From NCBI RefSeq assembly GCF_022376445.1, contig NW_025954967.1, positions 310,001 through 374,000 of the forward strand: a stretch of DNA of 64,000 bases, read 5' to 3'. Made by a program: the position numbers and the translations under genes. The notes under the pieces are model-generated. The model was not told where the DNA came from. It worked only from the letters and a program-made list of their open reading frames with translations, and ran no database searches. This DNA comes from Fomitopsis serialis. Its lineage: Eukaryota > Basidiomycota > Agaricomycetes > Polyporales > Fomitopsidaceae. Position 1 is the first letter of the stretch. The number at the start of each line of letters is the position of its first letter. Below, one piece after another: positions 1-64,000 of the stretch.

Positions 1-3000
1 GCCGCACTTTATGCCCCGTGAAGTTCATCGTGCACAAGCTCCCCTTCTCTCCGCCCTCTTTAACGCCGTTCTTACCCGGGGTAAGAGCGCCCGCCGGGCC
101 CCGCAAGATCGGACGGAGATCCCAGTATTTGAGGGTCTTGTCGAGGCTGCCACTGACAAGGCCCTTGCCATCGGGTGTGAAGGCAACGCTGTACACGCTG
201 TCGCGGTGGCCCTTGAGGCGCTCGACGAGCGCGCCCGTTGCGACGTCCCAGATTCGCACGATCGTGTCGAGCGAGCCCGCGGCGACCAGGCGGCCGTCCG
301 GAGAGATGCATACTGAGGTGACGCCTGCATCGACTGTGTCTTCGTTGATGGACACTAGCAACTCTCGTCAGCATGTGTCTGTTCGTACTGTTGATGTTGG
401 CTTACAAATTTTGCAGGGAGTCCGCTCCGTCATGTCCCATATCCGTGCGGTTTTATCGCCAGACCCAGAGACGATGAGTCGTCCGTCCTTGGAGAAGTCC
501 AACGAGTAGATCTCCTGCTGATGGCCGTCGAAGACGTTGCGTATCCGTTTGGTGGCGATGTCCCAGATCTAGATCGAAGATGAGTCAGTCCCCTTGTACG
601 CAAGAACACTTGTGTCCAGAAGTGCTCACCCTAATCTGTTTATCTTCCGCACCCGTGGCGAGCAACTTGCCATCAGGACTGAAGCACACGCTGCGAATGT
701 ACAGATCACCCGTCTTGCTGGCCTGCTCGTCGACGAGAACACTGGCGCCAAAATTCAACGGGGCTGTCCTGAGGATTGGATATTGGTGCTCACCATGTTT
801 TGAGGCCCGTCTTCGTGTCGTAAATCTGTGCGGTCCGATTGCATCCCGTAGCAAGGAACTTTCCGTCTGCTGAGAAGCGGACACAGCATACAACGCTGTG
901 GGAGAATGTTCAATAATGTACAAGGCACCATCACACGGTAAGCTTGCCTCTCGTGCATCAGTGTGTGCTGGAGACTGACGTCCAGTGCCCGTTTCTTGCC
1001 CTCCTTGCCCGCGTTGGCGTTAAAGATAGCGAACCAATCGGTGCCTTCCTTCTTGAGATCGGCGGGGACGGCCATCGGATCCATGCTCAAATCAACCTGC
1101 ATCGATGCGGCTCCACTATCGGGGTTGGCGTTGTTCGGCGGTGGCGCGGTGGTGGGCGGCATCGTCGGCGTGTGGGGGAAGGGTGGGTTACCTGCAGACG
1201 AAGTGTTCCGTGAGTAATATGGTTCTGTTCGACGCTTCGAGCGCTGGAGTGGTCAAGAAGAGATAGGAAAGCAAAGAGAAGTCCGCATTGCTGCTGGTGC
1301 CGCACGACTAAATAGTACACTCGGCGCTCTACGCGAGTACACCAGAATTAGAGGCAAGATTCCGCGTGGAGGTGGCCCGGCGACCCAGCGTGCATTGTAT
1401 ACAGGACTGATCACTTACCCCCGCCGTTCACCCCCGGCTCCGGTCCCGATCCCTGACTGCCCGGCCCTGTTGCCTGGTTTAGCCCTTCCCTCCCCGTGCC
1501 CGGACCAGTCCCAGGCTGAGCGCCTTGTCCCTGCGGACCTACGCCAGGCCCCCCCTGCTGGCCTGGATACGGCGGCGGAGGCAGTGATACACCTCCCAGA
1601 CCCATGCCGCCCGCACCGGGCGCTGGGGGAAGCTTCGGCGTGGCACCAGTGTTCGCGTTGCTTGCTCCTGGATCTCGGCCGTTGACGCTCGCGTTCATGC
1701 CGTTTTGGCTGTTTGGCCCAGGGGGGTTGGGATTCGCGGAGGTCGGCGTGGCGAGTGGGTTAACGTTTGGGCCGGACCCCGGCGTCGACTGAGGGCCCGA
1801 GGGAGGAACAGCAGGGCCGAGGGAGATACTCTGGTGCGAATGCGGTGGGTGCGCGCTCGGGTGGTTCATGGAGGGCGAGAAGGGATCTTCGCGGTGGGAG
1901 TTTGAGCCAAGGCGGGCGTACGGGAAGGCCAGGTCACGTGGACGAGCAGCAAGGCGGGCGTGCACAAGGAGAGAACGAACGAAACATGAATATCTCGAGT
2001 GCTCGGCAGAGAGAGGAGAAAGGAGGAGCGGGAAAGTGGCTTACCTCCGCGATCGTTCTTCACACGTTGTTCTGTCTTGACGCGCTTCACGTCCCTTGAG
2101 TCGCGTTCGACTCGCTCTCGATCGCGCTCCCGCTCCCTCTCCCGCTCCATCCTGTCTCGCTCTATCCGCTCGCGTTCGTTCATCATGCCTCGATCTCTGT
2201 CATTGAGCACAATCCCTCCTCGCTCGCGTTCCCTGTCTTGTCGTCCATAAAATGGGTCGTACACGCCACCGCCACCACCGGGGCCCGCGCCCATACCCAG
2301 CCCGACAGGGGTGAGCGGCAAGCCCTCGCCTGCACCCTGGACTGCGCTGGGTCGCCCCATGCCCAAGCCGTCACGCCCCATGGCATCGCCTCTGATAGGC
2401 ATGCCCGACGCAGGACCGGGCCCTGCCATGCGAACGTCGCCGTCGCGATCGCGCTCACGCTCTCTTTCCCGCTCTCGCTCGCGCATGATGTTTTCGCGTT
2501 CGCGAAGCAAGTCGCGCTCACGATCGCGATCGCGAGAAGGTTCGCCACGCATGGAGGGTTCGCTACGGAGAGGGGGTTCTCCGCGGAGGGGAGGTTCGCC
2601 GCGCAGCGCGGGGTCACGATCGCGTCCGAGAGAGGCCAGCCCGAGGACTTCACGTTCACGACCCTGGGAGCGTAGGGCATGGAGCTCGCCACGAAGTGCT
2701 GCAATTTCTTGTTCGTACTGAACGCGGATCTTGCTGTGCTGAGCTTCGAGCTCGTAGAGCGACTGCCGAATGATGTTGAGTTCGTTCACTTGGCCATTGA
2801 CTGAACGAATGCAGCGCATTGCATTGCGAAACATGGCGGGTGCATAGACAAAAAGAAGGATTTGCGGGAGGCGATGGGTGAATAATTGAGTTGGGTGGCT
2901 CAATGGTTGTAACGCACCTTTGCTGTCCAAGTCGTCCCTCTGACCCCGCAGGTGACCGAGTTCGTGCGCCACTGCATCAAACTCCTGCTTGATGGTGTCG

Positions 3001-3155
3001 AAGCACTCGTTGAGCTTGACATGGCTGTGTTGGAGGCCCGAGGGGCCCTGGGTGGCAGCACCTGTGGGTTGGAGGTGCTTGTGCTGGGAGACGGGGTCAG
3101 CGTATGGACGGGCGACGGACGAGGGGGGACGGACGTTGTATATGGAGGAGGACAT
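1..3155 (-). CDS. tup1: Tup1-type general transcriptional corepressor (3' end beyond window)
   Basis: Tup1 works with Cyc8/Ssn6 as a nuclear corepressor recruited by DNA-bound regulators. The first exon (from the ATG at 3155) carries the Tup1 N-terminal tetramerisation helix, around residues 40-80, with [19 protein letters not shown]. The next exon continues the coiled coil ([19 protein letters not shown]) and then an unusually long Arg/Glu/Asp-rich tract (about 2100-2600). A Pro/Gly/Asn-rich linker follows (about 1410-1880). The WD40 propeller starts near 940 with [18 protein letters not shown], then [20 protein letters not shown] near 670, and further blades run to base 1, where the gene is cut. 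Introns interrupt it near 2860, 2000, 1400, 1200, 930, 800 and 600. The blade wording is diagnostic for Tup1 rather than other WD40 proteins. It is the only ordinary host gene in the window with no sign of decay. Confidence 0.9.
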
Positions 3156-4410
3156 GGGCCGAGGGGGGGCGGTGGTGGTTGGGGAAGAAGGAAGCGAGGT
3201 GTTAGCGCCTCCGGAGATGGCTTAAGGGCCCTGTCCGCCGTCCGCCCCGTCCCTGGCACCAGACACGTGGCCCCCCGATCCCATCCCACCGGGATCACAC
3301 CCATCTCAGATCCCGCCGGCTTCTCCAGATCTCGCGATGACGCGCGCAGCCCCGGCCGCGACCGCACTCAGACGCCCGCCACAGACGCCGACCCGAGCTG
3401 TGTTCAACGCCGGGCGTCTGTCGCCCTCGCAGCGCACTCACGACACACGGCCCGTGCACTCTCCAGCAGCTTCCCTCTGGCACGAGCCGCCCTCGCCCCG
3501 CTGCGCTCCGCCCCGCAATGAGCCTCTTCGCCCTTCGCGTGCGAACGGTGGACGCCGCCTTCCCTCTTCTGTCCCGCACATCGCCACGGGGCTGCAGCCT
3601 CCTGGCCACTCAGAGTTTGATCACCCGCGGCCCTCTTCTTATCGCGACTCACGCACCCAGCCTCGCCCTCCACAGGGGCTTCTCCCGAAAGAGTAGCGAA
3701 GCTAGTGTGCCCTATTCTGGGCATTCTGCATGTCGTGCCCACGGTCATGACACCAGACGCCGAATATGCTTTGACCAGCACGCAAGCACGCCCGCATCTG
3801 CGGTCCTCCCATGCCTAATCATACCGACATCGTGATTTTGTCAGCCTTGTCCCCCGCCAGAAGCGCCAGGTGCTTCTTGACTTCGCGCATCGCCATCTCC
3901 TTTTGGTGAGTAGTCAAACAAGGCATGCACACGGCGCCCTTGGGGCAAGGGTCTAGACAGCATGTACGTACACTGTGTATCCGCCGCCGGTCGAAAGGCG
4001 ACCGGTATTGATACCTAATTCGACTTTGTACCTGTAATCGTACGAATTTGGCTGGGTTACTTTGAGCGGTCGAAACTTCGACCGGCAGATTCCGACCGCT
4101 TTCAGGTCTTCCTTCGACCGCACGCAGACGCTCGTCGCGACCTCCTCCTTTCGACCGTTTATGGATCGGCGGCCTCCCCAACCTCCTTCCTTTTTGGGAA
4201 ATCTCGATCGCTCACCTAATCGAGCCTTATCCGGTATCGCTCGCTCGCGCATCGTTCACCTAGATCTCTTTGGCCACAGCGTGCCACCTCTGTTCGATGT
4301 TCGCTTTGACTGCAGGGCCACACTGTGGCGTCAAAGTCCGAAGGTGTACAATAAATATATTTCATTTGAGATGACTCCCTACAACACTCCCTCACCCCTC
4401 CGAGTTGACC
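3156..4410. other. Intergenic region upstream of tup1
   Basis: No gene is recognised here. Several short open frames on both strands show no family motif and no consistent splice pattern. The part next to 3155 should hold the tup1 promoter. Near 4011-4150 the motif CGACCG recurs, including an inverted repeat at 4067-4084 with 8-base arms CGGTCGAA and TTCGACCG around two bases. Its meaning is unknown. Confidence 0.4.
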
Positions 4411-4794
4411 ATGCCTCGAAAGCCACCAACGTTCCGAGTCCGATTCACGACGGATGCGAACCATGACGCGCATCCCAACGAAGCACCTAGCGGCAGCAAA
4501 TCAGTGAGTGCGAAAAGCTCAGCGGCATCAGTACCTCTCGAGAAGCTAGTCTTGTCGAGCGAGCAGCGCACCGCAGTCGAGAACCTCTACAACAACCCGA
4601 CGGATGCCAATCATGATGTGCCAGCATTGCTCGATCAGTTCTTCACCACGGATTCTGGGAGCCAAGAGCAAGCACAGTCCCTTCTTTTGAAGTGGCAGCT
4701 TGATATTGGGGCACTCGAGAGTATTGGAACATGTTGGGCACAGCAATGGAGCCGGAAGACTGGGAAGTCACGAAGAGTCCTATTGCAGTGGTGA
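4411..4794 (+). CDS. Hypothetical protein or first exon of a truncated gene
   Basis: The ATG at 4411 opens a frame of 127 codons beginning MPRKPPTFRVRF, then a Ser/Lys stretch and a helical segment (SSEQRTAVENLYNN, ALLDQFF). A plausible donor (GTGAGT) overlaps its end near 4791. No domain is recognised. It may be the first exon of a gene broken by the neighbouring Plavaka element, whose convergent gene ends 280 bp away. Composition looks coding but there is no second copy in the window to test it against. Confidence 0.35.
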   Translation: MPRKPPTFRVRFTTDANHDAHPNEAPSGSKSVSAKSSAASVPLEKLVLSSEQRTAVENLYNNPTDANHDVPALLDQFFTTDSGSQEQAQSLLLKWQLDIGALESIGTCWAQQWSRKTGKSRRVLLQW

Positions 4795-5076
4795 GTTTCA
4801 TCTGCAAAGTGCCTTTTGCTGCGATAGCACATGCGGAGCTACACAGAGTTCTATAGAGCTGTAGATCTATAGACAGACTGGTAGCTTCGTGATCGCTCCG
4901 TAGCCCTCTGTAGCCACACACATGCTCCACAAGTCCATTGTCCCGGCATGCCTCAGACTTGCACGCTTGACCGTTTTTCCGGCTTCGCGAGGCTGTCGCC
5001 GCTCGGGACAGTCTGGTCTGCAGTGACTCAGATCGATTCAAGGACATTGTATGATTTGTAACAGTACATGCAAATA

Positions 5077-8000
5077 CTACGATTCATTGATACAACCAAA
5101 ATGTCCTAAGCGGAACATACAGAAGCTGTGCATGTCGTAGTACGGACTATAATAAAATGTCTTACATACGTCCGTCACATTGTCCACTGTCCATCGTCTA
5201 TCCATTGTTCTCCCAAATGCCGGCCAAAGATGACAATTGTGCACAATCCGGTCGACGGTTATGACTTCGCCATACGGCCGATGCTGTCGCGTGGAAGGCG
5301 TAATGGTATACAAGCCAGAGTTCGCGTCAAACCTATAGAACGGCGTCATCCATTCGACATACGCCAATGGATGGTGCACTGGCCATCGGACAGGGTAGTG
5401 GTCCGGCAGCGTGAAGATCGCGCGGACATGTGCCACGCGGAGCCCTGTTCGTCACGGTGGACGCTCAGGCTGCCATTACAACTCGTCAATGGACAAGTAC
5501 TCACCTTCCAGTGCACTCCCAGTCGTCCTCTCGTTCACCTCGCCAGTGCGGATTAACGCAAAATCCATCCTCGCTGCCTTCCCGGGAAGACGACCTTGAG
5601 GGGGGACCGGCGGGCTCGCACGAATCGTATTGTTGAGATTGCGAGAACTTGCGGCAGCAATCTCTGGTAGATATGTTCACAACTGGGAATAGATACCGAA
5701 CCCATCGAACAGACGGGGAGTGAAGGTGAGGCTATGCGTGCGCATGAAGGACGTGACCGCAGTGAGGAACTGAGGCGCGTGGTGGTCGTTCATGATGGTC
5801 TCCGCTGTAGCTATCCGGGGTCGTTTGACAGGCATTTTGTACCTGACAGTCTCGCGTCTCAAGCTCGACTCGGGGATGCCATTCGCCGTCGCAAGACTTT
5901 CACTAGATGTTGCTGCCGGTGCCGCTCTTGTTGGTGCGTGAACAACGTGGATTGTGTTCAGATCATCATCCGCAAGCTGAGATGCGGGCCATGTGGCGGC
6001 ACTGCCAGTGAGTGGCGTTACAGAACTGCCCGTGCTTGGCTGAACAGAGGGGTGCAGACGGCTTTGGCACCAAGCAACGTATCGCGCGAACCGATCCACG
6101 GCCTCCTGGCGTCGGAGCCAGGTGACCATTTGCGAGACATAATCTTTGTGATTACTTGCACGGTAAGCATCTTTCGCGTAGTCGATATGCAGACGCTCTG
6201 GTGATTCAGTATTGAACCCATCCGCACTGCCGAACTTCAGGATCATGTCAGCGTAGTGGTCGATTGCATGCAGTTTTGGGATATTGAAGTGATCTAGGGT
6301 ATGCGCACCAAGCTCGATGAAGACTTGCTTATGCTCGTGGAAGTCATCAAGACTCTGTCGGAGCAATCCCAGGGTCTCGGTTGTGTGCGATTGGAGAGAT
6401 GCAAGGTAGATGAAATCCAGGACTGCACGGACTGCACTGATAACCTTCACCTCAGCGCAACCCATGAGAACCCCGAGGAAGACCTTTTCCATCTCTTTGT
6501 GCTCGCGTCCGGTCCATTGCGAGACTGTCGATATCCTGTTCGCGAAATGACAAAGCCCTGGAGCGTCACTCATTGCCCGGAACCGCGCATCGAGCTCGTC
6601 CTCCCCAACAATTGCAGTGCACCACTTCACAACGTGGTCCTTGAAGACGCCCTTGTGCACTTGGTGTAGGAGGTCCGGCGTGAACCACTCGAAGACGTTG
6701 GAATGGGGGAGGTCAGCCCAGAAGGGGGGATAGATTGGACGTAGGCCGAGGTCCTTGAAGCGTGCTTGCGCGTCGTCGGTGAGTGTAGAGTTGTCCTGCG
6801 CCTTTAGAAGAGAGAGTGATTCCTTTGGATCGCGCGCTGGCCAGGTCATGTGTTCTCCGCGACGATTCGGAGGTACTTGACACATCGGGCAACAATTCTC
6901 CATGTTGCAGCCCACAAGACACTGTTTGGGGTAATCCGCGACGTACGCCGCCACAATAGGGTAAATGGACCGCCGCTGACGATCAGCACATGTCATGGTG
7001 ACGCCGGTACGTCCAGCTTGTACAATGGACTCAAGGATCTTCCTCATGCAGTAGTGAAAGAGGCGGTACTTCGCTGCAGGACGTGACTTGTCGGTGAAGC
7101 AGTCGAGTTTCGCAACGGGGAGATATCCGATGAGAACCGTGGCATGGGAGGTAACTTCGCGGCGGACGTCCTTCGCGATGTTTCCGATGGTTAGGTATAC
7201 CGGCCATGCACTCTTGTCACCCCGAAACTGAGAGAGCTTCGTTTTATCTGACGACAGGACCACGGGTGCAATGGTTGCGCCCGGCGGCAAAAGGCTCTAT
7301 CAATAGCAATGAGCTCTGAGTGGCTGCAAGAGCTCGCGCGGATTGCCAAACTGACCTGTAGGTTCCACCACCAGTCCGCATTCCACATCTCGCTGACGAC
7401 CCTTGATTTCCCGTCTTTATCCACGAAGTGTTGCTCAGGTGCGTATCTTATTGCGTCGCGAAAGGCAGGATTGCCAATCAGTTCGCGGATGCATTCGAGA
7501 GGGTTCCGGAACCACAGTTCTAACTTCTCCGTCATAGTCTGGCCATCAAGATCCTTAATATCCCCAGTAAGCTCAACAAGCTCACACTGCCAGTCAACGC
7601 CGCCTGGGAGGGAGTCGACATGCCGAAGTAGGCTGTCTTTGTTGTGATAGGCAGGATGCACACGGTTCTGGATCTGTCAATAGGTAAGCTGATACTCCAT
7701 GTGGACATCGGAGGGTGTACGCACGATAGGGAGCTTGAGAAAGTTTTCAGCTTGTGTATGCCCGATGTTCTTGATGAGCCACTTTGCTAACTCCCACTCT
7801 TCCTCGTCCGCGAAAGGTCCATAGATCTCGGACCCATGAAGGATCTGGTCGTCGCGGATGCGCTCGAACTGCGTCTTCGACTCGCCAAACGACCAGCCGG
7901 CGTACTGGCGATCCGGAAGTGCTTGCGAGTAGTGAGCTGAGGGGAAAAGGTGAGCCTCTGAAGTATCATCGTCTGGGACATCCTCAACGGTTGTGCACCG

Positions 8001-8381
8001 CGATTGGGATGGAGATGGAGCCGTCGCATCTTGGTCAAACGCGGCATGCTGCAGGTCCTCCGGGTCCTGCGTTGTATCTGTGCTGGCTACACCAGGTCCA
8101 GATGGTGCGGTGTGTGTCGTACATGGCGTCTCGATGGCGACACTGTCAGCGTCAGATTGGGGGTCATGGGAATCCAGCGGTGGTTCTGGTGGGACGTGCT
8201 TTTCTCGACGACGACGGTGTTCCGCTCGCATCTCCTCGATGGCTGCGTTGCGTTTGCGCTTGCATCCTGTCGCCAATGACTGGGTTTGATGCCTTGCTAC
8301 AGCACCTTGACCTCGAAACCACCCTTTGCAGTACTGACAGACAGCCATAGATAACAAGCAAGATTTAGCGGCACTGGACAA
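5077..8381 (-). CDS. Plavaka-type transposase, solitary copy P1
   Basis: Encodes a DDE-type transposase of the fungal Plavaka family, which cuts and joins transposon ends in the nucleus. The N terminus, from the ATG at 8381 or the internal one at 8348, has a C2HC finger (CQYCKGWFRGQGAVARHQ, then Cys). The exon at 7191-7661 has NPAFRDAIRY and SEMWNADWWWNLQ, matching the other copies. The large core exon (5677-7290) contains LSSDKTKLSQF, the block AAYVADYPKQCLVGC, the Cys-pair CCPMCQVP, TPDLLHQVHKGVFKDHVVKW and SPERLHIDYAKDAYRASNH. The Asp, Asp and Glu in these blocks are candidate catalytic residues (inference from conservation across the four copies). The last exon carries HVRAIFTLPD and PLAYVEWM. 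It is the most divergent of the four copies, and I saw no in-frame stop after splicing. No A gene lies beside it. Its start is only 25-60 bp from a Helitron-like terminus. Confidence 0.8.
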
Positions 8382-8419
8382 GTTCTGTGACAGGGTACTA
8401 GCATGGACTCAGACTTCCA

Positions 8420-8700
8420 TCAGGAAAAACGACTTTGTCTTGGGCGTCATGCCAAGACACCGCACAATCTTTCAAGGCACAAACACCACATAACCAACTT
8501 GAGTGGCTCACAAGTCAGTCAAAAGACCGTCAAGGCTCAAAAGCGTGGGTATGTCTCTTCTCTGACTTGAATTCTGGTCGCTGATACAGCAGTTACCTTT
8601 AGCCTGAGACCATTATACTCAAAAGCCCTCACGCATACTTGTGGGCTTTTCACAAGTATAACTCATACAGCACACTCTGTTCAGGTCGTACAATGTATTA
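8420..8700 (-). mobile_element. Candidate Helitron 3' end (terminus at 8420-8423)
   Basis: Read on the minus strand, the sequence ends TTTTTCCTGA followed by T. This fits the CTRR-T rule for Helitron 3' ends. Twelve bases inside is a perfect 8-bp hairpin: TGTCTTGG at 8436-8443 and CCAAGACA at 8452-8459, with 8 bases of loop. The element extends toward higher coordinates. Its 5' TC end was not located, so the right border at 8700 is arbitrary. No helicase is encoded, so it would be non-autonomous. Confidence 0.5.
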
Positions 8701-9716
8701 TGTTGTAGATACAATGTCTACGTAGCTCATGTACCTAGGTTGTACAGGGTGTACAATTCGGAGAGCCTGAGAGCACTCGGTGACGGTTGGATAGGAGCCG
8801 CTGAGGTTGGAAGAGCTGGGGGTAAGAGTGAGTGTTGATCTTGGGTCGAATATGCTGAGCAACAAGCTCGACGTACACGACGGTGATGCTTCGAGGATAG
8901 GTGTGGACGAGCCTGTAGCGTCGTCAGAACAATGGCGGTCGTGGGTGCGATCGAGTCGGTCGACGTAGTCATCTCGGAGCACGTCAATGACAACGGCATG
9001 GCGGGCATTGAGCTCGTCATGCCAGTGTACGGTGAGCGAAGAGCTCGCCGTACTCAACGAGGATGTCTTGACAGTAGATGTTGTCATGGGGGCTGTCGAA
9101 CGTGAATGCACACTGATCGCGTAGCAGGGCATGATCTCAGACGTGGAGGTCATATCATATATGCTGAGTGAGGGGCTCAGCGTAGGCGACGGTCTTGTCT
9201 TGACGGTGGAAACGGACGCATTGGTCGTGTTTGAGCGTACCGAGACTGCGTCACTAGGCGTAGCATTGACGGTGGGATCTGCCCTCCTGTACATCCAGCA
9301 CATCACTCGGCCTACCCAGTGCCCGAGGTTCAGACACTGCAATAGGCACGTCGGTTCGTGCGTTGCGCATGGTATGCAGTGCACCAGTGGGCAGCACGTC
9401 GAGCCTCCAGCTCGGCATATTTCCGCTTGGAACGTGTGTGCTATAGAGAGATGAGACGCACCGGTCATGCTTGCACGCCAGACACGCCATGCGTCGTGAC
9501 GGCATAGAGCTCGTTAGCCAGGCCATCACATAGGTTCAGCACCTCGCGTTCGCGTGCATCTCGATAATCAACTGCGTGTACGTCGAGCGGCGGGCTAGAC
9601 GTGGTGTAAAAATGGGACAATCAAGAGGAGCTAAGCAGCTCGCCGGATGCGTCGCCTGGTGAGATAACGACAGCGGGCACAGTGGCCGCACTGCTAGCGA
9701 GGTCCATGGCCCTGTC
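8698..9716 (-). other. Ser/Thr-rich open frame and anonymous sequence
   Basis: A 256-codon minus-strand frame (8698-9468) is rich in Ser and Thr and seems internally repetitive: STVKTRPSPTLSPSLSIYD and STVKTSSLSTASSSLTVHW recur about 50 residues apart. No domain is recognised. Tone and composition recall the decayed repeats near 24.9-25.8 kb. It could be a remnant of a repetitive mobile sequence rather than a gene. The stretch from 9470 to the hAT-like element holds nothing I can name; in particular the dioxygenase exon expected here as the end of T1 is absent. Confidence 0.25.
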
Positions 9717-10464
9717 TAGTGTTTGAAAGTCCAGTCCATGGACTGGAAAAAGACTGGGACTGAACTGGGACTGGCCTTAGAAAGACTGGACTGGACTGGT
9801 CAAAGTAGGACTGGTCCTACCCAGTCCAGTTGCAGTCTTCCAGGGTTGGGCAAATTGGAGGGACTGGTCAAAAGACTGGTTGCAACCAGTTGCGACTGGT
9901 CTTTGGCCACCCCCCTAATATGCTGGTGTACATGGCCAAATGGGATGTTTTTGGGGTCATAAATAGCAGTAATACATAGGATAGGCACCAGATGGTGGAC
10001 ATATGGATGATGTGACCTATTTAGGCAACATGTATCATCTGTCTATGCACCTCTACCTATGCCTAATATGGTAGGTATACCTGTCTCACCCTTACTGACA
10101 TCACATGCCTTGCCTGTATCAGTCATTATGAACTGAACTGTGATGCTCCCATGGGATACACACCATTGCCTGCGGTCATATACCATATCACAGTAGCTTA
10201 AGTCACTTTTTCAGACACAATTGCTTGAAAAAACCAGTTGCAACTGGCAAAAGACCAGTCAGGACCAGTCAGGACCAGTTGGGACTGCATGCGCAGTTGC
10301 AACCAGTTGCAACCAGTCTTTGGAGGCAACTGGACTGCAAAGGACTGGTCACAGTCAGTCCAGTCCCAGTCCTACCATTTTGGGGTCAATCTAGGACCAG
10401 TCCCAGTCCCAGTCTTTCCTCCAAGGGGTCAAAAGACTGGACTGGACTGGACTTTCAAACACTA
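9717..10464. mobile_element. Non-autonomous hAT-like TIR element
   Basis: The ends are perfect terminal inverted repeats of about 21 bp, beginning T then AGTGTTTGAAAGTCCAGTCC at 9717, with the reverse complement ending at 10464. TAGTG fits the YARNG start typical of hAT elements. Subterminal regions are packed with CCAGT/ACTGG motifs in both orientations, as expected for transposase binding sites. There is no coding capacity. The 8-bp flanks (GCCCTGTC on the left, CATATCTT on the right) do not match, so no target duplication remains; this suggests rearrangement after insertion. It lies exactly where the last exon of dioxygenase T1 should begin. Confidence 0.75.
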
Positions 10465-13027
10465 CATATCTTTAAGCTGAGGATGCCTTTGCATTTCAAT
10501 ATTGTATTGGTAGGTACGAATAATGAGATTGCTTTACCTTCGCGTCAAGCCAGTCAAACACAGGTCCTAAGATATTCTTCACGGACTGGTAAATTGATGC
10601 ATTTGTAGACTGCGTCATGTCCTTGGACGGGTATGGAATGAACTGATGATAGTTAGTCTTGAGACCGCCAGTCCTCTTCATGGTCATAGGCGGCACGTTC
10701 ACTGGAGCGTCTTTTCCCTACAAAGGTGCATGATTCGTTAGTAGGGAGCAACACTCAATCAGTTGAGAACATGAACGTACAGTGGTACAGTGGCGATTGT
10801 ACCAAGAGAAATGCATGACCTGGAAGACATGGTCACCGCCAACCTGAGCTGTGTCTATTGCCTTCAGGGCATCAGGCTCAAGGCACGCTGCGAGACGATC
10901 CATCAGACCGTCTCGCAGGCTCTGCGGCATTGATTTGCAGATATTTGCGATAACGCCTGACTGTACAGACTGTATAGCGAGTACGTCCCTGTCGATACGG
11001 ACATCAGATCTTCAGAGTCAAAGAACAGTTCGCATTGTTCTGTCTTACTCAAATAGATCTCGTTTGAGCCTGACGTATCCCTTGCTGGTTGGGCGCATGC
11101 CGTCCACATACTGTGTCTGTAGCTATCAATTGGTGATTGCGTTAGCTGTGATTACGAGTACATGGACTGCAACTTACCAGTGATCGCAGCTCATCTAGGC
11201 TTGAAGGTTCCATGGCTTCCATTGCCACGGACCGTTGAAGCTCAGTCCATCGTGCGTTCTTCTCTCTATGCCTAGGAGGTTTGAACTGTCGGTTGTGCGT
11301 TAGGTCTGCATCGTACTTTGATGCGATAATCGTTGCAGTTGTAGCGAATCCAGCGTCGTCGCGAATAGTGGAAGCGGACACTGAGTGTTCAGGCGAACAA
11401 GGGAAGCGATCGATTTCGAGTAGTGGTGACAATTGTGACAGCGGTGTGAGAGGGGAAAGGGGTTCTTCTCTCTGGCTACAACCAAAATGAGCCCAAGCTT
11501 CTGGGTTGCGTGGGACGGCAGTAAAAGAGCTGTGTGGGAGATAGTCAGTGCCAAAGTTAACCAATCGCCGGGTCTGTTAGTCACTTACTTTGAAGGAAGA
11601 GCACTGAAGAACCTGTCAGAGATATTGAGGTCGCCACATAGGCTGTCAGCCGAGACGCCCAGTGCGGTGAGTGTATCTACTGTGAATAGGTCGCCCAGTC
11701 GTATAGGGGACTGGTCGGATAGAAACGCCACAGTGGGAATGACAGTCTGCAGGACTTGTCGTCCCACTGGGCTCTCTAGATCCAGTTGAGTGTTTAGTGC
11801 ACGCAGCATGATGCGAGCAGACTTGGACTCACCAGCATCTGGGCATCGCAATATGTTGGCGAGGTCTGATGCCAGATTGCCATTCGCCTCAATGAACGGC
11901 ACACGTAAGTTGGTGTATGCCATCCACACAAGCATGTAAACGGTTCCTTTAATGCAGTTTCACCATCAATCTAGTACTGTCTAGCGCACACGACACAGGT
12001 ATCTCACCTCCTGATGCAAGCCTTGCCAACTTAGTACCTCTGGAATACCAGTATTGTAACGTTCGGATGCTGGGCGGTTTGGCCTCTCTCGCAAGGTGGT
12101 CGCGCCATAAAGCTGAGATGTTGACGTCGGCCCATCCGGACAAACTAGACACACAAACGTGTCAGCCTGTCGTTGTCAAGTTATAATTTTAGATTTACCT
12201 TGCGCACTCGAAGCTCACCCTCATGAGGGCGACCATGAAATGGAAGTCAAATACACCGTGTTTGCTCTCCATCGCCTTGCAACGTTTTACTAGCTGAGAC
12301 AACGTCTCACTCTTGTCGCCGTACGAAGCTTGGTGAGGCGCAAAGAGTGAGTCCGCGCAGCCGGCGATATCATCCTTCTGGTCGTATGCAGTGAGAGTCG
12401 ACAGGAAATTGACGACGGACGTGTTAGCAGCTTCATGGGGTTTAGACGACATCTCCCAGGCTGCTCGGGGCTGCATGTCGCTGGCGATCCACTGGATGCC
12501 ACTCCTGGGGCAGGGCGGCAGTGGGAAGTGTGCTGGCTGCTGTTGATTGCTACCAGCAGGCCTAGACGCAGGGTTGTACGGTGCTACAGGGATTTTACGA
12601 CGGGACCTAGACGGTCGCCTTGGACCTATTGCGCGGCGTGCAGGCTCTGAGACTTTGTGAGTACGATGGACTCACAATCAATCAATACGTTTACCTTGTA
12701 CCGTTACTGTACTGCTTGAGGTCGTATGCGTAATGTTACTAGCTTCTTCGACTAGACGTGCAGCATGTCATTTACTAGCATGACATGTAGAAACAAGACA
12801 GGCTTACCTACGGCCACTTCAGTACCACTGGCATGTGCCATGTCTTCGGCGTCCTGGTGAGTATCGCAGGCCGTTTCGCAGGCCGTTTCACAGGCCATTT
12901 CGCAGGCCGTTGTTGCAACGTCCAATGACAGACGTGCCAGCAGAGACGTCATGTTAGGACTCAAAGTCCCCTGGATTGAGGACAGGAGCTCACTGAGCTC
13001 CTTCATCTCCTGTAGACTTAGCCTCAT
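10465..13027 (-). pseudogene. Dioxygenase gene T1, catalytic C terminus missing
   Basis: Homologue of the intact T2 gene at 38205-41266. From the ATG at 13027 (MRLSLQEMKEL, aligned with MQLTPEEQTDL) exons follow in the same order: a basic Pro-rich region ending PPCPRSGIQW; SLFAPHQASYGDKSETL; TLQYWYSRGTKLARLASGG; VYMLVWMAYTNLRVPF; GRQVLQTVIPTVAFL; a Ser/Pro-rich exon; VMHFSWYNRHCTT; and TNYHQFIPYPSKDM with ILGPVFDWLDAK. These exons look open after splicing. The final exon, which in T2 holds the HxD...H...R iron and 2-oxoglutarate site, is replaced by the hAT-like element and unrelated DNA. The product, if any, cannot be a dioxygenase. A G-rich minisatellite (13246-13440) lies between A1 and T1, in the likely promoter. 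Confidence 0.75.
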
Positions 13028-13245
13028 TTCGTGGAAAACTCGAATGTGAGAAGACGTGAGAGGACCAGAGAGAGCGTCGCATTCGATTCGATCAAGTCCT
13101 TGATTGTGAATGCGGCCAGCGCTACAATTTGGGTTAGGGCTTGCAGTCCAACCCACACATATATATTGAACATAGAACGTAGGATGTATAGCACAACTAG
13201 CAAACTACAACAGCAATCGATAGCACTTTACATTGCGAACGCGAA

Positions 13246-13440
13246 CACGACGGTGACGGGAGACGGCGAGATGGTGGCGACGGGAGACGGCGATGGTGAC
13301 GGGAGACGGCGTCGGGAGACGGCGACACGGGAGACGGTGTCGTTGAGAGGACGGTGACGTTGAGGTGACGACGACGATGACGGCGATGGCGGTGACTCGG
13401 ACAAGGGGAGGGCGATGACGGTGACGTGATGGGGATGACT
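13246..13440. repeat. GACGG/GGGAGACGG minisatellite upstream of T1
   Basis: Degenerate tandem array with units such as GACGGGAGACGGCGATGGT. It lies between the A1 stop (13463) and the T1 start (13027). A similar but shorter GACG-rich stretch precedes the A2 end near 48720-48760. It may affect T1 transcription; that is inference. Confidence 0.6.
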
Positions 13441-13462
13441 AGGACTAGGACATCGTGTCCAG

Positions 13463-15367
13463 CTAACTCGAGCTGGGCCGCTCTTTGAGTCTATCCTTCG
13501 CCTGCTCGCCCTCACCGTCAGACGTGCTGTCACGCTTGCGTTTGAGAGCCTGTTTGCTAAGGACGAAGAACTCCTCCTCTATATCGTTCTTGTCTTCCTC
13601 AGACTCCACCGCCACAATGAACTGACTGTTCGCGCTGCCCTGCAGCGCAACCACAGCCTGGCCCTTGAGCAAGGAGACATTGCGAAGGCGGTCGACGGTG
13701 GTCCCTCGCGCACCTTCCCTGATGCTGCGAATGATGCGATGCACGTCTTCGTCATAGCACAGGGCCTCATCGCTGGGATGGAGCAACTTGCGAATATACG
13801 TCAACATTTCTTCAGCCTGAGCCTCCCGCACGTTATCGTCTTCCACGAGCTTGAGAGCGTCCAGGAGTGTTTGCTTGTGTTCACGGCGAGACAGAAGCTT
13901 GGCTAGCGTTGCCAATCGCTTCTCGTAGCCGTTGCGAACTTTACGCAGGAATTTCTCGACCAATGGCTTCATGTTGTCGTCACAATACTCGAGGATCGGC
14001 TAGGCGGTGCGGCGCTGTCAGTGAACGTCTATCAGCTACTGGATAAAGACTTACGATGGCCAACCCTCTAGCCACCCACTCCTCCATTTTCCACTGTAGT
14101 CGCACTCCCAACCTGAGCGTATCGAGTTCCTCCACTGGAACGTATATCCACCAGACTCGAACCGCGCCGAAGAACGTTGCCTTGTGCTCTGCAATGAACG
14201 GACCAGCTCCGCTGATCAAGTCCGGATTCTCGCGCAACATCTTTTTGTAGGTGTGTTCGTCGTAGGTGATGGCGTTGACTGTGTATTCCTTCGTCTCTGG
14301 CGAAGACCATTTCGCCTTTGCGCTCTTACCGGGCTGGAGCTCTTCAATGTTGAAGCAGGACAGGGCAATGAGCCCACATGAGGGCACGCCTGCGCCATCC
14401 ACTTTTGTGTTCCCCATCAGGACGTCCGCTATGTCCACAATCTGTACGTACATTTGAGTGACCAGCGAAATTGCTATCAACTATTCGTACTTACTTTAGG
14501 CAATGCCCCTTCCTCGCTGTCAGTCGTGTAGACAGGCTGAGATTTCGCGGTCTCATTAACGTCAGTAACTACGAGAACATCGCCCACTGAGATCGCCTCG
14601 ACCATATCGCCCACTATCTTGTTTCCTTTCTTGCCACGCACAGAGGCATACTCCGCCTGGCCGATGTCGATGTCCAAGGCTCGTCGGATCCACTTCGGCG
14701 GTCTGAAGGACTCAGCCCACCTCTCTCCATTCATCGTCCTCAGCAGCGCTATGATACGATCGTGTATGGGAGATGGCGCCATGGTAGTCAACTCCTGCCT
14801 GTCTTGATCATAGTCAAACCTGGTTTCTTGTATTCAGTAATCATACGCATCCGTCTGTCTCATCTGGAAATAGACCTACTTGAAGCGATTGAGTGTGTCG
14901 TTAGACCCTAGCCAGTTGCGCAATTCTTCCCACTCCTGCGACGTAAAATCTGCTGTCTTCTGCATGCGACGTAATGAGTGACAATAAACGAGATACAATA
15001 ACGTGCTAATACTCACTATTTCCCCTGTCACGTACGGAAGCTCAGAGTAGCGATCTCCGAAAGCCTTCCGCACGACGTCCGGGTAATCGTCCTCCGTTCC
15101 TTTAGTAGTTAAACTGCATAAGCCGACGTTCCCTCTGCGTTAAGGACAGCACTTTGGACAGCTCACCTGATTGCACGGTGTTCGTATCCTGAACTGTGAC
15201 AGGCGCTTCCCTTCTGGTATGGTCGAACGTTATTATGCCAAGAGGTCGGGGAGTAGGTGAGCGCGAAGAGTGAGACGAGTGGGTATAAGACTGAGAAGGT
15301 AGGGGGTGGGTGAGCGCGAAGAGTGAGATGAGTGAGTCCGAGACCGAACGATAGAGGTGGTTGACAT
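13463..15367 (-). CDS. Unrecognised module protein A, copy A1
   Basis: Member of a three-copy family (with A2 at 48767-50881 and A3 at 35454-37855), always between transposase P and dioxygenase T. The start at 15367 is chosen because MSTTSIVRSR matches MSPTSIVRSR of A2. Visible blocks in order: DVVRKAFGDRYSELPY; FTSQEWEELRNWL; APSPIHDRIIALLR; IGQAEYASVRGKKGNKIVG; CFNIEELQPGKSAKAKWSSP; FFGAVRVWWIYVPVEEL with WKMEEWVARGLAI; then a long helical, charged C terminus with LLHPSDEAL and a KRKRDS patch that may act in nuclear entry. About six exons. A near-duplicate of about 53 bp (15258 and 15311) near the 5' end shifts frame unless spliced, so the first exon is uncertain. No known domain was recognised, and no function is assigned. 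Confidence 0.65.
15258..15363. repeat. Imperfect 53-bp tandem duplication in the A1 5' region
   Basis: TGAGCGCGAAGAGTGAGA occurs at 15258 and again at 15311, with similar sequence following each. The 53-bp period is not a multiple of three. It lies inside the predicted first exon of A1 and could disrupt it or be spliced out. Confidence 0.6.
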
Positions 15368-15696
15368 GTTGCTGAACGTGGTTAACGGCAAGTCAGTTCC
15401 TCAGAGGGCTGAGACCCTCAAGAACTCAGTCGCCCTTGCTGACTCAAACGGAGCCTGCGTTGTCAAGTGACATGGCCTAGATTAAACGCTTCCGCTCAGC
15501 CTCCGACAAAACATCCGTTTAGTATTGGCCATGTTCTCATTGAACGAACACGAGCTCACCTCGATTGCTCACTCACAGGCTCACAGTTAACAGGGTTCCT
15601 TGTCTCACGACTCATCCTCATGATCAACCCAAGCTCGCTCTGGCACTGCCGGCATTTGAATCTAATCGGGGCGGCTCGGGTTTCGATCCGCGGTGC

Positions 15697-15764
15697 CCTG
15701 TGGCGCGTGCCGTGTGCCGTGCGAAGCGCCATTGCGCACGGCTTACAGCGGCTTACGCCACAGG
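15697..15764. repeat. Inverted repeat in the A1-P2 divergent spacer
   Basis: Outer arms CCTGTGGCG (15697-15705) and CGCCACAGG (15756-15764) enclose inner arms GCCGTGCG (15716-15723) and CGCACGGC (15735-15742). It lies 330 bp upstream of the A1 start. Inverted repeats occupy the same relative place in M2 and M3, though their sequences differ. Confidence 0.7.
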
Positions 15765-15780
15765 TTGGCGAGCGGTTTTG

Positions 15781-16006
15781 AAGTACAGTACTCAAGAGAC
15801 CAGAACATCAAAAATGTGCTTACCGTGCGTCCACGCCAACTTGGCGAAGAGGGTTTGAAATCCCTACTGAGCTTGAGAGACGAACTGTCAAAGTACAGTA
15901 CTCAAGAGACCAGAACATCAAAAATGTGCTTACCGTGCGTCCACGCCAACTTGGCGAAGAGGGTTTGAAATCCCTACTGAGCTTGAGAGACGAACTGTCA
16001 AAGTAC
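15781..16006. repeat. Exact 110-bp tandem duplication
   Basis: 15781-15890 is repeated without a visible mismatch at 15891-16000, and the first six bases recur after that. It lies in the A1-P2 spacer, upstream of P2. Perfect identity implies a recent duplication, or an assembly artefact. Confidence 0.9.
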
Positions 16007-16408
16007 GTACTTACGGTAGCAACGCGTGTCAATGTAAGATCGCAACAGTTGTCGTCGCGTTTTTTGGACGAACACGCAGATGAACACGCGAACACGCAGA
16101 CGAATGACCTATAACAACACAGGAACCATTATCAGCATGGTCTCATGTAGGAAAGTGAAAAGCGAATGTATACTTGCTGGTGCTCGTAACCTACATGAAG
16201 GCTGAAGGAGAAAGATGCGGGTAACGCGCTGAACTAACGCTGAAGCGCTAAAGCAGTGACATGACAGGTGAAGGGACGTCTGAATTTTTTAGCATGGTTT
16301 TAAGCCTCAGGCTCTGCATCGTCTCGAGTCTCTTCCCCTAGTCCTAGCTGCAGTTTTGTGTCTCTGTATCATCGCTTCTGAAGTCTGCAGTGAATTTCTG
16401 GGTTAGTT

Positions 16409-19400
16409 ATGGTCAGACCAAAGCGGAAGCGCACCTTTGAGGACCTCCTCAATGACACCTGCGGCGCCTGTAACCAGCCCTTCGAAACGACACAGGGCCT
16501 CGCCGCACACCAGAGCACGAGCAGGAAATGCTCCTGGTACAAGAAAGGGAAACTGAAAGAAATATTCAATGTCGACCACGATCAAGAAGAGCCAAGCGAC
16601 GGTGTAACAATCGAGGACGCACGGTAAGCCAATCAAATTTTATCGCACCTTTGGTCATATAATGTAACCGGTGCATGTAGAAACACGGAACTGTTCACCC
16701 TACCTAATCGTTCCGGTTCCCAGAACGACGAGCCAGACGATGCATACCTTGGAGAAGATGACAGCGATGAAGCAGCGGAACTTTCTTCACTCTACGACTA
16801 TATTCAGGTCTGCGCTCCTTCTCGGCCGCAGGGTGATCCTGGAGGGTCAGGGCAAGATGGTGGAGGCGGAGGCGGCGAACGAGATCGCGGCGACAACAGT
16901 GCAGGCGGCGGCGATCCCGGTCCATCGACTCAGGCGGCACGAGCTTTGACTTCCAGACGAACCGCGCTGTTGCTTGATGACGATGAGGACGAGCGAGTGG
17001 TAGACGAAGACCAAGACGCGGGTACAGTTACTCACGTCGACCCAGAGGTGCGGCGCAAATGGCTAGAGGGCAGGGAAACAAGGCCTAAAGGTGAGTAATG
17101 TTTTGACCGATAACGAGTACTTCTCACCGTAGAGTAGCTCGTTCGAATCATGTTGAGGACGCAGAAAATGGTCGCGCTGAAGAACACCCAGATGGCGGGG
17201 GTACCACAGATCCCACCAATATCCCTTGGGAGCCGTTTGAGTCCGAGATGGACTGGCGCTTCGCATCTTGGGCAATCCAGGAAGGACTAACGCAGGGGTC
17301 CATTGACAGAGTATTGCAGATACCAGGGGTGAGTACTCGTGCTCTGTTAGTAATATCTGCTGACACACCTCAGTTTCAAGAGAGACTGGGTCTCTCATAC
17401 CACAACAGCTGGGCTCTCCTCCAGCGCGTGGACTCTCTGCCTGAGAGAGCGGAGTGGACAGAACGCCTGCTCTCATTCAAGGATCGTCCTAATGAAAAAC
17501 ACCTACTACAGTTCCGCGATATCATCCAGGCGATACGTACATTACTAGGCAACCCGGAGCACGCCGATCGAATCGTGTATCGACCGCGCCGATTGTTTTC
17601 AGACGCGTCAAGGAAGCACCGACTGTACAATGAAATGTGGACCGGTCGTTGGTGGCACGCCGTCCAGGTGAGTACTTACACGACCGTAGAAGATCGATTT
17701 TTCTGATTGCAGTACAGAATCTCTTACCGGTAGGCGCGGCTGTTGCGCCGGTAATCATAGCTACGGACAAAACCCAGTTAACTCAGTTCTCTGGCAACAA
17801 GGCGGCGTACCCTGTATACATGACGCTAGGTAATATACCTCGGGCTCTGAGGCGCAAGCCCTCAGAGCACGCCTGCATACTCATAGGTTATCTGTCGGTG
17901 GACAAAGTCAGCTCGGACGGCATCACGCAGCGCAAGCAACACGCCCTCGTACAACAACTGTTCCATGTGTCCGTTGGCGCAATCCTGGAGCCGCTAGTCA
18001 AGGCGGGTAAGGAAGGCATCAACGTAACCTCAGGCGACGGAGAGGTTCGTCGAGTGCATCCCGTCCTTGCCGCGTATGTCGCGGATTATCCAGAGCAGTG
18101 CCTGGTCACCTGCGCCAAATCTGGGACTTGCCCCAAGTGCCAGGTACCTGAGGACCTCCTTGAGTCCGCGCAACCTGGGATGCCCAGAACCTCCCTCTGG
18201 ACGCTAGACGTACTCCGACTCGCCAACCAGAAGACCCAAGGCAAGACGAGCTCGAACGCGTACACTCGAGCGTGTCAAGACCTCAACGTTTCAGGCTACG
18301 TCGTGCGCCCGTTCTGGCGCGATCTTCCGTACACCGACATCCATTCGTGCATAACCCCTGACGTACTACATCAATTGTACCAGGGTGTTTTTAAGCACAT
18401 CGTCGAATGGTGCACTCAACTTGTCGACGAGCACGAGCTCGACAGGCGCATCCGCTGCCTTCCGCCTGCGTTCGGTACCCGCCACTTCAAGAACGGGATT
18501 TCCTCCCTATCCCAGGTCTCCGGGACCGAGCGTAAGCACATGGCGCGCATTCTGCTTGCCTGCCTGGTCGGCAAGATACCGAAGAAGGCCATCCTGGCCT
18601 TCAGGTCGATTTTGGACTTCATCTACATAGCGCAATACACCACTCACGACGACACTACGCTCCAATACATGGAGGACGCACTCAAGGTTTTCCATCGCAA
18701 CAAACAAATCCTCGTAGATCTCGGAGTGCGCGACCATCTGAATATTCCTAAATTCCACTCATTACTTCATTACGTTGACGCTATCCGACTCTTAGGCACT
18801 ACCGACAACTACAACACGGAGGCGTTTGAACGCCTCCACATCGACTATGCGAAGAACGGCTGGCGAGCGTCGAACCATCGCAACGCGCGTCCGCAGATGG
18901 TTCGTTGGCTGGCACGGCAGGAGAAGATGGTCGTGCTCAGCTCTACCATACGCCGATGGCTCAGGAATACCGGTCTCGAGCCAGGGGATGACATCGATGT
19001 CAGTGACGCAGAAGACCAGGAGCCAGAGAAAATACCAGGCTCTCGGATCTTCAAGAACGGTCGAATTAACCTACCCAAGCACCCCACTGCACCCCTCCAG
19101 GCTCTCTCATCCATTGTCGACAAACACCGCGCCCCAGGCTTCGTTGATGCAGTCGCACAATACATCTACAAGCTCAAGGACGGTCGACCTCTCACTTCCT
19201 CACTGCTTAAAACAGCTGTCGACCACATGCCGTTCCAACGTCTTGACGTATTCCACGGCTTCAAGTTTACCCCCGAATCCTTGACCGATGACACCCAAGA
19301 AACCGACGCCGTGAAGGCGAAGCCCGCCAAAGCTGGACAAGCCGCACGTTTCGATACCGTGGTTGTGCTGCAGGGGGAGGACGCGGAAGCTACTGGCATG

Positions 19401-19871
19401 CAAGGTGAGTAGATTTGTTTCTATTCACGTCTGAGTCATAGCTTCTTACTCATGTCCTATTCGTCCACAGGCACACGTATTGGACGTGTCAAAGTTATAT
19501 TCAAACTTCCTCAAAACATCAGAGATCCCCGTACCCTCCGACCTCTGCAAGCGCCGCCCAATTGGGCTAGCCAAGGGGCTCTAGCATACGTAGAATGGTA
19601 CTCCAATCTACCTACACAAGCCGATCCGATACACATGATGTACCCGGTTCATAAACCGCCCCTTCGTGCGAATGGCAACCCCGTCGGTGAGGTTATTCCA
19701 TTGTCAATTATCCGACAATCCTGTCAACTTGTTCCACGTCCCCCTGGGTCTACACGCACCGATAACTTAGTAGTACCTGATGACTGGGACACGCATACTG
19801 TACTAGATAAAGCTACTAAGTTTTGGCTTAATAACTGGGCATCTAAGTATGCGTATCAGACACTGTGGTAG
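16409..19871 (+). CDS. Plavaka-type transposase P2 (module M1)
   Basis: The best preserved of the closely related transposase copies. The ATG at 16409 starts an exon with a C2HC finger (CGACNQPFETTQGLAAHQ, then Cys) and the block CSWYKKGKLKE. An acidic, Gly-rich exon follows, then PWEPFESEMDWRFASWAIQE, QERLGLSYHN, LLQRVDSLPERAEW and NEMWTGRWWHAVQ. The core exon (about 17720-19404) holds IIATDKTQLTQF, AAYVADYPEQCLVTC, CPKCQVP, TPDVLHQLYQGVFKHIVEW and EAFERLHIDYAK; the Asp, Asp and Glu are candidate catalytic residues. The last exon (19471-19871) ends SKYAYQTLW. Six exons can be joined with no internal stop seen. The splice acceptor before NLLPVGAAVAP must be the second AG, since the first gives a stop. 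Divergent from A1 across 1042 bp. Confidence 0.88.
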
Positions 19872-20555
19872 AATACTTACATAGAACTTTAGTACGAACT
19901 GAACAATGTTTGATCTCTACTATTTGGAACTCTGTCAAGTATTCATGTCGTCCTCAACGATACTTCAACGGAACTTCATCGCTCTTCAAATCGTATTTTA
20001 TTGCTTCACTCAACCGTGCGATCGCCAACTTCACTCGGCATCCTCCGGAATGGGCGCCTCGCACTTCGGTCCTCGTCAACAACTCCACACCACCTCTCCT
20101 ACCTCGCTCACCTGCCTTCTCGCCTGCTCGCCTTCTACCGTCCCACTACGACCTTGCTCGGTAGCCTTCCTTTTCGTGAGCTCACTAGTGCTTTCGGCTT
20201 CTTTCTTTCTCTCCCAGCCGTCGACTTGTCGCACGTCCAGTCGTCCGACCGCCCACTCGGCCGCCCGCTTGCACCCCGCCCACTCGCTCAGGTCTCCCTT
20301 CCCGCCTGTCCGCATTCAACCACCTCTCTACAATCTTGGTCGGCAGTCTACTTTCCCATCTACTCACCTGTGCTCTCAGATGTATTCTTTCTCACTCGGC
20401 GGTTGACTTGTAGCCCGTCCAGTCGGGTGAACCTCGAGAGGGTCGTGCAACGGACGAGGAGGGAAGTCAGGTACGTGAGGGCGAACAAGCGGACAAGAAG
20501 GGTCGAAACCCAAAGGTACGTTCTTGCTCGCTGTATGATCATAGTTCCCCGTAAG
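19872..20555. repeat. Segmental duplication flank shared with 55196-56130
   Basis: Downstream of P2, phrases such as CTCACCTGCCTTCTCG and the CTCGAGAGGGT...GTGCAA block near 20430 recur in the same order downstream of P4 (55340-56060). No gene is recognised. It joins directly to a COPA fragment near 20556, where about 1.3 kb present in the other copy is missing. Confidence 0.7.
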
Positions 20556-22460
20556 ATGGTCACGACAACGCCTTGATCGTCTTCAAGCTTGAGCATGGGT
20601 GACCTGCCTTTGCGGTGCATGGCGACTCTGTCTTCTACGTGCAGGACAAGTATGTGCACTCATACGACATCAGCACTGGCTCGGATTTCGGTCTGCTCAG
20701 CGTCCGCAGGTTTGGGAGCCCATACGTCCCTCCGTGGACGCTCCGCTACAATCCTGCGGAGCGTGCCATCGTGTTGAGGATTTCGTCGGATAATGGCTTG
20801 TTCGAGCTCACGGCCCAGCCGAATGATGCCGTTGGGGAAGTGAAGGACTCGTCTACATACGGCAAGCGTGGAAGTGGCCATGTGGCCATCTTCGTCGCCA
20901 GGAACAAATTCGCAGTCACGAACAAGACCACCCAGGTTCGTCTCGCTTTGTATCATACACACTGTAATCCATCGATACGTTCTTGTACTGATCGACGTGC
21001 GCGACCTGCAAAACTCAATCGTAAAGTCTATCAAGCAGCCGGTCCAGACGAACGAGTTCTTCTACGGTGGCACCGCGAGCCTCATCCTCAGCTCGACAAC
21101 GTCAATCCTACTTTACGATATCCAATAGCAGAAGAAGCGTGTGGAGATCACTACTCCGCCGGTCAAGTACGTTGTATGGAGGCCGGACGGTACATTGGTC
21201 GCCCTCCTCAGCAAGCATAGTACGTATCTGGCACATAACGCTCTGATGTCCCGTTGATGAGCATTCCACAGCGATCACCGTCGCGAAGAACTTTTCGGAG
21301 CGCACCCTCATTCACAAAACGATTCGCATCAAGTCTGGTGCTTGGGACGACTCCGGCGTGTTCATCTACTCGACGTTGAACCACATCAAGTACTGCCTTG
21401 CGCAGGGGTGCGTAACACTGCTTTATGTCACGACGGTCGCCTTCATTTGACCATATTGCAGGGACCGCGGCGTCATCTGCACGCTCGACAACCCTGTCTA
21501 CTCAATGCGCGTCATTGAAGGGAAAGACCGTCCACTGCCTTGATCGATCTGCACGCCCCAGGACTATCACCATCGACGCGACTGAATACCGCTCTAAACT
21601 GGCTCTGTTGCGAAACAATCATGAGGAGATGTTGCACGTCATTCGCACGTCTAACCTACTCGTAAAAGTGTCATCGCGCACCTACAACAGAAGGGTTTCC
21701 TGGAGGTATGCACATACGTTACTATAGTGCATCAGCGATCTGACCATCGCTCGTAGATTGCATTGCATTTCGTACAATACAAGAACACGCGATTCGATCT
21801 TGCGATTTAGTGCGGGAATATTGAAGTCGCATCGGAAATGGCTCGCGCACTCGATCGACCTGAGTTGGGAGTGACTGGCGCGGCAAGCTCTGAAACAGGG
21901 TAACCACAAGGTATTTGGTTTTTGTTCCATTGTACAATGCCTGGGTTCTAAGATATGCCTTATAGATCATCGCGAAGGCCTTCCAGCAGACGAAGAACGT
22001 CTGCCCTTCACATACTCACTAAGGGAAGCACTGACAAACTGCTGCAGATGCAGAAGATCGCTGATTCAAGGGGTGACCCCATGTCTCGGTTCCACAACGC
22101 GCTGTATTCGGGCGACATTTTGGGGCTCATCGTTGTGTTGCGAGACATCGGCCTTCGTGCTCGTGCGTTCTCTTGTCAGACTCTTGATCACCCGCTGAAC
22201 GTTTTCACAGATACTCTTGCTTATCTCACGGCGAAGACGAATGGGCTCGACGACATCGCTCTGCAGATCCTCCAGGCTGCTGGCCTCACCGAAGCGGATG
22301 TCGATGACATCCCGGCGTTCGGACCGTCTACGTTGCGACCCCCGCCAGTGGTCGCTCCAATCGAACACCTGACCTGGCCTTCGGTCTGACGACAGCTTCT
22401 GGGACCGTGCGTGCACTCGCTAACTGACATCTGGAAGACGGTGCGACGGCCCCTTATATG
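20556..22460 (+). pseudogene. Coatomer subunit alpha (alpha-COP) pseudogene 1
   Basis: Alpha-COP is the largest subunit of the COPI coat on Golgi-derived vesicles. The fragment starts at the end of the WD40 region (VFKLEHG then a stop, with AFAVHGDSVFYVQDKYVHSY) and runs through the WD-associated region: [81 protein letters not shown]. It ends in [20 protein letters not shown] and [15 protein letters not shown]. Several frames are used and in-frame stops occur. Introns sit at the same places as in the second copy, so it is a DNA-level duplicate and not a retrocopy. All N-terminal WD40 repeats are deleted. A functional gene must exist elsewhere in the genome. Confidence 0.88.
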
Positions 22461-24904
22461 AACGGTCATGACATGACAGGTGCGCTGATCCTCTGACAAC
22501 TCTACCCCCCAACTACGGCAACGTGTACTGACTACTCAAGACCTACAGCACTCGGACGAGTTCGCGTGCGTCGATCGCTCGTGCGATGCCACCGTCCCTT
22601 TCACTCCCAACGATCATCGTCAGCCGCGACTCCGGACGCACATATCGGGTGAACGGCTCCCGCACGGACGCTCTACAGCAGGTCACCCGTCGTCAGCGAA
22701 CCCAGGACCGCGTGACCCTCAAGTCTACGCACCTTTACTACGCACCTTGGCCCTTAACGCAACCCCGACGACTGAATACTAAGGTTGGACGCGGGTAGCG
22801 GGTACACCCACGACTAGTACTTACTGCACCGTAGTACTGCGCGGTGTCACCGACTCGTGACGGTATTGCCGAAAGAGGCAATACCGAGCGCCCAGACGTG
22901 GCGTGCGCGACATTCCTGAAGGTTGCCACCTCGCTCTTTTGCCCTCTCTGTTGGTCCTTGCTGCCACTCCATCCGCGCATCAGCACCCACCGGTCACGGC
23001 GTGAGGACCACTAATCCAGCGCCACAACACACGGATACGGCGCACACGCGGACACCGAGCAAGTACGGCAAAGGCCCCGCATAGAGGCGCAGTCGACCAA
23101 CATACCGCGGCCGCGGGCACAGCGACGAGCGGACGGTAGGCGCAGACGAGGAGCGGACCAGGGGGGATGGGTGAGCAGGCGGCGGGGACGGGCGGGGACG
23201 GGCGAGGGCGAGGGCGAGGGCGAGGGCGAGGGCCAGTGAGTGCTTATTAGCGCCAGCGAGCTCACTGATTGCCGACACAGAATGCGGCAGCGACGTGCAG
23301 CACGACGCGCACGACGACCGCGAGCATGCAAGGCCAATGCCCTGCATGCAGGCATGGCCGATGAACGGTTGATGGGTGAATGGTAGGCAGGCGGGCAGGC
23401 GAGGATCGGCAAGGTGAGTGGATACCTGGCAAGGGGCGGCTGGCAGACACCGCTGACGAACACAGACGCGGGCGGAAGAGTGAGTAAGCCGGCGAGTTGT
23501 CCGTCTGCTGCACAGCGCGCACGTCACCCACGCGCGCGCAGGGCCAATGCCCTGCGCACAGACGCGGCCGACGAACGGGCGACATGGCCAGGGACTACGA
23601 GGAGGAAGCACAAGTGGGCGGGCGGCAGGGCGAACAGGTGAGAAACCGAGCGGGCCAGTGGGTGGGTGGGCGGTGGGCAGACATCTCGGTGAGTGGCCGG
23701 GCAGCTGGGCGAGCAAGTTGACTAGTGGGCGGGTAAGCAGACACAGCGGGCGGGTGACACACACCGACCGCGATTGTGTTGGGCGAATGCCCAGCACGCA
23801 GACACGGTCGACGGACACGCGTCCGATTGGGCGGGCGGAGAGGTGGATGGACGGACAGGCGGATGGACGGACGGGCAGACGAGCGAACAGACGGGCAGGC
23901 AAGCGGTCAGACGAGCGGATGAGTGGGCGGGTAAGCGGGGTAAGCGGGCGACGACACGCACAGCAACCGCGAGTGCGCTCTGTGAATGCCCAGCGAACAG
24001 ATACGGTTGGCGAGCGGGCAGGCGGGCGGCCAGGGCACTACGCCGACCGCGGGCGTGCTAACATGGCCGGCGAATGGACCACGCCGGCGTGAGCAAAGGA
24101 CGGAAACTGACGGTGGACAGGGCTGGGGCGTGTACAACACGCCAACCGCGAGCACCCAGGGCCAGTGCCCCGCGTGCAAACGCAGCAGACGAGCGCACCG
24201 CGGGCACGGGCACAGCGGCTGGTACGCGGAAGGGCGTACGGATGGCGCGTGACGAGTGGGGACACGCGAGCACGAGCGAGTGGGGAGGACGGGGAGGAAG
24301 ACGAAGACGGCGGGCGCAGGCAGCAAGCGCACACCCGCCGACTCGGAGGTACCACCGAGGGTGGTCAACTCGCGGACCACCGCCAACACCGGCAGTGAAC
24401 CCGGGTGCGGTTAGCACCGTACATGGGTACGGGTACGCGGGTCACGGGTGCCAGTGATCGTGCACGGTACATGCAGCCCGTCGCCACAGCATGCCAGTAC
24501 TTGCCCATTAGACTCCCAGTCGGTCGAAAGCGCAACTCACAAAGCAATGCGAAGCCTTGAGTTTGCGACGTACTGCAGTGAAGCACGCCGCAAGCTCAAG
24601 GCTTCACATTCACAGCAAAAGTGAACAACCATGTCATCGCAGTACCAGAGTAGAGTAGTTCTATGGAGTGTGAGTACTAGTTACATGTACGTAAGCACCT
24701 CTGTAGCTTTCAACATGAGTCTTCATTTGCACTTCAGTGGCCTTGAAACAGAGGTATTAATGTCATACTTGATTTAAGTGCACTTCACCAGTCTTCAGGG
24801 AACGTATTTATGCATTTAAGACTTAATGATGTTACGAAGTAAGACGACGTTACGTGAAGTAGTTTAAACATGTGTGAAGTCCAAATAAGGAAAGTGGGTT
24901 TTTC
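22461..24904. other. GC-rich non-coding region with hairpin modules; ends in a Helitron-like terminus
   Basis: Long open frames here (for example 302 codons on the minus strand at 22994-23902) have a biased Arg/Pro/Ala/Cys make-up that follows base composition and are not genes. A (GGGCGA)n run lies at about 23203-23236. Hairpin modules recur, listed separately. From about 24600 the sequence turns AT-richer and ends at 24905-24908 in CTGA followed by T, preceded by GGGTTTTTC, like the end at 60880. Confidence 0.5.
23311..24180. repeat. Interspersed hairpin modules, group 1
   Basis: A motif recurs at about 23324-23349, 23535-23556, 23780-23792 and 24151-24176. Each follows GACCGCGA or a variant, has complementary arms (one type GCATGCA with TGCATGC) around a CAAT-like loop, and is followed by a variant of CGGCCGACGAACGG. 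The loop and flanks are conserved between copies while arms vary and partly compensate. It has no coding role that I can see. Confidence 0.65.
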
Positions 24905-25864
24905 CTGATGGCACCCTTCAAGTTATGAGCTGTGCCTCGATCACATGGATGACCGGTATGGGATTGAGGTACACGCCAAGTACTTCTGCGAGTACGCTGA
25001 ATGCGTCGGTACGCTCGCCGACGGTGTGTACGTCGAGCGATAGTCTCGGCGTACTCGCTGTGCCATGTTCCGCAGATGAACGTGATATGTTGGACATCGG
25101 TGCGTCTGCCGTGTTGCCTTGCAGAATAGCAGTCTCTGGTACGGCATGAAGGTCATCCCGTAGCCCCGGGTTGCTGTACTCGTGGGCAACCTCGCACACG
25201 ACGAACTCTACGTTCATCGCTACGCTTGCCGGTGCGGGCACAGGCAGAAAAGGGAGCGTCGAGATGTACGTCCATAGAGGGCATGCCTTCACGGCTCGAC
25301 CCTTTGTGCTTGTCAGTAGCGTGCACGTTGAGCGAATCACTCGATGTACCCACTACACGACGGTTGATCGTAGGTGAGTGGGACACGTTGGACGTACAGC
25401 GCTGCACGTCCGCCGTGTCGCCTTGCTAAGGGTGTAACCTGGAGGTCGTCCCGCAGCACAGACGTGCCGTCTTCGTGGCCATCAGCGCGCACAAAGAACT
25501 CGGTGCTCGTCAATACGAATGCTGGCGTGGGCACCGGCAAGAGCGGTGGCAAGAGCGGTGGCAAGAGCGGTGGCAAGATGGATACATTCATTAAGGGCGT
25601 ACCTGTGTCCGTCGAGCTTCCCCGCTCGTCCCTCTTCATCTCGGTGCACCCTTTCCCCCCCTTCTCCTTCTCCCTCTCCTTCTCCCTCACACCTTCCTCA
25701 TTGGCTCCTCGTTCCGCGTGTGTCGCGTGTTGGACGGTCACATTGCCCTGCGCTGGACTTGTGTGCTCATCGCGCGATTCCTCGGTGACGCTTGCGTGTT
25801 GTCAGAGCCGCAAAGAGCTGGTTTGAGGTCGCCAGATACGAGAGAAGGGGTATGAGGGTCGACA
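24905..25864. repeat. Two diverged direct repeats of about 295 bp, formerly coding?
   Basis: On the minus strand LPVPAPASVAMNVEF ... LRDDLHAV (about 25139-25260) and LPVPTPAFVLTSTEF ... LRDDLQV (about 25435-25560) are clearly related and about 295 bp apart. Between and around them is decayed sequence. A 12-bp tandem (GGCAAGAGCGGT, about four copies) lies at 25535-25580. No domain is recognised. It may be a remnant of a repetitive gene or mobile sequence. Confidence 0.4.
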
Positions 25865-28800
25865 TCAGGAAAACATGAAATCTGTCTGACGGCCCTGTCA
25901 GGGGGTTCAGAAGCCTTCAGAAGCCTTCAGATTGCTTCAGATTGCTTCAGATTTTCAGCCCTCATGACCTCAACTTTTTTCGATGTTAACACGTCAGACA
26001 GGATCCTCAGAACATTCAGACAGCTTGTCAGACTGCCCAGTTCATCAGCCACTTCAGCCAGGACATACGGAATCGACTTTTTTAAATCACATATATTGCA
26101 TTCTATCACTACTACTGTACAAAATACCACCCGCTAATACTTATGTACAGTCCACTCGTGCGAGCTACTGCCCAGTGGACCCGCACCTGTGTCGGGCTTG
26201 CGTGTGGCAGGTTCGCTGCTGCTCGTTGTTTCATACTCGGTGCCTATGCGCGTCGGGCCAGTGAACGAGCTGACAGGTGAGTGGGTCAAAAAGGCACTGG
26301 ATAAGCAAGCAGCCAGAGGCGTGCATACAAATGGCGAGCGGGCGAATTGACGAGTGCGCGGCATGCTCGTTCTAGTCCGTCTCCGAGAACCGCCGTGGTG
26401 TCGTCCCGAGCTCGCAGATCACACCACATGTGGAAACGTAGACGGCGTGCTTGACAGACGTTTCGAACGCGAGCGTGGGCTCGAGGATGCGCAACGTGCC
26501 GTTCATCGCGAGGATGATCTGCTCGTCGGGCTCGATGGCGTTCAGTGTGTGCGGGCGCGGCTGTAGGCTGGATTAGATCAATGCACTTGACGGCTTTGTT
26601 GAGCACGCCCTTCCTGTTGGGCGTTGAACATGAGTGCCGGACGTATGGTGAGAAGGAAGATGCATACCTTGGCGATGCCCTCGATGACGAGCTTAGCGCC
26701 GAATTTGGCTGAGGCCTGTTTGAGCAGCACGATCTTGCTCTCGGAGTGGACGGTCTCTCGGGTGGCGGGTGGAGTGGGTGCGCGGGTGAGTGGACGGATG
26801 CGAGTATAGGCGGCGGGCTGGCCAGCCATCGAGCATACAAGCGGGCGGGGCAGCTCGCTGAGTAAGTACACAAGCATACAAACGAATGGACGTGCCGCGG
26901 TTGGCTACGGGGTCGAGGTGAAAGACGGTGCACTCACCTGAACTACTGGCCCTTCTGGCCGCAGCCCCCTTTCCTTCCTGCGTGGTGATCCTTCACGAGC
27001 ATCCAGCGATGCCCTTGGCGCATCGCTGGAGCTCGTTGCGGTCGCGTACAGCGCGGTCTTCGGCCGTGCAGTGGTCCAAATCGCCGATTGAGATGTTCTG
27101 TCTCTTGAGGACCGGCCTGCCTGTGCGTACTGGTGGATGGCGGCGGGAAAACGAGGGTGAAGCGGGCGGGAACAAGGGCGAAGCAGATGGGAAGGAGGGG
27201 ACGGACAGTAGTGTAGAGGCGGACGAGAGGAGAAGTCCAGCAAACGCGCGTGACGTGTCGTGGCAGAGGCGCTTAGCACTTCTCGCGAGTTGCCTCCTCC
27301 ACGTCCACGTCGCCTCAACCTCGACACTGCAACGCTGCGCGGTAGCGTCAAGACACACACAAGACGCGACGGAGAAGTGATGGAAACATGGAGTCGAGGG
27401 AGGCGGGCCCCTGCAGATTTAGTACAGGACCCAGGTGAGTCGCTCGCCCACTTGCGCATGCATGCGTACGCTCGCCAGCCCTTCTCGCCCGCCCGTCTTC
27501 TCGCCCGCCCGTCTTCTCGCCCACTCGCCTTCTCATCAGCCCGTACGTCTTCCCGCTGGCTCGCTGACCTTACTCGCTGACCTGCCTGGCTTGCCCACCC
27601 ACCTCACTCGACTAGACATCCACCTCACTCCCTCACTCACCTCGCTCCGGTCGGGCAACCGACTCCGCACGAGCTCGACGAGTGCCTTGCCCCCAGATGC
27701 CCGCCCCACCGGAAGTCGACCTTGGTGAGCCGCAGACAGAGCCCATGCGGGCCATGCAGCAGGCGGAGCGTCTCGTCCGAGATGGAGCTCTCGTGCAGCC
27801 GGCGCTCGCGGAGATGGGTGAGCGCGCGGAAGGCCGCCGCGAACGTCTCCGGGGCCAGGTCCATGTCGTGCAGCCAGCGGGTCGGCGCCCGTTCCGAAGT
27901 CCAGCGCCTCGACAAGGATTTCGGTGAACGACGACGGCGCGGGAGAAGGCGGTGGCGGTAGCGGAAGATGCGGGCGTGAGCATGCAGAACGTGAGTGCAG
28001 CGGTCGGGGATGTGCTCGTGACGGCTAGCGGTCCTGGGCTGACCACGGCGGGGCTGAAGGGCACGGCAGGGACACAGCTGAAGGAACACGAGGAGAAGAA
28101 CCTGGGAGAGGGCCAGATGCCTCACTCACTCGTTCACCGGCCTGCCGGCCTGCTCATCTTCTCGTTTTCCCGCCCGCTTGCTCCACTGCCCTTCCACTTG
28201 CTCACTGACCCGCTCGCCCGCCGACCCGCCGGTTCTTCACTTGCTTACTCACTGTCTGTTTTACTCGCGAACGGGTGCAGGCCACGGCCTTTTTCGTTCC
28301 CTGCACGGCAAATGCAGTCCTTGGCAATCTTCCAACTGGGGCTCCAGACTCACCAAGGCCATGCCTGCCCCCGACGCACAGCAGAGGTGCTACGTGCAAA
28401 CGCAGCCAAGAAACGCACCGCGGACACAGTCACAGCGGTGAGAGGAAGGCGGGGGACGGGCGGAGGGGTGTGAACGGTGAGCATATAGCAGGAAAAGGCG
28501 AGCGCATGGCAGGACGGGCGAGGGTGATGCAGACGGGTGAGTGCAGACGTGCACGAGCAAGCTTGCTAACTGCAGGCACAGGAGGTGGCGACGTGAAGGA
28601 TGATATGTACGCCGACCGCGAGCGCGCAGGGCAATTGCCCTGTGTGCAGACACAGCCGTCGAACGGACAGTGGGCATACAAGTGAAAGGTACACGGGCAG
28701 GCGGGCACGGGGCACAACAACATGCAGCACGACATGTACAGTGACCGTGAACATGCAGGGCTAACGCCGTGCGTGCAGGCGTGGCCGACAAACGGGCGGC

Positions 28801-29595
28801 GGAGCTTCGTAAATCTATCTACGTATGTACATGAGTAGCTAATTATGCAATATAATGGTACTGGACGGCCAACGTTGTCTAAAGTAGCTTTGGTGCTACT
28901 GTTGAGGGCATGAGTGATGTACGCAGACAGTAAGTGTGATTGTATGAGTACTGTACAAGCTAGAAATTACGAGTGTAAGAGTACATGGCAGAGATACTGT
29001 ACCTGTCTGGCAACTGTCTGTCTCTGAAGGTGACTGGTAAGTCTGAGTGAACTGAGCTTCTGAGAGGTGGCTGTCAGCCGGTCAGATGCTCAGAAATTGC
29101 CGAATTTGCTGATGGAATGGAGGTCTCCTGTGTGGCGTTTGAGGCCCGGGAGAGGAAGGATGGTACCGCGGGCAGGGGGGTTGTCGGGCGCTCCGAGTCC
29201 TAGCTGAACTAACGGTTGAGTCGCTGACTTGAGCTCGCCTGTCCGTTGGGACAGCGCGAGCGCCTTGACAAGAGGTCCGGCAGTCATGGTGGCTGCCCGA
29301 GTGACGGTCGGAGACGAGGAGGTGGTGGTGGTGGTCGAGAGCAGAGCGTCGGGCGCTCGTATCAGTGCGCCTCCCGGTCGTGTAACGTTGTAAGCATGGA
29401 GCGACAGCACGCACTCGAATCGCGCCGTTATCACCTACTGCTGCAAAGTGCGTGCTGACGGATTGCGCCTTCTTCGCCTCGAGCTGCTGGAAACGCTTGG
29501 AGGTAGGGCAGTGCGTAGTGACGTTCAGAAGACGGATAGATTCAGCACTCTCACAAATAGATCCTGCTAGCTAGGCTTCCGTCCAGCGTGCAACG
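25865..29595. other. Low-gene region with gene debris; candidate Helitron end at 25865-25868
   Basis: At the left, TCAG on the plus strand (CTGA then T on the minus strand) is followed inward by a weak 5-bp hairpin (CTGAC 25886-25890, GTCAG 25897-25901) and then 10-bp tandem units TTCAGAAGCC and TTCAGATTGC (25906-25956). Minus-strand fragments at 26360-27120 (for example SAKFGAKLVIEGIAK and ISIGDLDHCTAEDRAV) look like exons of an unidentified decayed gene. A 17-bp CGCCC tandem lies near 27485-27530. A 114-codon minus-strand frame at 29090-29434 has no recognised domain. Hairpin modules recur at 28627-28642 and about 28751-28775. Confidence 0.35.
27637..28125 (-). pseudogene. F-box/LRR-like protein fragment
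   Basis: The minus strand shows a leucine-rich-repeat-like stretch: FAAAFRALTHLRERRLHES, SISDETLRLLHGPHG and LRLTKVDFRWGGHLG. A one-base frame change then gives GKALVELVRSRLPDRSE, a wording common in basidiomycete F-box/LRR proteins. The N-terminal side has no clear F-box. The frame change and lack of flanking exons indicate a remnant. Confidence 0.4.
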
Positions 29596-30214
29596 CTAAG
29601 CCCTACGTTTGGCTCCACTCTTTGACCTCCCTGCAACCGGACGCACGGCTCGCTGAGCATCCTGACGGTCTCCCTGTCCCTCTGTCTTGCCTGCCCTCCG
29701 TCTCACTCTCCCATGATCTCCCAACCGCACGTCGCCCTTCGGTGCCTGCGTCTGGCGCGTGTCTTCCTTCTGGTGTCGCTTGCTGCGTCGAAGGATCATG
29801 AACTCTGCCGGAGTGGCACGTTTGGCACCGCTACGCTGTAGAGTAAACTGCATTCAGCCCTGCAGTAGGTTTCATTGATCGCGCACTCACCTTGTCCGAA
29901 CCCGATGCTGCCGCCGACTGGCCGGCCGCGCTACCAGAAGAGCCCTCATCTTCACTGTCCGAAGACACCAAGTCGATCACCACGGGTCCCTGCGCAGGCT
30001 GCTTGACTGGCGGCTGAGGTGGCGGATGATAGGAAGATGGCAGAGGAACATCAGAGTAATCCTGGGTATTACGATAGCCACAGTATACTAGACCGTCTTC
30101 GTCCAGCTTGTCCCTATGGACTTTGCTCTTGTCGACGTCAACACGTTGAAAACCGACGTACTGAACCTCCTTCAAGCCGGCAGCTGGCTGGCGGCTCTTC
30201 TGCCGCCGGGACAT
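29596..30214 (-). CDS. Small basic protein with a SUMO-interaction-like motif
   Basis: Two exons (29891-30214 and 29596-29847) join in phase 0 across a 43-nt GT-AG intron, giving 191 residues. The start MSRRQKSRQPAAGLKEVQYV is the first ATG. A Pro-rich segment (SSYHPPPQPPVKQPAQGP) precedes VVIDLVSSDSEDE, a hydrophobic VIDLV core followed by Ser and acidic residues, which is the classic form of a SUMO-interaction motif. The C terminus is strongly basic (LRRSKRHQKEDTR, GAKRRA). The family is unrecognised. It is the only clean gene structure in the 22.5-31.2 kb GC-rich region. A nuclear SUMO-reading or DNA-binding adaptor is a guess from composition only. Confidence 0.55.
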
Positions 30215-31251
30215 GACCTGTTTGACGACGCGTCAGATACAAGAGCAGGAGAGGAGACGAAGCGGTGAACCTGTAGATTTCAGAGGTTGTGGCAGACGGC
30301 GCGACGGAAGTGCAGCGGTACGACGGTCACAACACCGGTGACGCGAAGGCGCTCAGATCAGATCTCGATCACCCGCCCGACGTCACCGACCCTCGCCCGC
30401 CCTAAGCTTGACGGATGCAAGCGATGGACAGGCGAGGGCGAGTACCCCGCTAGACCTGGTAAGTGAGTACTCACCTCCCCACGGTATCAGGCCCGACCAC
30501 GCGTGGCAAATGTGGGAACATCATAGAGGGCGGATTGCGGACATGGACGAGAGGCGTGCGGATTGAGTTCGCAAGCATCTCAGCTACGTGAGTGCAGACG
30601 CATGCGAGCGAGCCCGCTAACGCAAACACAGGACACGGTGACATGAAGCGCAACACACATGACGACCGCAAGCACGCAGAGCCACTGTCCTGCGTGCAGG
30701 CACGGCCGACAAACGCGCGGCGGACAGCCAAGTGGGCGGGAGCACTCGCCGACCGTGTACGTGATAGGCCAATGCCCGGGATGCAAGCGCGGCCGAAGAA
30801 GGTACACGCAGGTGGGCGAGGAGGCAGGCGAGCGGTGGACTAGCGGGCAGCGGGCGAGCGGGCAGGCGAGCGGGCAGGCGAGCGGTCAGGCGGTACAGGC
30901 TACGGATCACCCAGACGCACAGGCCGAAGCCAAGACTTGTCCAGAAGGCGGACGAGCAGGCGGGCAGGAGCACACGCTGACCGCCGATGAACGCAGGTGC
31001 ACGCGAGTGGGAAGGTTGCGCACCAGGCAAGCAGACAAGCGACATCGAAGATGGGCAGACTGGCGGGAGAGCGGCTGTGCGAGAGGACGACCGGGTGAGC
31101 AGGAAGGCGGGTGGGTGCACGAGCGGGAGGGCGGGAGTGCGAGAGGGCGGGAGTGCAACAGCCGACTGGCAGGCGGGTGAGCGGGCAGACGGCAGGGCGA
31201 GCGGGCGGGAGGGCGGGTACAGGATGCAATACAAGTCCCATGTATTCAGCA
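30215..31251. other. GC-rich spacer with hairpin modules, left of P3
   Basis: No gene recognised; open frames follow composition. A hairpin module lies at 30672-30697 (GCACGCA with TGCGTGC) and a weaker one near 30767-30780, both followed by CGGCCGA. A 14-bp tandem GCGGGCAGGCGAGC occurs at about 30845-30890. AT content rises only in the last 60 bases before the P3 stop. Confidence 0.5.
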
Positions 31252-34200
31252 TCACCATATAGTCTGATACACGTATTTACTAGACCAATTATTCAATACG
31301 AACTTTGAAGCTCGGTCCAAAACAGTATCTGAGGTCCAGTTATCAGGTATTGAGTGGTTGGAAGAATTGGATGACGAGGGGAAAGGGAAACGGGGAATTA
31401 ATTGGCAAGATTGACGAATTGAACTCAACGGTACAACCTCTCCTTGAGGTACGCTGTTTGACCGCAGAGGTAGCTTGTTGACTTCGTACATCATATGTAC
31501 CGGGTTGGCCGTCGAGCCCAGCTTGCCGTACCACTCTACGTAGGCTAATGCCCCCTCTCGTGCCCACTCCTCCGGTGCGTCCATCTCAAGGTGAGTAGTG
31601 GGATCCCGTATGGTTGTGGGAAGCTGAAAGATGACTCTCAGTCTTCCGATGCGCGTCCCTGCATCATGCAAGAGTTAGATGCTACTGGCGCACCGCTGGA
31701 GAAGTCAAACATACCTTGTAGTCCTGTGGCTTCAGCGTCGTCACCTTGCAGTACGACAACCGTATCGAATCTGGCTGGCTGATCTCCTGCCGAAGGTCTT
31801 GCTTTCACGCTGTCCTTCTCCTCTGTGTTGTCCGTGAGAGGTACGTTGTTGAATTTGAATCCGTGGAAGACGTCCACTCTGGCGAACGGTAAGTGACGGC
31901 TTGCTCGATCCAGCTCGCTGGGACGGAGCCTGCGCTGCAGCTTTAACTGGTAGACGTAGTCGGAGATCGCGCGGGTAAAGCCTGGTGCAGCATGTCGTTC
32001 TTCGACAGAAGGTAAGGACTGTTGAGCGAAGGACGGATGCTTGGCTAGTTTGATACGTGTTTTGCCGCTCCGAGGACGGTGTTCAGTGCTGGCGGGTTCA
32101 GAGTTCAACGCGCCACTACCAGTGCTCTCTGAGTCCGATTCAGAGAGTGATTGCGGGTTTTCAGAATCGTCGGTGAGTCTTCCACGCAGGGTCTCGTACA
32201 TGGAGACCTTCTCCCTCCTGTCAAGCCATTGGATCATCTGTGGACGAGCATTCCGGTGATTCGACGCTCTCCACGCCTTCTTCGCGAAATCGATGTGCAA
32301 CCGCTCAAACATTTCTGTGTTGAAGTTGTCAGTCGTGCCGAGTCTGCGGATGGAATCGACGTAATGAAGAAGTGAGTGAAACTTTGGTATGTTCAGATGC
32401 TCCCGAACACCGAGTTCTTGCAGTATGTGTTTGTTTTTGTGGTACGTCTTGAGGGTGTCTTCCATATATCCCAAGGTGGAGTTGTCGTGAGTGGGGTACT
32501 GAGAAAGGTAGATGAAATCCAGTAGCGAACGGAAGGTAAGCATCGCAGCATTCGGTATACAACCGATGAGGCATCCCAGTAGAATGCGGGTGATGTCCTT
32601 CCGTTCACTACCGGACACCTGAGAGAGCGCAGAGATCCCGTTCTTGAAATGACGGGTGCCGTAGGAAGGAGGGAGGCAGCGGATGCGACGGTCGAGTTCC
32701 TTCTCTCCGATGAGTTCGGTGGACCACTCCACTATATGCTTGAATACACCTTGATAGAGCTGGTGAAGGACGTCAGGCGTGATGCAGGAGTGGATGTCGG
32801 TGTATGGTAGGTCCCTCCAGAAAGGTTTGACGCAGTAACCGGAGACGTTGTACTCCTTGCAAGACTTGGAGAAGGCTGTGGAGCCTCTCTCGCCTTGCTG
32901 ACGAGCTTTCCGTAGCACATCCAGGGTCCAGAGCTGGGCGCGAGGCGTCTTCGCTGACGCGTCCCCAAGGCCGCTCTCCGGGCACTGGCAGATGGGGCAA
33001 GTCCCGTACTTGGTACAACTGACCAAGCACTGCTCTGGGTAGTCCGCGACGTAAGACGCCAGGATTGGATGAACCCTGCGCACCTTTCCATCGCCACCCG
33101 TCACGTCAATTCCCTCCTTGCCTGCGTCGACGAGAGGCTGGAGGATGGTGCGCACAGAGGCGTGGAAGAGTTGTTGGACCAACGCCCTCCGCTTGTTCTC
33201 GGTGATGCCGGCGGAGTCAACCTTGTCCACTGACAGGTAGCCGATCAGTACGCAGGCGTGTTCGGAGGGCTTGCGACGAAGATCCTTGGGAATGTTGCCC
33301 AGAGTCATGTACACCGGGTAAGCGGACTTGTTTCCTGAAAACTGAGTGAGCTGCGTCTTGTCGGTCGAGATAATGACCAGCGTGAGCGCAGCACCCGCTG
33401 GTAAGATGCTCTTCAATCCTGTTCAGCAATAGGTAAGATGTCTGTGTAGATAGTGCTTACCTGGACTGCATGCCACCATTGACCGGTCCACATTTCCGTG
33501 TAAATCCGGTTAGTGCGCGTCGAATTCGAAAAGATGCGGCTGGGTCGATACACAATGCGACCCGCGTGAGCAGGGTTTCCTAACAAAGCTTTGATTGCCT
33601 CTATAATGTCGCGGTATTGCACCAAATGTCATTCACCGGGACGATCCTTGAAGGTTAGCCAGCATTCCTTCCAGGACGCCCTCTCAGGAATGGAGTCGAC
33701 CTTCTGAAGCAAGGCCCGGTTGTTGTGATACGTGAGTCCGAGCCTCTCTTGCACCTGTAGTTTTATTCAGTTCATCTAGCCGATCCTGACAGCTTCACAC
33801 TCACTTCTGGTATACGAAGAAAACGGTCTACAGCGCCCTGCCCAATCCCTTCCTTGATGAACCACTTCGCGATCTGCCAGTCCATCTCTGACTCGAAGGG
33901 TGCCCACAAACCGTTGACCCGTGCTAGTACTTCTCGATCACCTAATATTGATTTGTCAGGTTAGCGCAGTGCAGGATAAGTTGATACTCACTGCGTCTCT
34001 GCCTGCCCAAGCTATCGAAATGCTCCCTCCATGACTCTCTGATCGTTTCCGCGGTCCCTGTAACCTTTCCCGCACTAATGTCAATATCCTCCACCCTATC
34101 ATCGTCGTCCTCGTCTAGCGAAAGGGCGGTACGTCGGGAAGGCGAGGGTGCTGAAGATGTCGAGGCTATGGGCTGACTGGGACCAGCTACTGGAAAGAAT

Positions 34201-34573
34201 TGATACTGTGCGTCACGTTCATCTTCATCCTCCCACTTTCCACTACTATCTGCATCCTCGTCACCTGGGTCATCGTCTAGACTGAAATTGAGGTGTTGCA
34301 TGTTCAGATATAAAAAGTCAACACAGCGAATACCACCAGTGAGTCTCACCTGTTCACTGCATTGCCATCCTGAGCCTCATCCTCGTCGTCCGATGAATCA
34401 GATACTACATCCGTATCCCGAAGACTCTCCCTCAATTTGCCCTTTTTGTACCAGGCGCAACCGCGGCTCATCGTCTGGTGAGCCATGAGCCCTTGCATGC
34501 TGTCAAATGAACCGCCACATGCATGACACGTCTCTCCCAGCAAGGCATACGAGCGTTTTGACCGCCTGCGCAT
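31252..34573 (-). pseudogene. Plavaka-type transposase P3, one in-frame stop
   Basis: Homologue of P2. The start at 34573 gives MRRRSKRSYALLGETC with the C2HC finger (CHACGGSFDSMQGLMAHQ, then Cys) and CAWYKKGKLRE. An acidic exon, then FESEMDWQIAKWFIKEG and ERLGLTYHNNRALLQKVDS follow. The core exon (from about 33410) holds IISTDKTQLTQF, ASYVADYPEQCLVSC, CPICQCP, TPDVLHQLYQGVFKHIVEW and EMFERLHIDFAK, and the last exon ends SKYVYQTIW. A TGA at 33629-33631 interrupts FKDRPGE and HLVQYRDI, where P2 has Lys and P4 Arg. Everything else appears open, so the decay is recent or the stop is a sequence error. P3 is more distant from P2 and P4 than those two are from each other. Confidence 0.85.
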
Positions 34574-35453
34574 GTCTAACGAGTCTGGAGAGTCTTTAGT
34601 AAGTGATTTTTTTGCCGGACACACATTGAAGTCTCACCAACTGGCAGTAAATTCCAGTAAAACGGCTCAGAGTTGGCGTATCTCGTGTGGATTGAGAGGT
34701 CGCTGCTGAACTCGAAGCTTAGAGGAAACGAACGCTGCGCATAGTTACGTTACGTTTCCTCTTCCCTGACTTGGCGGCAAGTCCGCCTTGACCGCGCGAC
34801 ATTGATGGGCCCTGTCAATCTCGCCATGCTGCACGCGTCTACGGCGGCACGCTCTTCACTTCAAGTTGTTCTGCACACGCACGTCGCACACCGCAGGATT
34901 TTGCTCCGGCAAGTCATTGATTGACCAGTTCGTTCAATTACGCTAACATTGTCTTTGCGTCCTTTACAGGGAGTGTGGTGCTACCGTACCACCCAAAAGT
35001 CTGCCTGTGCGTCAAGCGTTAGTGGTCTGTCTAGCATTGGTGAAGGTGAGTGCTCTTACCTGTTCTTCTGCCAATTGCGCCAGTATTTCTTCGAGGGCGC
35101 GCCGAGTCGGAGGACTTCCTTATTGGGGCGCGCGGTCAGACCGCACGCCCCAATAAGGAAATGGGACTTAACGCCCCGAGCTTAAGTTGAGCTTCTGAGG
35201 GTCCAGCAGGCACGGACTTAGGCAGTACGCCGTAGTACCCGCTAGCGGTGATGAATACACTTGGTGCTGGTCTGCGTAGTGCCTGCGGAGTGTCTGCGTG
35301 GCCCCTGTACGCGTCAGAACGCTTATCTGCTCGTCCCGGAAGTCCGTCCAACTCCGGTCACTTGATGCAAGGTTTAATAGTTGCGGTGCGCCTTCCCATG
35401 TACAGTCCCTCGTGAGGCAGGGTTCTGACGCTCTCTCTCGCGCTGCCTTCCTC
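34574..35453. promoter_or_regulatory. P3-A3 divergent spacer
   Basis: The 880 bp between the divergent starts of P3 and A3 should hold both promoters. No gene is recognised. It contains the near-perfect palindrome at 35116-35160. Confidence 0.5.
35116..35160. repeat. 45-bp near-perfect palindrome
   Basis: Two 21-base arms (35116-35136 and 35140-35160) match except for one pair and are separated by three bases. The arms begin TTCCTTATTGGGGCG. It is 294 bp upstream of the A3 start, close to the relative position of the inverted repeats in M1 (330 bp) and M3 (342 bp). Confidence 0.9.
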
Positions 35454-37855
35454 ATGCATCCCTTTCGTTCTCCTACCTTCCGGCCCCTGGGCACTTTCAG
35501 GGATCGCGACACCGACGACTGGTCTGACTTGCCCGACAGTCCCCCTTCCGACAACAAGTTACCGTCTAGCGCATCGCCGAAGAACATCCTTTGGGATTTC
35601 AGGGACTTAGGTGAGTACATGTTTGTGCTTATCGTACTATCGTACGAGAAAATGACTTCCTTGAGCCGCGCCGTCGTCTCCCCCCACCAGTGTCGACGAC
35701 GAGGACTACGTCGAGGCTGTACACCACTGGCCTTTCGCTCGACGCATATTTGGCGACCTATTGGACGACAGGGACTTCCCTGCCTTGTCCGACATTTTAA
35801 TTCAGGTACGTGAGCGCTTTGACATGAGGGAGACCTCGCTAACTGTTAATAGACACCTGATTTTGAGCCAGAAGATTGGGTTCTCCTCCAGACGAAGTTG
35901 AGGGACAAACCGGAGATTCTTCGTCATTTCTGGTGAGTACTAGCTACGATCTCTACGGAAGTTAGAATATCTTATAACAGGTCAAATACTCAGGTTCCGT
36001 TACGATCGAGCGATGAAGACGGTGGTGTCCGGTTCCCCCAGCGGCCTGCACCAGGACGCCCTGCAAGGTTGCGTTCATAACATAGTAGAGGAGACCATCA
36101 AACCAGTTACAGTTCAGTTCCCGCTGCCCGCCGGCATGTTGGTGACGGAGAACGCGGCGAAGATGTTGGTTAGGCAGGACCACATAGAGATTCCGGACTG
36201 TATGGTAGGGCTGTCTTACCACGCCAAGCGCAAGGACCTCAGTGTCAGTTTGGGCGCTGACTGTGCAGTCGTCGAGTCTGCGAGAACGGAGAGTGTTCCG
36301 CACGTACTCGCCAAGGTGAGCACGACCTATAGCCTAACATTCTGTTAACCTTAACACATTTTTCTTTAGGTTACTGACAACATGCCAGTCCCGCTGCTTG
36401 AGCCAGAAGTGGGTGTGGGACGAACCTACGTGGAGCAAATGGCGTCAGAGGCTGGATCGGAGGGCGACGAGTCGGAGGCTGGATCAGCGGGCAACGACGT
36501 GGAGGCGGGATCAGCCGGCCACGAGGGGGAGGCCGGATCAGAGGGCGACGCGTCAGAGGAAGGGGTGCCGATGGAGACGGACGACGACGACGACGACGAC
36601 GGGTCACGGACGCAGGCGGGCCCAGATAACGAGCAGGAAGGATCGTCTCCGCTCACCCCTCTATCGCCTCTCTCACCGAGCTACATCCCGTCAAACCCTC
36701 CTCTTCCCCCTCCCTTGCCACCGCTTCCTCCAGACCCGACCCGGAAGATCTCTTCCGTGGTGTTCGTCGTCATTTCCACGCAGGAGAAGGTCGTCAAAAC
36801 CCCGCCACCCGACATAGACATCAGCAAGCCGGTATGGGTTGAGCTCCCCTGTCCGGACGACGAATGCATCACGGGCGGCCACGCTTACGGCGGTAAAATA
36901 TACGTGGGGGAGATCCGCGCGTATATGTGGGTCTTCCAAGGTGCTGAGGATCACGCGTATCTTGTGGAGCATTGGAAAGACAATATTGAAGCCTGGGTAC
37001 GCAGCGGAAAGGCTCTGGTAAGTACAGCCCTCTTATCCGGGACTGATTATACTAAATTGATATCAGCTTCTGCGGAGGAAGTACGCGACTCCTGAGCAGA
37101 AGGCTGCACTCAGGCAGTGGGAAGATCGCTGGCGCGACTGCATGCTGTCAGTGCGACAGAAAGTTCTCAACAGGATCATTGTAGGCAACGTCACCCAATG
37201 CGTCAACGATGCCGAAATAGCCGCGTACCAACAGAAGTTCAACCCGCCGCCAAATTTGAGCTTGCCTCATATCAAAGGCCCTGTAGGGATTGTACGAAGG
37301 CAAGTCTACCGTGGAAGCTGGAACATGGCAGCAGAAAGGCGAGCAAAGATGACGAACGCCTCGACCTCGTACGAAGACGACGGCCTTCCTGGCACCGTGG
37401 GCGAAGCGTTCGTTGTGGGGAAGAACCTCAAGCGAGCGCTGGACGACGGCGACTTTGAAGAAGCTGTGTCAGCACTCAAAAGACCTCACCTCGAAGACGC
37501 TCTCGCGAACAAGAAGAGCTCGCTGACGGATTCGGATTACTTAGGCTCCGGTGACGGTATGAGCGACCCCATATCGAGCGACCCCATCGCAGATCCTACG
37601 TACCGTCCGGAAGCAGACGACGGCTCGTATTCGCAGGACAGCAACCACGGGGAATCGTCGCAGGACGGTTCGGCATCCCAAGACAGCTCTTCGCAGAACG
37701 GTTCAGCGTCCCAGGACAGCTCTTCGCAGGACGGCGAGGCGTCCAGAGAAGACGAGTCTTCGCAGGAAGATGAGTCTTCGCAGGAAGATGAGTCGTCCCA
37801 GGACGGCGGCTCATCACAGGACGGTGGCTCATCGCAGGACAGTCAGGAAGACTGA
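35454..37855 (+). CDS. Unrecognised module protein A, intact copy A3
   Basis: Six exons join in frame: 35454-35611, 35691-35805, 35853-35932, 35994-36315, 36370-37017 and 37067-37855, giving 703 residues. The start MHPFRSPTFRPLGTF matches the RSPTPRPLG stretch of A1. Shared blocks: FEPEDWVLLQTKL (with FTSQEWEELRNWL of A1), FRYDRAMKTVVSG, IYVGEIRAYMWVF and NIEAWVRSGKAL. Between them lies a repeated acidic segment (SEAGSAGNDVEAGSAGHEG) and a Pro-rich one. The tail is a tandem array of SQDG/SQED units (about residues 625-700), rich in phosphorylatable Ser followed by acid. No enzyme motif is seen. It sits 350 bp before T2 on the same strand and diverges from P3. The constant partnership suggests a role with the transposase or dioxygenase, but this is inference. 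Confidence 0.78.
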
Positions 37856-38204
37856 CCGAGTTGCGCGCGTTAGGTGTGAGCGGGCTACTCGTTGCTAGTC
37901 GCTGAAACCAGGTTCCGGCTAGACGTCTTCATTCGTGTTTTGTCTCGTTCGTTTTGTTACGCTATCGTCGCTACAATCATCGCTTCCCGTACGGCTACCT
38001 ATGCTACTCGTCGTTATCTACTGTCACGCAAAACTCTCCCGTGTCCGCGTGTGTACGTATCTTTGAGGTCTATTCACTACTACAGCTCGGAGGTTACGCT
38101 GTCCGAGCTCAGGCCACATCACGAGGGGCGTCCGAAATTAGGAAGCGCCCGGTACCAAGGTGGCGGGACTTAGTTGACGCCTCCGTAGTCTCGAGTCAAG
38201 CTTC

Positions 38205-41200
38205 ATGCAACTCACTCCGGAGGAACAAACGGATCTAACGGAGCTGTTGCTGCAAACCCCTAACCTCAACGCGCGACTTACGTCCTTGCTGCACAGACTT
38301 CCGGGCCCACACCGCGTTGAGCGACTTAACGACAACCAGCAAAGACAGTCAAGTCTTTACGCGCAGCCTGACATTGATCCGACGACTGGTGAGCTGAAAT
38401 ATATCGTTGTGCTGTTCACTAAACCAATGATTTTGACAGTGAATCTGGAGAACACATCTTACTGTACGGACAACAACACTGAGATTGATCCCGCCCACAC
38501 AGGAGGTACGTGTCACTCTCGCACTTTACTACACACTCAGTGTGCGCTAACAGACGATATTAGCAGACGAATCTCTGACCGGCGGCACTATTGCTACTGG
38601 CCCCCAGCGGCAAACACGGGCCTCTCGACGTGCCCGCGAGCAAGCTCACCCCTACGCCCCTCAGCCAGTTGCAAGAACTGTTGCTGCAAACCGGTTTGAA
38701 AAGCCAGGCGGTGACGAACGCGCTCGAGGACTGCTCCGACAGCGACCACAGCAGCGCCTCCCTCCTTGCCCTCGAGGCGGGATACAGTTCCTCCCGCCTA
38801 ACGTTGCAATGGAGTCCCACGCCTCGACGGAGTCCGAGGAGGCACCGACGCAGCAGTGGCAAAACACCTCAGAGCCAAGTCTTACCACCGGTGCCGCTGT
38901 TCACAAGTATACGTCTCTGCTTACCTCGAATCTCAACGATGCGAAGCTCCTTGACGTGTGCAAAGCGGTACAGGCAGACGTGATGCAGCTGCAGGGGTCG
39001 CCTGTTCGCCAGGATGAATCGCTACGCTCTCTGGTAGCCCGGTGCGCGCACAGCCTCAAGCTGGACGCGGCAGCGAGTTTCTGGCTGATCATCAGCCACA
39101 TTAGGCTGGCCTTTAGAGTGGCAAGGTACGTCACCTTTACGGTATCTTCTCCTCGTGTTGACTGGCTCTGGTGTGAATAGCATACTTGAATCTGATGATG
39201 GCCAATCGGACGAAGGCAAGCTCACGGTGGCTGGAATTTGGCGCAGAGAATTCGAAGGCGTTGAGGGTGCGCCAGAAAAGAGAACATTTCAGGACTGGAA
39301 TACTACTGGTGTGAAGTTTGCGCGACTCGCGGGAGGTGGTAAGTGTAGCTCGATTCTGTTCACAGACTAGATACTTGTCTTAAACTTCGCGCACAGGTTC
39401 TATCTATATGCTGGTGCTAGTAGCCGCTCAGAATCTCAGGGTACCTCTGGCTACCGCCAACGCACACATTGCGCAAGATTTCGGTAACCTCCTGAGGTGG
39501 CCGGACGGTAAGCTGATCATGTTCTTCATGCTGGACTGTTCTAAGACAATGTTCAGATTCGAGAACTGGACGGCTCGTAAAAAACATCATAATTCCCGCA
39601 GTAGCCCGTCTGCGAGAACAGTGTCCAATTAACCTCATCAGTATTCTGCCGCCAGCTCCCCAAGCTGGAGCGTCAAGATTGTTTCTTCCATCGGCTCTAT
39701 GCGGTCATCTTGAGGCGTCGGATCGTGTATTTGACTCCTGGAAACTGAAGTGAGTATCGAGCTCTCTATTGCACTGATGTCATCACGGCATACTAATCCT
39801 TCACAGCTCGTTTTCTCTGGTGCCAAGGAACAGAGGCGTCTGGATATCGTGCTACGATGATGAGTGCGACACGAGCAACACGTTCACATATCCGTCAACC
39901 GACGAACTTGGCTCGTTATCACCGCTGACCCCAATCGACTCCCCCGTCCCTCAGGAGTTCGACTTACCAGACCACAGGGTCGATTCCCCGCTCAGGCTAT
40001 CTCCCGTCCCTCCGCAGTTAGAAGAAATCGTGGTTCGCATCCAGTATGACGAGCAGCGGGAGGATAACCAGCGCTATCCAGGACCGCGTGGCGACAGAGA
40101 GAAGAATATTGTCTGGACAGAACGAGCTCGTCAACATGCGTCTAACTGCGTTCAACCGGCAAGCTTTGAGGGTCTCCAGACTGAGGTATGCGGTGAATTG
40201 ATTCTCAATTCCGTATCAAACTTGAACCCTACTTTTACAGCTCGATTGTTTGTACTCTGAAGGAAAGAGAATCAGGGACGACTCATACGTGCGCGTACCC
40301 TTAGAACTTGTAAGGTCAGTAGTAGTTCTAGTATTGCCCTAGTTACCTGTGATGCTGCAATTACTCACGAGGTACAACTCACAGAGACGTGCTGACATTC
40401 AGAGGCGCAAACAACAGTCTCGTAGTGTCGATCTGCACGTCGATGTCGGAAGCTATGGCAGCTGATCTGACGGAGCGGCTGGTCGTGTGCTTCGATACCG
40501 ATCCTTTGAACGACGTGGACACTGCGACGCAAACACAGCACGACTTTGAAGCTATTCATTTCTCGTGGTACAACCGCCACGCCACAAAGGTCTGAATACT
40601 TGTGCCGTGCTTGACGTTCACTAACGATGCCGTCTGTATAGGGCCACGATGCGCCCTCGGACGTACCGCCACAAATGATGAGAAAGTCGGGACGCTCTAG
40701 GACCAACTACCGTCAAATGATACCGTATCCGTCCAAAGATATGGTGGTCCATGAGCCCATCTATCAGGCAATGGAGCGCATTCTGGGCGATGTGTTCAGC
40801 TGGATAGATACTAAGGTAAACTCAATTTCCGTATTCTACTGGTACTGTGAACGTGTTAATCTAGTACGAGTAGGTGCAGATGATCCTTCCAGGCGTATAC
40901 CGTCATCTCGAGGCAACGTCCAGCATCCTCCCTAACCACCAGCAGTCGCTGGTCAACCCGTTCGTGGGTTTGGTCATCAACGTCAACGTCGCAACCTACG
41001 CCCACAGAGACAGCAAGGACGACACTGTCTGTGTCGTCCTTGCTGTTGGCAATTTCGAGGGCGGCGAGTTGTACCTGCACGAAGCAGGCCTGGTCATACC
41101 GCTGCGTCATGGCCATTTCGTCATTTTTCCTTCATGCAAACTCACACATTTTAATCTACATTACAAGGGGCGACGGGCTTCAATAGTGCTACATACGGAC

Positions 41201-41266
41201 CGAGAGATGTTACGCTGGGCAGAAAGCGATAGGAACGGCTGGGCTTCCAATGTCTATTTCCACTAA
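38205..41266 (+). CDS. 2OG-Fe(II) dioxygenase T2, TET/JBP-like candidate
   Basis: Eleven exons join in frame (38205-38388, 38440-38505, 38564-39125, 39181-39338, 39397-39507, 39557-39749, 39807-40185, 40241-40314, 40385-40589, 40642-40815, 40874-41266), giving 832 residues. The last exon holds the whole catalytic core: HRD with His746 and Asp748 (codons 41003 and 41009), distal His794 in SCKLTHFNLH (41147), and Arg802/Arg803 in KGRRASIVLHTD, which would bind 2-oxoglutarate. FEGGELYLHEAGLV supplies the central strands. The first 700 residues are family-specific, with NYRQMIPYPSKDM and HFSWYNRH conserved in T1. Such enzymes oxidise a C-H bond using iron, oxygen and 2-oxoglutarate. Basidiomycete TET/JBP enzymes, which oxidise methylated bases, are known to be expanded and linked to transposons; automated annotation may instead call this prolyl-4-hydroxylase-like. 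The substrate is not shown by sequence. Confidence 0.85.
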
Positions 41267-41538
41267 CCTAGAAGTAACGAGTGTTGTTGACATGTAGAGT
41301 CAGATAGTTAAGTAAATGAACGTGTGTTTCTTTCTTAAAAGACATGCTGGTCTTGCGGCAATAAACTCAACTCACGGACAACGTCGTACTCCCGTGATCT
41401 TGCGCGGACCTCCTTGGGCAACGGCTTACCGCAACTCGGCGCCCGATTGCTCGGCGCCGCGTCGTGACTTCAACGTTCGCACTTTCCCTCCTCTGCTCGC
41501 TGGGCTTGCTCATCTCTCTCTGATCTTGGACCGGCACC

Positions 41539-41888
41539 ATGTCTCCGCGAACTCGCTCCGCCGACTCGAAGAAACTCACCGCTCAGGCGAAAGCGACAGG
41601 ATCGCGGGCTCGAAAGACCAACAAGGTAACCAAGACGCCAAATTCGAGCAAGGCGGCTTCCAAATCAGGCGGCGAGGCCCCGCTGTCCGCGAAGGAGCAG
41701 AAGCAACTCGAGCTGTTGCTCCGGAGACAGTCAGTTCAGAAAAAGAGTAAGGATGAGGAACATCAGGCGGGTGAGTGCGTTCTGCACGGCTGTTGAAAAT
41801 AATTGATGAACGAATCTATACTCAGGGGTGCGCAAGAGGACGGCTGAGATGACTCGCAAAGAACAAGGATCGGAGGATGAACATGCAT
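41539..41888 (+). pseudogene. DUF6532-like protein B1, truncated by a Helitron-like element
   Basis: Starts at the ATG 41539 (MSPRTRSADSKKL), 272 bp after the T2 stop. Exon 1 has a basic Ser/Lys-rich tail and APLSAKEQKQLELLLRRQ. After an intron, exon 2 begins GVRKRTAEMTRKEQGSEDE, matching VRKRASKIM in exon 2 of B2. Coding homology stops at 41888, where CAGGAAAAA begins on the plus strand, the end of a Helitron-like element. Only the N terminus remains, so the DUF6532 region itself is missing. Confidence 0.65.
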
Positions 41889-42432
41889 CAGGAAAAATCA
41901 ATATGTCTTTTTCCTACATATTCAGTCATAATAGGTGCATTGAAGACAAAAAGCATGCTGAAGAGCCTAAAGACCAATTTACACAAGTCCCCCTTTCAAT
42001 TCTGCAAAAGAAGTTCCACCAATCTTGTTTAAGCATGCTTTAGTGCGATGAGGATGTGTAATGTAGCACCATTTTGCTGTACTTATTGTTGCTTTTTGTC
42101 ACTGATTCTGTCTTCATGTGACTCAAATCCATTCGCAAATATGCACCTTGTGCATTAGGCATGATCCACACGACGATGATATTGGTACAACAATGTTCAG
42201 TACTACTTATACAACATGACAACAACACCGAGATGACAAGCCACGACTCGGAGCAACTATACATACCACTAAGACAACATTGATGGCAGAGCGACCGACT
42301 CGGACCGACCGACCGACACACCCTTGAACGCAGTACCATATACTACACTTGATGGTCAATAGTAGAGCGAGATGATTGAATGAGCAAATGCTTCAATTCT
42401 GTAGATGACTGATTGACTTACCATCGACCTAC
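41888..42432 (-). mobile_element. Candidate Helitron 3' end and AT-rich insertion
   Basis: On the minus strand the sequence ends ATTTTTCCTGA followed by T (terminus 41888-41891). Eight bases inside is a perfect 7-bp hairpin: AATATGT at 41900-41906 and ACATATT at 41916-41922. The insertion is AT-richer than its surroundings and codes for nothing I recognise. Its 5' end was not found; the right border here is set by the B2 stop. It sits at the junction of modules M2 and M3. Confidence 0.5.
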
Positions 42433-45333
42433 TCAGGCCCCGCCGTTCGTGGATGCTCCACTGCCACGGTCTGGAAAATGTTGAATGGGATCATGTAGGT
42501 GGCAAGTGACGACTGAACACGCACCTTCTCCAGACCCGCGGAGTTCATCGATCTCAGTCTGAACCCCTTCACCGCCTTCGCCAGAGAGTCCGGCGCCCCC
42601 TTCGTCCTCACTGTGGCCCTGTCCACCCGCTTCACCGCCCTCGCTGCCGTCAGAGTCGCGCCGTTGGTGGTTCTGTGACTTCGAAGTCGACGCGCCTGCA
42701 CCGCGAGTCTTCCTCGATGGACTGGGTGGATTCTTCGCAGCCTGCGAAGAATTCGGTGTCTTCGCGCTTTTCGATGAGCCGGACGGCTTGCCCGCGGTCT
42801 TCGATGATGTGGTGGATTTATTGCCCTTCTTCGCGGTGCTCGACGGCGGCTTGGTCGCAGCCTTCGATGTGCCGGGCTTGTCGCTGCTGCTCTGCGCCTT
42901 TGATGCACGCAACTGGAGCAAAGGGATGAAGCTGCCCGGCTGCTCATCGCTGTCCGTCACTCCCTCGAGCGCGTTGGGGCCAGCGTTGAGACGATTGCTG
43001 TATGTGTGGTCAGTAACAATTTCCGTCTAGATTCAAAACTTACCTGATGTGCTTCCATATGAGCTCTCGCGTCTCTTCGAGGTACTCGCTGGCACTGTCT
43101 TCCAGAGTCTCTAGGATGGCCATCGTGCCATCCCACCTATGGTTGGTGAGCTTTCACCATTTGCAATAGAACTTAAGAATTACTTACTTGGCCGCGAAAA
43201 GCTTGCCGGAGAAAAATATGGACTGGTTGTGCGACGTTACCTCCATCAGTGCTGCCTCGATCTAGTTTACAATTGTATGAGTAGCTTAACTTAGAGCAGG
43301 AACTCGACGAGGATGCGGATACGTACCGCGTTGCATGCGAGGGCGATGAGGTTGAAGGGCATCTTGCTGAACTCATCCAGGGCCGCATTGATGTTCGCAT
43401 CGCCGCGTCCTGCCAGGCCGTAGTACTGGTAGATGAGCTCAGGGATGCATTCGTTTCGGAATGGCTCCGTGGGCTCGACCTTGGTAAGCTAGGATTGCAG
43501 TGAGCTCGCTCTGACGTGTTGCACCCTGTGTGAGCACGTACCTCTCGATCCAGCTTTTTCTTGCGATCGAAGTGGAACTCTACGCCCCCGAAGACGAAGT
43601 TCGCGATGTTGCGTGTCCCGGAACCGTCATTCACTTCCGTTGGGTGCGTCTCGAGAAGCCAAACGACGACCTCGGTCCTTTGAGGAACTGTCAGGCTGCC
43701 AAGCTTGAAGGTCTGCTCTATCACTTGCTTCGCCTTCCTCTTGAGCTCGTTCCGAGTCTGTGATGAGCAAGTCCAGACCTGGAAAGAATCAGAGCCTCCG
43801 ACTTTCGTGAATTATAATGAGTGTGAGCTCACCACGGAGTAGGCCTTCGCTCTCAAAGCGGCTCGTTCCGAGTCCTCGTCACCATCCGAGCTCGCATCGC
43901 CATTCGCTTTCTTCTTGTCTTTCTGGGTGTGATCCGCTTCCTTCTTGTCTTTCTTCTTGTCGTCCTTCTTGTCGGCCAGCAGCCAAAACGCGGCCTTGAT
44001 GTCGGCAGCATGGTTGCCAGTCCCTCGTCTGTCATAAGCGTCGCGAACACTGTCACGGATTAGTATATCCCTCCTTGGCAGCCGCTTGGACGCGACTGAA
44101 GCCTCCTTCGTCCACGCCGAGTTGAGCGCAATGCGTAGTCGCAGACAATTTTGCGCGGCCGAGACGAGAGTCCTGACTTTGGCTGGTAAGTCGGCGACCC
44201 TGGCGCGACTGCTGCTGTCTCGACCACTGCCCGTCGACTTGGCGAGAGCCGGCTTGCTTTGCGCCCTCGTCTCAGACACGACCTGCAGATAGTCAATGCG
44301 ATGCTAATCACGACCAATAAACCAGAGAGGATACTCACTACCACATCGCCCTCGTCCTCGCCCTCATCGTCTCCGTCCTCCGACTCTTGAGACTCAGGCC
44401 CTACATCGTCGACGTCGTCCTCATCCTCGACCTGACTCCCATCGTCGCCTGCGTCATCGTCATAAGCATCATCGCTGCCTCCGCCATCGCTGTCTTCGTC
44501 TGATTTGGGGTCATGCTCGCTCTCGACCGAGTCATCCTTGCCTGTTGCTCGGGCCTTACCCTTGTCCTGACGATGTGAAACAGAGCTATGTCTTAGCCTT
44601 CGCACAGTACGAGAAATCACTGCCTACCTTCCCACTCACCGGCAGTGCCTTCGGTTTGGCAGTACCGTGAGTGGACTTGCCACCGCCAGACTTAGGTTTT
44701 GTCGGTTTCAGCACACCGCCCTTACGACTACTGCCAGCGTTCTCCCTGGCTTCACGCCGCCCCCCGACTACACATTTGATAGCTTAGCCAATAATAATGT
44801 GGATATATGAAGTGAATTACTCAGTGTTTGTGCAACATTCTCCTCGGCGGGATCCAAGGACGTCTCGGGTCTCGCGAATTTACCGTATGCCGGCTTCGGT
44901 TTGGCTTGGTAGAAATGCAGCGGTCTAGTCAGTAATGTGTACGTACAGCAGACCATGGTTGCCACGTACGTCGAGTGGTAGTAGGCTGCTTACTAGTAGT
45001 GTCATCCTCCATCTCGACATCTTCTGGCGTGTCTTCGACTGCCTTATCCTGCTCATCGGCTTCCGCCTCGTCCTCCACCACAGCACGCTTCTTCTTTTTT
45101 GTTTTCGGTTGCTCTTCATCACTCAATAATTCTTCTTCGGCCATTATCTTCGACGCCCTCTTCCGGACCTCTTTCAAGCAGGCCATCAGCGATAACAGTT
45201 AGGTTCATTGCAGCACAAACGACGCTCACGAGTAGTGCGTCGCTCCTTCTCCTTCTCCTTCTCCCTTTCCTGACCCTTCTTCTTGGCGGCCACTTCTTTC
45301 GCCTTGCCCTTCGTGAATTTACTATTTTTCATG
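42433..45333 (-). CDS. DUF6532-like protein B2
   Basis: The ATG at 45333 starts MKNSKFTKGKAKEVAAKKK. About a dozen short exons follow: VRKRASKIMAEEELLSDEEQ, an acidic region, KPKPAYGKFARPETSLDPAE, two low-complexity exons, then the conserved domain. The domain has VRTLVSAAQNCLRLRIALN, SVASKRLPRRDILIRDSVRD, VIEQTFKLGSLTVPQRTEVV, FVFGGVEFHFDRKKKLDRE, FRNECIPELIYQYYG, FNLIALACNA, IEAALMEVTSHNQ and WDGTMAILETLEDS. The wording FxHPAI-like block, then IALVCNA, then a Leu-rich helix resembles Pfam DUF6532, a domain of unknown function common in Agaricomycetes. The tail is Ser/Lys-rich and ends STNGGA after a last intron. It follows T3 on the same strand. No premature stop was seen, but not every exon border was fixed. 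Confidence 0.68.
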
Positions 45334-45657
45334 GAGCCGCCTGCGGCCTGGTGTTGGTCGACCTGGTCGACCTGGGCGTTTCGGAGCCTTGTTCGGTTGC
45401 AACCGATCGGGTGACGCGCTTCGAGTCGGGCATGCCTGAATACGTAGCCAGAACACGGAGAGAGGAAAGACAGAGGATAGACTGTAGTGATATGAGAAAC
45501 AAGAGACGCACCGTGGAATTTTACGTAGACGCTGCGAACTTCAACGATCGATGTGAGTGATGTTCATAGAGTCCGAGCGCTGTCAACCATGGGAAAGCGC
45601 TCATGGTATTCGCCAAAACGCGCAAGTTGAGTGAGGACGAGTGAAGCTATGTAGATA
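45334..45657. other. B2-T3 spacer
   Basis: About 325 bp upstream of the B2 start. It should hold the B2 promoter. No gene or repeat is recognised. Confidence 0.4.
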
Positions 45658-45980
45658 CTAATAAATAAAAGTGGCGTTAGTAGAGCAACCATTGCGCTCC
45701 TCCAGCCACTTAATCATTTCTCTGTCCGTGTGCAATACAATGAAAGCCCGACGACCTTTGAAGTGTGAGTTTAAATGCGTCAATTTGCACGATGGAAATA
45801 TCACGAAATCGCCGTTGCGAAGAGGTAGTATGACCAGACCTGGTTCATACAACTTGAACACAAGTTCGCCTCTGTCGATCGGAACTGTTGAGATATCGCT
45901 GCATAGGTTGCTAGCGGAGATCCCCACATGGCTCAGGTTCATGACTATGAAGTTAGCAAAGGGTGGCAGTGAAGTCGCGG
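45658..45980 (-). pseudogene. Dioxygenase remnant T3, HxD motif lost
   Basis: Corresponds to the last exon of T2. It keeps GELVFKLYEPGLVILPLRNG, DFVIFPSCKLTHLNSHFKG, RRAFIVLHTDREMIKWLEE, so the distal His and the Arg pair are present. Where T2 has YAHRDSKDD it reads NLSHVGISASNL, so the iron-binding His-x-Asp is gone. Upstream exons cannot be found; beyond about 45980 the sequence is unrelated. It cannot be catalytic. Confidence 0.75.
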
Positions 45981-46574
45981 CGCCGCGGAGTCACGTCTAG
46001 TACCCTTGACAGACCCACATAGCCTCTTGATCGCAGTGGTGCATCCTGCCCTACCCTGCCTCCTGGACTGCGAATACGATCCTCTACCAACCTTATCGAG
46101 CACTGCGAGGCTACTAGTGTTAGACAACTCAGATCAGCAGACAGATCAGCCACGTCATAGTCGTTAAGAACCACATATTATTGTACTGAATACAACCGCC
46201 GTACAATTCAATACTACCTGGGCACTACATCAGGCTCGCGCGAGCTACATGCATGTCGATCTTCCGTACGTCCGGCACTGCTCCATGAGCTCGGGCTCAA
46301 ATTGTGCTTGCGTGGTCTAAGGCGCGTAGGCTCATCGTGTGTATGCGGCGAGCTGGTCAGGGAGGCGCATCGTGAATTCTGGAACGATCGATACTCCTGC
46401 ATGGGATGTTGGTGCTTGGCGGCCCAGCAATCCTCGGGAGTGATGTGGTAGGGTCATCCTCGACGTGCCTGTACGCATTGGACTGAGGCCTGTCGGGCTG
46501 CTGGTCAACGGGCCCTTGCGCACTGTGTGCTGGTTCACGTTCCGGTGGGCGCCTAGCGGGTACTCACCGAGTGG
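45981..46574. other. Unassigned sequence between T3 and the satellite
   Basis: No gene or repeat recognised. If M3 once matched M2, upstream exons of T should lie here or in the satellite; none is visible. Confidence 0.4.
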
Positions 46575-48512
46575 TCCTGCTTGTTGGGGCTGGTCAAGCC
46601 GGACATGCGTTCACCGTATTGCTGTGCGACGGGTGGTCGTATCCGTACGCATCGGCCGTATCCGTACGCACCGGTGCGTGGTTGCTGGGGCTGGTCAAGC
46701 CCGGCATCGTATTGGTGTGCGACGGATGGTGGTACCCGTACCCGTCGGTCGTATCTGTACGCATCAGTCGTACCCGCACGCATCGGCCGTATCCGTACGC
46801 ACCGGTGCGTGGTTGCTGGGGCTGGTCAAGCCCGGCATCGTATTGGTGTGCGACGGATGGTGGTATCCGTACCCGTCGGTCGTATCTGTCCGCATCGGCC
46901 GTACCCGCACGCATCGGCCGTATCCGTACGCACCGGTGCGTGCTTGCTGGGGCTGGTCAAGCCCTGCATGCGCTCGCCGTATTGGTGTGCGACGGATGGT
47001 GGTATCCGTACCCGTCGGTCGTATCTGTACGCATCAGTCGTACCCGCACGCATCGGCCGTATCCGTACGCACCGGTGCGTGGTTGCTGGGGCTGGTCAAG
47101 CCCGGCATCGTATTGGTGTGCGACGGATGGTGGTATCCGTACCCGTCGGTCGTATCTGTCCGCATCGGCCGTACCCGCACGCATCGGCCGTATCCGTACG
47201 CACCGGTGCGTGCTTGCTGGGGCTGGTCAAGCCGGGCATGTGCTCGTCGTATTGGTGTGCGACGGATGGTCGTACCCGTACCCGTCGGTCGTATCTGTAC
47301 GCATCAGTCGTACCCGCACGCATCGGCCGTATCCGTACGCACCGGTGCGTGCTTGCTGGGGCTGGTCAAGCCCTGCATGCGCTCGCCGTATTGGTGTGCG
47401 ACGGATGGTGGTATCCGTACCCGTCGGTCGTATCTGTACGCATCAGTCGTACACGCACGCATCGGCCGTATCCGTACGCACCGGTGCGTGGTTGCTGGGG
47501 CTGGTCAAGCCCGGCATGCGCTCGCCGTATTGGTGTGCGACGGATGGTCGTATCTATGCCCGTCGGTCGTATCTGTACGCATCAGTCGTACCCGCACGCA
47601 TCGGCCGAATCCGTACGCACCGGTGCGTGCTTGCTGGGGCTGGTCAACCCGGACATGCGCTCGCCGTATTGGTGTGCGACGGATGGTGGTATCCGTACCC
47701 GTCGGTCGTATCTGTACGCATCAGTCGTACCCGCACGCATCGGCCGTATCCGTACGCACCGGTGCGTGGTTGCTGGGGCTGGTCAAGCCCGGCATCGTAT
47801 TGGTGTGCGACGGATGGTGGTATCCGTACCCGTCGGTCGTATCTGTCCGCATCGGCCGTACCCGCACGCATCCGCCGTATCCGTACGCACCGGTGCGTGG
47901 TTGCTGGGGCTGGTCAAGCCCTGCATGCGCTCGTCGTATTGGTGTGCGACGGATGGTCGTACCCGTACCCGTCGGTCGTATCTGTACGCATCAGTCGTAC
48001 CCGCACGCATCGGCCGTATCCGTACGCACCGGTGCGTGCTTGCTGGGGCTGGTCAAGCCGGGCATGCGCTCGTCGTATTGGTGTGCGACGGATGGTCGTA
48101 CCCGTACGCATCGGCTGTATCCGTACGCACCGGTGCGTGCTTGCTGGGGCTGGTCAAGCCCGGCATGCGCTCGCCGTATTGGTGTGCGACGGATGGTCGT
48201 ATCTGTGCCCGTCGGTCGTATCCGTACGCACCGGTGCATGCCTGTTGGGTCTGGTCAAGCCGGGCATTGGTGTGCGACGGATGGTCGTACCCGTACCCGT
48301 CGGTCGTAGTATCTATACGCATCAGTCGTACCTGTACGCATCGTTCGTATCCGTACGCACCGGTGCGTGGTTGCTGGGGCTGGTCAAGCCCGGCATGCGC
48401 TCGCCGTATTGGTGTGCGACGGGTGGTCGTATCCGTACGCGTCGGTCGTATCTGTAAGCATCAGTCGTCTCCGTACGCATCGGTGCGTGCTTGTTGGGGC
48501 TGGTCAAGCAAC
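46575..48512. repeat. Satellite array, about 15 units of mostly 131 or 139 bp
   Basis: The marker GCTGGTCAAGC recurs about 16 times from 46590 to 48500, usually 131 or 139 bp apart, shorter near the right end. A unit has up to four 19-bp subrepeats like CGTATCCGTACGCATCGGC plus a spacer with TTGCTGGGGCTGGTCAAGC and GTGCGACGGATGG. All three plus-strand frames stay open for 614-655 codons, because 131 and 139 shift frame without creating stops. This openness comes from the repeat and is not evidence for a protein. The array lies where the body of T should be in module M3. Confidence 0.93.
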
Positions 48513-48766
48513 AAATCGAATAACTGCGATAGCGATGGTACAAGATAGCATGAGCGATAGCGACAAAGAACCAAGGCATCTAAGGGACGACTACGTCAAT
48601 CTTACACCGCTGGAGACTACACAGACGAGAGCTAGAGAACTACCGTTATTCGTACACTGGTCTCCTGGATGATACAACAAGCGAGGTGAGACGATCGGAG
48701 ACACTATGATCACGACTGAGACGACGGGGGCGACGAGGGCGACGGGGACGACGCATACGAACGAGC

Positions 48767-50881
48767 TCACCCGCGGGAGGTACTCGGTCCATCGCGAGCA
48801 CGATCGTTGGTGCCCTCCGAGTCGTCTTCGCTGCTGTCACCGACACCCTCCCCACGCTTGCGTTTGAGATAATTGTTCTCCAGACGATCTAGGCGAGCCA
48901 TGATGTCTTCCCCCTTCGAATTGCGCCCCCGCTTCCCGGGTTTGCTGCCCTGCGAAACGGTCGCGTCTTGACCGGTGATCCTCGAGTTGTCGCAGAGGCG
49001 TTCACTTGCAGTGCCGTATGCGCCCAACCGGATCTCGCGAACAAGACGAGGAATGCAGTCGTCAAAGTTCAGAGTTTCCTCGGGCGGATTGAGGAGGCGC
49101 AGCAGGTATATGCGAAGTTGTCCGAGCCGCTTTTCATGTTCCTCTGGGGGGAGGTCCATCAGCGCCGTGTCGATGGTCTGCTCATTCTCATCGAGCATCA
49201 GTTGGCCCGCCAACAAGGCTAGTTTCTCCTTGTAGGCTTGCACGACCTTGCCCATGAACGCCTCGACCTGCAGCTGCTGCGCCTCATTATACGAATCGAG
49301 GAGAGGCTTGCTAGAGTGTCAGTGGATTTGAAGTCACAACAGAACACGCTGACTTACGATTGCAAGGCCCCTAGCGACCCACTCCTCCATCGGCCACTTC
49401 GCCTTCACGCCCTCCCTAAAGATTTCCAGTTGGTCGAGGGGGATGTGAAACCAATAGACGCGAACAGCGCCGAAGAAGACTTTGCCCTTCGCGACGAATG
49501 GACCCGCTTTGTGTATCAACTCCGGGTACGTCTTCAGCATCTTGTTGTAGGCGTCGGCATCGAATTTCAGGTCTTTGAGTCGATGATAACCGATCCCTGG
49601 CGATGACCACTTCGCCTTCTCGCTACCGGTCTTCTGCAGCTCCTGGATCCTGAAGCAGTTGAGGGCGATGAGGTTCAGTGAGTCTTCATCGTCATCGTCG
49701 ACCTCCTCATCTCGATAGGCTACGAACCGGTCCGCCATCTCCAAGATCTGCCGTACCAGCTAGATTGAGTAGACTGCACCGATGATTAGTTAAAATTTCT
49801 GACCTTATTGAGTACGCCTTCCGTAGCGCCTTCGTATTCGGTGTACGTAGGCTGAGACTGCGCCGTCTCGTCCAGAGAAGTGATGACCAGTTCGCTGCCC
49901 ACTTTGATTGCCTCGACGGCGTCGGCGATCTTCTTCTTCCCTCCTTTTCCACGCACAGACGCGTAGTCCGCGGTATCGTCAGAAATACCGAGGAGCCTTC
50001 GTAACCACACCGGCGGAAGGAAGTATTCAACGAATCGCTCGTGGAGCATCAACTTCTTCAATGCACCGAGACGGTTGTGTAGGTGAGTTGGCGACATCGT
50101 TGTTAATTCGTTCTTCTCTGGATCATAATCAAAACTACGATATCATGTTCGAAATTATTATTTGAATCTGTTCGAGAAATCAGTACCCACCTGTACCGGT
50201 TTAGCTCGTCGTGGGTCTGAAGCCACTCCTGCAATGCCTTCCACTCTGTCTCAGTGAAGCCGGTGACCACCTGCACAGTGTAATAACAATTTAAATCTCA
50301 CAGGTATCGAACTGCTAAACGGCAAATAACACTTACGAACTCGCCTGCGGCGTAGGGAAGCTCGTTGTAGCGATCCCCGAACGCCTTTCGGACTACCTCA
50401 GGGTATTGTTCCTCCTTGTCGGTCTCGATCTCCTCGATAGCTAGCAGATGTCGATCATCAGTGGATCGCGTAGGTATGCCTGTAGTAGGCACGTCATACG
50501 TACCAGGCTCCTTATTGACTGAGTTCGACTTGTCTCTGGTCGGGCTAATCTCTACCGATTTGATGCCGCACATTAACGAGCGCGCTGCGTGGAGATGGCG
50601 CATCCGGATACTCACCTGGCTCGGCAGAGCTTGCTTTCTTGAAATTGTTAGAGTGTTTAGACCTGGATCTTGCTATATAATGAATCTGTCAGTACCAACG
50701 AAGCGACGATAAAATTCTGTAAGTACTCACCTTCAAGGCTCGTGGCCTGAGATTGGTAGCTCGAGTAAGCGCTGTCCCCCTTCAAGCTGTCGTTGCCATT
50801 GGTAAGACGAGGAGAGATGGATAGAGGTGAGCGGATGGTGTGAGGGACAGAGCGAGAGCGAACGATAGAAGTGGGAGACAT
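48767..50881 (-). CDS. Unrecognised module protein A, copy A2
   Basis: The ATG at 50881 opens MSPTSIVRSRSVPHTIRSPL. After an uncertain second exon come EVVRKAFGDRYNELPYAAG, FTETEWKALQEWLQ, MSPTHLHNRLGALKKLM, DYASVRGKGGKKKIADAVEA, CFRIQELQKTGSEKAKWSSP, VFFGAVRVYWFHIPLDQLE, WPMEEWVARGLAI and a coiled, charged C terminus with LLRLLNPPEETLNFDD, a Gly/Lys-rich NLS-like patch (GSKPGKRGRNSKGE) and NYLKRKRGEG. It aligns along its length with A1, and less closely with A3. Between 50430 and 50640 the reading is unclear and may contain a frame break. It diverges from P4 across 840 bp and ends 255 bp from the satellite. Confidence 0.68.
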
Positions 50882-51720
50882 CTTCGTTCACGATGGTGAC
50901 TCAGAGTATGAGGACCCTCAAGAACCTGCCTGGGGCCGGCCGCCACTCAGGCAAAGGAGCTAAGCATGTCGTCAAGTGACCGGCCTAGCATGTGCAACGC
51001 CGGCACAGCCTCCCCTCAGAGTCCGCAGAGAATTTGTGGCCTTACTGTATGCGTTCTTCGTGTTCTCACTATGCCATCGCGTGCCCCGCCCAATTGGCTC
51101 TTCCAGCTTGTGTTACTCACGCTGGATCTTCGCTACCCCCATTACAGCCAGACGCACTTCCACGGCGGACCGGATTCATCTGTTGTATTAAAGCGGCACA
51201 GGCCCTGCTTTCTCCGCTGTGCCTGTGGCATGTGACAGCTGATGCGCCACAGCTGTCACACGCCACAGCTCGCGATGTCGCATAGCATTGAAGTCCGTAA
51301 GGAAGAGAAAAAAAGCTGAAGTACACACCTTGGGTAGGTTTCCAATACACGCCAACTCCTATGCGATCAAGATGATCGAGTGTGACCTACAACAAACGGT
51401 AAACTGGTCAGTTCAGCATCACGTAGGTATTAGGAGAAAGGATGAATGTTACCAACGCCCTAGCGCTGTCGGGTCCGAGACGAACATGAAGGTTGAACGT
51501 TGAACGTTGAAGGAGAAACGCACCGTGCAACGCGCTTCGTCTGACGCTCACAAACGCCCTAGAGTAACGTAATGACATATGAAGGGTGGTTGCAATTTAT
51601 GCAATGAGTTTCAAAATTTTGGCCCCTCCCTCGTTCGCTTTCCTCTCGGCCCTCATTCCCAGTGCGTATTTATTCCTCTGCTGTGTTTTTGTGAGCCTAA
51701 AATCAGTTTATGGGCTAGGT
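50882..51720. promoter_or_regulatory. A2-P4 divergent spacer with inverted repeat
   Basis: Should contain both promoters. The inverted repeat has 19-base arms at 51223-51241 and 51250-51268 with one mismatch and eight bases between; a second hairpin pairs GGCACAG (51195) with CTGTGCC (51217). No gene recognised. Confidence 0.6.
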
Positions 51721-54700
51721 ATGGTGAAGCGAAAGCGCACCTTCGACGAGCTCCTCGGCGATACATGCGGCGCTTGTCACCAACCATTCCGAACGACGCA
51801 GGGCCTCTGCGCTCACCAGACCATGAGCAAGAAATGCTCATGGTATAAGAAAGGAAAACTAAAAGAAATTTTTACCGTCAAGGACCATCCGGTAGCGTTG
51901 GAAGACGGCGTGATAGTTGAGCACACGCGGTAAGCTCCTAGAAGTCCCTACAGGGTTTGGACAATTAAAATAATGCGTACATTCAGGCGCACCGACCTTT
52001 CGAGCAGACCCGACCATTCTGGCGACGAGTCAGAGCATGTCCCCAATCCATCACCTGAAGAGGACGCAAATGAAGACCTTGAAGAAGAAGAAGAGGACGA
52101 TGAGGACCTCTCGTCACTTTACGATTTCATAGAGGTCTGCGCACCTTCCAAGCCGCCGGGCGATCCAGGAGGGTACGGAGACGGACACGATGGTGGAGGT
52201 GGAGGTGGACACGGTGATGGCGGCGGCAACACAGGCAGCGCTGCAGCAGGGCCATCAACTTCGAATAGTACAAGACGAACTGCGCTCTCGCTGGATGACG
52301 ACCACGACGAGCGAGTAGTAGACGAAGATGTAAGCGCAGGCAAGGTTACCGGCGTAGACGAAGAGGTGCGCAGAAGATGGCTGGAGGGAAGGGAAGGTGG
52401 ACGTTCAGGTTAGTAAGGGATGCTGACACACACCTATGACGACTTGCATTCTGACTGTTGAACTAGGATTAGCAAGTCAAGTAGTTGTCGAGAACGCAGG
52501 AGAAACGCGAGCGGAAGACGCGACAGACGGTGAGGGTACAGCAAAGCAGCCGAAGAACCCATGGGAGCCCTTCGAGTCCGAGATGGACTGGCGGTTCGCT
52601 TCATGGGCAATCCAGGAAGGACTAACCCAGGGTTCCATAGACAGAGCGTTGGAAATACCCGGGGTGAGTACTTGCACTTCCCTGAAGATGATACTAGCTG
52701 ACGTACCTCAGTTCAAGGAGAGACTCGGCTTGTCATATCACAACAGTCGATCCCTCCTCCAACGTGTGGATTCTCTGCCCGAGAGGGCGGAGTGGATTGA
52801 ACGGTGCCTCTCGTTCAAGGACCGACCGAACGAGAGGCACCTTCTTCAGTTTCGCGACATAATCCAGGCTATACGCACGTTGCTGGGAAACCCGGAACAT
52901 ACTGATCAAATTGTGTATCGACCCCGGCGAATCTTTTCAGACGCTTCGAGGAAGCATCGCCTCTACAACGAGATGTGGACTGGCCGTTGGTGGCATGCCG
53001 TTCAAGTGAGTGCTCTTACATCAGTTCATCGGCCCAAATTTCTGAAGCACCTGTAGAGCATCTTACCTGTAGGCTCTACTGTAGCACCTGTCATTATCGC
53101 TACCGACAAAACTCAGTTGACGCAATTCTCGGGGAACAAGGCTGCTTACCCGGTCTACATGACACTCGGCAATATACCGCGTGCTCTAAGGCGTAAGCCG
53201 TCTGAGCATGCATGTATACTCATAGGCTACCTTTCGGTCGACAAGGTCAGCTCGGACGCATTACGCAGCGCAAGCAACGCGCCCTTGTGCAGCAATTATT
53301 CCACGCGTCCGTGCGTGCGATCTTGGAGCCACTGGTCGCTGCAGGAAAGGAAGGAATCGACGTGACATCGGCCAATGGGAGGTTCGAAGAGTGCACCCGA
53401 TCCTCGCAGCATATGTCGCGGATTATCCAGAGCAGTGCCTGGTCACTTGCGCCAAGTCTGGGACTTGCCCCAAGTGCCAGGTACCGGAGGAGCTGCTCGA
53501 ATCCGGCAAGCCAGGTACGCCGCGTACTTCCCTCTGGACATTGGATGTCCTGCGCCGCGCCAGCGAGAAGACGCAAGGCAAGACGAGCTCGAACGCGTAC
53601 ACTCGAGCCTGTCAAGACCTCAACGTATCCGGCTACGTCGTGCGCCCGTTCTGGCGCGATCTTCCGTACACCGACATCCATTCGTGCATAACCCCTGACG
53701 TACTACATCAATTGTACCAGGGTGTTTTTAAGCACATCGTCGAATGGTGCACTCAACTTGTCGACGAGCACGAGCTCGACAGGCGCATCCGCTGCCTTCC
53801 GCCTGCGTTCGGTACCCGCCACTTCAAGAACGGGATTTCCTCCCTATCCCAGGTCTCGGGGACCGAGCGTAAGCACATGGCTCGCATACTGCTTGCCTGT
53901 CTGGTCGGCAAGATACCGAAGAAAGCAATCCTCGCTTTCAGGTCTATTCTAGACTTCATTTATCTCGCACAATACACTACTCACGACGACACGACGCTCC
54001 AGTACATGGAGGACGCCCTCAAGACCTTCCACAGCAACAAGAACATTCTCGTCGATCTCGGAGTGCGCGATCATCTTAATATTCCGAAGTTCCATTCATT
54101 ACTTCACTACGTTGACGCAATCCGACTACTAGGCTCTACGGATAACTACAACACGGAGGCGTTTGAACGTCTCCACATCGACTACGCGAAGAAAGGGTGG
54201 AGAGCATCAAACCATCGCGATGCGCGTCCGCAGATGGTTCGTTGGCTGGCACGACAGGAGAAGATGGTCGTGCTCAGCTCAACCATCCACCGCTGGCTCA
54301 GGAGTACTGGCCGAGAGCCTGCAGACGACGTCAGTGACAGTGACACAGGCGACTCCGAGCAAGACCGGATACCAGGCTCTCGAATCAACTGTCGAATTAA
54401 ATTACCCAAGCATCCCACTGCACCCCTCCAGGCTCTCCGTACTATTGTCGACAAACACCGAGCTCCCGGCTTCATCGACACCCTCGCGCAGTACATCTAC
54501 ACACTCAAGAACGGACGCTCTCTCACCTCGTCCCAGCTTCAGCATGCAGTCGACCGCATGCCTTTCCAACGCCTCGACGTGTTCCACGGATTCAAATTTG
54601 CTCCTGAACCGTTGACGGACGACGCGTTGGAGACGGACGCGGTGAAAGCAAAGCCCGCCACTGCTGGACAAGCAGCACGTTTCGATACTGTAGTTGTACT

Positions 54701-55195
54701 GCAGGGAGAGGATGCCGAAGCCACTGGATTGCAAGGTAACTACCTCGGGTTTTTTCGTAGACGGCTCTTCTAACTTGAATATAATCACTGAGTACAGGTA
54801 CCAGGATCGGACGCGTCAAGGTTATATTCAAGCTACCTACTAGTGACATTAGAGACCCTCGCACCCTCCAGCCGCTGCAACCTCCATTGGAATGGGCTAG
54901 CCAAGGGCCTCTCGCCTACGTTGAATGGTTTTCTAAGCTACCAGCCCAAGCTGATCCGATACATATGATGTATCCTGTACACAAACCTCCCCTTCGCGCG
55001 AACGGCAAGCCCGTCGGTGATATCATTCCTTTGTCACTCATTCGCCAATCATGTCAGCTTGTCCCCTGTCCTCCTGGAGCACGCGCCGTGGCGAACCTAC
55101 CTGATGATTGGGACACCCATACCGTCCTCGATCAGGCGCACAAGTTCTGGCTCAATAATTGGACATCCAAGTACGCCTATCAGACACTTTGGTAG
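51721..55195 (+). pseudogene. Plavaka-type transposase P4, two frameshifts
   Basis: Very close to P2. The ATG at 51721 starts the C2HC finger exon (CGACHQPFRTTQGLCAHQ, then Cys), followed by an acidic Gly-rich exon, PWEPFESEMDWRFASWAIQE, LLQRVDSLPERAEW and NEMWTGRWWHAVQ. In the core exon one base is missing relative to P2 near 53258 (GGACGCAT against GGACGGCAT) and another near 53377, each shifting the frame. The rest of the core is open (from about 53391) with AAYVADYPEQCLVTC, CPKCQVP, TPDVLHQLYQGVFKHIVEW and EAFERLHIDYAK. The last exon ends SKYAYQTLW. The two shifts do not cancel, so no full-length product is expected unless they are sequence errors. Codon use and splice sites otherwise look intact. 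Confidence 0.87.
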
Positions 55196-56721
55196 AGTAA
55201 TCAACGTAGCAATACAATTCCGTCCTGTAATTCCAGTTACACAAATATCTGAATGACTAGTAGCAACGCTTCATGATTCTTCAAACCGAATTCCGCACTT
55301 CATACCACTCAAGAGTACTCGCCACCTTGAGTCGATTGCTCTCGGCGTTCTCCGGAGTGGGCGCTTCGCACTGCTGTCCTCGTCAACAAGTGCAGACCAC
55401 CTCTGCTACTTCGCTCACCTGCCTTCTCGTCTGTTCGCCTCTACCCGCCCGTCTACGACCTAGCTCAGCAGCGAGCTTACTATTCTGCTGACTTGTGCTC
55501 TCGGTACCCTTCTTTCTCTCTCGGCTGTCGACTTCTCGTTCTCCCGGTCGTCCGACCACCCGCTCAACCTGGCGCTTGCATTCTGCTCCCTCGCTCAGGC
55601 TCGTCTTCTCGCCTGCCCGCCCTCAACTGTCTATCTACGTACTTTTCCGACTGCCTGCTATCTCTTCTACTGACCTGTTGTAACAGCTGCCTTCTTTCTC
55701 TCTCGGTTGTCCACTTCTTGCCCTCCCAGTCTGACCACCCACTCAGCCGGGTCGCTTGCTCTCTCGCCCGTCTGCATGTCTCTGGCCTGCCCGCTTTCTT
55801 TCATACCATTCGTTAACTTGTCAGCCCATGTGCACGGTCATCCACAAGCTGGCCTGCCCACCTGTCGTGTATATCTGTGCGTTCAGTGTCTCCCCGCACA
55901 TCTGTTTGCCTTGGTGCGTATTGCGTATGTCGTTCTTCTGTCGCCCGCAGATGTTTGTATGATCTAATTTCGGTGTGATGGGCCGGCCTCGAGAGGGTTG
56001 TGCAAAGAGCGAGGAGGGAGCCAGGTACGTGAGGGCGAGAAAAGCGGGCATGAACCGTTGAACGACCGAAGCCGCAGGTAAGTGCTTGTTCGCTGTTGGC
56101 TCGTAGCTCATCGTAAGTATCAGCACAGCAAGGAAAGAAGGCTCCTCTCGCCGACCTCTCGCCCATCAACTCACTCGCCCGTCCTCCAGACAGTCCCATG
56201 GGCGCAGAACGGAACTCGATGAGGGCAGCACAAAGGATGAGGAGGAGGACGGAGGCAGGTACTGCGAGGGCGAGAAAAGCGGGCACGAAGGCTCGAGAGC
56301 CGCAGGTACACCCTTGTCCGATGCACTAACTACCACGCGGGAAAGAATGGTCCTCTCACCGGTCCTCTCTTTCACCTACGCCTCGTTCGCCCGTCATTTG
56401 CTCGCCCGCCGTCTCGCTTCAAGGTTCACTCACTCGAACTCTGCTTCGATCGCCCAACCTCGCGCTCGCTGGATCTCTCGCCGGTTCTCTCTCTCACCCG
56501 CGTCTCTTGGCTGTCCCTTGCCGTTCCTCTCACTCGCTCGTCGACTCGCTTCTACATCCTCTCTGTCCGCGACAAATGACTCTGGAAGGCTAGCAAATGG
56601 CCTGCCACACCTAGTTGTATGGGGCGGGAGCCCAGAAACGATATCCACAACGACTGCACTCGTCGAGAACGCGACCAGACGTACACGAGGATCGCTGACC
56701 GATGCTACTAGTCAGCCATGC
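55196..56721. repeat. Segmental duplication flank, matches 19872-20555
   Basis: Pyrimidine-rich sequence shared with the region after P2 up to about 56130; the rest, to the COPA start, is deleted in the other copy. An internal repeat is visible: AGGGCGAGAAAAGCGGGCA near 56030 and again near 56270, with similar flanks. No gene recognised. Confidence 0.65.
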
Positions 56722-59700
56722 ACGGCGACATAGCCTCAGAATTGCCGCTGCCTCTTTGCGCTTCATGGTCACCTGGATTATGTCCGCACTGTGCATCGTG
56801 AGTTTCCGCTTTGCTGTAGTCGCTGCTTCACTTCATCTTCTAGATCTTAGCTTCGGATGATTAAATGGCTAAACGATCCGCATCTGGAATAGCACGTCGC
56901 GCAACTGTGTTTTCATCCAAAGGAGGATCGGTCGTCTCCGCGTCGCAAGACCAAACTGTGCGTGTCTGCGACATCTCAGGTCTAAGGAAGAGCACCCCGA
57001 ACTCGGCACCAGGCGGCACTTTCGATACTTTCGACACCTTCTCGACCGTCAAGTACGTACTTGAAGGCCATGACTGCGGTGTCAACTACGCGACGTTCCA
57101 CCCTACCCTCCCTCTCATCGTTTCTGCTGCGGACGACCGGCAAATCAAGATCTGGCGTATGAGCGACACGAAGGCCTGGGAGGTCGACGCATGCAGGGGA
57201 CACTTCAACAATGTGTCGACAGCGCTGTTCCATCCCAAGCATGAGCTCATCGTGTCATGCGGCGAAGACAAGACCGTACGGGTGTGGGACCTGACGAAAC
57301 GATCTGCCGTGCAGACATTCCGACGGGAGAATGATCGCTTCTGGACCCTTGCTGCCCATCCCGAGTTGAACCTCTTCGCAGCGGGTGCGTTTCTTTTGAT
57401 TCTGCGTCCGTCCTGTACTGACGTAGTCGTAGGCCACGACAACGGCTTGATCGTCTTCAAGCTTGAGCGTGAGAGACCTGCCTTCGCTGTGCATGACGAC
57501 TCTGTCTTCTATGTGCGGGATAAGTATGTACGCTCGTACGACATCAACACCGGCTCGGATCTCGGTCTGCTCAGCGTCCGCAAGTTCGGGAGCCCGTACG
57601 TCCCCCGCGAACGCTGAGCTATAATCCTGCGGAGCGTGCCGTCGTGTTGACGATTTCGTCGGACAATGGCTTGTTCGAGCTCACGGCCCTGCCGAAGGAT
57701 GCTGTCGGGGAAGTGAAGGACTCGTCTACAGACGGCAAGCGTGGAAGCGGTCATGCCGCCATCTTCGTCGCCAGGAACAGATTCGCGGTCTTGAACAAGA
57801 CCACCCAGGTTTGTCTCGCCTTGACCCAGCTTCAGTATATGGTAATTCATCGATGTGTTCTCTAGTTGATTGAAGTGCGCGACCTGCAAAACTCAATTGT
57901 CAAGTCTATCAAGCCACCGGTCCAGACGAACGAGATCTTCTATGGTGGAACCGCGAGCCTCATTCTCAGCTCGGCGACGTCAGTGCTACTTTACGATATC
58001 CAACAGCAGAAGAAGCTCGCGGAGAACACTACTCCGCCGGTCAAGTACGTTGTCTGGAGCCCGGACGGTACATTGGTTGCCCTCCTCAGCAAGCACAGTA
58101 CGCATATGGTATATCTCGCTCTGATGTCTCGTTGATGAGCATTTCACAGCGATCACCATCGCGAACAAGAACTTCTCGCAGCACACCCTCATTCACGAAA
58201 CGATTCGGATCAAGTCTGGTGCTTGGGACGACTCCGGCGTCTTCATCTACTCGATGTTGAACCACATCAAGTACTGTCTTGCACAGGGGTGCGTACGGCT
58301 GCGTTATGTCACGACGGCCGCCCTCATTTGACCATACTGCAGGGATCACGGCGTCATCTGCACGCTCGACAATCCTGTATACTTAACGCGTGTCAAGGGA
58401 AAGACCGTCCACTGCCTTGATCGATCTGCACGCCCCAGGACCATCACCATCGACCCGACTGAATACCGATTCAAACTGGCTCTGTTGCGCAACAATCATG
58501 AGGAGATGCTGCACGTCATCCGCACGTCCAACCTACTGGGTCAGAGTATCATCGCGTACCTGCAGCAGAAGGGTTTCCCGGAGGTATGCACACATTGTTA
58601 CTATAGCGCATCAACGATCTGACCACAACTTGTAGATTGCATTGCATTTTGTCCAAGACAAGAACACGCGATTCGATCTTGCGATTGAATGCGGGAACAT
58701 TGAAGTCGCGTCGGAAATGGCCCGCGCACTCGATCGACCTGAGTGCTGGGAGCGACTGGCGCAGCAAGCTCTGAAACAGGGCAACCACAAGGTATCTGAT
58801 TTCCGTTCCATTGTATGATGCATGGGTTCTGACATACGCCTTGTAGATCGTCGAGAAGGCCTTCCAGCAGACGAAGAATTTCGACCGCCTGTCCTTCTTA
58901 TACCTCGCTACGGGAAGTGCCGACAAACTGCTCAAGATGCAGAAGATCGCTGATTCGAGGGGTGATCCCAAGTCTCGATTGCACAACGCGCTGTATTCGG
59001 GCGACATTTTGGGACGCATCGCTGTGCTGCGAGACGTCGGCCTTCGTGCGTCCTCCTGTCAGACTTTTGACCACACGGCTAACGTCTTGACAGATCCTCT
59101 TGCTTATCTCACGGCGAAGACAAACGGGCTCGACGACATTGCTCTGCAGATCCTCGAGGCTGCTGGCCTCACCGAAGCGGATGTCGATGACATCCCGGCG
59201 TTCGGTCCCTCTACGTTGCGACCCCCGCCAGTGGTCACTCCGATTGAAAACCTGACCTGGCCCTCGGTCTTGATCGGTGACAGCTTCTGGGACCGTGCAC
59301 TCGCTAACGGGCATCTGGAAGACGGTGCGCCGGCACCATACATGAACGGTCACGACACGACAGGTGCTACCGCGTCTTCGGCTCTTGATGAATGGGCCAA
59401 GGAAGAGGAGGAAGAGGAGGAGGCCGAAGTGGAGGAAGATGCGTGGGACCTCGCCCCCGATGCTGACGAGCTTGAGCCAGAAGAAGAGGAGGAGGAGGAA
59501 CTCCCAGAGGATGAGGTTGAGCTGGGAGCAGGCGCCGCACCTGGTATCAGCGAGACGGAACTTTGGATGCGCAACTCACCGTTCGCTGGTGATCACATTG
59601 CGGCCGGTTCGTTTGACACGGCTATGCAGGTGGGTGCCACTAGTGGATCCGTGCGTTCACAGCGCTGACGATATTTCTGACAGTTGCTGAGCAGACAGTT

Positions 59701-60466
59701 CGGTGTGGTCAACTTCGTGCACCTCAAGCCGCTCTTCCTCTCCACATATCGCTCGGCACACGTCTACCTCTCCCCTCTCGCGTCATTGCCGCCCTTGCAG
59801 TTGCATTTGAGGCGCAACCCGCAAGAATCGTCTTCTAGCAGAGTGCTGCCTGTCGCTGTCAAAACGCTCGCCGCGTTACGCGCAGAAATTACCGAGGGGT
59901 GCCGACTACTTTCTGGTGCAAAACTGCCGGAAGCGCAGGACACTTTCCGCTCTGTACTACGCGAGCTTCTGCTCATACCTATCGCCTCCGACGGGGACGC
60001 CAACCTCGTACGTGATATGACTGCAGCTCGGTATACATTGATGCTCATGATTTGTTAGTGGCGGGACATGGTCACCATGTCCAAGGAGTACATCCTGAGT
60101 GTGAGCTTAGAAGTTGAGCGCAGACGTGTCACTAAGGACGAGCTAGACAATGCTCGGCTCAGCCTGGACTCGGAGCTTGCGGCGTACTTCACGCACTGTA
60201 AGCTTGCAACACCACATTTGCAGATCGTGCTGCGCAGTGCCATTGGACATTGGCGTCTTCGCGAAAGCGAACATCCATGTAATCGCAGCAAGATTCGCCC
60301 ACCGCCCGACGACTGTTGGAGCTCAATTTTGATCCCGAAATTGTAGCGCAGGTGTGTATAACTTTCTTCTCCATTTGGTCTGTCTTGACGTTATTGTCTG
60401 CAAGGCTCGCCAATGACTTGCGGCTATTAAACCGCGTGACGCCGTGGAGATATCCCGCCAACACCA
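56722..60466 (+). pseudogene. Coatomer subunit alpha (alpha-COP) pseudogene 2
   Basis: Longer copy of the COPI alpha subunit. It starts inside the WD40 domain (RCLFALHGHLDYVRTV near 56745), so roughly the first 90 residues are absent. It loses a short stretch between NSTSRNC and FHPKED, then reads [38 protein letters not shown], the WD-associated region, and the acidic linker at 59400-59530. The C-terminal part has [32 protein letters not shown] and, after an in-frame TGA near 60405, KPRDAVEIS. Frameshifts are visible near 56920, 57605 (one C short in a C run) and 60250-60300, and the last part is missing. Introns are retained in the same places as in pseudogene 1. So neither local copy is functional. 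Confidence 0.85.
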
Positions 60467-60883
60467 GCGAGCTAGAGTACCCGGGTAGTAGGGTACGTGT
60501 ACCACTGCCAGTGTAAACCACTCGGGTCGCCGGACTCCAGTCACTACCACTAGTATGTCATTGTAGAATACGAGTTACCTACTAGTTACTGCATTTTGGG
60601 GTACGGTAGTGAAGGTTCTACAGTGTGTTAGTAATTCACTTACATCATAAGTCTTTAAGTCTTTCGGATACTACTAGTCTGGTCTGATGGATATGTCATG
60701 AGGCTGCTTTATTGTCTTCAGATGCGTGTGATGCAATTCCATTTTTCTTGAACACTGCTTCAGTAGTCCTCAGAATGCTATATGTCACTCAATCCATCTT
60801 TTCGTTCGATTATGTGAGTAAATGATACCAAAAGTACATTTGAATTGGATGAAGCTTGAATAAGGGAAATAGGTTTTTCCTGA
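60467..60883 (+). mobile_element. Sequence ending in a Helitron-like 3' terminus (60880-60883)
   Basis: AT-rich, non-coding. The end GGTTTTTCCTGA followed by T matches the terminus at 24905-24908, and both have AATAAGG a few bases upstream. No convincing hairpin was found for these two, so they are weaker candidates. The 5' end is not located. Confidence 0.35.
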
Positions 60884-63371
60884 TGTGAGGAACAGCCCCG
60901 TAAGAAAGCAAGGCAAGCTCGCGGTTCCGGCGGCGAGGGCGAGGGCGAGGGCGAGGGCGATGGCGATGGCGATGGCGATGGCGAGGGCGAGGGCGAGGGC
61001 GGTGGCGATGAAGGAAGTCCAGACAGCGGTAGTGAGCTGGACATTCGCATGGAGAGCCCTTCTCCTCCTGCTCGGCGTACGTGCAATCTCATAAGCTCAG
61101 AAGCTCTAACTAATACTGATGTATGTTTGAAATGAGCTAAACCTAAGCCGGCTTACAGGCGGTTGAAGAATCCCGAGCCGGACACGAGGAAGGGAGATGC
61201 CCCGTTGACCGAGGAAGAGCAGCACATCGCACAAGCTATCGCCCGTAAGTCACATCGCATCAGGAGCTGCGTGTATCACTACTAACACTGGTGTCTTAAC
61301 GCACTCCAGCAAAGGGCAAGGCTAAAGAAAAGCCTGCGTCGAAGAAGTCGGTAGTCATTGAAAGCCCGGAGGCCTCGGAGCAGGAGAACGTGTCTGTTCG
61401 CTCGGGATCGGCAGAGAAGGAGGATAGGTCTAGGCAGGGGGGAAAGGGGAAGGATGTTGTGCGCGGTAAGAAGAAGGCATATGTGGAGATCAGCGTTACA
61501 AGGGTGAGTATTGTATGTTATACGGACTTGAGAACCTGACGTGTTTGTCGATGAAAGGGCAAGAATACGTCCAAGTCCAAGATAGTCGCTTCAAGTTCGG
61601 AAGATGAGCAAGATGACGATGACAAGGTGGACGAGCTCGAATCATCGGACGATGACGGTGGCTCCCGGTTCTCGGTGCAGGGAGCAGATGAGGACGGCGT
61701 GGATGACTCGGATGATGTGGTGGTAAGTGGTACTTGCGTTCATTCGAAGTGTTGACGTACAGACGCAGCGTGTAGGAGATATCTACGAAGGACGTGAAGA
61801 AACACCGTAAAGGGAAGGGCTCTCAAGTAAAGGCTCGAGCGCGCGTCAAGGCTGCAGACCTGCCCATTGATATCCGTCCACTTGTCACCGCTGCTCAGAA
61901 CTTCCTCCGGCTTCGCCTTGCACTCAAAAACGCGTGGACCAGCGACTCCTCTGTGGCAAGTTCCCGTCTGCTGGACAACATGCAGCTCGTCGTCACTGCC
62001 TTGAAGGAGGCTCGTGACATGCGCGACAAGGACGGCAAGAGGGTGAAGAGTATGCGGGTCACATATAATGAAGTGCAGGATAAGAAGGGGCACGAGGGAG
62101 ATACACTGAGAAAGAATGTCCAAACAGTGGTGAGTTACGTCGTGGGTCTCAAAAATATCTTAAACCTTCATTCTCGGCAGGTCTGGACGGTCGCCTCTCA
62201 GTTTCGATTCGACGTAAAGAAGAAAGCGAAGAGCGTGGTCGAACACGCATACGGGCTGAACAGCCTGTCGGTTCAGCAACGGATATCGCTCGCCCAATGG
62301 CTCCTCAAAACTCACCTGATGAAGGTCAAGGGTGGCAAGCGTGAGATCCCTAACTTCGTGTTCAGTGACATGAGGATTATCTGGAACGCGAAGGATAAGC
62401 TAGACAAGGAGGTACGTACTCTATCACTAGACGTGTTTCCGACGTGTTGTTGCGTCGTGATACCCGCTAATCCAGGCGTGCAGAAATGCTCTGTCAAGTC
62501 AGAGCTTCTGTTTAGGCATCCTGCAATCTCGGAGATAATCGTGCAGCAGTGGTTCCAGGGTCATGCCACAGGCGTGCCTGTCGACCGCTTCAGCGCGGTC
62601 CCAGACAATCTCATCGCTTTGGTCTGCAACTCGGTAGGTTCCTGTTGCGATGTGTTTTCTGTACTGTGCTTATTATCGCAACGTCATTAGATAGATGCTG
62701 CGTTGAGCGAGATAGCGTTCGGGAATCAAGTAGTGTTCACCAACAGGGCCTTCGCACCAAAGTAAGTCATTCTACACTCCTCTAAGCAGTGATGTATTGA
62801 CCAGTCGCTAGGTGGGACGATCTTATGTCAATACTCGAAGCTACGCAGAAGAACGTGCCCGACTACTACGCTGACATGAAGAAGCAATTGTGGGCTCGTA
62901 TAAGGTGAGTGCTCTGCGTTTCAGACGTAGGCAATAGTTACTTACTGATAGAATACTCACAGCTCCAGAATTGAAGGCGATGATGAGGAAGATTCGGACC
63001 AGGACGACGGGGAGGACTTCGTTAAGTGGACGAAGCTCCAGGACATGGTGCTCGAGGCGCCCACCGCCCCCTCGTCCTCAAACACGGGTCCGGTGTCATC
63101 GTCGAGTACTGCGGCGAAGCCCTCGTCCGCCGGCAAACCTACATCGTCAAAGGGGAGAACCAGCGGGGCGCAGGGTAAGCAAACAGTGTACGACAGTATA
63201 GCTATGACTGATGGAAGCTTGCACGACACAGCATCCTCGAGCAAGACGGTTCTTCCAGCTGAGCCTGGTGTGAGCAGCGACGGAGAGCAAGCGGGCACAG
63301 AGGGACAGGAGCGCGAGTATATGCCTGATACTCTTATGTCTTCTAGGGCTGACATTGCGACACACAGGTAA
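60884..63371 (+). CDS. DUF6532-like protein B3, 5' end probably lost
   Basis: The first recognisable piece, PVRKQGKLA just after the Helitron-like end, aligns with exon 2 of B1 and B2, so exon 1 is missing. A (GGCGAG/GGCGAT)n run (60931-61010) follows. Later exons: KPKPAYRRLKNPEPDTRKG, PLTEEEQHIAQAIA, a basic Ser-rich exon, an acidic exon, then the domain with IRPLVTAAQNFLRLRLALKN, WTSDSSVASSRLLDNMQLVV, VVEHAYGLNSLSVQQRISLA, FVFSDMRIIWNAKDKLDKE, FRHPAISEIIVQQWFQG, DNLIALVCNS, IDAALSEIAFGNQVVF and WDDLMSILEATQ. The block HPAI...IIVQQWF followed by IALVCNS resembles Pfam DUF6532. The C terminus is Ser/Thr-rich, ending at 63371. It stands beyond COPA pseudogene 2, outside the P-A-T-B order. Without a start exon it may be inactive, or may use a new start. 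Confidence 0.62.
60931..61010. repeat. (GGCGAG)n/(GGCGAT)n hexanucleotide run
   Basis: Blocks of GGCGAG, then GGCGAT, then GGCGAG again. A related run of GGGCGA lies at about 23203-23236. If translated it gives alternating Ala-Arg and Ala-Met. Confidence 0.9.
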
Positions 63372-63994
63372 CGAACCTGCTCTGAACACCGATACTGCCC
63401 ACCCCTGATCGCCTACGCCAGCTGTCTGAACTCCAAGGGTACGACAGCTCATTTATCTTCGCTCTGGGCACTCACCTAAATTGTTTTTATTTTCAGATTA
63501 CCAATATCTACTCGCGTCTACTATACCCCACGTCCTTGGAGGTAACAATCTACTATGTACGTTGTCTCGCATTCGTTGCTGTGTGCTTGTAGTACGTTGC
63601 TATTGAGCCTGTTGTGCTTTTGCTGCATGTATATCAATGTTGTACCAACTATAGAAGCGTGAATGAATGAATGTAAGGGATCAGTGGAATTAATAGGCAT
63701 TGCTTGAAAGAATTAAGAGCTTGGTCTCAAGCCCAAAAGTAAAAGCTCCTTGAGAATAAGCACATAAGACTTCCATTGTAATGTCATGAATGACTTGGTC
63801 AAGGCATTCAAGCTGGGACGTTAGGACTGGTGAGAAGAGCACAAGTAATACTTATGGTCTCATACCCAAGTCCAAAATGCAGCTTTGCTAACTCTCAAGT
63901 CTTTCCCAAGAATAAAATGTAAATGACTTGTCTTTCTGCCTTTTATTACTTTAGATTACTTGAGAGCCTCTCAAGACACATGAGTTTTTCCTGA
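63372..63994 (+). mobile_element. AT-rich tail with Helitron-like 3' terminus (63991-63994)
   Basis: The sequence ends TTTTTCCTGA followed by T. Fifteen bases inside is an 8-bp inverted repeat, CTTGAG plus AG at 63959-63966 with its complement at 63968-63975. The sequence from about 63660 repeats CTCAAG/CTTGAG words, as does the element at 8420-8700, so they may be one family. The 5' end is unknown. No gene seen. Confidence 0.45.
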
Positions 63995-64000
63995 TGTCGT

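Follow-up and report, generated by a model that had tools for sequence, protein, structure and literature searches.

The P-A-T-B gene block of Fomitopsis serialis as cargo of nested PlavakaB transposons

Does a block of four genes that recurs within one stretch of a fungal genome belong to a mobile unit, or is it a host gene cluster that was duplicated locally? The question is raised by a locus of Fomitopsis serialis (synonym Neoantrodia serialis), a wood-decaying polypore of the Polyporales. The window, i.e. the whole stretch of 64,000 nucleotides that was analysed, corresponds to C667:310001-374000 in an assembly of 66.2 Mb and 806 contigs; positions below are those of the window unless a contig is named. 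A first-pass annotation had described here three modules, each with a Plavaka transposase gene (P), a gene for a protein A, a TET/JBP dioxygenase gene (T), and a DUF6532 gene (B), and had proposed that they form a composite mobile unit. In our analysis the P-A-T-B block proved to be real, a cargo carried by a large cut-and-paste DNA transposon.

ORFs and Pfam matches supported the order and fixed strands described earlier, with P divergent from A, and A, T and B in series; inside an element the order is TIR - P (reverse) - A - T - B - TIR. The description of the three modules as complete and contiguous did not hold: module 1 is cut in T1, B2 is split, and T3 and P3 are broken. Because the cut at 10465 lies inside T, the TET core and B of module 1 are missing from the window. 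B2 does not adjoin T2, since element 3 (see below) inserted in B2 and the DUF6532 part lies at 61.8-62.7 kb. The stretch from A3 to the T3 core is mostly filled by a minisatellite (46.6-48.6 kb). The reported A-T spacing of 350-436 bp agreed with our values of ~349 bp in module 2 and 435 bp in module 1, obtained by hand from ORFs and inferred start codons; our analysis did not reproduce the 272-325 bp reported for T-B.

The Plavaka transposase domain PF18759 is present in all three elements of the window. It was found at C667:327724 in P1 (16376-19871, forward strand), at C667:342724 in P2 (31252-34591, reverse), and in P3 (51703-55195, forward), which has frame changes near 53.26-53.37 kb; the three genes are similar to one another. 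A search of contig C667 for the KDZ transposase domain (PF18758) gave no match at E ≤ 0.001. Just outside element 2 lies a further, more diverged Plavaka gene, P0 (5155-8408), which has no adjoining A, T or B match.

T1 (10465-13027, reverse) is cut before the catalytic core, and its counterpart on contig C795 runs on into an intact core. T2 (38205-41266, forward) has a catalytic exon at 40874-41266 with HRD...H. T3 (45667-45963, reverse) is a remnant detected by tblastn with T2, and its HxD motif is lost. The start of B2 (41849-41885, forward; start codon inferred) is joined to position 60886 in contigs C223 and C296; its remainder (60886-63371, forward) has DUF6532 in ORF 61776-62690 and an end inferred from ORF 62952-63371. 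DUF6532 (PF20149) matched B2 with E 4.5e-19 and 69.6 bits against a curated cut-off of 24. B3 (43043-44623, reverse) is similar to B2, and its match to PF20149 (E 6.9e-4, 20.0 bits) was below this cut-off.

Nested elements and their insertion sites

The window contains three PlavakaB DNA transposons, with ends CATCAGGAAAAA...TTTTTCCTGATG, in a nested arrangement. Element 2 is the host of element 1, of a gene-less 3.25-kb element, and of element 3. The uninterrupted lengths are 18.2 kb (element 2), 19.0 kb (element 3), and 19.8 kb (element 1). The elements have the PlavakaB termini 5'-CATCA..TGATG-3', and their target duplications (TSDs) are TC for element 2, TG for element 3, and TG for element 1 (from its C795 copy). 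Subterminal repeats were looked for in the elements, and nothing clear was found.

Element 2 (8418-63996, forward) consists of 18.2 kb plus the nested insertions, has exact TIRs, and is flanked by TC/TC at 8416-8417 and 63997-63998. An uninterrupted copy that holds all four genes is present at C223:365283-383508 (TSD TG/TG), with which the left end, middle and right end of element 2 are collinear. The copies on C223 and C296 stop at the TIR and have flanks that differ from those of the window; they are therefore not a segmental duplication. Two other TIR pairings were ruled out: 25863-63996 as element 2, which lacks a duplication (the true left end is 8418), and 8418-24910 as element 1, which also lacks one.

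Element 3 (41886-60885, reverse) is a 19,000-bp insert that sits, from our reading of the frame, ~12 codons into B2. Its two TIRs (41886-41897 and 60874-60885) match perfectly over 12 bp as inverted copies of CATCAGGAAAAA, with TG on the outer side of each. The exact empty site is retained on C223 and C296, where the contigs are uninterrupted at the insertion point; element 3 thus inserted as one exact 19-kb unit. The check suggested by the first-pass annotation, alignment of copies with empty sites, accordingly revealed TIRs, TSDs, and an empty site exact to the base, and these support the composite mobile unit that it had proposed. The P-A-T-B genes are borne by a mobile unit. On C194 a related copy of element 3 keeps one TIR, in a flank unlike that of the window; a search of 4 kb around the place expected for the opposite end did not recover it, and the only match there to the window above 93% was minisatellite.

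Element 1 (10465-24910, reverse) lies within element 2. Its right TIR is at 24899-24910, and its left end, with the TET core and B, is lost. It has 99% identity to a complete copy of 19,802 bp at C795:15708-35509, which has both ends, a TSD of TG/TG, and P, A, an intact TET core, and B. Element 2 is connected with the middle of T1 through an element of ~748 bp (9717-10464) that has inverted ends TAGTGTTTGAAAGTCCAGTCCA and unequal flanks. Such a mismatch is compatible with recombination between two ~748-bp copies and suggests that the junction arose in this way. The gene-less element, 3,252 bp in length (25863-29114, no strand assigned), also lies within element 2, has ends CATCAGGAAAAC...GCTGATG and a TSD of GA/GA, and is missing in C223, where the joint is at C223:367614-367615.

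Recurrence of the gene order across the genome

The TIR 12-mer occurs in the assembly at 143 forward and 145 reverse sites, and its reversed control at 0 and 1. Pairs were counted among the first 100 listed of these 288 sites. Head-to-tail pairs <35 kb apart numbered 24 (15 with genes, 9 without a match), and tail-to-head neighbours at <35 kb numbered 7. P and B are divergent in 14 of the 15 gene-bearing pairs from these 100 sites; the 15th, on C23, has T and B without a P match. The B match begins <2 kb from one TIR in 15/15. Of the same 15 pairs, four gave a T match and two an A match, and some part of this low count is a matter of detection: the pair on C22 had no T match in the count, yet T sequence is present there by the T2 search. 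TSDs were checked in 20 of the 24 pairs; 10 had a 2-bp TSD (9/15 among gene-bearing pairs), vs. 18/380 in a control of mis-paired ends; 1 more had a 3-bp TSD, and 9 had none.

Among the pairs without a match, seven measure 2.8-3.7 kb (C13 twice, C39, C64, C67, C78, C82) and are probably non-autonomous. The pairs on C62 and C75 measure 19-21 kb and are likewise without any match. Short elements with the same TIRs were seen at C89:34349-41078, C113:140150-149333, and C116:2645-9995 (6.7-9.2 kb). They hold P and B matches only, which suggests that P and B are the core. B is the more general partner and occurs even in short elements where T was not detected.

Linkage was also counted from the genes. 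P and B counts are lower bounds, with 123 of 323 P candidates and 150 of 222 B candidates scored; the distance windows for T loci were chosen after the table of distances was seen; and some loci occur as identical copies on several contigs (A3 on three), so that the loci do not count as independent. At 71 merged T loci, B lies just downstream in at least 21 (mirror arrangement, 0), divergent P upstream in at least 17 (mirror, 1), and A in the expected place in 10 (mirror, 0). A convergent KDZ transposase was found at 1.5-10.5 kb in 28 of the 71 (mirror, 0); two unrelated groups of TET-carrying transposons thus seem to coexist in this genome. Three of the 17 P-linked T loci also carry convergent KDZ, and 18 of the 71 loci have none of P, A, B or KDZ.

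A divergent P was found 3.2-4.1 kb away from at least 19 of 40 A loci (mirror, 0). At least one partner is in place at 24/40 and no partner is in the expected place at 16/40; at least two of these 16, on C194 and C318, carry P by DNA alignment. Among at least 119 B loci, divergent P lies ≤20 kb upstream in 49 and is absent in 70. If A and B homologues elsewhere had shown no link to Plavaka or T, the idea of a mobile unit would have been undermined; we found that the same order recurs genome-wide, though not at every locus.

The TET/JBP genes and published TET-bearing transposons

The catalytic exon of T2, searched as one exon alone, matched Tet_JBP (PF12851) with E 4.7e-7 and 29.6 bits, below the curated cut-off of 34.9. 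We aligned 12 Plavaka-linked T cores (T2, the C223 copy, C795, and nine others) with 11 other TETs of the same genome, 7 of which adjoin KDZ and 4 of which have no partner. This sample does not include the broken T3, near-copies on C296, C466, C22 and C64, or other Plavaka-linked T that were not fetched. In the resulting tree the 12 Plavaka-linked T form one side of a branch with support 100/100, apart from the 11 other TETs. The motifs HRD and HxD...H are kept in all 12 aligned Plavaka-linked T, a sample from which the broken T3 is excluded.

TET-bearing PlavakaB elements have been described in Agaricus bisporus and Gymnopus confluens (Agaricales) (PMC12730594; Kojima 2025). The F. serialis elements share with them the Plavaka transposase, the ends CATCA..TGATG, the 2-/3-bp TSD, and the internal TET/JBP gene. 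They differ in the TET type: the Plavaka TETs presented in that paper are of PE type (HxE) and from Agaricales, whereas T of F. serialis, from Polyporales, is HxD, with HRD in 12/12 in place of the HxE of PE type. We mapped the column of Asp337, which characterises the AG type, from the CcTET positions given in PMC12730594; it holds Cys in 12/12 Plavaka-linked T and Asp in 11/11 others. Judged from these residues, Plavaka-linked T is a TET type outside the published PE and AG types. Asp337 of CcTET is described in the same paper as essential for activity on 5mC, and with Cys at this position demethylation by T is not assured.

For Polyporales, PMC12730594 describes only Kyakuja as TET-bearing. 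TET-bearing Kyakuja (KDZ) are likewise DNA transposons with a TET gene and are apparently abundant in the F. serialis genome; they differ in having another transposase, a convergent arrangement, and TETs across the fully supported branch. According to PMC12730594, a link between Plavaka and TET in species including Fomitopsis pinicola was implied by Iyer et al. 2014 (PNAS), and it was left unsettled whether the TET genes lie in complete elements. In contrast to that study, F. serialis provides a complete element and an empty site in a Fomitopsis. The implied association in this genus thereby becomes a mobile element with both its ends and its empty site identified, and the range of TET-bearing Plavaka is extended to Polyporales.

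The first-pass annotation had considered a Plavaka-linked TET cassette with A and B partners unfamiliar. As regards the Plavaka-TET link this needs correction, since the link is published (PMC12730594); the unfamiliarity of the A and B partners stood. The novelty thus lies in these partners and in the TET type. The text examined from PMC12730594 does not mention A or DUF6532 partners, nor are A-like or DUF6532 partners of Plavaka named in the text examined from the literature on Plavaka, Kyakuja and DUF6532 (including PMC9674265 and PMC8290104). PMC8955403, in the part that bears on this point, gives Plavaka, KDZ and DUF6532 next to one another in a list of additional domains, with no linkage. 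With the F. serialis elements, DUF6532 gains a home as a recurrent transposon gene.

Possible roles of the cargo genes and captured host DNA

In our view, at a probability of roughly 0.85, P, A, T and B together make up the genes of large PlavakaB cut-and-paste transposons, and T is an optional but selected cargo. P would cut and paste the element. T, as a TET-family dioxygenase, could oxidise methylated bases on the element DNA, and such oxidation might relieve silencing of the element or mark its DNA. A and B, which are conserved among the elements, may support transposition, e.g. by DNA binding or end recognition, or may act with T. Many copies with and without detected T occur in one genome, so the question of why transposons carry TET becomes testable.

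T, A and B could instead be passengers without benefit to Plavaka, like the coatomer-alpha-like fragment described below, which shows that the elements capture host DNA. T was unmatched in 11 and A in 13 of the 15 gene-bearing TIR pairs (first 100 listed sites), and T3 has decayed within element 3, where both ends are present. The fixed order across diverged elements argues against passengers, as does the position of the B match near one TIR in all 15 of these pairs. So do the dN/dS values, for which pairs were usable at dS 0.05-1.5: 0.06-0.11 for the T catalytic exon (3 of 36 pairs usable), 0.27-0.38 for exon 3 of A1-type (5 of 6), 0.30 for exon 4 (1 of 1), and, for A2-type (5 of 15), 0.24-0.28 in three pairs and 0.54 and 0.71 in two including L053. 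For P, 0 of 1 pair was usable. We regard the passenger reading as unlikely.

T might also make or maintain a hypermodified base that marks or protects the element DNA, instead of removing 5mC. The separate clade of Plavaka-linked T, and Cys where the 11 other TETs have the Asp337 equivalent, are consistent with this, and PMC12730594 allows for other activities in diverged TET types. No second modifying enzyme, e.g. a glycosyltransferase, was noticed in the element, and we consider such a role of T improbable beside that of a selected cargo acting on methylated bases.

Protein A bears on a further reading. A1 (13463-15367, reverse; annotated as P0004, assigned by protein comparison) and A3 (48767-50880, reverse, start approximate; nearly identical to P0001) are of sub-type 1 and 44% identical. 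A2 (35944-37855, forward; the detected part, from ORFs, with 18 genome matches) is of sub-type 2, so that two sub-types occupy the A slot. A relation of the A2 N-terminal domain to A1 and A3 was found by blastp via the intermediates L052 and L053 (E 5e-4 and 0.003) and by profile comparison with sub-type 1 (hhalign probability 92.5% over 36 columns); for the middle domain the relation is weak (29%). Against Pfam, A gave scattered weak, unrelated matches, none of them to a nuclease family and none convincing; PDB sequences gave no match; and a structure model of low confidence (pLDDT 41) gave no fold match. Relatives of sub-type 1 outside F. serialis were absent among the best 8000 candidates by shared words. 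In the N-terminal domain of sub-type 2, PD and E are invariant in 8 rows; when sub-type 1 was added to the alignment, the D and E columns held and the P column did not. The PD...E pattern of sub-type 2 recalls PD-(D/E)XK nucleases of the Uma2 kind. PlavakaB of Polyporales could then be a self-contained epigenetic kit, in which T would mark or unmark DNA and a PD-(D/E)XK-like A would read the mark or cut according to it. If so, the element would tell its own DNA from that of the host or of rivals. We regard this as a long shot.

Between P and the TIR, elements 1 and 3 each hold a single collinear stretch of genomic sequence captured from a coatomer-alpha-like host gene. It spans 3.5 kb in element 3 (56914-60455, forward; 93.1% identical to C479:215311-218840 in one collinear match), and in element 1 (20561-22483, forward) it contains stops and is 85.6% identical to C479. 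Its best other matches, on C479 and C796, were taken as the host copies. That local segmental duplication of a cluster of host genes is all that lies behind the modules is scarcely tenable: the long stretch that could suggest it (17.1-22.5 kb vs. 52.5-59.4 kb, 75-94% identity in many pieces, including a host-like gene) lies inside elements 1 and 3, where the host-like gene is the captured piece on the P side, the copies of element 2 stop at their TIRs amid other flanks, and the exact empty site and target duplications refute it.

Two tandem repeats were observed within the elements. The minisatellite of element 3 (46569-48565) has 139- and 131-bp spacing. The A1-P1 interval contains an exact 110-bp tandem duplication (15781-16000), at which the alignment with C795 overlaps, suggesting that the C795 copy has one unit fewer.
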